From Nesterenkonia sp. PF2B19 (lineage in GTDB: Bacteria; Actinomycetota; Actinomycetes; Actinomycetales; Micrococcaceae): DNA of 64,000 nt. The notes beneath the pieces were generated by a model, which was not told the DNA's origin, did no database searches, and was given only the letters and a program-made list of their open reading frames with translations. The position numbers and the translations under genes are program-made. Below, piece by piece: positions 1-64,000 of the stretch. Each line of letters starts with the position of its first letter. Positions within the stretch are counted from its first letter, which is position 1. Location of the stretch: positions 1 through 64,000 of the forward strand of contig NZ_MDSS02000008.1 of NCBI RefSeq assembly GCF_001758425.2, read 5' to 3'.

Positions 1-1645
1 GCCGGCGCGGCTGCCGCGGGTGCTCGGTGGCTCCGCAGACCAGGCACGGGACGCCGGGACGCAGATCGGCGGCCAGTCGCCGCGCCACCGCCTGGAGATG
101 ATCCGCCAGCAGCTCCCGACGCCGGGACTCCGCCATCTGCTCCGCCTGCTCCGCACGGTGGGCCGCCTCCTGCGCCTGGCGGACGGCGGCCCGCCGGCCC
201 TCCAGCTGGTCCACCAGCTCCACCCGTCGCCGGGTGAGCTCCATGAGGTTCTCGCACGCGGCGCGATGGGAGTCCAGCTCCTCCGCATCCTGCCACTGGG
301 CGTTCAGCGCCGTCTCCTGCTCCTGCAGCGCGGCGATCGCCTCCTCGGCGGCCTGCCGGACGGCTCTCTGCTCGTCACGCCGGCGTTCAGCGGCGGTCAG
401 TGCAGTCGCCGTCTGACGCCGCTGGGATTCGAGACGGGCGGCGTCCTGGTCTTCCAACCCTCCCCGTAGGGCCGTCACCTCGGCGATGAGGTCCCGCAGT
501 GCGTCGGGGGCGGGGTCGCCGGCCTCGGTGGTCAGTGTCGAGGCGGCCGTGGACGACGCGTCGACGTCGTCCTGATCGGCCAGCCGGTCCCGCAGGTCGC
601 GGAGCTGATCCAGCGACCTGCGCCGTACGTCTTCGGTGTGCTCCGCGAGCTGCTGAGCGTGTTGGAACCACCGGCGCACTTCGGTGGCCTTCTGGTGCTG
701 CTCCAGCTGGTCACGGATCTGGTCCACCGCCTCGCGCCGGGCCTCATGGTCGGCCTGGCGCTGCTCATGGTCGCTCAGCAGAGTCAGCAGACGACGGCGG
801 CGCTGCAGGTCCGCAGCCCGCTCGGAGGCGCTCTCCGCGGCCGCTGAGGCCAGCTCGACGCGCTGCTCGAGATCCCGGGACATCCACGCCCCCAGCAGTC
901 GGACGGCTTCCTCGAGGTCTTCGGGCGGCACGCTGGTGAAGCGGGCGAGTTCCGCTCCCAGCACCGGCTCGAGCATGGACTCGGCCTGTGCCCGCACGGT
1001 GTCTGCGGTCACCTCCACCCGATGCTCAGCCTCCACGATGCGTTGGCGCAGAGTCTTGGCACGATCGCTGAGCTCAGCTTCGAGACGCTGGTAGAGGTTG
1101 GTGTCGAAGAGCTTCTGCAGCAGCTTCTGCTTCTCCGTACTGGTCGCATGGAGGAAGTGTGCGAACTCTCCCTGCGGCAGCAGGATGACCTTGGTGAACT
1201 GGTGGCGGTCCAGCGGCAGGATGTCCTGGATCTCCTGGGAGGCGGCTTGGACGCCGCTGGTCACCTCGCGCCACAGAGCACCGTCGTGGACCTTCAGCAC
1301 GACTGTCTGGTTCTGGGCGACGAATCCGGACTTCGCCCGGCGGCTGGGCCGTCGGTGCGGCGGGGTGCGGCGGATCAGCCACCGTCGGTCTGCCTGGGTG
1401 AACTCGAGCTCGACCGCCGGCTCGCGCTCCGGCGGCGCATGGTGGCTGTGGAGCCCATTGACGTCACGCTGGCCGGGGACGTCGCCGTAGAGGGCGAAGG
1501 TGATGGCGTCCAGCACCGTCGTCTTGCCGGATCCCGTCCGTCCGTGGAGGAGGAACAGGCCGTCGGCGCTCAACGCGTCGAAGTCGATCTCCTCGGTGCC
1601 CGGGAACGGGCCGAAGGCCGTCAGGGTCAGTCGGTGGAGCCTCAT
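1..1645 (-). CDS. sbcC: Exonuclease SbcC, N-terminal part (runs off the left edge)
   Basis: Large ATPase subunit of the SbcCD (Mre11-Rad50-like) nuclease, which opens hairpins and processes DNA ends. Reading from the ATG at 1645, the frame stays open to base 1 (548 residues visible). The N-terminus carries the Rad50-type Walker A loop GRTGSGKTT near residues 35-43, a QGEF Q-loop near residue 150, then a long Arg/Glu/Ala-rich coiled coil. At residues 534-537 (bases 35-46) lies the CLVC zinc hook followed by GATEHP, so the gene is cut just at the hook apex; the return coil, signature motif and Walker B lie outside. Its ATG overlaps the sbcD stop by four bases (ATGA), so the two subunits are translationally coupled. 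Confidence 0.93.
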   Translation of the reverse strand, partial: MRLHRLTLTAFGPFPGTEEIDFDALSADGLFLLHGRTGSGKTTVLDAITFALYGDVPGQRDVNGLHSHHAPPEREPAVELEFTQADRRWLIRRTPPHRRPSRRAKSGFVAQNQTVVLKVHDGALWREVTSGVQAASQEIQDILPLDRHQFTKVILLPQGEFAHFLHATSTEKQKLLQKLFDTNLYQRLEAELSDRAKTLRQRIVEAEHRVEVTADTVRAQAESMLEPVLGAELARFTSVPPEDLEEAVRLLGAWMSRDLEQRVELASAAAESASERAADLQRRRRLLTLLSDHEQRQADHEARREAVDQIRDQLEQHQKATEVRRWFQHAQQLAEHTEDVRRRSLDQLRDLRDRLADQDDVDASSTAASTLTTEAGDPAPDALRDLIAEVTALRGGLEDQDAARLESQRRQTATALTAAERRRDEQRAVRQAAEEAIAALQEQETALNAQWQDAEELDSHRAACENLMELTRRRVELVDQLEGRRAAVRQAQEAAHRAEQAEQMAESRRRELLADHLQAVARRLAADLRPGVPCLVCGATEHPRQPRR

Positions 1646-2883
1646 GGCTGAATCTCCTTCCCCGGTGCAGCGGTCCCGCTGCGGGCGAGCTCCCTCCGCA
1701 CCGCCGCCACGGCGTCGTCGAGGATCTCCCGTTCCTGTCCATCGGCCCCGCGACCCCGCACGTGCTCCAGGAACGACTCCACCACCTGCCCCGGCGTCTC
1801 GGCCCGGTGCATCGCCTCGGCATAGGTCAGGGCCGCGCCCTGACGCTCCGGAGGCCGATGCACGAACGTCGCCAGATACGGATAGGCCTCCTGGGTCCGT
1901 TGGAAGGCGCGTTCGGGGCGCTGCGGGTCGGTGACGGTGACCTGGACGAAGTCTTCCCGATGGCGGCGGACCATCTCCTCGTCGAGGATCTCCTCCAAGG
2001 GCCCGCTCAGCTGGGCGAGTCCCCGCCCGATGGCCCAGTCCACCGCGGTGATCGCCTCCCAGTCCGCGCTGTCCCACAGCCAGGCCCCCTTGGCCTGGCG
2101 CGACTCGGAGAAGGAGTAGCGCAGCGGAGAACCGCTGTATCTGACCCGCGGGGCCAGCCTCTGGCGGCCGTGGAGGTGCCCCAGGGCCGTGTAGTCGAAC
2201 TCGTCGAAGAGCTCGAGCGGCACCACGGCCAGCCCTCCGGAGCTCTCCTCGGAGTGCTCCACGGGCTCCCCGGCTGGGGCTTCCACGCCGATCACCCGTT
2301 CTGAATCCGATCCCACTCCCCGGGCGGCGAACAGGTGCGCCATGAGCACGGTCCTCACCGGCCCTGACTCCGTCAGCTCCCGTCGGCGGCGCTCGACGTC
2401 CTGACGGATACGTGCGATGACCTCGGTCATCACCGCCGTGTGGGTGGCGCGCCGCAGCTCGAGCCGGGAGCTGACGAGCTGAGGCTCCAGATACGGCACG
2501 CCGTAGACGAGCACGGTCTCGGATCCGTCCTCGAGCACCACCGGGGACCAGGCGTCGTCGAGCGCGGTGCGCAGATGCACACCTGAGGCCGCCATCAGTC
2601 CCCGGCCGAAGCCCAGCCGCTGGGCGGAGTCATGGTTGCCGGAGGTGATGATCACCGTGGTCCCGGCCTCGGCGAGACGCAGCAGGCAACGCTCCAGCAT
2701 GCTGACCGCCCACTCGGGAGGCAGGGCCCGGTCGTAGACGTCGCCGGCCACGAGCAGCACGTCCACGCTGTGCTCCTCCACGGTGCGGCAGACGGTGTCC
2801 AGCATCTCCTGCTGCGCGTCGTGCAGCGAAGTGCCGTGGAATCCGCGTCCCAGGTGCCAGTCGGAGGTGTGGAGCCATCGCAT
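1642..2883 (-). CDS. sbcD: Exonuclease SbcD (Mre11-like nuclease subunit)
   Basis: Metallophosphoesterase nuclease subunit of SbcCD, 413 residues, normal for the family. Metal-ligand motifs are in order: SDWHLG at residues 7-12, AGDVYD near 47-52, SGNHD near 80-84, MAHLF near 190 and GHLHG near 247-251. The open frame continues upstream to 2988, but that extension reads through the 14-base repeat array and has no homology pattern, while MRWLHTSDWH at 2883 is the canonical N-terminus. It is first in the sbcDC operon and diverges from the gene at 3023; the 139-base gap holds the repeat array. Confidence 0.95.
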   Translation of the reverse strand: MRWLHTSDWHLGRGFHGTSLHDAQQEMLDTVCRTVEEHSVDVLLVAGDVYDRALPPEWAVSMLERCLLRLAEAGTTVIITSGNHDSAQRLGFGRGLMAASGVHLRTALDDAWSPVVLEDGSETVLVYGVPYLEPQLVSSRLELRRATHTAVMTEVIARIRQDVERRRRELTESGPVRTVLMAHLFAARGVGSDSERVIGVEAPAGEPVEHSEESSGGLAVVPLELFDEFDYTALGHLHGRQRLAPRVRYSGSPLRYSFSESRQAKGAWLWDSADWEAITAVDWAIGRGLAQLSGPLEEILDEEMVRRHREDFVQVTVTDPQRPERAFQRTQEAYPYLATFVHRPPERQGAALTYAEAMHRAETPGQVVESFLEHVRGRGADGQEREILDDAVAAVRRELARSGTAAPGKEIQP

Positions 2884-2943
2884 GCCACCACGGTATCCGC
2901 ACGGTGTGACCCGTCCGCCGCACGGCGCGCAGCAGCTCGCCGG

Positions 2944-3013
2944 CACAGGATCGACAGCACAGGATCGACAGCACAGGATCGACAGCACAGGATCGCCAGC
3001 ACAGGGTCGATAG
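2944..3013. repeat. 14-bp tandem repeat, 5 copies
   Basis: Five head-to-tail copies of CACAGGATCGACAG; the first three are identical, copy 4 has one change (GATCGCCAG) and copy 5 has changes giving CACAGGGTCGATAG. The array fills half of the gap between divergent sbcD and the gene at 3023. The mutated last copy creates TAGAGT at 3011-3016, a plausible -10 element directly before the GTG at 3023. The unit is too short and has no spacers, so this is a minisatellite and not CRISPR. Confidence 0.9.
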
Positions 3014-3022
3014 AGTAGGGGC

Positions 3023-4009
3023 GTGAGCAGTGATCAGAGCCCGTCAGCACAGAGCCCGTCAGCACAGAGCCCGTCAGCACAGAGCCCGTCAGCACAGAGC
3101 CCGTCCACCGCTGGTCCTGCCGCGGCAGACGCCGCACCCTCCCCCGATGCCCTGCTGATCCGCCGTCTGGGCCCGGTGCTGCGGGCGGGCCTCAGCGCCG
3201 CGCTGGCTCCCGACCGGGAGACGCACCTCCTGCACGCGGAGGCCGCCCATCAGCTGTGCCTCGCGGACGGCCTCCTGGAGCTGCTGGACTGGACGCGCCA
3301 GGGTGTCCCCGCCGACCCGTTGGCCTGCCTGTGGCTCAGCTCCCTGCGGTGGCACCGGCTGCTGACCGGGGCCTTCCCCGATGGAGCCCCTGAGCCTCCG
3401 CGACGACCGCTCGACGCCGGTCTGGCCGCTCTGCTGCAGGAACCGCATCCGCGCCTGCGCCTGCAGGCAGACACCGGTGGGGTCTCCCTGGCGGGTCTCG
3501 CCGACGGCGAGATGGCCTACCTCTCGGCGCCCTCCCAGCCCTCCGCCCGCGATGCCGCCGGACTGGTGCGTCTGGTGCCGCTGGCACTGGTGCCCTATGT
3601 GGAGGAACAGATGCTGCTCAGCTGGGCGGAGCAGGCACTGGCCCTGACCCAGGGGCATCCCGAGGTCCTCAGCTCCGCGCGCGAGCTGATCAGCCTGATC
3701 CGGAGCATCGCTCAGCGTCCGCACATGCCCGAGGCCGAGCGACAGGCGGCCGTGCGGCGGGCCGATGACCTGATGGCCGGTGCCGACGACGGCGCCCGCG
3801 CCGTCGTGCGGGCCCAGGTCGCCGCGGCAGCCGCCTCGATGCAGCAGGACAAGCCGATGGAGCAGGACAAGCCGGTGGAGCAGAACAGCCCGGAGGACAG
3901 TGCCGCCCGCGTCGGTGCCGCACCAGCTCCGGTGCTCCCTCAGGAGCTCGAGGACGTTCTGAGGACATCTCTGCTCACGGACTGGGAGCAGGTCACCGCT
4001 CCGGCGTGA
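3023..4009 (+). CDS. Degenerate ADP-ribosylglycohydrolase (DraG)-like protein
   Basis: 328-residue protein from a GTG start. Residues 6-25 are four SPSAQ repeats encoded by a 15-base DNA repeat. The body resembles the middle of actinobacterial ADP-ribosylglycohydrolase proteins: a segment ADGLLELLDWTRQGVPAD followed by ACLWLSSLRW (around residues 80-110), then AGLVRLVPLAL and ALTQGHPEV (around 185-215), matching the family's MRLAPLAL and LTHGHP blocks. The N-terminal GDALG segment, the metal-binding Thr-Asp-Asp motif and the C-terminal DTD motif are not visible, so I infer a non-catalytic or highly diverged relative. The C-terminus has a second short repeat (QDKPMEQDKPVEQ). It converges on the exonuclease gene and overlaps its end by 17 bases. 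The DraG assignment comes from remembered family patterns, so it is tentative. Confidence 0.6.
   Translation: MSSDQSPSAQSPSAQSPSAQSPSAQSPSTAGPAAADAAPSPDALLIRRLGPVLRAGLSAALAPDRETHLLHAEAAHQLCLADGLLELLDWTRQGVPADPLACLWLSSLRWHRLLTGAFPDGAPEPPRRPLDAGLAALLQEPHPRLRLQADTGGVSLAGLADGEMAYLSAPSQPSARDAAGLVRLVPLALVPYVEEQMLLSWAEQALALTQGHPEVLSSARELISLIRSIAQRPHMPEAERQAAVRRADDLMAGADDGARAVVRAQVAAAAASMQQDKPMEQDKPVEQNSPEDSAARVGAAPAPVLPQELEDVLRTSLLTDWEQVTAPA
3038..3097 (+). repeat. 15-bp in-frame tandem repeat, 4 copies (SPSAQ)
   Basis: Four identical copies of AGCCCGTCAGCACAG plus a partial fifth, coding for SPSAQ pentapeptides at the start of the DraG-like protein. The unit length is a multiple of three, so copy-number change would alter the length of the tail without breaking the frame. 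It sits 24 bases from a different 14-base array, and both contain the string CAGCACAG. Confidence 0.9.
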
Positions 4010-5065
4010 GCCGCACGGCCGCCGTCGGCGGCGGCTCGGTCGCGGCGGGCCACGCGCGTCCCAGCATGCCGCGGAACTCGGACTCGTCGAGCACCCGGAG
4101 CGGCTGCCCGAGATCCCGCCGGCGCAGCGCGTCCCGGGCCTTGTTCGTGTGCAGCTGCTCCTGATCCGCGGGCCCCTGTACGGTGTACCCGTCACCGACC
4201 ACGACGATCGTGGTGCCGGCGGTCACCCGGGACGTCGTCTGACCGCCGTGGGCGGCCACGAGCCGCTTCGCCTCAGGTCGGGGAATGCTGAGTCCGCCGG
4301 TGAAGACCACGTGCTGGCCGTAGAGCGGATGCCGGGGATCCGCGTCCGCGGCGGGCGGGAGGTTGCGGCCCTCGTCCTGCCAGCGCAGCAGGTCGGGCAG
4401 CGCCTCGTCCGGCACCGTGCGCAGTCGAGAGTCGAAGATCGGCCCCATGGCCCGCACCTGCGTGGTGGCACGGGAGACACGGTCCGGTGCCCCAGACCAG
4501 GCAGGAAGCCGCAGCCGCTCCAAGCCCTGGGCGAGGAAGAGCTCCTCGAGGTCCGCGGCCCCGGTCCGCGAGGCGATGTCGCAGACGATCGCCGCCGAGG
4601 CGCGAGCGTCCTCGAGCGCATGATGGTGACGGCTGAGCACATGCCCCGCTTCGGCCGCGGCGCGAGGCAAGGCGTGGGAGGCAGGTCGTAGACCGCTCGG
4701 GACAGCTGCACGGAGCACCAGGACTCCAGACCCGGGGAGTCCATGCCGCTGACCTCCAGGGCGGCCTGGAACACCTCGACGTCGAAGGAGGCGTTGTGCG
4801 CCACCACGGTGTCATCGCCGATGAAGTCGATGACCTCGGGGAACACCTCGGAGAAGCGCGGCGCAGAGGCTACGGCCTCGGCGGTGATCCCGTGCACCGC
4901 GACGTTCTTGGGATCGAAGCGGTCGTAGCCCTCCGGCGGTCTCAGCTCGCGGTACAGTGTCTGCGCCTCGGCACCGTCGCGGATCCGCACCAGCCCCACG
5001 GAGCAGGGCGATCCCCGGAACCCGTTGGCCGTCTCGAAGTCGACCGCGGTGAAGTTCAGGCTCAC
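3993..5065 (-). CDS. DnaQ-like DEDDh 3'-5' exonuclease with BRCT domain, frame broken near 4682
   Basis: The N-terminal frame (start ATG 5065) has Exo I motif DFETANG at residues 9-15 and Exo II VAHNASFD near 87-94. After YDLP (about base 4682) the frame moves by one base, and the second frame supplies Exo III HHALEDA, a helical linker, and a C-terminal BRCT domain (LYGQHVVFTGGLSIPRPEAK and GTTIVVVGDG) as in epsilon-like exonucleases of actinobacteria. Restoring one C in the run at 4679-4685 gives a 357-residue protein with all catalytic residues. As sequenced it would make a protein lacking the essential Exo III Asp. It overlaps the rdgB stop by four bases and ends inside the convergent DraG-like gene. 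The break is probably a sequence error, though a true pseudogene cannot be excluded. Confidence 0.85.
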
Positions 5066-5718
5066 CGCTGGCCGGCCCCCTGGAGGGCCGCCACGATGTG
5101 CTCACGCAGGGCGGCGAAGGCCTGCCCCCGGTGAGAGATCGCGTTCTTCTCCGCCATCGTCAGCTCCGCGCAGCTGCGGGTCTCCCCCGTCGGCTGGAGG
5201 ATGGGGTCATAGCCGAAGCCGCCTTCGCCTCGCGGCGCGCCCAGCAGCGTCCCCTCGAGGCGGCCGATGCGCGTGGTCTCCTGGCCATCGGGGGTCACCA
5301 GGGCCGCCGCACAGACGAACGCCGCCCCGCGGTGTTCCGCGGTGATGTCGGCCAGCTGTTCGAGCAGCAGGTGCAGGTTCCGCGCATCGGAGGACTGCGC
5401 CCCCGCCCATCGGGCGGAGAAGATCCCCGGCGCTCCTCCCAGGACGTCGACGGCGAGCCCGGAATCATCGGCCACTGCCGGCAGGCCGGTCGCGTCGGCC
5501 ACGGCCCGGGCCTTGAGCAGGGCGTTCTCCTCGAAGGTCACGCCCGTCTCCGCGACGACGGGGCAGCCGGCGGCCGCGGCGTCGAGGACGGCGGCCTCCA
5601 GGTCGAGACCCTGCAGCCCGGGGGCGTCGGCGAGCAGGGCACGCAGCTCACGGACCTTCCCGGCGTTGTGGGTGGCCAGCACGAGGCGGGCTCCATGAGG
5701 GGCGGAGGTGGTGCTCAC
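5062..5718 (-). CDS. rdgB: Non-canonical purine NTP pyrophosphatase (RdgB/HAM1)
   Basis: House-cleaning enzyme that hydrolyses dITP/XTP to the monophosphates. 218 residues, from a GTG start at 5718 that overlaps the rph stop (GTGA). Family motifs: [16 protein letters not shown] at the N-terminus, [13 protein letters not shown] near residues 60-72, [23 protein letters not shown] near 82-105, GFGYDPIL and the C-terminal [13 protein letters not shown]. It is in the conserved order rph-rdgB in the clpS-murI-rph operon. Confidence 0.95.
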
Positions 5719-6455
5719 GAGGCCAGCGCCTCCTGCTGCAGTCGAGTCAGCCGCGCAGTGCCGGTCAGAGCCAGGTCCAGCAGGGAGTCCAGCTCGTCCC
5801 GGCGGAACGGGGCTCCTTCAGCAGTGCCCTGGACCTCCACGAACTCTCCGTCGCCCGTGGCGACCACGTTCATGTCGGTCTGCGCCGTGGAGTCCTCTGA
5901 GTAGGGCAGGTCGAGCACCGGCGTGCCGTCTGGCAGGATCCCCACCGAGATCGCGGCCACGGATCCGGTCAGGACCTCGGCGCGACGCGCCACGTGGCCC
6001 TGCTCCCGAGCCCACGCCACCGCGTCGGCGAGCGCCACATAGGCGCCGGTGATGGCGGCGGTGCGCGTGCCGCCGTCGGCCTGGAGGACGTCGCAGTCCA
6101 GGGTGATCATGTTCTCCCCCAGTGCGGCCGTGTCCACCACTGCCCGCAGGGACCGTCCGATCAGTCGCGAGATCTCGTGGGTGCGGCCGCCGATCTTCCC
6201 CTTCACGGATTCGCGGGAGGAGCGGGTGTTGGTGGCCCGCGGCAGCATCGCGTACTCGGCGGTGACCCACCCGGTGCCGCGGCCCTTGAGCCATCGAGGG
6301 ACGTTCGACTCGAAGGAGGCGGTGCACAGCACGCGGGTGTCACCGAACTCGATGAGGGCGGATCCCTCGGCATGTCCGGACCAGCCTCGGGTGATGGTGA
6401 TCTCACGCAGCTGGTCGGGTGCGCGGCCGTCGGCTCGCAGGAGGTTCTCAGTCAC
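5715..6455 (-). CDS. rph: Ribonuclease PH
   Basis: Phosphorolytic 3'-5' exoribonuclease that trims tRNA 3' ends, 246 residues. The sequence [56 protein letters not shown] and the C-terminal [22 protein letters not shown] match RNase PH along its whole length. GTG start at 6455 overlaps the stop of the MBL hydrolase gene by four bases. Confidence 0.96.
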
Positions 6456-7303
6456 GCTGTGGTCTCACGGTCCTCTCGGGATGATGCGACGAATGTGGTG
6501 ACGGCCGGGGTCGGCGCGCCCACCTGATAGGTGACGCCGCCGACTGCGACGGCGATGTCGCCGTCGTAGGTGGCGGCCGCGTGCTCCAGCAGGACCTTCT
6601 TGGAGGTCCATACGGGGATGTGGGTCAGCAGCAGGCGCCCCGCCTCGGCGGCGGAGGCCATCTCACCGGCGCGTCGGCCGTTGAGGTGGACGCCCTCGAT
6701 GTGGTCGTCACGGCCGTCCTCGAAGGCGGCCTCGCACAGGAACAGGTCCGTGCCGCGCGCAGCCTCTACGAGGTTGTCGCAGGCGTCGGTGTCGCCGGAA
6801 TAGGTCAGCGTCCTCAGGCGACCATCGGCTCCCGGGGCCTCGACGCGCAGGGCATAGGCCTCGTCGATGGGATGCCGCACCGGGATCGCCGTGATGCGGA
6901 AGGGCCCGATCTGCTCGACTTGCCACGGGTTCCAGCTGTGGAAGTCGAAGTCCGGGTGCATGCCAGGGTCGGGCTCCATGCCGTAGGCGTTGGCGATGCG
7001 CTGATCGGTGTTCAGCGGCCCGAACACCGGAAGGTGGGGGCCCGGCCAGCCCCCGGGGCGCCAGCGGATGGCCACGTGGAGGCCGCACAGGTCCATGTAG
7101 TGGTCCGGGTGTAGGTGGCTCAGGCACACCGCATCCAGGTCCTCCAGGGCGATGTGCTGCTGCAGCTTGCCCAGGGCGCCGTTGCCGAGGTCCAGGATGA
7201 TCCGCCACGTGCGCCCGTCGTGCTCGGCGCTGAGCAGATAGCACGACGCCGGGGACTCCGGCCCGGGGAATGAGCCGCTGCATCCGATGATCGTCAGTTC
7301 CAT
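6452..7303 (-). CDS. MBL-fold metallo-hydrolase (RNase Z-like)
   Basis: Metallo-beta-lactamase fold protein of 283 residues. The metal site motif HLHPDHYMD lies near residues 60-68, with further ligands in SGDTDACDN and at the C-terminal LTHIPVW. The start ATG at 7303 ([24 protein letters not shown]) matches the actinobacterial family; an upstream in-frame extension to 7387 is Arg/Pro-rich and lies over the end of murI. The conserved position between murI and rph is typical of actinobacteria, where it is often labelled cyclic-phosphodiesterase or RNase Z-like. Substrate not determinable here. Confidence 0.9.
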
Positions 7304-7319
7304 GTCCTGCCCCGTCCCC

Positions 7320-8267
7320 TCAGGTCGTGTCTCCGCCGACGGTGGGCGACGCGGCCGGTGTCGATGGACCGGCCTGCGCGGCCGCACGGGCCAGCATAGC
7401 GTCGGTGACCTGCGGAATCACACCGGTCGGATACGTCTCCGTCACGTCGTCGAGCTGACGGACGTCCCCGACCTCGGGCCCCAGGAAGCGGCGGGCCAGC
7501 CGATGGAAGGACGCCGCCGACCCGGTGGAGAGGAAGACGTGCTCCCCCGCGCCGGCGGAGTCGTCTCTGAGCAGGCCGTGGCGGGTCAGCGCCCGGAACA
7601 GATCCTTGGCGGTCTCCTCCGCCGAGGAGACCAAGGTCACGGCGTCTCCCATCACATAGGACAGCACGCCGGTGAGCAGCGGGTAGTGCGTGCAACCCAG
7701 GACGAGCGTGTCAACGTGAGCTTCGCGCAACGGTGCCGTGTAGCCCTCGGCGAGGGTGATCAGTTCGGGCGAGGCGGTGATGCCTCCTTCGACGAACTCC
7801 ACGAACCGGGGGCAGGCCGCCGAGGTGATCTGCAGGTGCGGGGCCGCGGCGAAGGTGTCCTCGTAGGCCCGGGATCCGATGGTCGCTTCGGTGCCGATGA
7901 CGCCGATGCGTCCGGTCCGAGTGGCGGCCACCGCCCGGCGGACCGCCGGCTGGATGACCTCCACCACCGGGATGCCGTACCGCGCGGTGTACCGTTCGCG
8001 GGCGTCCCGCAGCACCGCCGACGAGGCGGAGTTGCACGCGATGACCAGGGCTTTGACGCCGGAGTCGACGAGTTCGTCCATCACGCCCAGCGACTGCGCC
8101 CGCACCTTGGCGATGGGAAGGGGGCCATAGGGCCCGCGGGCGGTGTCGCCGATGTAGAGCACAGACTCGCCGGGCAGCTGGTCGAGCACGGCGCGCGCCA
8201 CGGTGAGCCCTCCGACACCCGAGTCGAAGATGCCGATGGGAGCCTCCGGTCGCGGCGGGGCCGTCAC
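7320..8267 (-). CDS. murI: Glutamate racemase
   Basis: Makes D-glutamate for peptidoglycan. 315 residues with the two catalytic cysteine motifs of the family, ACNSASS near residue 76 and GCTHYPL near 188, and the N-terminal [25 protein letters not shown] start at 8267 overlaps the DUF2017 stop by four bases. The protein carries a C-terminal tail of about 35 residues beyond the usual end. Confidence 0.95.
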
Positions 8268-8989
8268 CGTCGGTCCCCGCCGTCGGCGTCGGGGGTCCCG
8301 CCGGGGTCCTGCTCGTCCTGCTCGTCCTGCTCGTCCTGCTCATCTTCCTCGGGGAGGAGCTCGACCATGGCGGTGAAGAGCGTCTCCTGCAGCCAGGTGA
8401 TGAAGGTGTAGATCTCGGCCATGAACGTCTCGGTGGTCTTGGCCCGGGAGGAGACGGCGGACTGGTGGATGGTCTCGGCGTCGGCTTCGGTGCGGATCCC
8501 GAGGCGGGTGGCCAGGGTGAGCCGGACGTCGTTGAGTGCCCGTCCGAACGGCGGGGCCTGCTCCTCGGTCACATGGACCGGGGAGGTCTCCAGCAGCATG
8601 CGGGCGGTGCGCAGGTCGGAGATCTTCGACTCCCGCAGCGAGCCCTCGGAGAGCCGGCGCAGCTGCGCGGCCTGCTCGGGGTCGCCGGAGGCGTCCGGCA
8701 GGAGTCTGGCCAGGACCTCGTCCTGGGGCGCCTCCAGGCTCTCGGAGGCGTCGAGTCCGGCCAGCTCGGCGCGGAAGTGCGCGAAGACGGAGGCCTCCTC
8801 GGTGCTCTCAGCCCGCTCCTCGCTGAGCGGGGGTCCCGAACCGGCTGGATCGGAGGCGTCGGCGAGCTCGGCGGTGCGCGCCTCCAGGAGCTCGATGACG
8901 TCGGCGCACAGCGAGCTGAGCAGGCGTCGCTCATGGGCGTCCAGATCGGCGCGGTAGCCGCGGGATGAGGCGCGGAATGCGGTGGCCAC
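8264..8989 (-). CDS. DUF2017 family protein
   Basis: 241-residue uncharacterised protein, always next to clpS in actinobacteria, which is the basis of the call together with the N-terminal [31 protein letters not shown]. The middle is helical and acidic. The C-terminus has four DEQ repeats encoded by a 9-base DNA repeat at 8308-8343. GTG start at 8989, three bases after the clpS stop. Function unknown. Confidence 0.85.
8308..8343 (-). repeat. 9-bp in-frame tandem repeat, about 4 copies (DEQ)
   Basis: Copies of CTGCTCGTC on the plus strand, read on the minus strand as DEQ tripeptides near the C-terminus of the DUF2017 protein. In frame, so contraction or expansion would only change tail length. 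Confidence 0.8.
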
Positions 8990-8992
8990 GGG

Positions 8993-9301
8993 TCAGGACT
9001 CCTCGAGGGTGGCCTGCAGGCCGTAGTGATGCATGGCAGTGACATCCCGTTCGGCCTGCTCGCGGGTTCCGGTGGCCACCACGGCGCGCCCCTGCTCGTG
9101 GACCTGCAGCATCAGCTGGTGGGCCCGCTCTCGCGGATGGCCGAAGTAGGTGCGGAACACCCAGGCGACGTAGGACATGAGATTGACGGGGTCGTTCCAG
9201 ACGACGACCTGATACGGACGCTGCACCTCAGGGAGCGACGAGAACTCGGCCTCGAGATCGGTCTCCTCACGGGTGAGCGTCGACCCTTCCACGGAGCTCA
9301 T
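8993..9301 (-). CDS. clpS: ATP-dependent Clp protease adapter ClpS
   Basis: Adapter delivering N-degron substrates to ClpC/ClpAP. 102 residues with the diagnostic PYQVVVWNDPVNLMSYV near residues 28-44, then RAHQLMLQVHEQGRAVV and the closing HHYGLQATLEES. First gene of the clpS-DUF2017-murI-MBL-rph-rdgB run. Its ATG is only 24 bases from the pncB start on the other strand. Confidence 0.95.
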   Translation of the reverse strand: MSSVEGSTLTREETDLEAEFSSLPEVQRPYQVVVWNDPVNLMSYVAWVFRTYFGHPRERAHQLMLQVHEQGRAVVATGTREQAERDVTAMHHYGLQATLEES

Positions 9302-9325
9302 GGCGAGTATTCTACGCTGGAGGGC
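9302..9325. promoter_or_regulatory. Shared bidirectional -10 element between clpS and pncB
   Basis: The 24 bases between the divergent start codons contain GTATTCTAC, which reads as TATTCT (-10) on the plus strand at 9308-9313 and as TAGAAT on the minus strand. Each would start transcription within about ten bases of its start codon, so both messages would be leaderless or nearly so. No good -35 is visible on either side. Inferred from sequence only. Confidence 0.5.
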
Positions 9326-10674
9326 GTGACAGATTCATTCCGCCGCGAGGCCTCCGGCCCGTCCCCGGCCCCGAGCTCGTCCACCGCCCTGCTGACCGAC
9401 CAGTACGAGCTGACCATGCTCCAGGCCGCGCTGCACTCGGGCGCGGCGCACCGGCGCTGCACCTTCGAGGTCTTCACCCGCAGCCTGCCTGCCGGGCGCC
9501 GCTACGGCATCGTCGCCGGCACGGGTCGTCTGCTCGAGGGACTGGCGGACTTCCGCTTCGGGGACGAGGAGCTGGGCTTCCTGGCGGACCATCGGATCGT
9601 CGACGATGCGACGCTGGACTTCCTGCGCGGCTACCGCTTCAGCGGCAGCATCCACGGCTACGCCGAGGGTGAGATCTTCCTGCCGCATTCGCCGGTGCTG
9701 CGCGTGGAGTCCACCTTCGCCGAGGCGACCCTGCTGGAGACCTATGTGCTCTCGGTGCTCAACCATGACTCGGCGGTGGCCTCGGCCGCGTCCCGCATGA
9801 CCATGGCCGCGGGCGATCGGCCCTGTGTGGAGATGGGCTCCCGCCGCACCCAGGAGTCCTCAGCGGTCGCCGCGGCGCGCGCAGCCGTGATCACCGGATT
9901 CTCCGCGACCTCGAACCTGGAGGCCGGACGCCGGTGGCAGCTGCCCACATTGGGCACCGCGGCGCACGCCTTCACCCTGCTGCATGATTCCGAGGAGCAG
10001 GCCTTCGCCGCCCAGGTGGAGGCCTTCGGCGCGGGCACCTCGCTGCTGGTGGACACCTATGACGTCGAGGCGGCGGTGCGGCGGGCGGTGGAGATCGCCG
10101 GCCGGGAACTGGGCGCGGTCCGCCTGGACTCGGGCGACCTCGTGGAGCAGGCCCATCAGGTCCGCGCCCTGCTGGACTCGCTGGGCAACACCGAGACCCG
10201 CATCATCGTCACCTCGGATCTCGACGAGTACGCGATCGCCCGTCTGCAGTCCGCTCCGGTGGACTCCTACGGGGTGGGCACCCAGCTGGTGACCGGATCG
10301 GGGGCTCCCACCGCCTCGATGGTCTACAAGCTGGTGGAGCGCACCGACGACGACGGCGCCCCGGTTCCGGTCGCCAAGACGGCGGTGGGCAAACGCAGTG
10401 TGGGCGGCACGAAGCATCCGGTGCGGACCTATGACGGCGACGGTGTGGCCGACGCCGAGGTGATCGGCGTGGGCCACGCCCCGCGGCTGGAGACGGACTC
10501 GTTCCGCGAGCTGATGGTGCCGCTGGTCGTCGACGGCGAGATCCGCACTGAGCACACCGGCGCGCCGGGGGTCGAGCGCGCCCGCGAGCGTCACCGGGCT
10601 TCGGTGGCGGAGCTGCCGCCCGCGGCCGCCCGGCTGCAGGACGCGAGCCGGTCCTGCCCACGATCTTCTCGTGA
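9326..10674 (+). CDS. pncB: Nicotinate phosphoribosyltransferase, frame broken near 10640
   Basis: Converts nicotinate and PRPP to nicotinate mononucleotide in the Preiss-Handler NAD salvage route. GTG start at 9326. Motifs include LLTDQYELTMLQAALHSG near residues 23-40, FEVFTRSLPAGRRYG, the PRPP-site region VRLDSGDL near 265 and YGVGTQLVTG near 315. The frame has no stop where expected and would run on to 11374 across the next gene. A shift of one base at the GG of 10639-10640 gives the normal ending GREPVLPTIFS and a TGA at 10672-10674, for 449 residues. I infer a GGG to GG loss in the sequence. It pairs with pncA 2 kb downstream. Confidence 0.9.
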
Positions 10675-10732
10675 GGCCCCGGGGCTCACCGACCCGCAGC
10701 TGACCGGCCCGCAGCTGACCGGCCCGGAGCCG

Positions 10733-11293
10733 TCACTGGTCGGCCCCGTCGGCGGCCGTGTGCGGTGCCACACCCTCTTCGCTGAAGAGGCTGATGATCT
10801 CGGCCTCTCCCGGGCCGGCCGCGCTGAGGTTGTGCGGGATGAGCGTGTCGAACTCGGCGGCCTCTCCGCGGCCGAGGATCAGCTCCTCGTCGCCGAGCTG
10901 CAGCCGCAATCGGCCGGAGGCCACATAGAACCACTCATAGCCCGGATGGGTGTGCAGCTGCTCCTGCCGGGGACGTTCCGCGTAGGTGATCCGGAACGCG
11001 TTGACCGGGGACCGCTCCTCGGACAGCGGCTGGACGACCATGTCCTCGGTGCGCCATCCGGGGCGACATACCCGTGGGTCCGGCGTCTGGAGGACCAGCA
11101 GGTCGTCGACGGCGATCCCGAGCTCACGCGTCAGAGGCAGCAGCAGCTCGAGGCTGGCCTGCCGCTTTCCGGACTCCAGCCGCGAGATCGTCGAGGCGGA
11201 GATCCCCGAGGCACGGGCCAGTCGGTCCAGAGTCCAGCCGCGTCCCGTCCGGGCGGCCCGCAGCCTGATGCCGACCTGGGCGAGTTCCTTCAT
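10733..11293 (-). CDS. XRE-family regulator with C-terminal cupin domain
   Basis: 186 residues from ATG 11293. Residues 8-62 are a helix-turn-helix of the XRE type (IRLRAARTGRGWTLDRLARASGISASTISRLESGKRQ), residues 100-180 a cupin barrel with HTHPGYEWFYVASGRLRL and GRGEAAEFDTLIPH. This architecture usually senses a small ligand in the cupin. It diverges from the thioredoxin-reductase-like gene at 11403 and probably controls it and itself through the palindrome at 11347-11361. An upstream in-frame extension to 11416 would cover the whole promoter region and was rejected. Confidence 0.88.
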   Translation of the reverse strand: MKELAQVGIRLRAARTGRGWTLDRLARASGISASTISRLESGKRQASLELLLPLTRELGIAVDDLLVLQTPDPRVCRPGWRTEDMVVQPLSEERSPVNAFRITYAERPRQEQLHTHPGYEWFYVASGRLRLQLGDEELILGRGEAAEFDTLIPHNLSAAGPGEAEIISLFSEEGVAPHTAADGADQ

Positions 11294-11346
11294 CTGCGGC
11301 CATCCTCTCCGACGACACGTCCTGTCCCCTCGATCCTGCCCAGTTT

Positions 11347-11361
11347 TTGCAGTTTCTGCAA
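11347..11361. promoter_or_regulatory. Palindromic operator candidate for the XRE-cupin regulator
   Basis: TTGCAG-TTT-CTGCAA is a perfect inverted repeat with 6-base arms, lying midway in the 109-base gap between the divergent regulator and thioredoxin-reductase-like gene. Size and position suit an XRE dimer site. Assignment is by position only. Confidence 0.6.
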
Positions 11362-11402
11362 GATGTCTTTCTGAGAACGTGTCGCAGGAGGACCATGGAG
11401 CC

Positions 11403-12454
11403 ATGACCACAGACACTCCTCACATCACTCCGTCCACCGACCACTCCCCCTCCACCGCCGAGGGAGAGCAGTATGACGCCCTCGTCATCGGCGGCGGCCC
11501 CGCCGGGCTCAGCGCCGCCGTCGCCCTGGGACGCTCCCTGCGGCGGGTGCTGATCATCGACGCCGGAGCCCCGCGCAATCGCTTCGCCTCCCATATGCAC
11601 ACGGTGCTCGGCCACGAAGGGATCGATCCCGCCGAGCTGCTGCGTCGCGGCCGCCAGGAGGCGCTGAGCTACGGGGCCGACATCATCTCCGGGCGCGTCA
11701 CCCGGCTGGCCGAGGCCACCGGTGCCGGCCCCGCGTCCATGGTCGCCGCCCTGGAGGACGGCCGGACCGTCTTCGGCGGCGTCGTCATCGCCGCCGCAGG
11801 CCTGGCCGACCAGCTCCCGGAGATTCCCGGCCTGGCCGAGCGCTGGGGCCGTTCCGTGCTCCACTGCCCCTACTGCCACGGCTGGGAGGTCCGGGGACAG
11901 CGCATCGGCGTGCTGGCCACAAGCCCGTTCGCCCTCCACCACGCCGAGCTGCTGCGCCAGTGGACCGACCGGATCACCTTTTTCAGCGCCGGCGCCGGAG
12001 AGCTCTCCGAGGAGACCGCCGCCCGCCTGAGCGCACGGGGCGTGAGGATCGAGCCTGTCGAGGTCACGGAGGTCGAGGGGGCAGGTGATGCGCTCTCCGG
12101 GGTGATCCTGGCCGACGGGCGCCACGTGCCGGTGGACGCGCTGTTCACCCTCGGGGCGCTGCGCCCCCATGACGGCTTCCTCGCCGGCTTCGAGCTGGAC
12201 CGAACCCCGAGCCCCATGGGTGACGTCCTCGCCGTCGACGCCACCGGCCGCACCAGCCACCCACGCATCTGGCCGCCGGGAACGTGGCCAGCCCGGCAGC
12301 CAATGTGGTGGTGTCGATGAGCGGGGGCACCATGGCCGGCGCCGGGGCCAACATGGCGCTGGTGACCGAAGACTTCGACCTCGCCCAGCAGACCGCCCAG
12401 CAGCAGGACGCCGCGCTCGACGGCACGCCAGGAGCCCTCGCATCGCGCACGTGA
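11403..12454 (+). CDS. Thioredoxin-reductase-like NAD(P)/FAD oxidoreductase, frame broken near 12271
   Basis: FAD-dependent disulfide oxidoreductase of the class found beside XRE-cupin regulators. ATG 11403 with GCAGGAGG upstream. FAD loop GGGPAGLSAAVALGRSLR near residues 30-47, redox site HCPYCHGWE near 156-164, and after the break the second FAD motif AAGNVASPAANVVVSM with a C-terminal helix. Frame one ends out of register at 12320; adding one G in the GG at 12271-12272 joins the parts into a 350-residue protein ending at TGA 12452-12454. No thioredoxin gene is adjacent, so the electron acceptor is unknown. Confidence 0.86.
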
Positions 12455-12527
12455 CCCCTCCCTCGGCGGTGCAGTAGCGTGGTCACCACGTGGACGATCC
12501 CACGCCCACCGTCGAAGGAGGAGTTCC

Positions 12528-13172
12528 ATGGCCGACGCTCTGATCATCGTCGACGTCCAGCAAGATTTCTGTGAAGGCGGCGCGCTCGCCGTGCAGGGCG
12601 GCGCCCAGGTGGCCGGCGAGATCAGCGAGCACCTGGAAGTCGCCCACGCGGACTATGACGCCGTGGCCACCACTCAGGACTGGCACATCGACCCGGGCGG
12701 CCACTTCTCCGCCGACCCGGACTTCCGGACCAGCTGGCCGGTCCACTGTGTGGCGGGCGAGCGCGGAGCCGAGCTGCACGACGACCTGGACACCGAGCAC
12801 GTCGGGGCCCGCTTCCTCAAGGGGCTGTACTCCGACGGCTACTCGGGCTTCGAAGGGATGTTGGGAGACCCGGAGCGGGTCGGCACCCTGGAGGGCGAGA
12901 AGGGCGTCAAGGTCACCCCGGGCGACGCCGTGGCCGAGGACGCGCCGGACCTGCACGCCTGGCTGACGGAGCAGGAGATCGACACCGTCACCGTGGTGGG
13001 GCTGGCCACCGACCACTGTGTGCGCGCCACGGTCCTGGACGCCGTGGAGAACGGGTATCAGGTCCGGGTGATCCGGGAGCTGACCGCAGGGGTGGACCCG
13101 GACAGGACCGCAGAGGCCTGGGAGGAGTTCGCCGAGGCGGACGTGGAGATCCTCAGCCTCGACGACCTGTGA
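12528..13172 (+). CDS. pncA: Nicotinamidase
   Basis: Isochorismatase-fold amidase converting nicotinamide to nicotinate, feeding PncB. 214 residues from ATG 12528 with GAAGGAGG ahead of it. Catalytic triad visible: D9 in LIIVDVQQDF, the lysine in FLKGLYSD near residue 105, and the cysteine in ATDHCVRAT near 165. Metal-site residues in TQDWHIDPGGHFS near 45-57. The protein is intact. Confidence 0.95.
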   Translation: MADALIIVDVQQDFCEGGALAVQGGAQVAGEISEHLEVAHADYDAVATTQDWHIDPGGHFSADPDFRTSWPVHCVAGERGAELHDDLDTEHVGARFLKGLYSDGYSGFEGMLGDPERVGTLEGEKGVKVTPGDAVAEDAPDLHAWLTEQEIDTVTVVGLATDHCVRATVLDAVENGYQVRVIRELTAGVDPDRTAEAWEEFAEADVEILSLDDL

Positions 13173-13181
13173 GCCCCGCAC

Positions 13182-13197
13182 GGCCGGCCCTGCCGGC
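13182..13197. terminator. Short hairpin between convergent pncA and helicase genes
   Basis: GCCGGC-CCT-GCCGGC forms a 6-bp GC stem in the 55-base gap between two convergent genes. It has no T run. Weak candidate for a shared terminator. Confidence 0.3.
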
Positions 13198-13227
13198 ACC
13201 GGCGGGATGCACGGTGCCGCAGTCTGC

Positions 13228-15030
13228 TCATCTCCGGCCGACGAACCAGTTCTGCAGCTTCTTCAGCCGAGCCTCCAGCTGCGCCTGGGTGGCCTGGCCC
13301 ACCTGAGGCCCGCCGCAGGCCTCCCGGAGCTTGTTGTGCACCGTGCCCTGGTGCATGCCCGTCTTGGCCGAGTAGGCCGAGACCGAGGAGTTGAGCTGGC
13401 TGCGCAGCTTCTTGAGCTGCCGGTGGTCCACCACGTCGGCCGGCCGCTCCCGGGCCGCCTCCGGTCGGCGCTTGAGCTGCTGGGCCTGGTGCTGCTTCAG
13501 CAGGGTGGAGACCTGCTCCGGCTCGAGAAGCCCGGGGATGCCCAGGAAGTCCATCTCCTCCTCGGAGCCCACGGCCCCTCCGAGGCCGAACTCGTCACCG
13601 TCGAAGAGGACCTTGTCGAAGGCGGCGTTCGAGTGGAGCGCGGCGAACTTCCCCTTGGTCAGCTCCTCGGAGGCGCGGTCCTCCTTCTCCGCCTCGTCCA
13701 GGAGGTCCTGCTCCGGGATCTCGCCCTCCTCATCGTGGGCCTGCGGCACCTCCAGGGCGTGGTCCCGCTCCTCCTCCATCTCGTTGGCCAGCTCGGTGAG
13801 CACCGGCACGGAGGGCAGGAAGACGCTGGCGACCTCGTTGGCCTGGCGGCGACGCACGAAGCGACCGATCGCCTGGGCGAAGAACAGCGGCGTCGACGTC
13901 GAGGTCGCATAGACTCCCACGCACAGCCGAGGCACGTCCACGCCTTCGGAGACCATCCGGACCGCGACCATCCACATCCGCGAGCCGTCCGCGGAGAAGT
14001 CCTCGATGCGTTGCGAGGCCTCCTTGTCATCCGAGAGGACGATCGTCGTCTTCTGACCGGTGAGCTGGTCCAACTGGGCGGCATAGGCACGTGCCGTCTC
14101 GTGGTCGGTCGCGATGACCAGCCCCCCAGCGTCCTCCACCTTCTCCCGCACGTTCAGCAGCCGCCGATGGGCGGCCGAGAGCACAGCGGGGATCCACTCA
14201 CCCTCGGGATTCAGCGCCGTGCGCCAGGCGTGATTGGTGATGTCCTTGGTGGCGGCCGCCCCGAGCTGGGCCTCCATCTCCTCACCGGCGGAGGTGCGCC
14301 AGCGCATGTTGCCCGAGTAGGCCATGAAGACCACGGGCCGCACGACCTTGTCCTTCAGCGCAGGTCCGTAGCCGTACGAGTAGTCCGCCTTCGAGCGTCG
14401 CACACCATCGGCATCCTCCACGTAGTCGACGAACGGGATGGGTGAGGTGTCCGAGCGGAACGGTGTGCCGGTCAGGGCGAGCCGGCGCCTGGCGGGGATG
14501 AAGGCCTCGCGGATGCCGTCGCCCCAGGAGAGTGCGTCCCCGGCATGGTGGATCTCGTCCAGGATCACCAGGGTGCGTCCTGCTTCGGTCTTGTTCCGAT
14601 GCAGGGCCGGCTTGTTCGCCACCTGGGCATACGTCACCGCGACTCCGATGTACTGCCGGCCGTGACGGCCGTCGGAGTTCTTGAAGTTCGGGTCGATGGC
14701 CAGGCCGATGCGGGAGGCAGCATCGGCCCACTGATGCTTGAGGTGCTCGGTGGGCGCCACCACACAGATGCGATTGATCTCCCCGGAGTCCACCAGCAGC
14801 TTCGCCACACGCAGAGCGAAGGTCGTCTTGCCGGCCCCGGGCGTGGCGACCGCCATGAAGTCCTGCGGAGACTTCTGGATGTAGAGGTCGAGGGCCTCCT
14901 GCTGCCATTGGCGCAGCTTCGGCGCGGTGCCGCGGGCGGCACGGTGCGGATAGACCGGCGGCATCGAGGCCCCGACGTCGGTGCCGACGTCGAACAGCGA
15001 CTCGGTCTGAACGCCTGAGGAATCAGTCAC
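13228..15030 (-). CDS. DEAD/DEAH-box helicase (SF2)
   Basis: 600-residue superfamily 2 helicase from a GTG at 15030. Motif I ATPGAGKTTFALRVAKLL near residues 62-79, motif Ia VVAPTEHLKHQW, motif II DEIHHAG near 165-171, motif III LTGTPFRSD, and in domain 2 motif V VSEGVDVPRLCVGVYAT and motif VI QAIGRFVRRR. An acidic helical segment and a C-terminal helical domain (KLRSQLNSSVSAYSAKTGMHQG) follow. This class is widespread as a stand-alone helicase in actinobacteria; no nuclease or methylase partner is adjacent, so there is no reason to call it restriction-related. Confidence 0.9.
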   Translation of the reverse strand: MTDSSGVQTESLFDVGTDVGASMPPVYPHRAARGTAPKLRQWQQEALDLYIQKSPQDFMAVATPGAGKTTFALRVAKLLVDSGEINRICVVAPTEHLKHQWADAASRIGLAIDPNFKNSDGRHGRQYIGVAVTYAQVANKPALHRNKTEAGRTLVILDEIHHAGDALSWGDGIREAFIPARRRLALTGTPFRSDTSPIPFVDYVEDADGVRRSKADYSYGYGPALKDKVVRPVVFMAYSGNMRWRTSAGEEMEAQLGAAATKDITNHAWRTALNPEGEWIPAVLSAAHRRLLNVREKVEDAGGLVIATDHETARAYAAQLDQLTGQKTTIVLSDDKEASQRIEDFSADGSRMWMVAVRMVSEGVDVPRLCVGVYATSTSTPLFFAQAIGRFVRRRQANEVASVFLPSVPVLTELANEMEEERDHALEVPQAHDEEGEIPEQDLLDEAEKEDRASEELTKGKFAALHSNAAFDKVLFDGDEFGLGGAVGSEEEMDFLGIPGLLEPEQVSTLLKQHQAQQLKRRPEAARERPADVVDHRQLKKLRSQLNSSVSAYSAKTGMHQGTVHNKLREACGGPQVGQATQAQLEARLKKLQNWFVGRR

Positions 15031-15249
15031 GGCTGTACTTGCACCCTTGATGGTCGAGTTCCGGTGATGACGAGAGGCGGCTGGGACGGCCGCAGGCGCG
15101 GGTCTGCGCCGCGAAGGATCTGCTCATGGCGCCGGCGCACTGCGCACCCGGCGGCCCGGTGGAGGGCACACGCTGACGATGCCCCGACAGGCACGCACAC
15201 CGGGGCGAGATCGGATCAGTGCACCAGGAGCCGCGATGATGGGGCAGGC

Positions 15250-15666
15250 TCAGCGATTCCGGCCGAAGCCGAAGAAGCCGCCGCCTCGACGACCGCCGGA
15301 CTCACCGTCGCCGTCGCCGCCGCCCTGAAGTCCTTCGTAGATCTCCTGGCACTCGGGGCAGACCGGGAACTTCTTGGGGTCCCGGGACGGAACCCACACC
15401 TTCCCACAGAGGGCCACGACGGCGCCGCCCTCCAGGGCGGACTCCATGATCCGGTCCTTCTTCACGTAGTGGGAGAAGCGCTCGTGGTCGCCCGGCTCGG
15501 ACAGCTGCTCCTGGTGCTCCCGCTCGATCGTCGCCGCGCCGCCAGGCGACGGAGCCGAGGACGGGTCCGCAGTGTGCATGCCGAAGGGGACCCGGGCCGC
15601 GGCAGCGCCGAGGTCCTCCTCACGGGACGGGCGGAGGCTGTGCTGGTGAACCATCATGGCCGCCAT
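15250..15666 (-). CDS. DUF3039 family protein
   Basis: Small actinobacterial protein of unknown function. Conserved core EPGDHERFSHYVKKDRIMESALEGGAVVALCGKVWVPSRDPKKFPVCPECQEIYEGL, with Cys residues (LCG and CPEC) that look like a zinc ribbon, then a Gly-rich tail ending FGFGRNR. Start uncertain: a GTG at 15717 overlaps the phosphatase stop (GTGA), ATG codons lie at 15666, 15657 and 15654, and homologues begin nearer the ATG at 15579. I chose 15666 because AGGGTGG sits nine bases upstream. Confidence 0.82.
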   Translation of the reverse strand: MAAMMVHQHSLRPSREEDLGAAAARVPFGMHTADPSSAPSPGGAATIEREHQEQLSEPGDHERFSHYVKKDRIMESALEGGAVVALCGKVWVPSRDPKKFPVCPECQEIYEGLQGGGDGDGESGGRRGGGFFGFGRNR

Positions 15667-15713
15667 TCTACCGGTCCACCCTGACAGCGGGGAGCAGGCG
15701 ACGTCGGCGTCGC

Positions 15714-16502
15714 TCACCCCGGATCCACAAGGTGGGCGCGCAGTCGCCGGTGCAGGGCGGCGTCGAGGCCGGCGCGTTCCAGTCGGTCACGCAGTCCCTC
15801 CGGGCCGCCCAGCTGCTCCAGCATCGCCCGCATCGTGGCCTCCGGGGCCCGCAGCATCGCGTGGTTCCGGTCGACGTCCCGCATGCGCCCGTCAGGGGCC
15901 GCGACATGGCCTGCCGACCTCAGCCGTGTCAGCACGGCGGGAACTCTGGCATCGGTGGCGGTGTAGTCGGCGACGATGTCCTCGGTCCGGGCCCCCAGAG
16001 CTGCCAGCACGGCGGCCACCACCACACCGGTGCGGTCCTTGCCCGCCGCGCAGTGGACCAGGGCACCTCCCGGATGCTCCGCGACGTGCCGCACCGCCTG
16101 CACCAGATCGGCGGCCCGTCCGTCCACCAGCGAGGCGTACCAGCGGCCGGCGCCCTCAGGGCTCGTCGTCTGCTCGAACACCGCCGCCATCACCTCGGGG
16201 TCGGCCACCTCCTGGGTCAGCGGAAGATGATGCCTGCGCATGCCATAGTCGGCCGCCAGACCCGGGCCCGTGGCCCGCAGCTCCTGGTCCGAGCGCAGGT
16301 CGATGATCCTCCGCAGACCAGTGGCGGTCAGCTCTGCCAGCTGGTCCGCCGAGGCGAGGGCGACGTCGTCAGCGCGCCACAGCCGCGCCGGACGCAGTCT
16401 CCCTCCGCGGACGGGCAGCCCCCCGAGGTCCCGCAGGTTCTCGAGCCGGGACAGCCGCAGACGGGGCCGGGAGCCCGACTGCGCGGGTGAGGACTCAGGC
16501 AT
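15714..16502 (-). CDS. Tyrosine-protein phosphatase
   Basis: 262-residue member of the LipA/Y-phosphatase family. The P-loop signature HCAAGKDRTGV lies near residues 137-147, with the N-terminal NLRDLGGLPVRGGRLRPARLWRAD and the helical RIIDLRSDQE that precede it in this family. Substrate unknown (protein phosphotyrosine or phosphoinositide). Overlaps the end of the ABC permease gene by 8 bases and the possible DUF3039 GTG by four. Confidence 0.9.
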   Translation of the reverse strand: MPESSPAQSGSRPRLRLSRLENLRDLGGLPVRGGRLRPARLWRADDVALASADQLAELTATGLRRIIDLRSDQELRATGPGLAADYGMRRHHLPLTQEVADPEVMAAVFEQTTSPEGAGRWYASLVDGRAADLVQAVRHVAEHPGGALVHCAAGKDRTGVVVAAVLAALGARTEDIVADYTATDARVPAVLTRLRSAGHVAAPDGRMRDVDRNHAMLRAPEATMRAMLEQLGGPEGLRDRLERAGLDAALHRRLRAHLVDPG

Positions 16503-18083
16503 GGGCCTGCACCTGCTGGAACAGCTCCGGCTGGCTGCGGTCGAAGACCCGTGCGCCCAGGAGGAGTCCCGCCCCCAGGATGCCAGCTCCCTTGAGCACG
16601 GCGACCGTCGCCGTCACCGCGCCCACCCAGCCGATGCCGGTGAACGTCCAGACGATCCAGCCCACCAGCTCCGGGACCATGAGCAGTCCGATGGCCGCCA
16701 TGGAGAGGAGCTGGATCACCATGACCCGCCCCAGCGCGCCCTGCGGCTGTTTGAACGGGCTGTCCCCCGGCTTGGGCACCGGGTAGGTGAAGCGCGCCGA
16801 GACCAGGGAGGAGACGCCCACAGCGGTCAGCAGCATCCCGACGCTGACCGTCGTCGTCAGCACCATCGGCATCAGCCACCGGCGATCCAGGAAGGGACCA
16901 TCGCGGCGAGCAGCGTCGCCGGAAGGGCGAAGGTCAGCAGGGCGACAGCCCGACCCGCGCGATCGTCGACGCCGCGGATCCCGGCGGTCACATGCAGGCT
17001 GAAGGCCGTGTGGTCATAGGAGACGTCCGCGGAGATCGCATAGCCGAGGGTGAAGGCGAGGAACGGTCCAAGGCCGTAGAGGAAGACCGTCTGGCCGGTC
17101 TGCAGATGCAGGAAGATCGCCAGGATCACCAGCCCGGGGACCACCACCAGCGATCCCCCATACCGCGGGTCCTTGAGCCAGTACGTCAGCGACCGGGCCG
17201 CGACTGCGCCCCACGGGCGGTCGGGGAAGATCGTGAAGAGACCCAGCCTGCCCTGCTGAGCGGATCGTCGTCGTGTCTTCGGTGCCGGCGGTCGTTCGGT
17301 GAGCGTGACGAGACCGGCCCGGACCACCAGCAGGGCCGCCGCGATCGTTGCAGCGAGCACCAACAGGTGCAGCGCGAGGGCTCCCCAGCGACCGGCGGCG
17401 ACGTCCCCGGGCAGCGCCGCCCCCGCGCCGAGCGGGGTGTAGGACACCACGCCGGCGATCGTCGGCATCGCCTCGGCGAGACCTCCGGCGGTGTTCTGCA
17501 CCATGGTGATCGCCGGCCAGATGAGCATGGCGAGCCCCAGGCCCAGGATCGCCATGAGGTCCCGGAACCGGCGCCCGTCGAGCCAGGCGCTGGCCGCCGT
17601 CACCGCGGCCTGGCTGACCAGGGAGAACGTCAGCAGCAGCACGGGCGCGCTGACGAACGCGACGACCAGCGCGGCAGGCTCCGCCCGCCAGTAGAGGATG
17701 TAGCCGATCAGCCACAGCAGCGTCAGGACCGACCCGATCGAGACCAGCCCGCACAGCAGCAGACCCACCACCAGGGTGCGCCGCGGCAGCCCGTAGGTCA
17801 CCAGCTGCTTCGGATCCATCACCGTGTCTCCGCCGGTCAGGAAGAGCGGGACCAGCAGCCAGAGGAGCATCACGCCCGCACCGAGCAGCACCGAGTACGT
17901 CTGGCGCAGCTCCGGCTCCAGGCCCACCAGAGGTGACCCGCCGGCCACCATCCCGGCGACGACCAGTCCCGTGATGCCCACCCCGTAGAGCAGGGCGAAG
18001 AGGGTGCCGACCACCTGCCAGGCGGATCGCTTGAAGCTGTTGGCGGACAGCGTGAGCTTGAGCCGGATCAGAGTCGCAACCAT
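16495..18083 (-). CDS. ABC exporter membrane protein, frame broken near 16872
   Basis: Multi-pass permease partner of the ATPase at 18068-18880, with about 12 hydrophobic segments. The frame from ATG 18083 stops at 16872 after PSWIAGG, and the next frame continues immediately with PMVLTTTVSVGMLLTAVGVSSLVSARFTYPVPKPGD, the typical end of this actinobacterial permease. Restoring one C or G around 16872-16884 gives 529 residues, the usual length. The ATG at 16872 that would start a separate 125-residue protein has no ribosome binding site. Overlaps the ATPase gene by 16 bases. Substrate unknown. Confidence 0.85.
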
Positions 18084-18880
18084 GACAGCTCCTGTTCGCC
18101 GCCTTCGAGCCCGACGAGCTCCACGAAGCGGCTCTCCAGGTCCTGGCCGTCGCGGACCTGCTCGACCGTGCCGGAGGCCAGGAGCCGTCCCTCGGTGATG
18201 ACGCCCACATGCGTGCACATGCGCTCGACCAGGTCCATCACGTGGCTGGAGAGGATCACGGTGCCGCCGGAGGCCACATAGCTGTCGAGCAGCCCGCGAA
18301 TGGTGCGGGCCGAGACCGGGTCGACCGCTTCGAACGGTTCGTCGAGCACCAGAAGCTCCGGGGCGTGGATCATCGCGGAGGCCAGGGCGATCTTCTTGGT
18401 CATGCCTGCCGAGTAGTCGGCGACCAGCGTGTCCGCGGCGTCGGCGAGGCCCAGCACGCGCAGCAGGTCAGCGGAGCGCTGAGCCACGGTCTCCCGATCC
18501 ATGCCGCGCAGCAGCCCCGCATAGGTCACCAGCTGCTCACCGGTGAGCCGATTGAACAGCACGACGCCGTCGGCCAGCACGCCCATGCGCCTCTTGGCCG
18601 CCAGAGGCCGCTCCCAGACGTCGATGCCGCCGACCTCCGCCGCGCCCTGGTCCGGGCGCAGCAGCCCGGTCGCCATGGAGAGCGACGTCGTTTTGCCGGC
18701 GCCGTTGGGACCCACGAAGCCGTAGAAGGATCCGCGGGGGACCTCCAGGTCCAGGCCGGCCACCGCGAGCTTCTCGCCGAAACGCTTGGTGAGGCCTCGC
18801 AGCCGCAGGGCCGCGACGCCGGCATCCTGGCGGGGCGAGCCGGCCGGAGCGGGGAACGGTGTCTCAGCGATGTCTGCCAT
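18068..18880 (-). CDS. ABC transporter ATP-binding protein
   Basis: 270-residue ATPase. Walker A GPNGAGKTTS near residues 57-66, signature YSAGMTKKIALASAMI near 156-171, Walker B ELLVLDEPFEAVDP near 174-187 and switch LSSHVMDLVERM. The A-P rich first 25 residues are non-conserved. Works with the permease encoded immediately downstream; domain type (CcmA/DrrA-like) suggests an exporter. Confidence 0.93.
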   Translation of the reverse strand: MADIAETPFPAPAGSPRQDAGVAALRLRGLTKRFGEKLAVAGLDLEVPRGSFYGFVGPNGAGKTTSLSMATGLLRPDQGAAEVGGIDVWERPLAAKRRMGVLADGVVLFNRLTGEQLVTYAGLLRGMDRETVAQRSADLLRVLGLADAADTLVADYSAGMTKKIALASAMIHAPELLVLDEPFEAVDPVSARTIRGLLDSYVASGGTVILSSHVMDLVERMCTHVGVITEGRLLASGTVEQVRDGQDLESRFVELVGLEGGEQELSWLRL

Positions 18881-18963
18881 GGGCCACAGGCTACTGGCCC
18901 GATCGGATGTCGAGCATCCACCCTCGGGATGATCCAGGAGGTCGGTGTCCGCCGGCGACGGGC

Positions 18964-19950
18964 TCAGAAGAGAGCGCGGGCGAGCTGCTGGCGGGACCTG
19001 TTCACCCGCGGATCGGTGTCTCCGACGATCGAGTAGAGCTCGACCAGATGCGCTCGGGCCTTCTCTCGGTCATCACCGGTGTGCGCCCGGATGAAGCCGA
19101 TGAGCCGTGCGAAGGCGTCCTCCACATGGCCGCCCAGGACGTCCACGTCGGCCACGGCGATCTGCGCGTCGACGTCGTCGGGGTTCTCGGCGGCCCCAGT
19201 GCGCGTCTGCTGCACGTCCAGGTCCTGGGTGCGCCGCATGAGCTTCACCTGGGCCAGTCCCAGCGAAGCCTGGGAGTCATCGGGCTTCTCCCGCAGCGCC
19301 TTCTCATAGGCGGCCACAGCGGCCTCGAGGTCCCCACGCTCCAGGGCGTCGTGCGCCTCCTGATGCAGGGGCGGCAGCTCGGGCCCCTCGCCGGCAGTTC
19401 CCGCACGGCGGCTCTGCGGGGGCAGCTTCTGTGTCATGCCGTTCTGGGTGGCCAGCTGGACCATCTGGGTCACGACCTCGCCGAGCTGATCCGCCGGCAC
19501 GGTGGAGTCGAACTCTCCCACCGGGCGTCCGCCGATGAAGGCGGTGGCCACCGGGATCTGGTCTGCACCCTGGGCCTGGGCGAGCTCAGGGCTGGTCGAG
19601 GCGTCCACCTCGGCCAGCAGCACGCGGCCCTGCTGAGCATCCACATGGTCGGCGAGCGTCGTGCGCATCGTCGCCGAGGCCTCGTCCGCACCATGGATGA
19701 GGACGAGGACCGGGGCCTGTGCGGAGAGCTGGACGATCTGCTGCAGCTGCTCGGGCCGGATCGGCACGACCCAGCTGTCGGCGCCGGCCGCGTGCTCGCC
19801 GCCGGGCTGGCCGGGATCGGGCTGCGGTCCGCCGCCGCCCAGCTGGGAGAGGTCGACGGCGCCGCGCGTGTTCACCGACGCGTGCGCCTCGGTCTGGGAT
19901 TCGGGTCCTGGCTGGGTCACAGCGCTCACTCCTCCATCAGTGCTGCTCAT
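18964..19950 (-). CDS. YbbN/CnoX-like thioredoxin-fold co-chaperone with TPR repeats
   Basis: 328 residues. After a disordered first 60 residues comes a thioredoxin fold (VVPIRPEQLQQIV ... VLLAEVDASTSPELAQAQGADQIPVATAFIGGRPVGEF) and then a TPR-like helical region (AAYEKALREKPDDSQASLGLAQ). There is no CXXC at the usual position: the segment reads PVLVLIHGADEASATM. It is thus a redox-inactive holdase-type protein by inference, as in other actinobacterial homologues. Confidence 0.85.
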   Translation of the reverse strand: MSSTDGGVSAVTQPGPESQTEAHASVNTRGAVDLSQLGGGGPQPDPGQPGGEHAAGADSWVVPIRPEQLQQIVQLSAQAPVLVLIHGADEASATMRTTLADHVDAQQGRVLLAEVDASTSPELAQAQGADQIPVATAFIGGRPVGEFDSTVPADQLGEVVTQMVQLATQNGMTQKLPPQSRRAGTAGEGPELPPLHQEAHDALERGDLEAAVAAYEKALREKPDDSQASLGLAQVKLMRRTQDLDVQQTRTGAAENPDDVDAQIAVADVDVLGGHVEDAFARLIGFIRAHTGDDREKARAHLVELYSIVGDTDPRVNRSRQQLARALF

Positions 19951-20003
19951 CGGTTGCTGCTCCTCATGACCGGAGCCCGGCCGTGCGCGGGCCCGCGGCC
20001 GCC

Positions 20004-22387
20004 TCAGTCGAGGATGTGCACGTCATTCACGATATCGTGCACGCCCAGCAGGACGACCGGGTCCTCGTCCTCGGCGGGGATGTGGAGGATCATCGATTCC
20101 CGGCTGACGACGTCGGCGTCGGCGGTGGTGGAGCTCGTGCCGGCGAGCTCGGCGAGCGTCTCGTCCTCGAAGATGATCTGGTCCCCCGGCTCGTGCGGGC
20201 GCAGCTGCATCGTCGAGTCGAAGGACCCGACGGCCAGCACGGAGCCGTCCGGGAGCCGGAGAGCCGTGGTGCCCTCCTCGGCCAGGGGCCGGGTGTAGGA
20301 GATGTCGATGTCTGCCGCGGACTCCTGCACCTCTTCCTGGTAGGACTGCAGGTCTTCGATGTAGGGGTTGTCCTCGACGTGCATGCCGAAGTAGTAGTCC
20401 CGGTTGTTCAGGAACACCGCCGTGCGCACCATGGCGAAGTCGGGGGCGAACCGCGCCACCTCCGCATCGGGGTCCACCGGCACCACACCGCCCTCCTCAG
20501 CGGAGATCGCCGGGAACTCCGTGCCGGGCATCATCATCACCGCCTGGGTCAGGCGGTAGTTGTCCCGCGCGGACTCCTGTTCGATGACCAGCACCTGCGG
20601 GATCTCCGAATCCTCGTGCCGGGTGATCACGACTGCCTGACGCGGGAACTCACCGGAGGAGGTCACGGCGGCGGCCAGCACCTCGGAGCCGACGGGCTCC
20701 GACGCTGAGCCGTCAGCGATCTCCTGGTTCCGGTAGGTCAGCTCACGGACTTCGAAGGCATTGCCCGCCACGCGCTCCTGCAGGACGTCGACGTCCTGCT
20801 CCTCGTCGCCGGCCTCGACCACCTCCGCGATGTCGTCGACGATGCGCTGCAGCTGACTCTCGAGCAGCACGGAGTACTCCCCGGCCTCCGGCAGGTCGCC
20901 GGCCTCTCCGGTGCCGGAGGTGCCGCCCTCCTCGGCGCCCTCCTCGGCGCCCTCCTCGGCGTCCTCATCGGCAGCCTCGCCGTCGTCAGCGCCGTCAGAG
21001 TCGTCAGCGTCCTCAGCGTCCTCAGCGTCCTCAGCGTCAGCGGCCGCATCCTCTGCGGCCTCGTCCTCCGCCTGCTCCTCCTCCGGCGCGGCCTGCAGAT
21101 CAGCGGCGATGTCGACCCCCGACACCGCCGGGACGGCGACGGCGGCCAGCAGGGCGACCGACGAGCTGCGCCACCAGAAGGATCGCCGGCGGGGCTCCGG
21201 GGACTCAGCGGTGGGCTCGGTCACCTGGACCTCCTCGTCGTCCTCATCGCCCTCAGGGTGCGCGTCGGCTGGTTCGTCGGTCTCGGTCTCCGAAGGCTCG
21301 TCGGCAGACGTGGCGCCTTCAGCGTCGGCACCCTCGTCCGCTTCCCGGGGCGAAGGATCGACCTCGGCGTCCGCCAGGGCGGGATCGGTCTCTGCGGCGG
21401 TGTCTGCGGCGGTCTCTGCGGCGGTGTCTGCGGCCTCGTCGTCGGCGACGTCGGAGGAGGGCGCCTCCACGGCCGGCACCACGGTGGTGGGCTCCTCGGC
21501 CCCGGGTTCATCAACGCCGGGCTCATCAACGCCGGGCTCATCGGCCTCGGGCTCATCGACCTCAGTGGCTTCGCCCTCGGACGCGTTGCCCTCGGGAGCT
21601 GAGCCCTCGGGTGCCGTGTCTTCGGGCGCCGTGCCCTCGGGCGCCTCGTCATCGAGCGCCTCCGCAGAGGCCGTCGTCTCGGTCTCGGCGGCGGAATCGG
21701 TGCCCGCCGCGACAGGCACGTCGTCGTCGGCCACGACTTCCCCGTCATAGGCGGCGGCGAGCACATCCCGCTCCTTCCGCCGAGCCGCCAACGCCCGGTA
21801 GAACAGCACCAGCGCCAGAAGGATCAGCAGTCCGCCGACGATGATCAGGGCGATCCCCACGTGCTGTCCACGGGCTGCTCGACCTCCACGGCGACGGCCG
21901 ACGGGGCGGGCTCCTCGCCGTCACGGAAGATCATCAGTGCCCAGTCGCCGCTGTCATCCGGGGCCACCCAGCGGTAGACCAGCGGCCCCTCAGCGGTCTC
22001 GGTGGCCACCCACAGGTCCGAATCGGAGGGGTCCGGCACCTCGGACTCACCCGCGACGTGCTCCGCCACGACCTGCGCGTCCTGCTCGGGAGACGGCTCG
22101 TCGACGCCTGAGATCTGCACATGGGCGGCGTCGTCCACCCACGCCTCGATGTCGTCCAGACGTGCCAGGGCGATCGTGTACTCCCCCTCGGCCTCGAGGG
22201 TGAACTCCTCGCGGCCGTCGTCCAGGTCGACGATCCCGTCGGTGATCACGGTCAGCGGGGCGTCCTCGAGCTCAGGAGAGTGCGCCGTCACGGTCTCCTG
22301 AGGCGCCCAGACGGTCAGCTGGCCGATGCCGATCGCCAGAGCGGCCAGTCCGAGCAGGAAGGCGAGGAGCGAAGACAGGAAGCGCAC
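20004..22387 (-). CDS. Acidic low-complexity membrane protein, frame broken near 21856
   Basis: The first frame (GTG 22387, AAAGGA upstream) has one N-terminal membrane segment, an extracytoplasmic domain of about 130 residues (TLEAEGEYTIALARLDDIEAW ... PDPSDSDLWVATE) and stops at VDSTWGSP. One base added to the CCCC at 21855-21858 continues as TWGIALIIVGGLLILLALVLFYRALAARRK, a second membrane helix, which is the layout of the Arthrobacter homologues as I remember them. Next come a long Glu/Asp/Ala/Pro stretch, a third hydrophobic helix (SSSVALLAAVAVPAVSG), a second acidic stretch, and a C-terminal domain of about 300 residues. Joined length 794. Function unknown. Confidence 0.75.
20925..21720 (-). 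repeat. Acidic low-complexity coding segments
   Basis: Two tracts inside the membrane protein gene are built from short degenerate DNA repeats on GCC/GAG/GAC codons: 21480-21660 encodes runs such as DEPGVDEPGVDEPG and EGTAPEDTAPEG, and 20925-21050 encodes EDAEDAEDADD and EEGAEEGAEEGG. Degenerate codon choice keeps the DNA repeats imperfect. Confidence 0.7.
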
Positions 22388-22454
22388 AGGCGGAGTGTCC
22401 TTTGAGGCGGGGGCACGATGACGGGCAGGCCGACGACAGACGGCCCGACTCTCT

Positions 22455-22483
22455 AGATTAGCCCACGATAACGATACGGTCAC
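22455..22483 (-). promoter_or_regulatory. Promoter of the acidic membrane protein gene
   Basis: On the minus strand GTGACC (22478-22483), a 17-base spacer and TAATCT (22455-22460) form a sigma70-like promoter about 60 bases before the GTG at 22387, in the 256-base gap to the divergent AI-2E gene. The spacer is unusually AT-rich for this genome. Confidence 0.55.
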
Positions 22484-22643
22484 GCCGCGAGGCGTCACGC
22501 ACCGACCGGCATTCCGGATCGTCCTCCGCCTGCCCCGGGCGACCCGGCGTCCCCTGACTCACCCCCGATCCGGCCCCGCCAGCCTCATGTGGAGCGTCTC
22601 CAGCCTCACGCGCAGATCATCAGGTCGCCGCTAGGGTGGTCAT

Positions 22644-24096
22644 GTGAGCTTCCTGCAGCGCCGCCTGAGACGGCTGGCCTCCCGTGGTCGAGGCCGTGGA
22701 GTGTCCGATCCGCGCCGCAGCATGCCGGGTCCCCAGGACGCGGGCCCCACCGAGGGAGGAGCTCCGTCCGCGTCAGAGCCAGCGCCCCGTCGTCGACGGT
22801 TCTCCGGTCTGCGCCGGGCCCTGCAGCCCATCATCGTCGACCCCGACGAGCCGGTCCTCCGCTATGACGCCTACGGGCTTCCGCCCGAATCCGGCCCGGA
22901 GACGAGACCGCCCCAGGACCCGCAGGAGCCCAGGACGGACGAGGCCGCGGCCGACGTCGGCGGCCGGGCCCACATCCGCCGCAGGGGACCAGGAGGGCGC
23001 GTCCCGCGAGACGGCACACTTCCAGGAGCCGACGCCGTCCCGTACGCTGCAGCAGGTCACCCAGATCACCCGACCGGTGTACACGGGCTTCATGTTCACC
23101 GTCGGCGTCGGCCTGGCGCTGCTGATCTTCTACATCGGCCAGACCAACACGCAGCTGCTGATCTGGATCGGTGCCGCGCTGTTCATCGCCCTCGGTCTCG
23201 ACCCCGTCGTCCGGGCGCTCGAGCGGTTGGGCCTGCCCCGGCCCGCCGGCGTGCTGGCCACCATGCTGGCCTTCGTCACGACCGTGTCCACCTTCATCGC
23301 CTGGCTCGCCCCAGCCGTCACGCAGCAGATGTCGAACTTCGTGACGTCGATCCCGCAGATCGTCTACGACATCTCCCGTTCCCCCTGGTTCCGACGGCTC
23401 GACGAGGACTTCCAGGTCCAGGACATCATCGACAACGAGGTTGCCCGCTTCGTCGCCGATCCGTCGAACATCACCAACGCGCTGGGCGGCCTCTTCGGCG
23501 TCGGGGCCGCCGTGCTCACCACCGGCTTCGGGATGCTCGTGGTGGCGGTGCTCGCGCTCTACTTCCTCGCCTCCCTGCCCACGATGAAGGCCTGGGGCTA
23601 CCGGCTGGTCCCCCGCTCCCGACGGCCCAGGATCCAGCATCTGGGCGATCGCATCCTCAACGGGGTCGGCTACTACGTCATCGGTCAGGCCTGTGTGGCC
23701 TTCCTCAACGGGGTGGTCGCCTACATCGCGATCACCATCGCCGGCGTGCCCTTCGGGGCGCTGTTCGCCGTCGTCGTCGGGGTGCTGGCCTTCATCCCGC
23801 TGGTCGGTCCGGTCACCGGCGGCTCTCTGGTGACGCTCATGGCGCTCACCGTCGACTGGCAGACCGCCGTGACGTTCGCGGCCATCTACTTCGTCTATCT
23901 GCAGATCGAGGCCTATCTGGTGTCCCCGCGCATCATGGCTCGCGCCGTGAGGATCCCCGCCGCGGTGGCCGTGATCTCTGTCATCGCGGGTGGCACGCTG
24001 CTGGGCGTCCTCGGAGCGCTCATGGCCATTCCGACGGCGGCCGCCCTCATGCTTCTCATCCGGGAAGTGCTCATCACGCACCAGGACAGTCGCTGA
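22644..24096 (+). CDS. AI-2E family transporter, frame broken near 22960-22990
   Basis: Eight-helix permease of the AI-2E/PerM family (autoinducer or ion export). The N-terminus reads in frame from GTG 22644 as a basic, disordered tail (QPIIVDPDEPVLRYDAYGLPPE), then the frame changes in the linker around 22960-22990, and all membrane helices lie in the new frame from about 22990 (RTLQQVTQITRPVYTGFMFTVGVGLALLIFYIG) to the stop. Family hallmarks: PRPAGVLATMLAF, GDRILNGVGYYVIGQ and AFIPLVGPVTGG. The change is +1, so either one surplus base (GGGG at 22984-22987) or two lost bases. Joined length about 484. Confidence 0.85.
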
Positions 24097-24124
24097 ACCC
24101 TCGCGCCGGGTCCGACCGTCGACC

Positions 24125-24457
24125 TCAGCCGATGCGCCAGCAGTGGCTGTGCCAGTGGCGACGCTCCGCGGCGGCACGCTCGTCGCCGAAGATCGAGTCC
24201 GCCCGCCAGGCCACCACATGGGGAGTTCCCGGTTCGATGCGATGGTGGCATCCGGGGCAGACATAGGACTTCGTCGCTCCGGCCGCGGTGATGCGGCGGA
24301 CGTGATATTCGCCGTCCCGCTTGGCGACTCGGCCTGCGGCGAAGCCTCCCGGCGAGAGCAGGCTCTCGTCCAGAGGGCGGGGCTCCTGCTGCCATTTGGA
24401 GGGTCCCCGCCGGCCGCCGCGCCGTGAACCCCGAGACCCCTTGCCCATAGCTCCCAT
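24125..24457 (-). CDS. Small zinc-ligand protein of unknown function (actinobacterial)
   Basis: 110 residues: a Gly/Arg-rich basic tail, then YVCPGCHHRIEPGTPHVVAW and a closing RHWHSHCWRIG. The CxxC and HxxC-type pairs are likely metal ligands. Homologues in actinobacteria are usually labelled ATP/GTP-binding protein without evidence. ATG at 24457 or 24448; converges on the AI-2E gene, 28 bases between stops. Confidence 0.75.
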   Translation of the reverse strand: MGAMGKGSRGSRRGGRRGPSKWQQEPRPLDESLLSPGGFAAGRVAKRDGEYHVRRITAAGATKSYVCPGCHHRIEPGTPHVVAWRADSIFGDERAAAERRHWHSHCWRIG

Positions 24458-24603
24458 TCTTCCAGAGGCTCAGCAGGTCTCGAGCATCGGGGACCTCATC
24501 GGACGGGCGGCCTGGCCGTTCCGGCCCCGGCGAGGCGACGGATGCGTGATCGCCGCATGGCGCAGTGCGCGACGCAGGCGGGGAGACGGTAGGATCGACC
24601 ACC

Positions 24604-25296
24604 GTGCGATTGGTGATTGCGACCTGCTCCGTGACGTACTCCGGACGACTCAACGCCCACCTGGCCCAGGCGACGCGCCTGCTGATGGTCAAGGCCGACG
24701 GGGCGGTGCTGGTGCACTCCGATGGCGGCTCCTACAAGCCGCTGAACTGGATGTCCCCGCCGGCCACCCTGCGGGTCTCCGCGCCCGACGCCGAGGAGGC
24801 CGAGGCCGGCATCACCGAGATATGGACCGTGAAGGCGGACAAGAGCGACGACACCTTGCGCATCTCCCTCTCCGAGATCCACCACGACTCCAGTCATGAC
24901 CTCGGTACGGACCCCGGCCTGGTGAAGGACGGCGTCGAGTCCGATCTGCAGCGCCTGCTCTCCGAACAGATCGATCGGCTCGGAGAAGGACACCGCCTCA
25001 TCCGACGGGAGTACCCCACACCGATCGGCCCGGTGGACATCCTGGCCAAGGGACCTGACGGCACGGTCGCCGTGGAGCTGAAGCGCCGCGGCGACATCGA
25101 CGGCGTGGAGCAGCTCACCCGCTATCTGGACCTGCTGAACCGGGACCCGCTGCTCGCACCGGTCGAAGGCGTCTTCGCCGCGCAGCAGATCAAGCCCCAG
25201 GCCCGCACCCTGGCAGAGGACCGTGGTATCCGCTGCGTGGTGCTGGACTACGACGAGATGCGCGGCCTCGACGACGCGGAGTCCCGCCTCTTCTGA
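24604..25296 (+). CDS. nucS: Mismatch-specific endonuclease NucS
   Basis: 230 residues from GTG 24604 ([20 protein letters not shown]), the standard start; an in-frame ATG at 24565 lies upstream of a TAGGAT -10-like box and was rejected. N-terminal DNA-binding/dimer domain and a C-terminal PD-(D/E)XK nuclease with [37 protein letters not shown] near residues 135-171. NucS replaces MutS-MutL mismatch repair in actinobacteria, so its presence supports the lineage. Confidence 0.95.
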
Positions 25297-25351
25297 CCAC
25301 GCCGGCCCCCGGACAGGACCCCGTGCCCCCGCGCTTCTCCAGACACGCCGA

Positions 25352-25393
25352 AGGCCGCGGCCGAGTCCCTGACGGGGACCTCGACGGCGGCCT
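25352..25393. terminator. Hairpin between convergent nucS and atpC
   Basis: An imperfect long stem: AGGCCGCGGCCGAG pairs with CTCGACGGCGGCCT, with an inner GTCCC-TGAC-GGGGAC. Lies in the 122-base gap between convergent genes and probably ends both transcripts. No T run. Confidence 0.55.
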
Positions 25394-25418
25394 CAGCTGT
25401 GTGAAGTGAGAGTGCCGG

Positions 25419-25685
25419 TCAGTCGGTGACCAGCTGGGCGTCGTCGGCGACGATCGTCACCCGGTCGGAGTCGACCGAGAAGAAGCCGCCGCTGACGTTC
25501 GCCCGGACCGGAGACCCGTCCACGGGCTCGATGAGCAGCTCACCGGAGGCCAGCAGTGCGAGCACCGGGGTGTGACCGGGCAGGATGCCCATGTCGCCCT
25601 CGATGGTGCGGCCCCGGACCGCCTTCGCGGGCCCGGACCACACCGCGTGGTCCTGAGAGACCACCTGGACGTCGAGTTCAGCCAT
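25419..25685 (-). CDS. atpC: ATP synthase epsilon subunit
   Basis: F1 central-stalk subunit, 88 residues: LDVQVVSQDHAVWSGPAKAVRGRTIEGDMGILPGHTPVLALL and VSGGFFSVDSDRVTIVADDA. This is the beta-sandwich domain only; the C-terminal helical hairpin of longer homologues is missing, which is usual for actinobacteria. Last gene of the atp operon, 32 bases after atpD. Confidence 0.95.
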   Translation of the reverse strand: MAELDVQVVSQDHAVWSGPAKAVRGRTIEGDMGILPGHTPVLALLASGELLIEPVDGSPVRANVSGGFFSVDSDRVTIVADDAQLVTD

Positions 25686-25717
25686 GATCTGTTCCTTCCC
25701 TGCCTGAGTCGACAGAC

Positions 25718-27205
<1,488 letters not shown>

Positions 27206-27250
27206 TCAAAGCGGTCTGTTCAGGAGGCCGTCGCGGCCGTCCCGTGGCGG

Positions 27251-28143
27251 TCAGCTCGCGGACAGAGCGTCGGCACCGGCGATGAGCTCGGTGAGCTCCT
27301 GGGTGATCTCGGCCTGGCGGGCATTGTTGCGCAGCAGCGTGTACTTGCGGATCAGCTCGTCGGCGTTGTCCGCAGCGGACTTCATCGCCCGCTGACGGGC
27401 CGCCAGCTCGGAGGCCGCGGCCTCGAGCATGGCCGAGTAGATGCGCGATTCGACGTAACGCGGCAGCAGGGCGTCCAGCACCTCGGCCGGGTTCGGCTCG
27501 AACTCGTAGAGCGGCAGCATCTCGTCCTCGGACTCGACCTCCTTCTCCACGACGGCCAGCGGCAGCATGCGGTGGACCACCGGCTCCTGGCTGATCATCG
27601 ACTTGAACTCGGTGTAGACCAGGTACAGCTCGTCGACCCCGCCGTCGGCGGAGTCCTGGACGAACCGTTCGATCAGCGCGTCGCCGATCTCCCGGGCCGT
27701 CTCCACGGACGGAGAGTCAGTTCCGCCGGTCCAGACCTGGTCGTACTCCCGCTCACGGAAGTCGTAGTACGCCTGAGCCTTGCGGCCGTAGAGGTACGGA
27801 CGCACCTCCTTGCCCTCCTCACGGAGGTAGGCGACGAGCGACTCCGCGCGCTTGAGCACATTGGTGGAGTAGCGCCGGCGAGGCCGCGGTCAGAGGTCAT
27901 GATGAGCACGGCCGCGCGGGTCGGGTTCTCCGACTTCTGCGTGAGCACGTGCTCGATGTCGTCCTGCGAGGCCACGGCCGAGACTGCTCGGGTGATGGCC
28001 TCCGAATACGGCAGCGAGGCCTGCACACGCTGGCGGGCCTTGCCGATCCGCGAGGTCGCGATCAGCTCCATCGCCTTGAAGATCTTCTTCATCGACGACG
28101 TCGATGCGATCTTCTGACGGTAGACCCGGATCTGGGCTCCCAT
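27251..28143 (-). CDS. atpG: ATP synthase gamma subunit, frame broken near 27872
   Basis: Rotor subunit of F1. The first frame, from ATG 28143 ([33 protein letters not shown]), runs to TSDRGLAGA; one base later the second frame gives [23 protein letters not shown] and on to [22 protein letters not shown]. Restoring a C in the GGCGC at 27871-27875 gives 297 residues. Because this subunit is essential for the operon to work, a sequence error is much more likely than a true mutation. Confidence 0.93.
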
Positions 28144-28255
28144 GCTTGTCCTTCCCTGAAGTGGTCGGCTCCAGCGCCGACGTCGCTGAGCGGTGGGTCG
28201 TTGTCGGGCCCGGAGGCTCGGCGACGTCGGCGGCTGGGGTCGGAGTCAGCTCGAC

Positions 28256-29887
<1,632 letters not shown>

Positions 29888-30021
29888 CTGCAGTCCCTGC
29901 TCTCCTGTGTCGTGGCCGCAGCTGCGGCCGTCTGGTTCAAAGATTCACGTGTATGTCAGCGCCATCAGCGCTGGATGTCAACGGCGCTGCGAGACGCGTG
30001 CGCTGCTCCGGGTCGCCCGGA

Positions 30022-30830
30022 TCAGCCGGCGAGCCTCCGGTGGAGGTCGTTGAGTCGGGTGGCGACCGTGGAGTCCACCACCTCGTCACCGACCTGCACC
30101 CGGATCCCACCGACAACGGAGGGGTCGACGACGACGTCGAGCCTGAGCTCTCGGCCGAAGTACCGGTCGAGGCTGGCGCTCAGACGCTGCCGGTGGGCGG
30201 CGTCGAGCTCCTTGGCGACGGTGACCTGGGCGATCCAACGCTGCTGACGTGCCGCGATGCGCTCGGCGAAACGCTCGACGAGCGCCTCCGGCCGGAGTCC
30301 GCGAGGAGTCGAGACCGCGCGGTCGATGAGCAGGCGGGCCTCGGCGCCGGCCTCCGGTGAGAGGCGCGCCGCCAGCTTCTGCTTCGACTCGGCCGGAGCC
30401 TGGCTGTCCGTCAGCGCCCGCTGGACCTCGTGGGAGGACAGCACCGCCCGGCGGAACGCCAGCAGCTCCGACTCCAGCGACTCGAGGCCCCGCAGCCCGT
30501 CCTTCTCGGCCTGCGCGGCCACGACGGCCACCGCCAGGCGCTCCACCGCGTCGCCGAGGTCACGCTCCCGGCTCCAGCGCTGCGAGGCGATCGCCTCGAG
30601 GACCGTCACTGTGGCCGGACGCGCCTTGGCTCCGAAGAGGCCGCGCACGACGCTGCCCGCTCCTGCGCCTCACGGGCAGGGTCGGTCAGGCTGCGGCGCA
30701 GACCCGCCGAAGAGTCCAACACGTCGAGCGCGCCGAACAGCTCATCCGCCACGGGAAGTTCGCTGGCCGCGAGAGTCTCCGACAGCTGTTCCTGCAGGGT
30801 GGCGAGGGATTCACCGGTCACCGCAGCCAT
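30022..30830 (-). CDS. atpH: ATP synthase delta subunit, frame broken near 30654
   Basis: Peripheral-stalk subunit (OSCP-like), the actinobacterial long form. The first frame from ATG 30830 (AVTGESLATLQEQLSETLAASELPVADELFGALDVLDSSAGLRRSLTDPAREAQER) goes out of register near 30654; the second gives VRGLFGAKARPATVTVLEAIASQRWS through IRVQVGDEVVDSTVATRLNDLHRRLAG. One added C in the GGGCAGC there gives 269 residues, the expected length. The ATG overlaps the atpF TAA by one base (TAATG). Confidence 0.93.
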
Positions 30831-31390
30831 TACTGTGCCGCTCCTGTCCTGTTCGACTGCTCAGCGTCGAGGTCGGCCAGGAAGCGGTCGACCACGCGCT
30901 GCGAACGGGCGTCGTCCTCCAGCGCCTCGCCGACGATCCGGCTCGCGAGCTGTGTGGCCAGCGTGCCGACGTCCTGGCGCAGCGTCACCGCGGCCTGCTG
31001 GCGCTCGGCGGCGATCTGCTGCTGAGCCTGCTCGGTGATGCGTGCCGCCTCGGCGGCCGCCTTCTCCTTGTGCTCAGCGACGATCTGGGCACCCTCGGCG
31101 CGGGCCTCCTCGCGGATGCGACTGGCCTCGGCGCGGGAGTCCGCCAGGTTCTGCTCGTACTCGGCCTTCATCGCCTCGGCCTCGGCCTTGGCCTCCTCGG
31201 CCTGGCTCAGGCCGCCCTCGATCGCGTTGCGACGATCCTGGTAGGCCTTCTCGAAGGCCGGAGCGATGAACTTCACCACGACGAACAGCAGCACCAGGAA
31301 GCCCAGGATGACGACGAGCGTCTCCCACAGGTTGGGCACCAGAGGGTTGGCGTCCTCGGCGGCTGCCTGGATCAGTGAAGTGCTGATCAT
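30830..31390 (-). CDS. atpF: ATP synthase b subunit
   Basis: Peripheral-stalk subunit, 186 residues from ATG 31390 (GGGTG just upstream; alternative GTG 31408). One N-terminal membrane helix (LWETLVVILGFLVLLFVVVKFIAPAF near residues 21-46), then a long charged coiled coil rich in Glu/Ala/Arg that contacts delta. Confidence 0.95.
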   Translation of the reverse strand: MISTSLIQAAAEDANPLVPNLWETLVVILGFLVLLFVVVKFIAPAFEKAYQDRRNAIEGGLSQAEEAKAEAEAMKAEYEQNLADSRAEASRIREEARAEGAQIVAEHKEKAAAEAARITEQAQQQIAAERQQAAVTLRQDVGTLATQLASRIVGEALEDDARSQRVVDRFLADLDAEQSNRTGAAQ

Positions 31391-31474
31391 GTGTTCACCC
31401 ATTTTCACTAGTCAGACGGTCTGGAGGGGGCCCAGCGCCGCTGCGCCCCGTTCACGGATTGCCTCTGACCCGCC

Positions 31475-31678
31475 TCAGAGCACGAAGGCGAAGACGATGG
31501 CGAGGACGAAGACCGCCTCTGCCAGGGCGAAGCCGAGGATGGCGATCGGCTGCAGCACGCGCTGCGCCTCGGGCTGGCGGGCCACACCGTTGATGTAGGC
31601 GGCGAAGACCAGACCGATGGCGATGGCAGCACCGAGGCCGGCGATGCCCATGCCGAGCATGTTCAGGGATCCATCCAT
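31475..31678 (-). CDS. atpE: ATP synthase c subunit
   Basis: Proteolipid ring subunit, 67 residues: two membrane helices joined by the polar loop RQPE at 35-38, with the proton-carrying carboxylate E54 in FALAEAVFV. The surrounding residues (Gly-rich helix 1, no Gln/Thr sodium ligands) point to proton coupling. Confidence 0.97.
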
Positions 31679-31869
31679 GGAGTTTCTCTCTTTCTGTCTC
31701 GATCCCGGTGCGTCTCACCGGGACTGTCTCTGTGTGTCCGCCCGTCCGGCGCAGCCGGTCGGACGTTCGTTCTCTTCGGCGGACGCTCGCGGCGCCCGGT
31801 GTGTGAAGTTGTCTGTAGCCTTCCCGGTCGCCTCGGCGCAAGACCGGAGCGCTCGGGAAGGGCCTCCGC

Positions 31870-32679
31870 TCAGTGGGCGTCGGCCTCGATGGAGCCTTGG
31901 ATGTAGATGGCGGTCAGCAGCGCGAAGACGAAGGCCTGCAGGACCATCATGATGATCTCGAGGAAGTAGAGCGGAATGGAGCCCAGCAGGATCAGGACGC
32001 CGAGGCTGGCATTGCCGATGCCCTCCTGCTGCGCGATGAGGAACTCCGCACCTGAACCGGCGAGCATCACGATGATGTGGCCGGCGAGCATGACGGCCAT
32101 GATTCGCAGCGAATGCGTCAGCGGGCGGATGAGGAAGTTGGAGAGGAACTCGATCGGGATGAGCAGCGGAAGCAGCCACTTCGGCACGCCCGAGGGCACC
32201 GTCATCAGCTTGAGGAAGCGGCCTCCGTGGAGCTTGAAGCCCATGAAGATCCAGGTGACCCAGATGATCGCCGCGATCGCGTAGGCCGACCCCGCGTGGG
32301 AGAAGGTCGGCATCTGCAGGAACGGAATGGCTCCGAACAGGTTGTTGAACAGGACGAAGAAGAACACCGTGAACAGGAACGGGACCCAGGGCTTGAAGTG
32401 CTTCTCGCCGAGGATGTCCCGTCCGAGGGTGTTCCTCGCGAAGGCATAGCCGCCTTCGGCGACGAACTGCAGTCGTGACGGCACGAGCGCCTGCTTGCGG
32501 ATGGCGAAGGAGAAGAACCACCAGATGGCCAGCACGGCCAGGACGACCATCAGCATGTTCTTGCCGAAGCCGCTCCCCCATTCCGCCATCCACGGGAAGA
32601 TCTCGGGGAGGTGGGTCTCACTGATGGTGGGCGGGGCGAAACCACCCTCGTCGTCGGCTGCGAGCGCAAGCGAATGCAA
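31870..32679 (-). CDS. atpB: ATP synthase a subunit
   Basis: Membrane stator subunit, 269 residues, five to six hydrophobic helices. The essential arginine is in FLIRPLTHSLRIMAVMLAGHII near residues 175-196, and the C-terminal helix LEIIMMVLQAFVFALLTAIYI is typical. The start is a rare TTG at 32679 with GAGAGGA seven bases upstream; no in-frame ATG or GTG fits the family N-terminus. Confidence 0.95.
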   Translation of the reverse strand: MHSLALAADDEGGFAPPTISETHLPEIFPWMAEWGSGFGKNMLMVVLAVLAIWWFFSFAIRKQALVPSRLQFVAEGGYAFARNTLGRDILGEKHFKPWVPFLFTVFFFVLFNNLFGAIPFLQMPTFSHAGSAYAIAAIIWVTWIFMGFKLHGGRFLKLMTVPSGVPKWLLPLLIPIEFLSNFLIRPLTHSLRIMAVMLAGHIIVMLAGSGAEFLIAQQEGIGNASLGVLILLGSIPLYFLEIIMMVLQAFVFALLTAIYIQGSIEADAH

Positions 32680-32993
32680 CGCTGGTCCTCTCTGCGGTGT
32701 CCGTCATCGGGCACAAGGGGCCAGAAGCCCCGGGCATGGATCGAGCCGGAGGGTCTCCGTCTCTACGTCGTTCTAGGCGCAATCGGCGGATTCTCTCCGG
32801 TGACAAGCACACAGAGACATCCCTCAACCTCAGAGCAAGGTCAAGCTGTGGAGCGGTGGATGGACAGAATCCATCACCGTGATGCGGCCCTTGGCAAGCT
32901 TATCAAAGACCGACGTGACTCACGGCATGCCTCTCACACCGGAGTCCACTGTACTACGCCGTGTAGAAAACTGCTCGTCGATGACGTCAGACG
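32680..32993. other. Intergenic region upstream of atpB (314 bases)
   Basis: Lies between the atpI-like gene and atpB, on the transcript's minus strand. No convincing ORF or RNA. The minus strand has TTGACC followed 17 bases later by GATGTC around 32826-32854, a weak promoter candidate for atpB; the region is lower in GC than its surroundings, which suits a promoter or leader. Confidence 0.4.
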
Positions 32994-33426
32994 TCAGCCG
33001 GAGCCGTTCCTGCCACTCTCCGGGTCGATCGGCGTGCGCAGGCGCAGGAAGGCGGCGATCTCGCCGGACTGCCAGGCGATGACGACGGCGGCCGCGCCCC
33101 CACGGTCCACCCCGGCAGCACCCACCCAGGGGCCGTCACCGAGGAGAGGACCACGGCGAGCACCGCCAGCTTCAGGGCGAAGCGAGCATGAAGGCTGTGA
33201 TGGCCTGGCTGGGCATGACCCGCTCGGCCACGTCGACCAGCACGAGGCTCACCGCCGAGAGGACCAGCACCATCGAACCGCCCAGTGCGGCGCTCATCCC
33301 GGCGTCGACGCCGGCCACCGCCAACGCCAGCAGGACGGCGGCCACCGTCATCGCCCCGCCGGTGGTCAGGGCGAGCCACAGCACGCGGCGCCAGCCGGTG
33401 GCACGGGGGAAGATCCGCCCGCTCAT
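32994..33426 (-). CDS. AtpI-like ATP synthase-associated membrane protein, frame broken twice
   Basis: Small four-helix membrane protein in the atpI position. Three frames in succession read on smoothly: ATG 33426 to ITAFML (helices WRRVLWLALTTGGAMTVAAVLLALAVAGV and GGSMVLVLSAVSLVLVD), then RFALKLAVLAVVLSSVTAPGWVLPGW, then AAAVVIAWQSGEIAAFLRLRTPIDPESG to the TGA at 32994. One lost base near 33184 and one near 33096 explain this, giving 144 residues. The start overlaps the wecA-like stop (ATGA). Probably helps assemble the c ring, by analogy. Confidence 0.8.
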
Positions 33427-34577
33427 GCCGAGCCCTCGCGTCGGGAGCGCAGTGCGCGTTCGGCCGCCTGACGATTCAGCCGCCGGGCCCGGCGGCGCAG
33501 GGACGGCCACAGCGTCAACGCTGTGGCTCCCCCGAGGGAGACGAACATGCTCAGGCTCACGAACCACCAGGGCAGGAAGCTGAAGGAGACGGCGCCGAAG
33601 GCGAAGAGACCGGACCACAGGTACAGCAGCAGCACCGCCTGGGGATGGGAGTAGCCGCCGTCGACCAGCTTGTGGTGCAGATGGCCCCGGTCCGGGCTGA
33701 ACGGCGAGGCTCCTCGGGCGGTGCGCCGGATCACCGCCAGGGCCAGATCCAGCAGCGGCAGCAGGGTCACCGCCAGAGGCAGCAGCACGGGCATGTAGGC
33801 GGGCACGTTCCGGAAGCGCCAGCCTTCGGTGAGCTGGCCGACGTCGGAGGTGACCGCGACCGCACCGGCGGCCATGACCAGCCCCAGCAGCATGGCCCCG
33901 GTGTCCCCCATGATGATGCGGGCCGGATGGAAGTTGTGCGGCAGGAAGCCCAGGCATGCGCCGACCATCACCGCCATGAGCAGGGTCACCAGGTTGGAGG
34001 CGTCGAAGGCGTTGATCGACAGCGTCAGCAGGTAGCTGTAGATGAAGAAGGCGCTGCCGCCGATCGCAGCCACGCCGGCGGCCAGCCCGTCCAGCCCGTC
34101 GATGAAGTTGAAGGCGTTGATGGTCAGCACCACGAGGAACACTGTGAGCGCCGACTGCACGGGGACGTCCCCCACGCCCAGCCAGCCCACGGGCATGACC
34201 TCGAGCCGCACGCCGTGCACGACGAGCAGCACGCCGGCACCGATCTGCCCGAGGAGCTTCAAGAACCAGTGGATGTCCCAGGCATCATCCGCCATGCCCA
34301 CGATGAGGATCAGCACCATAGCGGCGAAGACTCCGCGCACCGGGGTCAGATCCGCGAAGATCCCGCTGAGGTACGGGACCGCTGCGGCCGTCGCCAGGCC
34401 CACCACCATGCCGACGAACATCCCTGCCCCGCCCCAGCGGGGCAGGGTCTGACGGTGCATGTCCCGCGCGCGGACAGGGGTGTACACCCCGAGGGTCAGC
34501 GCCACGTGGCGGACCAGGGGCGTGATCGCGTAGGTCACCACCGCTGAGATGGTGAGCACGATGAGGAAATAGATCAT
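33423..34577 (-). CDS. MraY/WecA-family undecaprenyl-phosphate sugar-1-phosphate transferase
   Basis: 384-residue polytopic enzyme with about 11 membrane helices, the counterpart of mycobacterial Rfe/WecA that starts cell-wall linker or polysaccharide synthesis on undecaprenyl phosphate. Catalytic motifs: GMADDAWDI near residues 105-113, NAFNFIDGLDGLAAG near 163-177, MGDTGA near 240 and HLHHKL near 307. ATG 34577 begins with the first membrane helix; an upstream extension to 34793 is out of register with any family. Confidence 0.93.
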   Translation of the reverse strand: MIYFLIVLTISAVVTYAITPLVRHVALTLGVYTPVRARDMHRQTLPRWGGAGMFVGMVVGLATAAAVPYLSGIFADLTPVRGVFAAMVLILIVGMADDAWDIHWFLKLLGQIGAGVLLVVHGVRLEVMPVGWLGVGDVPVQSALTVFLVVLTINAFNFIDGLDGLAAGVAAIGGSAFFIYSYLLTLSINAFDASNLVTLLMAVMVGACLGFLPHNFHPARIIMGDTGAMLLGLVMAAGAVAVTSDVGQLTEGWRFRNVPAYMPVLLPLAVTLLPLLDLALAVIRRTARGASPFSPDRGHLHHKLVDGGYSHPQAVLLLYLWSGLFAFGAVSFSFLPWWFVSLSMFVSLGGATALTLWPSLRRRARRLNRQAAERALRSRREGSA

Positions 34578-34596
34578 GGGGCAGTCAGTCGGCCGT

Positions 34597-35289
34597 TCAG
34601 CCCTCGTCCACGGCGTCGCCCGCAGCGTCGCCAGCCACGTCCGACGCCACATCCGGCACGACGGCCTGCAGCTCGGCGAGGCTGATCGCCCCGTCCCGGA
34701 CCACTCGAGGCGGCTCCACGGTGCAGTCCACGATCGTGGACGGGCTGGTGGTGTCCCGGACGCCGTCGTCGAGATACACGCTGACGGCCTCACCGAGCAT
34801 CTCGCGGGCCTGGGCGACCTCCGTGGCGGCGGGCAGTCCGGTGCGGTTGGCCGAGGAGACCGCCATCGGGCCGGTCTGGTTCAGCAGCTCCAGGGCGAGG
34901 TCGTCGGCAGGCATGCGCAGCGCCACAGTTCCCCGCGTCTCCCCCAGGTCCCAGGCGAGGGACGGCTGGGCCTGCAGGATCAGTGTCAGCGCGCCGGGCC
35001 AGAACGCCTCTGCCAGGCTGCGGGCGGCCTCCGGCACCTCATCGGCGAGGGCGTCCATGACCGCCTGTCGCCCGATCAGCACCGGGGGCGGCATCGTCCT
35101 GTTGCGGCCCTTGGCCGCCAGCAGGATGCTCACCGCCTGCGGGGAGAAGGCATCCACACCGATCCCATAGACCGTGTCGGTGGGGATGACCACGCACTCT
35201 CCGCGCCGCACGGCCTCCGTGGCCGCGGCGATCCCTGCGGAACGGGCATCGAGTTCATGACAGTCGACAATCTGGGTCACGCGCGTCAT
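34597..35289 (-). CDS. L-threonylcarbamoyladenylate synthase (Sua5/YrdC)
   Basis: Makes threonylcarbamoyl-AMP for tRNA t6A37. 230 residues from ATG 35289, which overlaps the prmC stop (ATGA). Motifs: VVIPTDTVYGIGVDAF near residues 35-50, KGRNRTMPPPVLI near 63-75, FWPGALTLIL, RMPADD and SSANRTG. Residues 210-229 are an Ala/Asp-rich tail. Confidence 0.93.
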   Translation of the reverse strand: MTRVTQIVDCHELDARSAGIAAATEAVRRGECVVIPTDTVYGIGVDAFSPQAVSILLAAKGRNRTMPPPVLIGRQAVMDALADEVPEAARSLAEAFWPGALTLILQAQPSLAWDLGETRGTVALRMPADDLALELLNQTGPMAVSSANRTGLPAATEVAQAREMLGEAVSVYLDDGVRDTTSPSTIVDCTVEPPRVVRDGAISLAELQAVVPDVASDVAGDAAGDAVDEG

Positions 35290-36215
35290 TCTCCCATGTC
35301 TATGGCGTCGAACGGACTCTGGCGAGCAGCTGTGTCCGTGCGCACAGCACTTGTGGCGCGGTCCCGTCCGGTCAGGTCCTGGTGGGTGCGCACCTGGGCG
35401 AACCGTGGATCCTCGGCCAACCGCGCCGCGATCGTCGCAGCCTGCACTTCGGCATGCTCCATGATCATCCAGCCGCCGGCGGACAGCAGAGCCGCGGCAC
35501 TGTCCACCACCGCCCACGGCACCTGCAGGCCGTCGGGGCCCCCGCCGTAGAGGGCCAGCTCCGGATCATGCTCCCGCACCTCCACCTCCGTGGGCACCAT
35601 CCCCGGCGGGATGTAGGGCGGGTTGGAGACCACGACGTCGAAGGTGGCCTCCCATTCTGCCGGCACCTCGCGCAGGTCCTGCCGATGCAGGGTGACCCCG
35701 TGCGGCTCGAGGTTCACCCGCGCCCAGGCCGCCGCCTGCTCGCTGAGCTCCACCGCGTGGACCTCTGCAGCGGGATGCTCGGCCGCGATGGCGGCCGCCA
35801 GCGCCCCCGAGCCGGTGCCCAGGTCGATGACCCGGGGCCGGGAGACCCTGACGCACTGCAGACGGTCCAACGCCGCCTGGGCGACCTGTTCGGTCTCCGG
35901 ACGGGGGATGAAGACGCCAGGGCCGATCCGCAGCTCCAGTCCGCGGAAGGGAGCGAGGCCGGTGAGATGCTGCAGAGGGACCCGCCGGGCGCGTTCGTCC
36001 ACCAGGGACCGCAGCCGTTCTGCCGTCTCGGGATCCGCCCGACGCCCGGCCAGCGCCAGGGCGGCGGCGCGGCCACGGCTCTCGCCGAGCACATGGGCCA
36101 GCAGGATCTCGGCGTCCACTCGGGCAGACGGCACCCCAGCGTCGCGGAGCCGCCCCACGGCGTCCCGCAGGAGGTCCTCCAGGGACACCTGCGTCGGAGA
36201 GACCTCGGCGGTCAT
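35286..36215 (-). CDS. prmC: Peptide chain release factor N5-glutamine methyltransferase
   Basis: Methylates the GGQ glutamine of release factors; adjacent to prfA as usual. 309 residues: N-terminal helical domain, SAM motif [19 protein letters not shown] near residues 124-142, and the substrate motif [12 protein letters not shown] near 195-206. ATG 36215 overlaps the prfA stop by four bases. Confidence 0.95.
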
Positions 36216-37330
36216 GCCCCGTGACCCTCCGCCAGTGCGGACAGGCGCTCCTGTTCATCGAGCTGGATGCAGGACTGGACGACGGCCTCGAGGTCGCCGT
36301 CCATGACCGCGTCGAGGTTGTACGCCTTATATCCGGTGCGGTGATCGGCGACGCGGTTCTCCGGGTAGTTGTAGGTCCGGATGCGTTCCGACCGGTCCAT
36401 CGTCCTGACCTGGGACTTCCGCGCCTGCGCGTTCTCGGCGTCGATCTGCTCCTGCTGGTGGGCGAGCAGCCGCGACCGGAGGACCCGCATGGCGGCGTCC
36501 TTGTTCTGCAGCTGCGACTTCTCGTTCTGCATCGCCACGACGATTCCCGTGGGCAGATGGGTGATGCGGACCGCCGAGTCGGTGGTGTTGACGCTCTGTC
36601 CGCCGGGCCCCGACGACCGATAGACGTCGATCTTGAGATCGTTCTGGTGGATCTCGATCTCTTCGGGCTCGTCCACCTCGGGCAGCACCAGGACCCCGGC
36701 GGCCGAGGTGTGGATGCGACCCTGGGACTCGGTCTCGGGGACGCGCTGGACGCGGTGCACCCCGCCCTCGAACTTCAGGTGCGCATAGACCCCCTGGGCC
36801 GGGTCGGTCGCACCGGCACGGACGGACATCTGGACGTCCTTGTATCCGCCCAGGTCGGAGGGCGTCGAGGAGATGATCTCGGTCTTCCACCCCTTCGACT
36901 CGGCGTAGCGGGTGTACATCCGCAGCAGATCCCCTGCGAAGAGCGCCGCCTCGTCGCCGCCGGCGCCGCCCTTGACCTCGATGATCACGTCTCGGGCGTC
37001 GTTCTCGTCTCGTGGGATGAGCATGCGCAGCAGACGGTCCGCCGCGGCGTCGAGCTGGAGGCGCAGCTGCTCCGCCTCCTCCGCGAAGTCCGAGTCCTCC
37101 TCCGCCAGCTCCCGGGCGGCGTCGAGGTCCTCGGTGAGTCTGGACCAGCGTCGATGGGCCTCGACGACGCCGTTGAGCCGGGCGTAGCGACGGCCCAGCC
37201 GCCGCGCCAGCGCCTGATCGGCGTGCACGTCAGGGTCCGAGAGCCGCGTCTGCAACTCGACATGCTCCGCCAACAGGGTGTCGACGGAGTCGAACATGCG
37301 CTTCTCGAGAGAGGGGTCTGGGGCTGCCAT
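36212..37330 (-). CDS. prfA: Peptide chain release factor 1
   Basis: Recognises UAA/UAG stops. 372 residues, with the stop-codon tripeptide region, the [18 protein letters not shown] domain, and the catalytic [25 protein letters not shown] near residues 240-264. An internal ATG at 37297 ([12 protein letters not shown]) is nearer the E. coli start and is a possible alternative. Confidence 0.96.
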
Positions 37331-37380
37331 GGGGTGAAGGCCTTCTGCTGCGGGTCGACAGGAACGTGGGACATGATGCG

Positions 37381-37427
37381 ACGACGGCGCCGGGAGAGGG
37401 CTGCGCGCCCTCTCCCGGCGCCGTCGT
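37381..37427 (-). terminator. Perfect 21-bp hairpin terminator after rho
   Basis: Two exactly complementary 21-base arms (37381-37401 and 37407-37427) around a 5-base loop, in the 111 bases between rho and prfA. The stem is almost all GC and is not followed by a T run. It lies 15 bases past the rho stop and could end or attenuate the rho transcript ahead of prfA. Confidence 0.75.
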
Positions 37428-37441
37428 TCGACGTCGGGACG

Positions 37442-39562
37442 CTAGTCCTTCTTGTTCTTGTCCCCCAGCGTGGTCTTGTTGGCCAGCATGAGGAACTCGG
37501 CGTTCGAACCGGTCTCCTTGAGCTTGTTGATCAGCAGCTCCAGGCCCTGCTGCTGCTCCAGGCCCGAGAGGACACGGCGCAGCTTCCACATGATCTTGAT
37601 CTCGTCGGGAGAGAGCAGGTTCTCCTCGCGGCGGGTCGAGGACGCGTTGACGTCCACGGCCGGGAAGATGCGGCGGTCGGCCAGGTACCGCGACAGGCGC
37701 AGCTCCATGTTGCCGGTGCCCTTGAACTCCTCGAAGATGACCTCGTCCATCTTGGATCCGGTCTCGACCAAGGCGGTCGCGAGGATCGTGAGGGATCCGC
37801 CGTTCTCGATGTTGCGCGCCGCACCGAAGAAGCGCTTCGGCGGGTAGAGGGCGTTGGCGTCCACACCGCCGGAGAGGATCCGGCCGGACGCCGGGGCCGC
37901 GGTGTTGTAGGCGCGGCCCAGACGGGTCATCGAATCCAGCAGCACGACGACGTCCTTGCCCAGCTCCACGAGCCGCTTGGCACGCTCGATGGCGAGCTCC
38001 GCGACGGTGGTGTGATCGTCGGCCGGACGGTCGAAGGTCGAGGCGATGACCTCGCCGTCGACCGTGCGCTGCATATCGGTGACCTCCTCGGGGCGCTCGT
38101 CGACGAGCACCATCATGAGGTGGACCTCAGGGTTGTTCGTCTTGATCGCCTTGGCCAGGGACTGCAGGATCATCGTCTTGCCGGCCTTGGGCGGGGAGAC
38201 GATGAGGCCGCGCTGGCCCTTGCCGATGGGGGCGATCAGGTCGATCACCCGGGGACCGACCAGCTTCGGGTCGCCCTCCAGGCGCAGCCGCTCCTGCGGG
38301 TACAGGGGCACCAGCTTGGTGAAGTCGACGCGGTCGGTGTTCGCCTCCGCGGGACGGCCGTTGACCGCCTCCAGCTTCACCAGCGCGTTGAACTTCTGAC
38401 GCTTGTTCTGGTTCTCGCCCTCCCGCGGCGCCCGGATGCTGCCGTGCACGGCGTCACCCTTGCGCAGGTTGTACCGCTTGACCTGCGCCAGCGAGACATA
38501 GACGTCGTTCTGGCCCGGCAGGTAGCCGGAGGTCCGGATGAACGCGTAGTTGTCCAGGACGTCCAGGATGCCGGCGACCGGCACCAGGACGTCATCCTCG
38601 GTGACCTCGGTGTCATCGACCTCCGGGTTGCCCCGTCCGCGGCGACGGTTCCCGCGCTCGTTGCGGTTGCGGTTGCGACGGTTGCGCCGACCGCCGTCGC
38701 CATCGCGACCGTCTCGACCATCGCGGCCGTCACGACCGCCGTCGCGACCACCATCGCGGCCGCCGCGCCCTTCGTCCTGGGACTTCTGACCGCCGCGCTG
38801 ACCGTCCTTCTGGTCGCGCTGACCGTCCTTCTGGCCGTCCCGGCCGCCCTTCTGGCGGTCACGTTGGCCGTCCTGACCGCCCTTCTGGGACTGGTCGTCG
38901 CCGCGTCGCCCGCGGCCCTTCTGCTGGTCCTGCTTCTGCTGGTCCTGCGCGTCGGTACCCTGGCCCTTCGCCTGAGCCTTGTCCTGGCCCTTGTCCTGGC
39001 CCTTGTCCTGGGACTTCGAGCTGCCGCGGGCATCCGAGTCGGCACGGCCGTTGCGTCCGCCGCGGCCACCCTGCTTCTCAGACTTCTCCGAGCCCTTCTC
39101 CGAGCCCTGGGCCGTGTCCTGGCCAGCGCCCTTCTCGGCAGGCTTCTCGGAGCCCTTGCCGGAGCTCTTGTCTGTGTCCTTGCCGGCGTCCTTCTTGGCA
39201 CGATCCTCCCGGTCGGCGACGGCGCCGCCGCGCTGATGAGCCGAGATCGCCTCGACCAGCGCGGATTTGCGCATCCGCGAGCTGCCCGTGATGCCGAGCT
39301 GCTGGGCCAGCGCCTGCAGCTGGGCGAGCTTCAGACCGGCCAGCCCGCCTCCCTTGCCGTCGTCGCCGGAGGCCGGAGCCTGGTCCGGAGCCTGGTCCGC
39401 CGTCTTGGGGGCCGCCTTAGGGACCGTGGCCCGACGACGGGTCGTCTTCTTCTCCGCGGGCGCCGATCCCTCGGCCGCTGCGGCGGTGGTCTGTGTCGAG
39501 CCGCCGGTCACGGCGGTCTCGGCTCCCTGAGCCTGAGTGGTCTCAGCGGTGGTGTCTGTCAC
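37442..39562 (-). CDS. rho: Transcription termination factor Rho
   Basis: RNA-dependent hexameric ATPase, 706 residues from GTG 39562 with GGGGGAAGGA before it; the frame extends to 39670 but without a ribosome site. Residues about 73-108 are the Rho N helical domain (GLKLAQLQALAQQLGI), residues about 110-320 a disordered insert rich in Gln/Lys/Gly/Arg/Asp with short repeats such as DGRDGRDGRD and NRRNRNRNERGNRRRG, then the OB fold and the motor with SPPKAGKTMILQSLAKAI, LVDERPEEVTDM and LVELGKDVVVLLDSMTRLGRA. Actinobacterial Rho commonly has such an insert, which adds RNA affinity. Alone among its neighbours in having long flanking gaps and its own hairpin. Confidence 0.96.
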   Translation of the reverse strand: MTDTTAETTQAQGAETAVTGGSTQTTAAAAEGSAPAEKKTTRRRATVPKAAPKTADQAPDQAPASGDDGKGGGLAGLKLAQLQALAQQLGITGSSRMRKSALVEAISAHQRGGAVADREDRAKKDAGKDTDKSSGKGSEKPAEKGAGQDTAQGSEKGSEKSEKQGGRGGRNGRADSDARGSSKSQDKGQDKGQDKAQAKGQGTDAQDQQKQDQQKGRGRRGDDQSQKGGQDGQRDRQKGGRDGQKDGQRDQKDGQRGGQKSQDEGRGGRDGGRDGGRDGRDGRDGRDGDGGRRNRRNRNRNERGNRRRGRGNPEVDDTEVTEDDVLVPVAGILDVLDNYAFIRTSGYLPGQNDVYVSLAQVKRYNLRKGDAVHGSIRAPREGENQNKRQKFNALVKLEAVNGRPAEANTDRVDFTKLVPLYPQERLRLEGDPKLVGPRVIDLIAPIGKGQRGLIVSPPKAGKTMILQSLAKAIKTNNPEVHLMMVLVDERPEEVTDMQRTVDGEVIASTFDRPADDHTTVAELAIERAKRLVELGKDVVVLLDSMTRLGRAYNTAAPASGRILSGGVDANALYPPKRFFGAARNIENGGSLTILATALVETGSKMDEVIFEEFKGTGNMELRLSRYLADRRIFPAVDVNASSTRREENLLSPDEIKIMWKLRRVLSGLEQQQGLELLINKLKETGSNAEFLMLANKTTLGDKNKKD

Positions 39563-39961
39563 GAAGGATTCCTTCCCCCTCGTCAGGCAGGAGCGGCGCG
39601 GAGCGAACCGGGGCAGATCAGCTCTGCTCGGGGCGCGTTCCGACGTCGTCGTCCTGCATCGTGTCTTCAACGGCTCGTCAGATGGCCGTCGGTCTGTTCG
39701 TCCTCTTCCGCACGTCCACAGTCGAGAGAGACCCTCTCTGGGATCTTCGGAACGTCATGATGACATCGCGAGACGCGTCCCACTCCGAGCCGAAACCCGG
39801 AGTCTGGACATGATGCGCACAGAGAAGAAGGCGACTCGCGCGGAAGAAGTGCGGTGATCGTCTCCAGGACCGGTGATGATGGCCTGGTGACGATGCGGGG
39901 CGCCGTGCACGGGAGAGCCGCATGCGACCGATCGTCGCATGGCCTGCTGCCGTGGGGCACA
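39563..39961. other. Intergenic region between thrB and rho (about 400 bases)
   Basis: No gene on either strand. Probably the rho promoter and a long untranslated leader, as rho genes often autoregulate through one. Visible structure is limited to a short hairpin AGAGAG-ACC-CTCTCT at 39725-39739. I see no convincing -35/-10 pair. Confidence 0.4.
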
Positions 39962-39979
39962 CCGCGGTGATCACCGCGG
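39962..39979. repeat. 18-bp perfect palindrome across the thrB stop codon
   Basis: CCGCGGTGATCACCGCGG is identical to its own reverse complement and contains the thrB TGA. With no loop bases it can form only a strained hairpin; it could be part of a terminator or a protein-binding site. Confidence 0.6.
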
Positions 39980-41104
39980 GTACTCCTCCACTGTAGCACC
40001 TGCGCGGCTGATCGGCAGGATCGCCGGGGTCCACATGTCGTCCGTCCTGGCGGCATGGTCCGCGATGTGCGACCGGGCCGCGCGCGCCGCAGAGTCCCCG
40101 GCCGCCAGCACCAGCACCGAGGGCCCGGCTCCGGAGATCACGGCGGCGTGACCGGCCTCCCGGAGCGAGTCCACCAGGGCCATGGACGGTGCGAAGGCGG
40201 CACGCCGCTGCTCCTGGTGCAGACGGTCGCAGGTGGCCGCGAGCAGCAGCTCTGGAGCGGAGGTGAGCGCATGGACCAGCAGTCCGGTGCGGGCGGAGTT
40301 CGCCGCGGCATCGGCATGCAGCACGACCTCCGGCAGCACACCCCGGGCCTCGGCGGTCGACTGTTCGACGTCGGGCACGGCCAGGACGGTGCGCAGCTCC
40401 TCGTGCGGGATCAGAGGTACGGTGTGGAACCGGTCCCCCTCCTGCCAGGACAGGGCCACTCCTCCGCGCAGGGCGGGCACATAGTTGTCCGGGTGCCCCT
40501 CGACGCGGGAGCCGATCTGCAGCTTCTCCTCGTCAGTGAGCCCGTCCGGGAGCAGCTCGTCGGCGATGATGACGGCGGAGGCCACCGCCGCCGCCGAGGA
40601 GCCCAGGCCGCGACTGTGCGGAATGTGGTTGTGCGCACGCACCTCGAGGTCGGGCATCCCGACGCCGTGTCGGGCCATGATCCTCTCGATGAGCGAAACG
40701 ACCAGGTGGGTGGCGTCGCGGGGCAGCGTCGCCGCGCCCTCACCCTCCACACTGACGGTGACCTGCGGGCGGTCCCCGTCCCGGCGCGGAGTCGCGACGA
40801 CGTCGATGATGTCGTGCAGATCGAGCGCGAGCCCCATGCAGTCATAGCCGGGCCCCAGGTTGGCGGAGGTCGCGGGCACACGCAGGCGGAAGCTGCGCGG
40901 CGCCGTCAGCGGCGCCGTCAACGGGGCCGCCGGCGACCCCGGGTGCTGTGCTGACCGTGACTCGCCGGTGAGCGCCTCCTCGGCGCCGAAGCCCTGGCCC
41001 AATGTGATGCCCATGTTCTCCTGCTCTGTCAGTCGCGCGTCAGGCCTGCCGCGGTCGTCGCCGGTCGGTTCCCGCGGATCCTGCATTCCGCCGACGCCGC
41101 TCAC
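39971..41104 (-). CDS. thrB: Homoserine kinase
   Basis: GHMP kinase phosphorylating homoserine. 377 residues from a GTG at 41104 that overlaps the thrC stop (GTGA). The first 70 residues are a non-conserved extension. Core: [23 protein letters not shown] near 74-94, ATP loop [16 protein letters not shown] near 163-178 and C-terminal [12 protein letters not shown]. Family proteins are about 310 residues, so an internal ATG at 41014 (MGITLGQ) is possible. Confidence 0.93.
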
Positions 41105-42210
41105 AGGCCCAGCTGGCGAGCCACGGTCTCCACGTCCTGCGGCAGCCTCGTCGGCTCCACGTCGCTGCCGTCGGCGTTCTTCAACGCCCAGTCAGGATCC
41201 TTCAGCCCATGCCCGGTCACCGTGATGACCACCGAGAGACCCGAGGGCACCTCACCGGCGGCATGCTTGCGGATCAGCCCGGCGACACCGGCCGCCGAGG
41301 CCGGCTCCACGAAGACGCCCTCCTTGGAGGAGAGCCACCGATGGGCGGCGAGGATCTCCTCGTCCGTGACCGACTCGATCACGCCGCCCGACTCCTCGCG
41401 GGCGGCTTCGGCCTTCTCCCAGGAGGCCGGGTTGCCGATGCGGATCGCGGTGGCCACAGTGTCCGGCTCGGTGATGGGGTGGCCCGCCACGATCGGCGCA
41501 GCGCCGGCCGCCTGGAACCCCCACATGGCGGGCGTGCGCGTGGCCCGAGGGCTCAGCGGCTGGGCGGCCTGGCCCTGATGCGGATTGGTCCAGGTGGCGG
41601 CGTACTCCTGATACCCCTTCCAGTACGCCGTGATGTTGCCGGCATTGCCCACGGGCAGAAGGTGCAGGTCAGGAGCGTCACCGAGAGCATCGACGACTTC
41701 GAAGGCCCCGGTCTTCTGCCCTTCGATGCGCGCGGGGTTCACGGAGTTCACCAGGAAGACCGGATAGGCCTCGGCAAGCTTGCGGGCGATGTCCAGGCAG
41801 CCGTCGAAGTTGCCGTCGATCTGGATCAGCTCGGCGCCGTGGGCCACGGCCTGGCTCAGCTTCCCCATGGCGATCTTGCCGGCGGGGACGAGCACGGCAC
41901 AGGTCAGACCGGCCTGCGTGGCGTAGGCCGCGGCCGAGGCCGAGGTGTTGCCGGTCGACGCGCAGACCACCGCCTGTGCGCCCTGGGCGACGGCCGCGGT
42001 GATCGCCATCGTCATGCCCCGGTCCTTGAAGGACCCGGTGGGGTTCATGCCTTCGACCTTGAGGTGCACGTCGCCGTCGATCAGTTCGGAGAGCGCGGGC
42101 GCATGCACCAGCGGAGTGCCGCCCTCCCCCAGGGTGATGATGCGGGTGTCGTCGTCGACCGGAAGCCGGTCGGCGTATTCGCGGATCACTCCGCGCCACT
42201 GATGCGCCAC
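41101..42210 (-). CDS. thrC: Threonine synthase
   Basis: PLP enzyme making threonine from phosphohomoserine, 369 residues. PLP lysine in [15 protein letters not shown] near residues 56-70, [15 protein letters not shown] and [19 protein letters not shown] start at 42210 with AGGAGAG nine bases ahead. Confidence 0.96.
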
Positions 42211-42278
42211 AGCGTTGCTCTCCTGTTCCTGCGGTTCTATCGGGTGGGCAGGCGGCCCGCGGTGGGGCGGCCCAGGTG

Positions 42279-43607
42279 CTACTGCTCGATCTCGACGCGC
42301 AGCACCGAGGTGACGGCACGCACGACGTCGAGGGCCTTCAGCGTGGCCACGGTCTGAGCCAGGGACTTCTCCTGGGCGGGGTGCGTGACCACCTGCAGCA
42401 CAGCGCCGTTGTCCTGCTCGGTGTCGACCTCCCCGTCGACGGAGACGATGCCCGGCTGGCGCATGGCCTCGATGGAGACGTGGTGGTCGGCGAAGACCCG
42501 CGCGATCTCCGCGATCACGCCCTCCTCGTCTGCCACCTCCATGTCGATGTAGTACTGGGTCCGGGCCTTCTCGATGGGCAGCGCCGACACGGTCTCGGTC
42601 GGCTCGGAGGGCTCCAGGGCCGTGGTGCCGTGACGCAGAAGCCGCGCGGCGGAGACGAGGTCCCCGAGCACGGCAGACGAGGTGGGCACACCGCCGGCGC
42701 CCTGGCCGTAGAACATGAGCTCCCCGGCGTTCTCGGCCACGACGAAGACCGCGTTGAACGCCCCCCGCACACTGGCCAGCGGATGGGTGCGTGGCAGCAG
42801 AGTCGGGTGGACCCGCAGCACGGCGCCCTCCCCGTCGAAGATCTCGGCGATCGCGAGCAGCTTGATGACGTAGCCGGAGGCGGCGGCGGCCTCGATGTCC
42901 GCCGCAGAGACGGCCGTGATGCCCTCACAGTGGACGTCATCGATGGTGAACGGGGCGTGGAAGGCCAGCGTGCCCAGGATCGCGGCCTTGGCGGCGGCGT
43001 CATGGCCTTCGACGTCAGCGGTCGGATCGGCTTCGGCGTAGCCCAGTCGCTGAGCCTCGGTGAGCGCATCGTCGAACGCCGCACCGGTGGTGTCCATCTG
43101 GTCCAGGATGTAGTTGGTGGTCCCGTTGACGATGCCCATCACCTTGGTGATGCGGTCGCCCGAGAGGGACTCCTGGATGGGACGCAGGATCGGGATGGCC
43201 CCGCCCACCGAGGCTTCGAAGTGCAGCGGAGCGCCGGTCTCGGCCGCCACGGCGGAGAGCTCCCCGCCGCGGGTGGCCAGCAGGGCCTTGTTCCCCGTGA
43301 CGACGGCGGCTCCGCGGCGCAGCGCCCGCTCGATCAGGCTGCCGGCCGGTTCCAGCCCGCCCAGCAGTTCGATGACCAGGTCAGCCTGGTCCACCAGCGA
43401 CTCAGCGTCGGTGGTGAGCAGCTCCCCGGGGATCCGCCAGTCACGGGGCGCCTCGACGTCGCGCACGGCGACCCCGATCAGCCGGACGGGGGTTCCCACG
43501 CGAGCGCTGATGAGCTCTCGCTCCTCCACCAGAGTCCGTGCCACCTGGGCACCGACGTTCCCTGCTCCGAGCAGGCCGATCGTCAGCGGTTCTGCAGCGC
43601 TGGCCAT
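42279..43607 (-). CDS. hom: Homoserine dehydrogenase
   Basis: NAD(P)H-dependent step before the threonine/methionine branch. 442 residues: Rossmann motif [16 protein letters not shown] near 11-26, catalytic [14 protein letters not shown] near 158-171 and [23 protein letters not shown], and a C-terminal ACT domain ([31 protein letters not shown]) that usually gives threonine feedback control. ATG 43607 preferred to GTG 43613 because GGGGTG precedes it. Confidence 0.95.
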
Positions 43608-43700
43608 GGTCACCCCGTTCTGTGTGCGGTCGTGGTCAGGTCGTCTGGGGCTGCCGTCGCCTCGAGCGCCGAGTCGACCTGCCTGCTGGGCCGATCGGAC

Positions 43701-45172
43701 TCAGTCCTGCGCGGCGAAGCCGGTGTCGCGGCGGAGCATCTGCTCCTCGGTCTCGCGGCGGATGAGCACCCGGGAGGCCCCGTCCTTCACCGCGACCACA
43801 GCGGGACGGGCCAGGAGGTTGTAGTTGCTCGAGAGCGAATGACAGTAGGCACCGGTCGCGGGGACCGCGAGGAGGTCGTCCCGCGCCGTCGTCGTCGGCA
43901 AGTATACGTCCCGCACGACGATGTCTCCGGATTCGCAGTGTTTGCCCACTATGCGAGACAGCACATGGTTCCCGGTCACCTTCCGACCCGCCAGCACGGC
44001 GGAATAGTCGGCGTCGTAGAGCACCCCACGGGCGTTGTCGCTCATCCCGCCGTCCACGGCCACATACCGACGGGACAGCGTCTGGCCGGAAGGCCCGTCC
44101 ACTTGGACGTCCTTCTGCACGCCCACCCGGTACAGGGTCACCCCGGCAGGACCGACGATCGCCCGGCCCGGCTCGATGGAGATCCGTGGCACCTCGATCC
44201 CCTCGCGTCGCAGGCGGTGCGTACCGCACCGGCCAGGGCCTGGGCGATCTGCCGGGGGTGCCGCGGGGAGTCGGCCTCGGTGTAGGCGATGCCATGGCCT
44301 CCGCCGAGATCGAGCTCCGGCAGCTCGACCCCGTGCCGGGCCCGCACCCGACCGAGCAGGCCGATGAGCTTGGCGGCTGCCACCTCGAAGCCCTCCGGCT
44401 CGAAGATCTGCGAGCCGATGTGGCAGTGCAGTCCGCGCAGCTCGATGTGCTCGGCCGCCAGGGCGTGCTCGACTGCGGACCAGGCCGGCGAGCCGGCGTA
44501 GGGGTTCTCCTGGTCGGTGTCGGCGTCGGAGGACGGGGTCAGCGAGAGTCCGAACTTCTGGTCCTCATGCGCGGTGGCGATGTACTCATGGGTCGAGGCG
44601 TGCACCCCGGGGGTGAGCCGCAGCATCACCGGGGCGGTGACGCCGGCGGACCTCGCCAGCTGATCGATCCTCGCCAGTTCGTCGAGCGAATCAGCGATGA
44701 TCCGGCCGATGCCGGCCTTCAGTGCGCGGACGATCTCGGCATCGGACTTGTTGTTGCCGTGCAGGCCGATGCGGGCGGGCTCGACCTCGGCGGCCAGCGC
44801 CACGGCGAGCTCACCACCGGAGGCAGTGTCCACGCACAGGCCCTCCTCGGCAGCCCAGCGTGCCGCGTGCGTGCTCAGAAAGGCCTTGCCCGCATAGAAC
44901 ACGTCCACGTCGGTCTCCGGGGCGAACGCCTCGGAGAAGGCCTCGACGAAGGCCCGGGCGCGGCTCCGGAAATCGTCTTCGCTGATCACATACAGCGGCG
45001 TCCCGTGCTGTGCCGCCAGCGTCTCGACGTCGACTCCACCGAGGACGAGACGCCCCTGGTCGTCCCGATGAGCGTCAGCCGGGAACAGCTTGTCCTCCAG
45101 CGCAGCGCTGTCGGTGAGCGGCCGGAGCCACTCCGGGGCCAGCGGGTGGGGCCCGGCGACTGTCTCGGTCAT
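43701..45172 (-). CDS. lysA: Diaminopimelate decarboxylase, frame broken near 44206
   Basis: PLP enzyme of lysine synthesis. Frame one from ATG 45172 holds DVFYAGKAFLSTHAARW (PLP lysine), LHGNNKSDAEIVRAL, GLHCHIGSQIFE and LDLGGGHGIAYTE; it goes out of register after TACDA near 44206. Frame two gives EGIEVPRISIEPGRAIVGPAGVTLYRVGVQKD, the active-site VAVDGGMSDNARGVLY and GAYCHSLSSNYNLLARPAVV. One added C in the GACGCGAG there gives 490 residues. Lies six bases after argS. Confidence 0.93.
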
Positions 45173-45177
45173 GGGTC

Positions 45178-46818
45178 TCACATCCTCTCCGGCGCGGAGA
45201 CCCCGAGTAGGGCGAGCCCGTTGCGCAGCACCTGCACGGTGGCGTCGTTGAGCCACAACCTCGTGCGGTTGGTGTCTGTGATCTCCTCGCCAGCGCGGGG
45301 CACCATGCGGCATGTCGCGTACCAGGAGTGGTACGCCGCGGCCACCGTCTCCAGATGGCGGGCCACACGGTGCGGCTCCCGCATCTCGGCGGCCCGAGCC
45401 ACCACGGAGGGGAACCGGCCCAAGTGCGCGAGCAGCTCCTCCTCGGTGGCATGGGTCAGCAGGGACGCGTCGAAGCCGTCGCGTCCCACTCCGGCCTCGA
45501 CCGCGTTGCGGGCCGCCGCACACGCCCTGGCGTGCGCGTACTGGACGTAGAAGACGGGATTGTCATTGGACTTCGAGCGCAGCAGCTCCGGGTCGATGTC
45601 GATCGGCGAGTCGGCCGGGTACCGGGCCAGCGTATAGCGCAGGGCGTCAGCGCCGAGCCAGGAGATGAGGTCGGCGAGCTCGATGATGTTGCCCGCGCGC
45701 TTGGACAGCTTCGCGCCCTTGACGCTCATCAGCTGACCGATCAGGATCTCGATGTTGCGCTCGGGGTCGTCTCCCGCACAGGCGGCGATGGCCTTCAGCC
45801 GGGCCACATACCCGTGGTGGTCTGCGCCGAGGAGGTAGATCTTCTCCTCGAAGCCGCGCTCCCGCTTGGAGAGGTAGTAGGCCGCGTCGGCGGCGAAGTA
45901 GGTGGGCTCGCCGTCGGCCTTGAAGAGGACCCGGTCCTTGTCGTCCCCGAAGTCGGTGGTGCGCAGCCAGACCGCGCCGTCACGGTCCTCGATGTGCCCC
46001 TGGGCCCTGAGGGTGTCCACCGCGGCCGCGATCCGACCCTCGTCGTGCAGCGACTGCTCGGAGTAGTAGACGTCGAAATGCACGCCGAACTCGGCAAGCG
46101 TGTCCTTGATCTGCCCGAGCTGCGCCTGATAGGCGAGCTCCCGGACGACGGGCAGCGCATCCTCCCGCGGCAGGTCGCGGAGGTCGGCGCGCGCGGCCAG
46201 CGCCTCCTCGGCGAGCTCCCGGGTGTACTCCCCGGGATAGCCGCCCTCGGGCACGTCCTCGCCGTGGACTCGGGCGAGGACGGAGGAGGCGAAGACGTTC
46301 ATCTGATTGCCGGCGTCGTTGATGTAGTACTCGCTGGTGACGTCGGCGCCGGAAGCCCGCAGCAGGCGGGCCAGGGCATCGCCCAGGGCGGCCCACCGGG
46401 TGTGGCCGAGGTGCAGCGGGCCCGTGGGGTTGGCGGAGACGAACTCCATGTTGATCACGTGCCCGGCCAGCGCCTCGTTGTGGCCGAAACCGCCTCCGGT
46501 CTCCACGATGGTGCGGGCCAGCTCTCCGGCCGCGGCGGCGTCGAGGGTGATGTTGATGAACCCGGGACCGGCGATGTCCACCGCCGCCACGCCGTCGGTC
46601 TCCCTCAGGCGGGCGGCCAGAAGCTCGGCGAGCTGCCTCGGCGCCATGCCGGCCTTCTTGGCCAGCTGCAGCGCCACCGTGGAGGCCCAGTCGCCGTGCT
46701 CCCTGTTCTTGGGTCGCTCGATGATGATCGTCTCAGGGATCTCGATGGCCAGCTCGCCGGCCTCGACGGCCTCGGAGAGCACACGGGTCACTGCTGCGGA
46801 GAGTTCTTCGGGAGTCAC
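45178..46818 (-). CDS. argS: Arginine--tRNA ligase
   Basis: Class I synthetase, 546 residues. HIGH-type motif LHLGHTRWAALGDALARLL near residues 135-153, KMSKS-type GAKLSKRAGNIIELADLI near 360-377, N-terminal additional domain and the C-terminal DALRP anticodon domain ending in NGLALLGVSAPERM. Heads the argS-lysA-hom-thrC-thrB run. Confidence 0.96.
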   Translation of the reverse strand: MTPEELSAAVTRVLSEAVEAGELAIEIPETIIIERPKNREHGDWASTVALQLAKKAGMAPRQLAELLAARLRETDGVAAVDIAGPGFINITLDAAAAGELARTIVETGGGFGHNEALAGHVINMEFVSANPTGPLHLGHTRWAALGDALARLLRASGADVTSEYYINDAGNQMNVFASSVLARVHGEDVPEGGYPGEYTRELAEEALAARADLRDLPREDALPVVRELAYQAQLGQIKDTLAEFGVHFDVYYSEQSLHDEGRIAAAVDTLRAQGHIEDRDGAVWLRTTDFGDDKDRVLFKADGEPTYFAADAAYYLSKRERGFEEKIYLLGADHHGYVARLKAIAACAGDDPERNIEILIGQLMSVKGAKLSKRAGNIIELADLISWLGADALRYTLARYPADSPIDIDPELLRSKSNDNPVFYVQYAHARACAAARNAVEAGVGRDGFDASLLTHATEEELLAHLGRFPSVVARAAEMREPHRVARHLETVAAAYHSWYATCRMVPRAGEEITDTNRTRLWLNDATVQVLRNGLALLGVSAPERM

Positions 46819-46917
46819 CCCGACAGTCTACGGCGACGGCGGCCGAGCCAGAAAGCGAGCGCCGGACGGCCACTCCCTCTCATCCCCCTTCTCATCGGAT
46901 CCCGAGGCGAACACCTC

Positions 46918-46946
46918 TTGACGGACCCACCCCTACCGCCTAACGT
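46918..46946 (+). promoter_or_regulatory. Promoter of arsR-SRPBCC operon
   Basis: TTGACG (46918-46923), an exact 17-base spacer and TAACGT (46941-46946). The predicted start point is at 46952-46954, so the ArsR message beginning with ATG 46955 would be leaderless. Confidence 0.7.
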
Positions 46947-46947
46947 G

Positions 46948-46961
46948 CAACCTGATGGTTG
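46948..46961. promoter_or_regulatory. ArsR-type operator over the start codon
   Basis: CAACC-TGAT-GGTTG is a perfect 5-base-arm inverted repeat that begins just after the -10 box and contains the ATG of the regulator. Binding here would block initiation, consistent with autorepression by the ArsR-like product. Confidence 0.6.
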
Positions 46962-47314
46962 TATTTCACGACACGGTCGCCCTCGACGCCGAACCACCCT
47001 CGTCGGAGGTCGTCGATCGGATCTTCCGCGCCCTGGCGGATGCCACGCGGCGCGACATCATCCGCCGCACACTCATCGAGGAGGAATCCATCTCATCGCT
47101 GGCGGAGACCTATGACATGTCCTTCGCCGCCGTCCAGAAGCACGTCAGCACCCTGGTCTCTGCCGGTCTCGTGGACAAGACGGCCCACGGCCGGGAGCGC
47201 CGGGTCCGCGCCCGCCCCGACACCATCCGCCACGCCCAGTCCCTGCTGCGGCAGTACGAACAGCTCTGGCGAGACCGGATCGACCGGCTCGACCAGCTGC
47301 TCGCCGACGACTGA
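46955..47314 (+). CDS. ArsR-family transcriptional regulator
   Basis: 119-residue winged helix-turn-helix protein: DRIFRALADATRRDIIRRTLIEEESISSLAETYDMSFAAVQKHVSTLVSAGLVDKTAHGRERRVRARPD. No CXC or other metal-ligand motif, so it is not an arsenic or zinc sensor of the classical type; it belongs to the group coupled to SRPBCC proteins. Start ATG 46955 is leaderless by the promoter position. Followed 21 bases later by the SRPBCC gene. Confidence 0.9.
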   Translation: MVVFHDTVALDAEPPSSEVVDRIFRALADATRRDIIRRTLIEEESISSLAETYDMSFAAVQKHVSTLVSAGLVDKTAHGRERRVRARPDTIRHAQSLLRQYEQLWRDRIDRLDQLLADD

Positions 47315-47335
47315 GCCCGCCTGAAAGGCAGCACC

Positions 47336-48313
47336 ATGCCCATCACCGCAGTCGAGAAGGACCTCGACGCCCTGACGATGACCATCACCGCCGATTTCCC
47401 CGTGCCGGTCCGCCGCCTCTGGGATGCCTACGCAGACCCCCGGCAGCTCGAGCGGTTCTGGGGGCCGCGCGAATGGCCCGCCACCTTCACCCGCCATGAC
47501 ATGTTCCCCGGCGGGCGCTCCCACTACGTGATGACCGGTCCCGACGGCGAGAGCGCCGGCGGATGGTGGGAGTTCCTCGACGTAGAGCCCCCGCACGCCT
47601 TCGAAGTCCTGGACGGATTCGCCGGCCCTGACGGCCAGCCGGCCCAGGACATGCCCACCACCCGCATGAGATTCACCTTCGAGGAGACGGCCCACGGATC
47701 CCGCCTGGTCGTCCGTGCGGTGTTCACCTCCGCCGAGGATCTGGACGAGCTGCTGAGGATGGGCATGGAGGAAGGCACCGTCTCCGCGATGAGCCAGATC
47801 GAGGAGGTCCTCGACGATGCGGGCGACCGCACGCCACCTCGGCCCGCCCGCTCCCAGCTGCTCAACGACACCCAGGTGCGCGTCAGCCGGGTGATCTCCG
47901 GGTCCCTGGAGGACGTCTCCGAGGCTCACCGTCGCCCGGACCTGTTGCAGCGCTGGCTGCTGGGCCCCGACGGGTGGACCATGCCGGTCTGCGAGGTCGC
48001 CGAGGAGCCCGGAGACACCTATCGCTACGAATGGGAGTCGGAGGACGGTCAGCAGCGCTTCGGCTTCACCGGGGAGCTGCTGGAGGCCCAGCCTCCCCAT
48101 CGGGAGGTGACCTCCGAGCAGATGATCGGCATGGACGGCCCCGGCACGACCAACGAGCTCACCCTGACCCCGGTCGACGGCGGCACACTGCTGAGCCTGG
48201 TCATCACCTATCCGGACCGGGAGCTGCGGGACACGGTGCTGGGCACCGGCATGGTGGACGGCATGGAGACCAGCTATGCCCGACTCGAATCTGAGGTGCT
48301 CGCCGCCCGCTGA
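47336..48313 (+). CDS. SRPBCC (AHSA1-like) protein with two domains
   Basis: 325 residues with two START-like/AHSA1 repeats: residues about 15-150 (FPVPVRRLWDAYADPRQLERFWGPREWPATFTRHDMFPGGRSHYVMTGP) and about 175-320 (VSRVISGSLEDVSEAHRRPDLLQRWLLGPDGWTM). Each half has the hydrophobic-cavity layout. AAAGGCAGC precedes the ATG. Forms an operon with ArsR; the ligand is unknown. The tandem duplication is longer than the common single-domain version. Confidence 0.88.
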   Translation: MPITAVEKDLDALTMTITADFPVPVRRLWDAYADPRQLERFWGPREWPATFTRHDMFPGGRSHYVMTGPDGESAGGWWEFLDVEPPHAFEVLDGFAGPDGQPAQDMPTTRMRFTFEETAHGSRLVVRAVFTSAEDLDELLRMGMEEGTVSAMSQIEEVLDDAGDRTPPRPARSQLLNDTQVRVSRVISGSLEDVSEAHRRPDLLQRWLLGPDGWTMPVCEVAEEPGDTYRYEWESEDGQQRFGFTGELLEAQPPHREVTSEQMIGMDGPGTTNELTLTPVDGGTLLSLVITYPDRELRDTVLGTGMVDGMETSYARLESEVLAAR

Positions 48314-48412
48314 CACCCTCCCTCGGTCGGCATCACCGCAGGGTTCACATGCGAGGGGTGCAGCTCGCTCCCGCCCGGGCTCCGGAGCGGACGGCGGGTG
48401 CACCCCTCACCC

Positions 48413-48440
48413 TTGACACAGATGTCCAACGTTGTAACCT
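48413..48440 (+). promoter_or_regulatory. Promoter of the GH43 arabinanase gene
   Basis: TTGACA (48413-48418), a 16-base spacer and TAACCT (48435-48440), about 120 bases before the GTG at 48559. The -10 overlaps the left arm of the palindrome described next. Confidence 0.65.
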
Positions 48441-48459
48441 CGATCACATTACAACGTTG
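48427..48459. promoter_or_regulatory. Double palindromic operator of the GH43 gene
   Basis: CAACGTTGTAA and TTACAACGTTG form a perfect 11-base inverted repeat separated by 11 bases. Each arm contains the 8-base palindrome CAACGTTG with a central CG, as in LacI-type operators, so two dimer sites may be present, 25 bases centre to centre. It covers the -10 box. No regulator gene is adjacent. Confidence 0.7.
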
Positions 48460-48558
48460 CATCACCGCCTCGGCGATGCGGCGTCGACGCGATGGCGGCG
48501 TCACCGGCTGCGCCGTCGTCGCACCCTGCCCAACCGCTCGACCCCTGAGGAGAACCCC

Positions 48559-50973
48559 GTGACCATCCGGAGCATCCCCCGGGCCACCGCGGCGACCATG
48601 CTCGCCGCGGCCCTGACCCTGACTCTGACGCCCACCGCGTCCTCCGCACCCCACGCTCCGCCGGGCCCGCCGGGCCCGCCGGGCCCAGACCTGCCCGAAC
48701 CGCCGACGTTCACCGAGGTGGAGGTGCATGATCCCGCGCTGGTCACGGCTGGCGGCGAGCACTGGGTGTTCGGCTCACACTTGGCCGCGGCGAGCACCAC
48801 CGACTTCGTCGACTGGGAGCAGCAGGCGAACCACGTCACCCCCGAGAACCCGCTGTTCGACGACGTGACCGAGGAGCTCGCTGACGCCCTCGCCTGGGCC
48901 GAGACGGACACGCTCTGGGCTCCGGATGTGATCGAGCTGCCGGACGGGCGGTTCGCGATGTACTACAACGCGTGCCGAGGAGATTCGCCACGATCCGCCA
49001 TGGGGGTGGCGATCGCCGAGCAGGTGGAGGGCCCCTATGTGGATCAGGGCATCATCCTGCGCTCCGGGCACCGCGAGGACGAGGGGCCCAGCGAAGACGG
49101 CACCCCGTACGACCCGACCGTCCACCCGAACGTGGTGGACCCTGCCGTCTTCTACGACGAGGACGGCGAGCTCTGGATGGTCTACGGCTCCTATTCCGGC
49201 GGCATCTTCGTCCTGGAGCTCGACGAGAGCACCGGCCTGCCGGAGCCGGATCAGGGGTACGGCACGCACCTGATGGGCGGCCATCACAGCCGCATCGAGG
49301 CTCCCGACATGATGTACGACCCGGACTCGGGCCACTACTACCTGTTCACCACCTTCGGCGGCCTCGACTCCTTCGGCGGATACAACGTGCGGGTGGCACG
49401 CGCCGAGAGCCCCGCCGGCCCGTTCTACGACGCCGCGGGCCACGATATGCGGGAGGTGGCCGCCGACCCTGACCTGCCGATCTTCGACGACGAGAGCATC
49501 GAGCCCTACGGCACCAAACTGATGGGCAACTTCCTCTTCCAGCGGGAGCTGGGAGACCCCGGCGAGGGTGACGGGGTCGGCTACGTCTCCCCCGGCCACA
49601 CCACGCACCATCTGGATCCGGAGACCGGGCGGATGCACTTGATCTTCCACTCCCGATTCCCGGGCCAGGGCGAGCGTCACCAGGTGCGCGTCCATGAGAT
49701 GCACCTCACTGCCGACGGGTGGCCCGTGGTGGCACCCCATCGCTACGCCGGGGCTGAGGCGCAGAAGGTGCACCGACCCGACGTAGTCGGCGACTACCGA
49801 CTCATCGACCACGGCCGAGCGATCAGCGACGAGATCACCGAGGCGGTGGACATCACCCTGGAACAGGACGGCCGGATCTCCGGGGAGATCTCGGGCCGCT
49901 GGAAGCTGACCGGACAGCATGGCGCCGAACTGACCGTCGACGGCCAGATCTTCACCGGCGTCTTCAGCCACCAATGGGACGCCACGGCCGAGGACTGGGC
50001 GCTGACCTTCAGCGTCGTCTCCTCGGAAGGCGTCTCCCTGTGGGGCAGCCAGCTGCAGCCGATGAGCGACGACGACGCCCTGGCCGCCGTCGTCGCGGAT
50101 CTGCCGCTGCACGGCGTCGACGAGGCGCTGTCGGACCTGGATCTCCCGGAGCACGGCACCCGCGGGACGACGATCTCCTGGTCCAGCAGCGACGAGGCGG
50201 TCATCGGCGCCGACGGGCAGGTCACCCGCCCCGGCCCAGGAGAGGAGGACGCACACGTCACCGTGACCGCCGAGGTCAGCCTCGGCGAACGGCAGGAGTC
50301 GGCGAGCTTCGAGATCATGGTGCCGGCCCGTCCCGAACCGGGGCTCGTAGCTCACTACGCCTTCGACGGCGACCTCAGCCCCGCCAGCGCCTCTCCGAGC
50401 CTGGCCGACGGCGTGCTCACCGGTGAGCGGATCGACGACCTCCACGAGGACGGTTCGGCCGAGTTCACCGACGGCGTCGCGGGAGAAGCGCTCGCCTTGG
50501 ACGGCACCTCCGGGGTCCGCCTGCCGGACGGGCTGATCGCTGACACGGACTACGCGGTCAGCTTCTGGGTGCGCCCTGACTCGGTGAGCACCTACACGAC
50601 GACCTTCTTCGGCGCCCGCTCGGACACCGCCTGGGTCAGCCTGGTCCCCGACGCCGGTCCGGACGCCGGATCGAACACTGCGCTGTGGTCGGGTTCCCAG
50701 GCCCCTTACCTCGGTGATACAGGCACCCAGCTGCCTGTGCACGAGTGGACCCACATCGCCGTCTCGGTGTCCGAGGGCGAGGCACAGGTCCACCTCGACG
50801 GCGACCTCGTGCACTCGGGTGACGGCTTCCCCGAGGTGTTCACCACCTCTGACGGCGTCTTCGCCCTCGGCGTGAACTGGTGGGACACACCGTTCCACGG
50901 TGCGATCGACGAGCTGAAGGTCTTTCACGGAGGACTCGACGCGGAGGAGGTCGCCGAGCTGGCCGCGCGCTGA
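48559..50973 (+). CDS. Secreted GH43 arabinan endo-1,5-alpha-L-arabinosidase-like enzyme
   Basis: 804 residues from GTG 48559 (GAGGAGAA ahead). Sec signal peptide (MLAAALTLTLTPTASSA, cleavage near 30), then a PPGPPGPPGP linker. GH43 five-blade propeller about residues 45-400: base Asp in VEVHDPALV, the VVDPAVFYDEDGELWMVYGSYSGGIF Asp and the acid Glu in HHSRIEAPDMMYD. Next a beta-sandwich (about 405-500, DITLEQDGRISGEISGRWKL), a bacterial Ig-like domain (TISWSSSDEAVIGADGQVTR) and a LamG/concanavalin domain (AHYAFDGDLSP ... FHGAIDELKVFHGGLD). Probably cuts arabinan outside the cell, with sugar uptake by the ABC operon downstream. Exact substrate inferred. Confidence 0.85.
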   Translation: MTIRSIPRATAATMLAAALTLTLTPTASSAPHAPPGPPGPPGPDLPEPPTFTEVEVHDPALVTAGGEHWVFGSHLAAASTTDFVDWEQQANHVTPENPLFDDVTEELADALAWAETDTLWAPDVIELPDGRFAMYYNACRGDSPRSAMGVAIAEQVEGPYVDQGIILRSGHREDEGPSEDGTPYDPTVHPNVVDPAVFYDEDGELWMVYGSYSGGIFVLELDESTGLPEPDQGYGTHLMGGHHSRIEAPDMMYDPDSGHYYLFTTFGGLDSFGGYNVRVARAESPAGPFYDAAGHDMREVAADPDLPIFDDESIEPYGTKLMGNFLFQRELGDPGEGDGVGYVSPGHTTHHLDPETGRMHLIFHSRFPGQGERHQVRVHEMHLTADGWPVVAPHRYAGAEAQKVHRPDVVGDYRLIDHGRAISDEITEAVDITLEQDGRISGEISGRWKLTGQHGAELTVDGQIFTGVFSHQWDATAEDWALTFSVVSSEGVSLWGSQLQPMSDDDALAAVVADLPLHGVDEALSDLDLPEHGTRGTTISWSSSDEAVIGADGQVTRPGPGEEDAHVTVTAEVSLGERQESASFEIMVPARPEPGLVAHYAFDGDLSPASASPSLADGVLTGERIDDLHEDGSAEFTDGVAGEALALDGTSGVRLPDGLIADTDYAVSFWVRPDSVSTYTTTFFGARSDTAWVSLVPDAGPDAGSNTALWSGSQAPYLGDTGTQLPVHEWTHIAVSVSEGEAQVHLDGDLVHSGDGFPEVFTTSDGVFALGVNWWDTPFHGAIDELKVFHGGLDAEEVAELAAR

Positions 50974-51039
50974 AGCGGTCACCGGCACCGCGACATCCTC
51001 ACATCGTCGATCCCACACAACTCAACACTGATGCATCCC

Positions 51040-51080
51040 CCTCAGGGGCGGCCGATCCTACTGATCGGCCGCCCCTGAGG
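51040..51080 (+). terminator. 18-bp perfect hairpin terminator after GH43
   Basis: CCTCAGGGGCGGCCGATC and GATCGGCCGCCCCTGAGG flank a 5-base loop. Located 67 bases after the GH43 stop and 115 bases before the next promoter. No T run follows. Confidence 0.8.
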
Positions 51081-51160
51081 CATTCCACCCCACTCGTCCG
51101 CTCTCTGGTCACCGCGGGCATCTGCGGAAATGTGGCCTGTTCATGATTACATCGATGGAT

Positions 51161-51172
51161 TCAATCGTTTCA
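51161..51172. promoter_or_regulatory. LacI-type operator candidate upstream of the sugar operon
   Basis: TCAATCGTTTCA is a pseudo-palindrome (8 of 12 positions) with the central CG typical of LacI-family sites. It lies 24 bases before the -35 box of the operon at 51309. The gap 50974-51308 otherwise holds only the terminator and promoter. Confidence 0.45.
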
Positions 51173-51195
51173 CCTGATCAGACGATATGTGAGCC

Positions 51196-51224
51196 TTGAC
51201 ACACCGTTCCTTTTCGTTGATAGT
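51196..51224 (+). promoter_or_regulatory. Promoter of the sugar ABC operon
   Basis: TTGACA (51196-51201), a 17-base spacer and GATAGT (51219-51224), about 85 bases before the ATG at 51309. Confidence 0.6.
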
Positions 51225-51308
51225 TGAGCGCAAATGTTGAGGCATGTTCGATCTCTCAGACATCCTGACAAATACCCACCCACCTCGTCGCGACGGAAGG
51301 ACCCCCTG

Positions 51309-52553
51309 ATGAACCAGCTGCCCCTTGAGCCCACCTCTCCCCTCGCCCCCGAGGCCGGGAGCCTGAGCATCGGCGTCGTCGGCGCCGGCCAGTTCTCCAA
51401 GAGCTTCGCCACCCTCTGGGACCTCCACCCGAACGTCTCCCAGCTCTCCGTCACGGACCTGCAGCCCGAACGCGCCGAACAGCTCGCAGCCCACTACGAC
51501 GGCGCCACCGTGGTGGGCAGCTTCGAGGAGATGCTGGCCTCCGACGTCGACGCCGTGGCCATCTTCACCCAGCGCTGGACCCACGGCCCGCTCGTCCTGG
51601 CCGCCCTGGAGGCCGGCAAGCACGTGTACTCCGCCGTCCCCATGGCCGTGGAGCTCACCGAGATCGAACAGATCATCGCCGCCGTGGAGCGCACCGGACT
51701 CACCTACATGATGGGCGAGACCAGCTACTACAACCCCGCCACCGTGTATATGAGGGAGAAGATCCGCTCCGACGAGCTCGGCCAGGTCTTCTACTCCGAA
51801 GGAGACTACGTCCACGACATGGACCTCGGCTTCTACGCGGCCTATCAGTACAGCGGCGGCGAGAACTGGAAGGCCACCGCGAGCTACCCGCCCATGCTCT
51901 ACCCCACCCACGCGCTCGGCGGGGTCCTCGGCGCCCTCCCCGCCCACGCCGTCAGCGTGAGCTGCCTGGGGGTGAAGGACCGCCGGAACGACGGGGTCTT
52001 CGACCGCGAGGTGAGCATGTTCGACAACGACGTCTCCAATGCCACGGCCCTCTTCGAGCTCTCGGACGGAGGCTGCCTGCGCACCAATGAGATGCGTCGG
52101 GTCGGCTACCCCTGCCACATCCGCGAATCCCGTTTCCGGTTCTTCGGCACCGAGGCCAGCTTCGAGCAGCTCGCCCACCAGACGGTGTGGAACGACAAGA
52201 CCGAGTCCCGCGACATCTCCGCAGACTTCCTGCCGGTGCGGGACAGCAGCGGGGACACGGACCTGAGCGACGTCGACCCCGCGCTGCGTGCGGCCTTCAC
52301 CTCCGGCACCGCGCCCGTCCATGACCGGTCGCGTCTGCCCCACACCTTCGAGGGCGCGCCGAACGGTCACGAGGGCGCGCACCACTTCCTCGCGGACGAC
52401 TTCGTCCGCGCCGTGGTCACCGGAGAGCTCCCCCCGGTCAACGCCTGGCTGGCGGCGAAGTTCACCGCCCCCGGCATCGTGGCCCACGCCTCCGCCCGCG
52501 ACGGCGGCACCCGGATGGACATCCCGCACTTCGGCGACGGACCCGGCCGCTGA
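51309..52553 (+). CDS. Gfo/Idh/MocA-family oxidoreductase
   Basis: 414-residue NAD(P)-dependent sugar or cyclitol dehydrogenase. Rossmann motif IGVVGAGQFSKSFATLWDLHPNV near residues 18-40, the conserved EAGKHVYSAVPMAVELTEIEQI (variant of EKP lysine motif: the usual Lys is replaced in VPMA), and ETSYYNPATVYMREKI. Start ATG 51309 with GGAAGGA upstream. First gene of an operon with two permeases and a binding protein, so it likely oxidises the imported sugar; substrate unknown. Confidence 0.88.
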   Translation: MNQLPLEPTSPLAPEAGSLSIGVVGAGQFSKSFATLWDLHPNVSQLSVTDLQPERAEQLAAHYDGATVVGSFEEMLASDVDAVAIFTQRWTHGPLVLAALEAGKHVYSAVPMAVELTEIEQIIAAVERTGLTYMMGETSYYNPATVYMREKIRSDELGQVFYSEGDYVHDMDLGFYAAYQYSGGENWKATASYPPMLYPTHALGGVLGALPAHAVSVSCLGVKDRRNDGVFDREVSMFDNDVSNATALFELSDGGCLRTNEMRRVGYPCHIRESRFRFFGTEASFEQLAHQTVWNDKTESRDISADFLPVRDSSGDTDLSDVDPALRAAFTSGTAPVHDRSRLPHTFEGAPNGHEGAHHFLADDFVRAVVTGELPPVNAWLAAKFTAPGIVAHASARDGGTRMDIPHFGDGPGR

Positions 52554-52581
52554 ACGGCGTCCGGAGACCTGAGGGAGACCC

Positions 52582-53529
52582 GTGATGAGTGCTGTCGAGA
52601 ACCCTGCCCCGGCCCCGACGTCGTCCGGCGCCCACCGACTCCGACCGAAACGCGCCGTCGGCCGCCGGGATGACACCCGGCTCGCCCTGCTGTTCATCCT
52701 GCCCGCCCTGGTCGGCCTGCTGCTCTTCTACTTCTGGCCCCTGGTCCGCGGCATCTGGCTGAGCTTCACCTCCTGGGACATCCTGACCCCGGCCCGGTTC
52801 GTCGGACTGGCCAACTACCAAGAGATGATCTCCGACCCCGTCTTCTGGAACGCGGTGCGGGTGACCCTGCTGTACGTGGTCATCAACATTGGGATCCAGA
52901 CCGTGGTCGCCCTGGTGCTGGCGGTGCTGATGCAGCGTCTGAGCCGCTCGATCGTGCTGCGCTCGCTGGTGCTGACGCCGTTCCTGGTCTCCAACGTGGT
53001 CGCCGCCCTGGTGTTCCTGTGGATCCTGGACTTCCAACTCGGCATCGGGAACCATTTCCTGGAATGGCTGGGCGTGGGCCGGGTCGGCTTCTTCACCACC
53101 GAGGCTTGGGTGATCCCCACGATCGCGCTGGTCAACGTGTGGCGCCACATGGGATACACCGCCCTGCTGCTGTTCGCCGGTCTGCAGGCCATCCCCGGCA
53201 ACCTCTACGAGGCCGCGCGCGTGGACGGCGCCTCCGAGATCCGTCAGTTCTTCACCATCACCCTGCCGCTTCTGCGGCCCATCCTGGGGCTGGTGCTGAT
53301 CATCTCGGTGATCGGCTCGTTCCAGGTCTTCGACACCGTGGCGGTCACCACCGGCGGCGGCCCCGTCGACGCCTCCCGCGTGCTGCAGCTCTACATCTAT
53401 GACAACGCCTTCGGCCAGTTCAACTTCGGGTACGCCGCCGCGCTGAGCGTGGCGATGCTGGTGATCCTCATGGTGGTCACCGTCCTGCAGTACCGGGTGA
53501 CCCGGGCCGGCCAGACGGACCTGAACTGA
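52582..53529 (+). CDS. Carbohydrate ABC transporter permease (MalF-like)
   Basis: 315 residues, six membrane helices after a basic tail: RLALLFILPALVGLLLFYFWPLVRGIWLSFTSWD and the EAA loop EAARVDGASEIRQFFTITLPLLRPIL near residues 210-235. First of a permease pair for a CUT1 sugar importer. GAGGGAGA precedes ATGATG. Confidence 0.93.
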   Translation: MMSAVENPAPAPTSSGAHRLRPKRAVGRRDDTRLALLFILPALVGLLLFYFWPLVRGIWLSFTSWDILTPARFVGLANYQEMISDPVFWNAVRVTLLYVVINIGIQTVVALVLAVLMQRLSRSIVLRSLVLTPFLVSNVVAALVFLWILDFQLGIGNHFLEWLGVGRVGFFTTEAWVIPTIALVNVWRHMGYTALLLFAGLQAIPGNLYEAARVDGASEIRQFFTITLPLLRPILGLVLIISVIGSFQVFDTVAVTTGGGPVDASRVLQLYIYDNAFGQFNFGYAAALSVAMLVILMVVTVLQYRVTRAGQTDLN

Positions 53530-53543
53530 GGAAGGGGACGATC

Positions 53544-54500
53544 ATGAGCACCGCAGCCACCGCCACCGCCCGCGGCGCCGAGGAGGCGCGCCCCGCCGCA
53601 CGGCCGCCGTCAGGCACATCCCGACGCCGGCTCTCTCCAGGACGCGTCCTGGCTTGGACAGTGATGATCATCCTGCTGATCATCACACTGTTCCCCTTCT
53701 TCTGGATGCTGCGCACCGCACTGTCCAGCAACTCCGCGCTCTATGCCGAAGCCGTCTCCCTGATGCCGGCCGACGCCAACCTGGGAGGCTTCCAGCGGGT
53801 CTTCGGACTTCAGGAGACCGAGCAGGCCATCGCGGAGGGCGGCTCCGGCGCCTCGATCGACTTCTGGCGCTACCTGGTCAATACCGTCCTGGTCGCCACC
53901 GGGATCACCGTGTGCCAGGTCTTCTTCTCCGCCATGGCCGCCTACGCGTTCTCCCGGCTGCAGTGGAAGGGCCGGGACGTCGTCTTCGGGCTGTTCCTCC
54001 TCTCCCTGATGGTTCCGGTCATCTTCACCCTGCTGCCGAACTTCCTCCTGGTCCGCGAGCTGGGGCTGATCGACACCCTCCTGGGCATCATGCTCCCGAG
54101 CATGTTCATGACGCCGTTCGCGATCTTCTTCCTCCGACAGTTCTTCATGAACGTCCCCACCGAGGTGGAGGAGGCGGCGCTGATCGACGGCGCCGGGAGG
54201 GTCCGGGTGTTCTTCACCCTGATCATCCCGATGACGGCGGGGCCCATCGCGACCGTGTCGATCCTGACCTACATCACCGCCTGGAACGACTACCTGTGGC
54301 CGCTGATGGTCTCCTACACGGACGCCTCCCGCGTGCTCACCGTCGCACTGGGCAACTTCACGGAGCAGAGCCCGCAGACCGGGCCGGACTGGGCCGGACT
54401 GATGGCCGCGACGCTGGTCGCCGCTCTGCCCATGCTGCTGCTGTTCATGCTCTTCGCCCGACGGATCGTCAGCTCCATCGGCTTCAGCGGGATCAAATGA
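53544..54500 (+). CDS. Carbohydrate ABC transporter permease (MalG-like)
   Basis: 318 residues with six helices (VLAWTVMIILLIITLFPFFWMLRTALSS) and EAA loop EEAALIDGAGRVRVFFTLIIPMTAGPI near residues 209-235. Begins 14 bases after the MalF-like stop. Confidence 0.93.
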   Translation: MSTAATATARGAEEARPAARPPSGTSRRRLSPGRVLAWTVMIILLIITLFPFFWMLRTALSSNSALYAEAVSLMPADANLGGFQRVFGLQETEQAIAEGGSGASIDFWRYLVNTVLVATGITVCQVFFSAMAAYAFSRLQWKGRDVVFGLFLLSLMVPVIFTLLPNFLLVRELGLIDTLLGIMLPSMFMTPFAIFFLRQFFMNVPTEVEEAALIDGAGRVRVFFTLIIPMTAGPIATVSILTYITAWNDYLWPLMVSYTDASRVLTVALGNFTEQSPQTGPDWAGLMAATLVAALPMLLLFMLFARRIVSSIGFSGIK

Positions 54501-54511
54501 GGAGACCACAG

Positions 54512-55870
54512 ATGAGACGCGCACATTCGTCACGTGCCGCACGCCGCGGCGTCGGACTGGGGCTGGCCGCGTTGGCGGCGACCTCCGCCACCGGATGCGG
54601 GATCGCCCTGGGTGAGGACACCCTCGCCCTGGACTACTGGCTCTGGGACGCGAACCAGCTGCTGCCGTATCAGCACTGCGTCGACGCCTTCGAGGAGGAG
54701 AACCCGGACATCGAGGTCAGGATCAGCCAGTACGGCTTCGACGACTACTGGATGAAGCTCACCGCCGGCTTCGTCGCCGGCACCGCCCCGGACGTGTTCA
54801 CCGATCATCTCTCCCGGTACCCGGAGTACGTGCAGCGGGAGCTGCTGCTGGACCTCGACGCGCTGGAGGCCACCGCGGCGGTGGACGCCGAGGAGTTCCA
54901 CGACGGTCTGGCGGACCTCTGGGTCGGCGAGGACGGCGGCTGGTACGGCATGCCGAAGGACTTCGACACGGTGGCGATCTTCTACAACGAGCAGATGCTC
55001 GCCGACGCCGGGCTCACGCCCGCCGACCTCGAGGACCTGGACTGGAACCCCGATGACGGCGGCTCCTTCGAAGAGATCGTCGCCCGCCTCACCGTCGACT
55101 CCGACGGCAACCGCGGAGACGAGGAGGACTTCGACCCGGACGACGTCGCCGTCTACGGGCTGGCCTCGCAGGGCTCCGGCGGCACCTCCGGGCAGACCAT
55201 GTGGTCCTGGACTGCGGGGTCCACCGGATGGCGCTTCACCGACGCCGATGTGTGGGGCCAGGAGTACAACTTCGACGATCCTCGACTCCATGACTCTCTG
55301 GAGTGGCTGTTCGGCTTCGTGGACAAGGGGTACCTGGCCTCCTACGAGGAGGTGGGCGGCGATGCCAACGCCCAGCAGCAGCTCGGCTCCGAACAGGCCG
55401 CCATGTCCACCGACGGCTCCTGGATGCTGAACTCCTACACCCGGCTCGACGGCGTCGACGTCGGCATCGCTCGGCTTCCGGCGGGGCCCGCGGGTCACCC
55501 GGTGTCGATGTACAACGGGCTGGCCGACTCCATCAGCGCCGACACGGATCACCCGGAGGAGGCGGCGCGGTTCGTGGCCTTCCTGGGCTCGGAGACCTGT
55601 CAGAACATCGTCGGCGACGCCGCCGTCGTGCTCCCGGCTCGACCCGAGTCCACCGAGCGGGCCATCGAGGCCTTCGGTGAGCGCGGCATCGACGTCGCCC
55701 CCTTCACGGACCTGGTGGAGGCCGGGCACACCATGTTCTACCCGGTCACCGACCAGTTCGGCTCGATCGATGCGCTGATGACACCGGCCATGGACGAGAT
55801 CTACATCGGTGGTCGGGACGCCGAGACGCTGGCCGACCTCAACGAGCGGGTCAACGCCATGCTCGAGTGA
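54512..55870 (+). CDS. Extracellular solute-binding lipoprotein of sugar ABC transporter
   Basis: 452 residues. Lipoprotein signal: basic start, hydrophobic run and SATGCG lipobox near residue 28. Mature protein follows the CUT1 binding-protein pattern (LDYWLWDANQLLPYQHCVDAFEEENPDIEVRI, GTAPDVFTDHLSRYPEYV, GIPMPKDFDTVAIFYN-like YGMPKDFDTVAIFYNEQML). Starts 11 bases after the permease stop with AGGAGA. The operon has no ATP-binding gene, so it probably uses a shared MsmK-type ATPase encoded elsewhere. Confidence 0.92.
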   Translation: MRRAHSSRAARRGVGLGLAALAATSATGCGIALGEDTLALDYWLWDANQLLPYQHCVDAFEEENPDIEVRISQYGFDDYWMKLTAGFVAGTAPDVFTDHLSRYPEYVQRELLLDLDALEATAAVDAEEFHDGLADLWVGEDGGWYGMPKDFDTVAIFYNEQMLADAGLTPADLEDLDWNPDDGGSFEEIVARLTVDSDGNRGDEEDFDPDDVAVYGLASQGSGGTSGQTMWSWTAGSTGWRFTDADVWGQEYNFDDPRLHDSLEWLFGFVDKGYLASYEEVGGDANAQQQLGSEQAAMSTDGSWMLNSYTRLDGVDVGIARLPAGPAGHPVSMYNGLADSISADTDHPEEAARFVAFLGSETCQNIVGDAAVVLPARPESTERAIEAFGERGIDVAPFTDLVEAGHTMFYPVTDQFGSIDALMTPAMDEIYIGGRDAETLADLNERVNAMLE

Positions 55871-55914
55871 CCGCTCCAGCCGCGTCCGCGGGGGCCACGC
55901 GGCCCTGTTCAGAC

Positions 55915-55955
55915 AGGGCGGGCCCCTGAACCTGAGCGGTTCAGGGGCCCGCCCT
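55915..55955. terminator. 18-bp perfect bidirectional hairpin
   Basis: AGGGCGGGCCCCTGAACC and GGTTCAGGGGCCCGCCCT flank TGAGC. It lies between convergent genes (binding protein ending at 55870, purU ending at 55990) and likely stops both transcripts. Confidence 0.85.
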
Positions 55956-55989
55956 CACCGGCGCGGATGCTCTGCGGCTGATCCGCAGC

Positions 55990-56859
55990 TCAGCGGAGCA
56001 CGACGGTCTTGCCGCCGTGGAGGATGACCCGGCCTTCGGCGTGCCAGCGCACCGCATCGGAGAGCGCCTTGCATTCGGTGTCCCGTCCGGCGGCCACCAG
56101 GTCCTCAGGTCCGTGGGTGTGGTCCACATCCAGCACCTGCTGGGCGATGATGGGACCCTCATCGAGCTCGCTGTTCACGTAGTGCGCCGTGGCGCCGACG
56201 GTCTTCACACCGCGCTCGAAGGCCTGGTGGTAGGGCTTGGCTCCCTTGAAGCTGGGCAGGAACGAATGGTGGATGTTGATCACCCGTCCCTCCATGCGAG
56301 TGGCCAAGGAGTCGCTGAGGATCTGCATGTACCGGGCCAGCACCACCAGGTCGATCTCCAGGCGATCCACCAGGTCCAGCAGCTGCTGCTCGGCCTGCGG
56401 CTTCGTCTCCGGGGTCACCGGGATATGGACGAACGGCACATCATGCCATTCGACCAGCCGCTGATGATCCGGATGGTTGGACACCACCGCGACGATCTCG
56501 ATGGGCAGATCACCCTTCCGGGTGCGGAAGAGCAGGTCGTTGAGGCAGTGTTCGAACTTCGAGACCATCACCAGCACACGGGGCTTGGCATCAGCGGCCC
56601 GCAGCGACCAGTTCATGCCGAAGCGCTCCGCCACCGGGGCCAGGTCCGCCTCCACAGCGGCCAGGGCGGCGGCAGCGTCGTCTGGGTCCCCACTCTCGGC
56701 CCGTGCCCGCAGGAAGAAGCGTCCCGCCCGCGGGTCGTTGAACTGGGCCAGCTCCATGATGTTGCACCCGTGGGCCAGAAGCACCTCGCTCACGGCATGG
56801 ACGATCCCCAAGGTGGAAGGGCAGTCCAGGGTCAGGATCATCCCACGGTCGCTGGGCAT
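55990..56859 (-). CDS. purU: Formyltetrahydrofolate deformylase
   Basis: Hydrolyses 10-formyl-THF to formate and THF. 289 residues with an N-terminal ACT domain (LTLDCPSTLGIVHAVSEVLLAHGCNIMEL) and a formyltransferase-like domain with KFEHCLNDLLFRTRKGDLPIEIVAVVSNH, INIHHSFLPSFKGAKPYHQAFERGVKTVGATAHYV and DEGPIIAQ. Last gene of the sarcosine operon; it overlaps soxG by 22 bases and releases THF from the one-carbon units made there. Confidence 0.94.
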   Translation of the reverse strand: MPSDRGMILTLDCPSTLGIVHAVSEVLLAHGCNIMELAQFNDPRAGRFFLRARAESGDPDDAAAALAAVEADLAPVAERFGMNWSLRAADAKPRVLVMVSKFEHCLNDLLFRTRKGDLPIEIVAVVSNHPDHQRLVEWHDVPFVHIPVTPETKPQAEQQLLDLVDRLEIDLVVLARYMQILSDSLATRMEGRVINIHHSFLPSFKGAKPYHQAFERGVKTVGATAHYVNSELDEGPIIAQQVLDVDHTHGPEDLVAAGRDTECKALSDAVRWHAEGRVILHGGKTVVLR

Positions 56860-57572
56860 GTGGCCTCCTCAGGCTGGTCGGTCGGGGTCGAGGCCGGCCG
56901 GTGCTCACGTGAGGCGTCGAGCAGCCAGCGGGCCACATGGTCGGCGAAGGAGATCCGCGGCATCACGCGGAACGTATCCGAGTCGGGGCCCTCGTCATGC
57001 CCGTTCCCGGTGCCGGTTCCAGTGCCGGTTCCAGTGCCGGTTCCAGAGCCGGTTCCAGTGCGCCACAGCAGCACCGGCACCAGGCTCAGCGTGGTCACCA
57101 CCGCGGAGCCGGGCGGCAGCCCCCGAGGGTGCAGGTCCACCGGCACGCCCTTCTCCAGCACGTCGCGGGCACGATCCCCGGAGATCTCCAGGATCGTCCG
57201 GTTGGCGGAGAGGTCCACCACCTGGCCGGGGTGCTCCCCCAACGCGTCGGTCAGCGCGACCAGCAGGTCGTGACGATCGGTCTCGGCGACGACGAGGAAC
57301 TCGTCGGGCGCCAGCCACAGGGCCGCCGTCGTGGCGGGGTCTCCGCACACTTCGCCGACGCCGGAGGGAAGCCCGGCGTCCAGGGCCTCGGAGATCGCCT
57401 GGTGCGCCGCACCTCCCGGAGTCGCCCGGACTCCGATCTGTGTGGTGAACGCGATCTCCCGGACGCTGAAGCGCTCCGGGGCCGCGGCGGAGCCTGCGGC
57501 GAGGCTCTGGTGCAGATGCGCCAGTGGGGACCGTCTGAGCGCGGCGGGTCCTGACGTGTGGATCTCAGCCAT
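56838..57572 (-). CDS. soxG: Sarcosine oxidase gamma subunit
   Basis: Smallest folate-associated subunit of the heterotetrameric sarcosine oxidase. 244 residues from ATG 57572, overlapping the soxA stop by 8 bases. Core features [46 protein letters not shown] and C-terminal [17 protein letters not shown]. Between two conserved strands it carries a GTGTGTGTGTGTG insert coded by a 12-base DNA repeat, absent from the usual family sequence. Confidence 0.92.
57003..57059 (-). repeat. 12-bp in-frame repeat in soxG (GTGT)
   Basis: On the plus strand, repeats of CCGGTTCCAGTG (about four and a half copies, one with AGAG) encode alternating Gly-Thr in SoxG. In frame, so length changes are tolerated. 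Confidence 0.8.
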
Positions 57573-60480
57573 CGCGGCGACTCCCTTCCGGGTCGTAGAG
57601 GACGGTGGGTTGGATGAGGACGTCGACGAGTCGGCCGTCCACCGGGGTGCGCAGCGTCTCACCGATGCGCTCTCGGCCCCGGGAGATCAGCGCCAACCCG
57701 AAGGTCCGGCCCAGGGCGGCCGACCGGTACGACGAGGTCACCCAACCCTCCATGGGCACCGGAATCTGGGCGACGTCGGTGTCGGCGGCGATCAGCTGCG
57801 CCCCTTCGAGGAGTCGGTGCTCCGGGTCCGCCGGCAGCACGGAGACCAGCTGCTTGCGGTCTTCGCGCTGGTTGTCCGGACGCGCGTAGGAACGCTTGCC
57901 GATGAAGTCCTTGCGGGTCGAGACGACCCACTCCATGCCGGCGTCCTGGGGCGTGACGGTGCCGTCGGTGTCCTGTCCGACGATGATGTACCCCTTCTCG
58001 GCGCGCAGCACGTGCATGGTCTCGGTGCCATAGGGTGTGATGCCGTAGGGAGCCCCCGCCGCGGCGATGTCCTCCCAGACCTGTGCCCCGTACCAGGAGG
58101 CCACATTGACCTCGAAGGCCAGCTCCCCGGAGAAGGAGATCCGGCAGACCCTGGCGGGGATGCCGGAGGCCAGAGTCGTCTCCCGGAAGGCCATGAACTC
58201 GAAGGCCTCCGCAGAGACGTCCAGGTCGGGGGCCAGCTCAGCGATGACGTCGCGGGACCTCGGCCCGGCCACAGCCACGGTGGCGTACTGCTCCGTGACC
58301 GAGGTGCACGTGACGTCCAGGTCCGTCCACTCGGTCTGCAGCCACTCCTCCAGCCAATCCAGGACACCGGCCGCCCCACCGGTCGTGGTGGTCATCAGAT
58401 ACCGGTCCTCGTCCAGACGCAGGGTCACACCGTCGTCGAAGATCATCCCGTCAGCGCCACACATCACCCCGTAGCGGGCCTTGCCCGGAGCGAGCTTCTT
58501 GAACGCGTTCGTGTAGATGCGGTTGAGGAACTCTCCGGAGTCGGTCCCGCGGATCTCGATCTTGCCCAGGGTGGTGGCGTCCATGAACCCCACTGACTCC
58601 CGCACCGCGGCGCACTCACGAAGCACCGCCTCGTCCATCGACTCACCCTCCTGGGGGAAGTACCAGGGGCGCTTCCACTGGCCGACGTCCTCGAAGACAG
58701 CCCCGTGGGCCACGTGCCAGGAATGCATCGGCGTGATCCGGGCCGGGTCGAAGAGATCTCCACGACGCCGTCCGGCCAGTGCGGCGAAGGACACCGGTGT
58801 GTACGGGGGCCGGAAGGCAGTGATCCCGATTCCCTGCGGGTTCTCCTTGCCCAGCAGCACCGCCAACGCGCCGATCAGCGCCGCACTGCTCGTCTTGCCC
58901 TGGTCATGGGCGGTGGAGATCGAGGTGTACCGCTTGACGTGCTCCACCGAGCGCATCCCGGCCCCAGCGGCGCGCATCACATCGGCCACCGTCTGATCCC
59001 GCTGAAAGTCCACGAAATGGTTCCGGTACGCCTCGGCGTCGGCGAGATCTTCATGGCCCGGCGCCGGCACAAGCCATACCGGACGGGCGGGTGCCAGAGC
59101 CTCCGGATCCGCCTGAGGAACCTGCGGGGTGCGGGCGAAGCCTGTGTCACCGGCTGCCGCGGCCCCAGCGTCGGCACCTTCCTGCAGCGCCCCAGCAAGG
59201 TCGAGGCAGCCGTTGATCATGCCCGCGGTCCGCTGGCCGGCCACCGGCCTCTCCGGCACGAAGGCCGCCAGGGAGTCTTCCCAGCGGATCGCGCCCTGCC
59301 GCTGAGTGTGCAGGTGGATGGTCGGGGTGAATCCCCCGGAGAGGGCGAGCACATCGGTCTCGACCACCGTGACCGCACCGGTGAGCGTGCCGTCCTCGGC
59401 CAACCCGCTGATGCGCACGGCCGACAGGTCTCCCTGATCGTCAGCATCAGTGCCCGCCACCACGGAACCGGCGTGCACGGGCACGCCCGCGGCCTGAGCA
59501 CTCAGGGCGCGCTCCGAGAGCTCCGGCCGGGAATCGACCACCGCGGCAACCTCGCCTCCAGCCTGCTGAAGATCCTCCACCAGGTCATAGACCCAGTCCC
59601 CGGTGGTCGCGATGACGGTCCGCTCACCGGCCAACACGCCGTAGCGGTTGAGGTAGCTGCGCACCGCACTCGCCAGCATGATGCCCGGGCGGTCGTTGTC
59701 CGCGAAGACCAGGTGCCTCTCATGGGCGCCGGTCGCCAGCACGACCTGAGAGGCCCGGATGTGCCATACCCGCTCGCGCGACACCCCATCGGCCCCGGCT
59801 CCCGAGAGATGGGCGCGCCGGCGTTCTACGGCGACCAGGTAGTTCGCGTCATAGCTGCCGATGGCCGTGGTGCGCTGCAGGTGCACGCTCTCCGGGCTGT
59901 CCGCCAGTTCTCCGACCACACCGGTGATCCAGGCCCGCGCGGGCTGTCCGTCGATGCGCGCGCTGCGGCGGTCCAACAGCTCGCCGCCGGCCTCGGCCTG
60001 CTCGTCCACCAGCATCACCCGCGCACCCGAGCGGGCGGCCTCACGGGCGGCGGCCAGACCGGCGGCCCCGGCACCGACCACCAGCACGTCGGTGTGGACG
60101 TGCTTGTGGTCGTAGTAGGCCTCGTCAGCGGCAGGGTCCAGGGTCCCCAGCCCGGACAGCAATCGGACGTCCAGTCCGTCGGTGAGCTCCACCGCAGGCG
60201 CGGAGAGCATCGATTCGGTCACGGCCCCCGGCTGGTCGCCGCGCACGGAGATCAACGCATTGGGCTCCTCCACGCCGGCCGCGAAGATGCCCCGAGGGCG
60301 ACCCAAGTAGATGGAGTCACCCACCCGCAGCCTCCCGGAGGCGAGCATCGCGCTGGCCACGGTGTCACCCTGCACCCCGCTGATCGTCTCACCGTCGAGG
60401 GTGAAGCGGCGGGGCCGGGTGGTCTCCACACGGGCATGGGGTGCCGCCGCAGCAGGCAGGCGGCGCGAGGTCACGGTCAT
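57565..60480 (-). CDS. soxA: Sarcosine oxidase alpha subunit
   Basis: 971 residues. N-terminal 100 residues resemble the Fer2-like domain ([28 protein letters not shown]), then the NAD/FAD domain with [35 protein letters not shown] near 135-168, and a C-terminal GcvT-type folate-binding half starting near residue 600 ([65 protein letters not shown]). It passes the one-carbon unit to THF. ATG overlaps the soxD stop (ATGA). Confidence 0.95.
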
Positions 60481-60779
60481 GGGTGGGCTCCTTCCTGCGG
60501 ACCCTGGGGAAGGTCGGTCATCCGCCCGACGGGACGGGTCTCGTGGAACTCATAGGTGACGGTGTCCCGCACGGCGTCGAACCATTTCCGGCACCCCAGG
60601 GCGTGGACCCACCGTTCGGCGAATCGTCCCTTGGTGTTGTCCCGGTAGAACAGGAAACGCGCCCATGCGGCGTCGTCGAGGGCGTGCGGGTCCTCCGGGT
60701 AGGAGACCTCCGCCTGGCCCCCATAGGTGAACTCGTTCTCATTGCGGGGTCCGCAGTGCGGACAAGGGATGAGCATCAT
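60477..60779 (-). CDS. soxD: Sarcosine oxidase delta subunit
   Basis: 100-residue zinc-binding subunit. Start [21 protein letters not shown] with Cys and His ligands, then [17 protein letters not shown]. Lies 30 bases after soxB. Confidence 0.94.
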
Positions 60780-60809
60780 GTCAGGACCTCTTCGGGGAAG
60801 ACGTGGGGG

Positions 60810-62026
60810 TCAGTGGGCGACGGCGGCGGCACCGTGTTCGTCGATGAGGTGCCCGGTCTCGAACCGGTCCAGGGCGAACGGCGCGTTGAGCGGATGGGGT
60901 TCGTCGTGGGCGATCGTGTGGGCGAAGGTGTACCCGGACGCCGGGGTCCCCTTGAAGCCGCCGGTCCCCCAGCCGCAGTTCACGTAGAGCTGGTCGACCG
61001 GCGTCTTGGAGATGATCGGCGAGGCGTCCAACGTGGTGTCCACGATCCCGCCCCAGGTGCGCAGCACGTGCGCCCGAGCGAAGATCGGGAACAGCTCCAC
61101 TGCGGCAGCCATCTGCTCCTCGATGCCGTGGAACGCCCCGCGCTGCCCGTAGCCCACGTACTGGTCGATCCCAGCCCCCATGACCAGCTCGCCCTTGTGC
61201 GCCTGAGAGACGTAGACGTGGACATGGTTCGACATCACCACCGTGGGGTGCACCGGCTCGAACAGCTCCGAGACCAGCGCCTGCAGCGGATGGGACTGGA
61301 TCGGCAGCTCCAGGCCGGCCAGCCCGGCGACCACCGAAGAATGCCCGGCCGCTGCGAGGGCGACCTTCCCCGCGTGGATCCGGCCTCTACTGGTCTCCAC
61401 CCCGGTGACCCGGTCCCCCTCGAAGAGGAACCCGGTGACCTCGCAGTTCTGGATCAGATCCACTCCGAGCTCGGAGGCGCGCCGCGCCAAGGCCCAGGCC
61501 ACATGGTCATGCTTGGCGATCCCTGCCCGCGGCTGGAAGGTCGCCCCCATCACCGGGTACCGGATGTCGTCACCGATGTTGAGGATCGGGCAGACCTCTT
61601 TGACCTCCTGCGGGCTCAGCCACTCGGCGTCGACCCCGTTGAGCTTATTGGCCTCCACCCGCCGCACCGACTCCCGGACGTCCTCCAGGGTGTGCGCCAG
61701 ATTCAGCACTCCGCGCTGGGAGAAGAGGAAGTCATAGTCCAGTCGTCGGGCAGCTGCTCCCAGAGCTTCAGGGACTGCTCATAGATCGCCGCGCTCTCAT
61801 CCCAGAGGTAGTTCGAGCGGATGATCGCCGTATTGCGGGCCATGTTCCCACCGGCCAGCCACCCTCGCTCCACCACCGCGACATTGGTGATCCCGTGGTG
61901 AGCTGCCAGATAGTACGCGGTGGCCAGCCCATGGCCCCCTCCACCGACGATCACCACGTCATAGGACCGCTTCGGCTCCGGGTTGCTCCAGAGGAAATCC
62001 GGGTGCTCCGGCAGCATCTCAGCCAT
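60810..62026 (-). CDS. soxB: Sarcosine oxidase beta subunit, frame broken near 61742
   Basis: FAD/FMN-bearing catalytic subunit. Frame one from ATG 62026: [51 protein letters not shown], to QLPDD; frame two, one base later: [37 protein letters not shown], the FMN-histidine region [17 protein letters not shown], and C-terminal [16 protein letters not shown]. Adding one C in the GACGACTGG near 61742 gives 405 residues, exactly family length. ATG overlaps the glyA TGA by one base (TGATG). Confidence 0.93.
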
Positions 62027-63318
62027 CAGACGACCTCCTGCATCGTGGTCTCGAGGTGGGGGTAGAGCGGGAACCGGGCCGTCAGGGCGGCCACTCTCGC
62101 ACTGAGCTCGACGCGATCCCCTGCGGTGAGGGTCGGCGCCAGGGCATAGGCGATGATGTCGGCCACCTCGCGGAACTCCTCGGCACCGAAGCCGCGAGTC
62201 GCCAGTGCGGGGGTACCGATGCGCAGCCCGGAGGACACCATCGGCGGGCGCGGATCGAAGGGCACGGCGTTCCGATTGACCGTGATGCCGATCTCGTGCA
62301 GCCGATCCTCCGCCTGCCGGCCGTCCAGCTCCGAGTGGCGCAGGTCCACCAGCACCAGATGCACGTCGGTGCCTCCGCTGACCAGTGTGATGCCTGAGGC
62401 CGCCACGTCCGGCTGCAGAAAGCGGTCCGCAAGGATCTGGGCGCCTTCCACGGTGCGCCGCTGGCGGTCCTGGAACGCCTCCCCGGCGGCGGCCTTGAAC
62501 GCCACGGCTTTGGCGGCGATGACGTGCTCCAGAGGACCGCCCTGCTGACCAGGGAACACTGAAGAGTTGATCTTCTTGGCCAGCTCCGCCCGGGAGAGGA
62601 TCACCCCACCACGCGGTCCACCCAGGGTCTTGTGGGTCGTGGTGGTCACCACATCCGCGTATGGCACGGGGTTGGGGTGGAGCCCTGCGGCCACAAGGCC
62701 CGCGAAGTGGGCCATGTCCACCATCAGGTAGGCCCCCACCTCGTCGGCGATGCGACGGAACGCCTCGAAGTCCAGCTGTCGCGGGTAGGCGGACCATCCG
62801 GCGATGATGAGCTTCGGCCGGTGCTCGCGGGCCAGCCGAGCGACCTCCTCCATGTCGATGAGGTGGTCAGTCTCGCTGACCTGATACGCCACTGCGTCAT
62901 AGAGACGACCGGAGAAGTTGAGCCGCATGCCATGGGTGAGGTGACCACCATGAGCCAGGTCGAGGCCGAGGATCGTGTCTCCGGGCTGCAGCAGGGCGGC
63001 CAACACCGCGGCATTGGCTTGGGCTCCCGAGTGCGGCTGCACGTTCGCCGCCTCGGCGCCGAAGAGCTGCCGCACGCGGTCCAGAGCGATCTGCTCGACC
63101 ACGTCCACGTGCTCACAGCCGCCGTAGTAGCGGGCTCCCGGGTATCCCTCGGCGTACTTGTTGGTCAGGACCGAGCCCTGAGCCTCCATGACCGCTGGTG
63201 AGGTGAAGTTCTCCGACGCGATCATCTCCAGCGTGTCGGACTGCCGCTGCCGCTCCGCGTCGATCGCCGCAGCGATGTCTGGGTCGTCTCGACGGAGCGA
63301 GGCGAGGGTGTCGTTCAT
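62026..63318 (-). CDS. glyA: Serine hydroxymethyltransferase
   Basis: PLP enzyme interconverting glycine and serine with methylene-THF. 430 residues from ATG 63318 (GGAGCCGGAGAC ahead); the frame extends to 63393 but that part is Arg-rich and non-conserved. [40 protein letters not shown] near 33-72, PLP lysine in [18 protein letters not shown] near 226-243. Links sarcosine-derived glycine to serine; a second glyA copy elsewhere is possible since such operons often carry a dedicated one. Confidence 0.96.
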
Positions 63319-63423
63319 GTCTCCGGCTCCTTCTGTGGTCGGTCCGTCCCGACCTGTCGTCGTCTCCCGGCGGCGTCTTCTCTGCCGCGCCACCGGGAAG
63401 ATGTCACTGTCACGTCGGGGATG

Positions 63424-63521
63424 TCACTGCGTGGGTCTCACTGCGTGGGTCTCACTGCGTGGGTCTCACTGCGTGGGTCTCACTGCGTGGGTCTCACTGC
63501 GTGGGTCTCACTGCGTGGGTC
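63424..63521. repeat. 14-bp tandem repeat, 7 perfect copies
   Basis: Seven identical, head-to-tail copies of TCACTGCGTGGGTC, ending one base before the sdaA stop codon. It fills half of the sdaA-glyA gap (63319-63521). No spacers, so not CRISPR. Perfect identity suggests recent expansion. It may alter the linkage or leader of glyA-sox. Confidence 0.92.
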
Positions 63522-64000
63522 TCAACATTCGATGACGTTGACCGCCAACCCGCCCTGAGCGGTCTCTTTGTACTTCGAGGACATATCCGCCCCCGTCTCG
63601 CGCATCGTCACGATCACCTCGTCCAACGAGACCCGATGCTGGCCATCACCCATCAACGCCATCCGCGCCGCATTGACCGCCTTGGTCGCCGCAAGCGCAT
63701 TGCGCTCGATGCAGGGCACCTGGACCAACCCCGCGATCGGATCGCAGGTCAGCCCGAGATTGTGCTCCATCGCGATCTCCGCGGCATTCTCCACCTGCTC
63801 CGGACTGCCCCCGAGCACCTCGCACAGCCCCGCAGCCGCCATCGAAGACGCCGAACCGACCTCCCCCTGACACCCCACCTCAGCACCAGAGATCGACGCC
63901 TGTTCCTTGTACAGCACCCCGATCGCCGCCGCAGCCAGCAGGTAACGCACCACCGCTTCCTGGCGATCCTGCGCCGCGATGAACGAACCGCCCGGCCCAT
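63522..64000 (-). CDS. sdaA: L-serine ammonia-lyase, C-terminal part (runs off the right edge)
   Basis: Fe-S L-serine dehydratase converting serine to pyruvate and ammonia. The visible 158 residues read [85 protein letters not shown], and the C-terminal [28 protein letters not shown]. Three cysteines expected to bind the 4Fe-4S cluster are in GCQGEVG, LTCDPI and QVPCIE. The N-terminal part lies outside. It continues the sarcosine-glycine-serine route to pyruvate. Confidence 0.94.

Follow-up and report, generated by a model that had tools for sequence, protein, structure and literature searches.

Single-base deletions that split genes in the Nesterenkonia sp. PF2B19 draft assembly are most likely consensus artefacts

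Genes split by single-base indels have been described in draft genomes from indel-prone platforms, in which deletions dominate and such breaks are far rarer in relatives handled alike (PMC12046094). In the Ion Torrent Listeria assemblies reported there, the mean run length at single-base indels was 5.5, and the genomes that RefSeq had excluded on account of 'many frameshifted proteins' included disproportionately many from Ion Torrent sequencing. The Ion Torrent PGM has been reported to under-report homopolymer length and to give indels at fixed positions, for the most part deletions of C/G or insertions of A/T; insertions outnumber deletions overall, whereas in homopolymers deletions prevail (PMC4719071). 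The assembly of Nesterenkonia sp. PF2B19 resembles the frameshifted drafts in all three respects, but its deletions are not enriched in homopolymers. It shares with the position-specific, high-frequency PGM indels the occurrence of single-base deletions, mostly of G/C, that are not limited to long runs, but the G/C share in PF2B19 is no more than composition predicts. Bacterial pseudogenes are similar in that open frames are interrupted relative to those of relatives, whereas the PF2B19 breaks hit single-copy core genes, with normal constraint downstream and no further stops.

PF2B19 is a permafrost bacterium and a cultured aerobe, and its assembly GCA_001758425.2 consists of 3,696,919 bp in 134 contigs (PMC8875376). 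The first assembly version was made from Ion Torrent PGM reads with the MIRA assembler (PMC5391407); the sequencing method of version 2, GCA_001758425.2, was not found in a full-text literature search for PF2B19. The DNA analysed here (the window) is a stretch of 64,000 nucleotides belonging to contig C123 of PF2B19 (G000 in our genome set). The proteins of five Nesterenkonia relatives (G003, which is the nearest relative, G002, G010, G013, and G015) were compared with C123 by use of a frameshift-aware aligner, and an event was called -1 when the window was one base short.

A sequence-only reading of the window had proposed 12 gene breaks, eleven of them due to one missing base, and had suggested comparison with related genomes as a check. 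This comparison with five congeners located 11 of the 12, each within 6 bases of the proposed place, and all 11 were -1 events relative to the relatives (Table 1). Each break is crossed by alignments of intact relatives, and at nine sites every relative covering the gene's strand agrees on the break. In the small protein gene adjoining atpB, the G003 frame is antisense at 33097 and 33183, and it was G002 and G010 that gave both breaks on the gene's own strand. The soxB break was found with flank identities of 19/25 and 24/25 to G003. The broken decarboxylase gene is adjoined by argS and homoserine dehydrogenase and is probably lysA. A further candidate break at 60787 was rejected: the position is a short distance upstream of soxD, which is intact, and the entire SoxD family match falls within one frame of the window itself.

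Table 1. Gene breaks in the window, with the position of the event against G003, the agreement among relatives, and the basis of the assignment
Gene product and event	Coordinates	Strand	Event position against G003	Agreement (position)	Basis of assignment
DnaQ-like 3'-5' exonuclease/BRCT protein (gene about 4004-5095), -1 break	4672..4687	-	4678	4/4 covering relatives (4678)	Pfam/NCBIfam on window pieces, and G003 homologue
Nicotinate phosphoribosyltransferase, -1 break about 9 codons from its end	10636..10650	+	10643	4/4 covering relatives (10643)	NCBIfam NF006698 on G003 homologue
Pyridine-nucleotide-disulphide oxidoreductase (about 11340-12386), -1 break	12266..12280	+	12273	3/3 covering relatives (12273)	PF07992
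Protein of about 530-550 aa, -1 break	16868..16882	-	16874	5/5 covering relatives (16874)	Pfam/NCBIfam searched, no match
Protein of about 720 aa, -1 break	21849..21875	-	21859	3/3 relatives covering on this strand (21859)	Pfam/NCBIfam searched, no match
AI-2E family transporter, possible +1 break in variable N-terminal linker	22955..23025	+		G003 only; weak	
atpG, F1F0 ATP synthase gamma, -1 break	27868..27878	-	27873	4/4 covering relatives (27873)	
atpH, F1F0 ATP synthase delta, -1 break	30645..30660	-	30656	5/5 covering relatives (30650)	PF00213, NF009967
Small ATP synthase I-like protein adjoining atpB, first -1 break	33090..33105	-	33097	2/2 covering relatives on this strand (33100)	PF03899 matches two relatives' proteins, score under its cut-off
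Same ATP synthase I-like protein, second -1 break	33176..33190	-	33183	G002 and G010	As above
PLP-dependent (diaminopimelate/ornithine/arginine-type) decarboxylase, -1 break	44202..44216	-	44212	5/5 covering relatives (44209)	PF02784 and PF00278 on relatives' proteins
soxB (sarcosine oxidase beta), -1 break	61737..61750	-	61744	G003 only	TIGR01373 spans the site in G003

The twelfth proposed break, in the AI-2E transporter gene, fared less well. The +1 event was obtained only against G003, with 7/25 identities ahead of it; the G015 alignment starts at 22894 in the downstream frame and is event-free, and the transporter domain is contained in one open frame. This break is therefore weak and partly contradicted.

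Looser early counts of frameshifts gave events in the control genomes as well, mostly close to gene starts because stop-to-stop frames had served as references, and therefore a third-position GC filter and a flank filter were added (the strict test). The strict filters also discard the well-supported sites 33097, 33183, 44212, 64721, and 77049 (against G003) and, in the reciprocal direction, one G003 event in a carbohydrate kinase. The genome sample comprised five contigs, namely C123 and the PF2B19 stretches L111-L114 (L108-L110 and L115-L117 were left out). The filter retained 106 of the 122 gene alignments. Strict or added events were present in 25 of these 106 (21 verified), 60 were event-free, and 21 had discarded events only. 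A strict event was taken as verified when a family model spanned the site within a single frame of the relative or when several relatives agreed.

It was found that PF2B19 contained 27 strict frameshifts relative to G003 over the 135,828 bp of aligned coding sequence from the five contigs, and that the reciprocal strict test, with G003 as the target, gave 0 frameshifts in 130,245 bp; the corresponding numbers for C123 alone were 12 and 0. The strict events per contig were 12, 2, 4, 4, and 5, with 12, 1, 2, 3, and 5 verified. When all reference pairs were used, the distinct strict positions numbered 14 in PF2B19, 0 in G003, 0 in G015, 1 in G002, 2 in G010, and 1 cluster in G013, over aligned coding lengths that differed (up to 75 kb per pair for PF2B19 and 15-70 kb for the others). 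The breaks are thus in excess of those in relatives handled alike and are spread over all 5 contigs rather than confined to one locus, both as expected of an artefact. Local gene decay was rejected as the cause of the window breaks; similar breaks occur on all five contigs sampled. The controls were not wholly frameshift-free (0-2 positions each), which weighs against consensus error.

Verification succeeded for 23/27 strict events, and 22/23 were -1 (p=5.7e-6 against 1:1), which bears out the uniform direction noted in the sequence-only reading. Four of the 27 were left unattributed and counted as unverified: C40 1674, C70 18118, and C55 2250, which had no spanning family model to verify them, and C55 7543, in a carbohydrate kinase gene that is an open frame of 499 aa in PF2B19, such that G003 as well as PF2B19 may be the altered genome. 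The five-contig sample had about 0.17 verified frameshifts for each kb of coding DNA, a rate that extrapolates to roughly 550 broken sites in the whole assembly (350-830, Poisson interval, with 88% coding assumed).

The earlier suggestions that the losses nearly always shorten a G or C run, and that homopolymer context argues for error, did not hold up against background. The lost base was scored at 24/27 verified or added -1 sites, the other 3 having more than one gap. The relative's base at the lost position was G or C in 19/24 sites (70% expected, p=0.38), and it was part of a run at least 2 bases long in the relative's sequence at 11/24 sites (43% expected, as for coding bases, p=0.84); on these 24 scored sites, no concentration of indels in homopolymers was found. 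The runs at the scored sites were of 1-3 in the relative, and none was of at least 4, where about one was expected. The longest run around 31 breaks resembles background, the break contexts are slightly G+C-richer than background (0.738 vs 0.697), and no shared k-mer around these breaks clearly survives (best 5-mer 3/31, p 2.1e-4, 248 tested), in context sets that include the later-dropped 60787 and some unverified sites, the corrected counts being those of the 24 scored sites.

These data make it doubtful that flow-space homopolymer undercalling specifically, in which G or C runs are read one base too short, produced the breaks. Such undercalling would fit the Ion Torrent origin of the first PF2B19 version and the PGM's under-reporting of run length (PMC4719071), and at a small number of sites (e.g., 4678, 10643, and 27873) a G or C run of length two or three is indeed shortened, but the share of sites in runs and the longest runs near breaks are those of background, and the runs of 1-3 found here differ from the mean of 5.5 in the Listeria Ion Torrent assemblies (PMC12046094). 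The absence of the classical homopolymer signature also weighs against consensus error in general.

Genes of the cell's core are affected. The only copies of atpG and murD in PF2B19 are split, and both genes are whole in 17/17 relatives searched; homologues of murF, mraY, and ftsW on contig C85 have strict breaks too. Single-copy core genes are therefore hit alongside dispensable ones, as an artefact predicts. Intact rpoB, rpoC, and dnaE1 (about 11 kb), in which about two breaks would be expected (P about 0.15), weigh against consensus error. On the 3' side of the breaks, the identity to G003 was 0.848 with 0 in-frame stops (20 genes), and that of the 60 event-free genes was 0.841; neither the relaxed constraint nor the further disabling changes expected of pseudogenes were found after the breaks in these 20 genes. 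The 5' parts of the broken genes contained 4 in-frame stops and had a lower identity, 0.795, which we put down to stop-to-stop reference frames that would extend ahead of the true starts.

Real mutations, through decay of the genome during a long dormancy of the lineage in permafrost, are therefore very improbable. Decay is untenable for a living strain in culture because its sole copies of atpG and murD are split, whereas the relatives have both genes whole, and because constraint is kept, with no stops downstream of the breaks; moreover, a cultured aerobe with 21 verified broken genes vs 60 event-free ones in the sample would hardly be viable, and the direction of the changes is near-uniformly -1. 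Pervasive ribosomal frameshifting or transcript-level correction, by which the deposited DNA would be right and the proteins whole, agrees with the conserved frames after the breaks but is scarcely credible, as each of these proteins is read from a single frame, rather than two, in the congeners, the breaks have no clear common signal (the 5-mer above being the best), and rpoB, rpoC, and dnaE1 are without a break. Genes can be switched when a repeat changes its length by a single base, which counts for slipped-strand switching of expression at phase-variable tracts, but the scored sites lack long tracts or any enrichment in runs and core genes are affected, such that the probability of this explanation is negligible.

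Taken together, the occurrence of the same breaks on four other contigs, their absence from the reciprocal test, the core genes hit, and the normal constraint support the error proposed in the sequence-only reading, and we are highly confident that the deposited consensus carries base-calling or consensus errors and not changes in the organism's DNA. The window breaks are most likely an artefact rather than a real feature. The draft consensus would drop single bases, and rarely gain them, at the rate given above, with errors falling on every one of the five sampled contigs. We infer that the DNA of the living strain is intact at the break sites and that the sequencing platform would be the cause of the errors. 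The overall excess of insertions over deletions reported in PMC4719071 does not favour the PGM as this cause.

If the breaks are consensus errors, gene absence should therefore not be read from this assembly, and the earlier warning about gene-loss readings follows from a well-supported conclusion. The PF2B19 assembly is among the genomes compared in PMC8875376. The reciprocal frameshift test offers a cheap screen for such assemblies, and statements on gene loss, pathway gaps, pseudogenes, or gene counts that are drawn from the PF2B19 assembly are unsafe.

Proteins from the syntenic stretches of five Nesterenkonia genomes were aligned to contig C123 of strain PF2B19 (92,324 bp, in a genome of 3,696,919 bp and 134 contigs) with a protein-to-DNA aligner that tolerates frame changes; the window covers positions 1-64000 of this contig. 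Comparison of the ATP synthase alpha sequence also gave Nesterenkonia as the best named relatives. The sequence-only reading had listed twelve single-base frameshifts, and against the nearest relative, G003, 11 of the 12 were recovered at most 6 bases away, all with PF2B19 one base short (−1). At nine of these sites, every relative whose alignment spans the position on the coding strand agreed, from 2/2 up to 5/5. The twelfth, in the AI-2E gene, was found as one extra base (+1) relative to G003, but with G003 as sole support and in a low-similarity linker; the G015 alignment was already in the downstream frame there and free of events, and the transporter domain lies in one frame. Judged from these alignments, it is a weak candidate.

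The broken genes in the window encode a DnaQ-like exonuclease, nicotinate phosphoribosyltransferase, a pyridine-nucleotide oxidoreductase, a PLP decarboxylase (probably lysA), two proteins without a family, and an ATP synthase I-like protein with two breaks, in addition to atpG, atpH and soxB. Alignment to relatives gave further −1 events past the window, three of them in a single serine dehydratase gene. Contig C85 has breaks in homologues of murF, mraY, murD and ftsW; on C70 the affected genes encode a cystathionine gamma-synthase and a DEAD-box helicase. A one-base length difference between soxB and soxD was rejected as a gene break.

Locations of frame changes and other features (window and C123 positions unless stated)
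Feature	Location	Observation
−1 event	33183	supported by two relatives
−1 event	61744	supported by G003 only
−1 events in L101 (C123:64001-84000)	64369, 64521, 64721, 66798, 68216, 77049	
Length difference from G003	60780-60795 (−)	short gap just upstream of intact soxD
FGGY carbohydrate kinase, PF2B19	L112:7215-8711 (C55)	open over 499 aa
FGGY carbohydrate kinase, G003	L124 near 14347	frame change
Neighbouring +1 changes, G010	L099:14761, L099:15134	up to three references in support
Second DnaE-family polymerase, PF2B19	C46:45382-48553	two overlapping pieces; single in G003
ATP synthase alpha gene, G016	C1:1416530-1418145	five pieces
Palindromes, PF2B19	L111:12320-12435, L113:14665-14745, L113:13200-13280, L111:10131-10215	about 65-110 bp

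Because loose event counts were noisy in every genome, a strict filter kept an event only if the reference had third-position GC typical of coding sequence and both flanks aligned with good identity. Measured against G003 over 135,828 bases of aligned coding sequence, PF2B19 had 27 strict events, spread across five contigs (C123, 12; C40, 2; C55, 4; C70, 4; C85, 5), 25 of them −1, whereas with the roles reversed G003 had none in 130,245 bases. Over all reference pairs in the C123 region, distinct strict positions numbered 14 in PF2B19, 0 in G003 and G015, 1 in G002, 2 in G010 and 1 cluster in G013. The neighbouring G010 changes are either an error of that assembly or real. One-by-one checking attributed 23 of the 27 events to PF2B19, either because a family model matches the relative across the break position without a change of frame or because several relatives were concordant; 22 of the 23 were −1 (p = 5.7e-6). 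The four unattributed events include the one in the C55 carbohydrate kinase, for which G003 may be the altered genome; the strict reciprocal filter missed it.

In whole-genome searches, the sole atpG and sole murD of PF2B19 were each in two pieces, and each was one piece in 17/17 other genomes. The rpoB, rpoC and dnaE1 genes are whole, a mild shortfall given that some two breaks are expected for a combined length of about 11 kb. A second DnaE-family polymerase is in pieces. Elsewhere in the genus, the single-contig 2.7 Mb genome G016 (62% complete) has a fragmented ATP synthase alpha gene, which suggests an assembly far worse for indels.

Real pseudogenes or gene decay would hardly explain these breaks. 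Pseudogenes of whatever age should drift, yet amino-acid identity to G003 downstream of the breaks was 0.848 with no in-frame stops (20 genes), matching the 0.841 of 60 event-free genes. Upstream identity was lower (0.795, with 4 in-frame stops), which probably reflects reference frames starting ahead of the true starts. Furthermore, a culture whose ATP synthase and cell-wall precursor enzymes are broken, with 21 verified broken genes against 60 event-free ones, could hardly grow. Consensus error is the sole fitting explanation found; the excess over G003, the split atpG and murD and the post-break identity bear out the assembly error proposed from sequence, and we infer that the DNA of the living strain is intact at these sites.

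The argument from shortened G/C homopolymers did not hold, as lost bases matched background composition and run length. Of 27 −1 sites, 24 could be scored against G003, whose divergence of roughly 20% blurs the estimate: the lost base was G or C in 19/24 (70% expected; p = 0.38), within a run of at least 2 in 11/24 (43% expected; p = 0.84) and within a run of at least 4 in 0/24. The longest run near breaks was about the same as at random coding positions. The first PF2B19 assembly was made from Ion Torrent PGM 200-bp reads with MIRA (2,924 contigs, about 2.6 Mb; PMC5391407). A table in PMC8875376 gives GCA_001758425.2 the present size and contig number; a literature search for the sequencing method of this version found none. 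PMC4719071 describes position-specific C/G deletions by the PGM besides homopolymer errors, with insertions exceeding deletions overall, and PMC12046094 reports Ion Torrent genomes as over-represented among RefSeq exclusions for frameshifts. This literature leaves the platform of the 134-contig version unsettled.

The long palindromes of PF2B19 have additional copies in G003 and match in both orientations; three were folded, giving strong predicted hairpins (z −4.2 to −10.0), and the palindromes are possibly REP/MITE-like elements of Nesterenkonia.

The verified rate is 0.169 events per kb (0.107-0.254); on checking, dropping one site and leaving out four unverified ones lowered the rate slightly to this value and changed neither the verdict nor its odds. 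Assuming 88% coding, the whole assembly would carry about 550 breaks (350-830). The first report (PMC5391407) gives 24 catalase genes and, for 2.6 Mb, a total of 3,434 coding sequences; frameshift-split genes and contig ends may have inflated such counts. There is no new biology in the break pattern. The verified rate upholds the warning of the sequence-only reading on gene loss: claims on gene loss, pathway gaps and gene counts from the PF2B19 assembly are not trustworthy.
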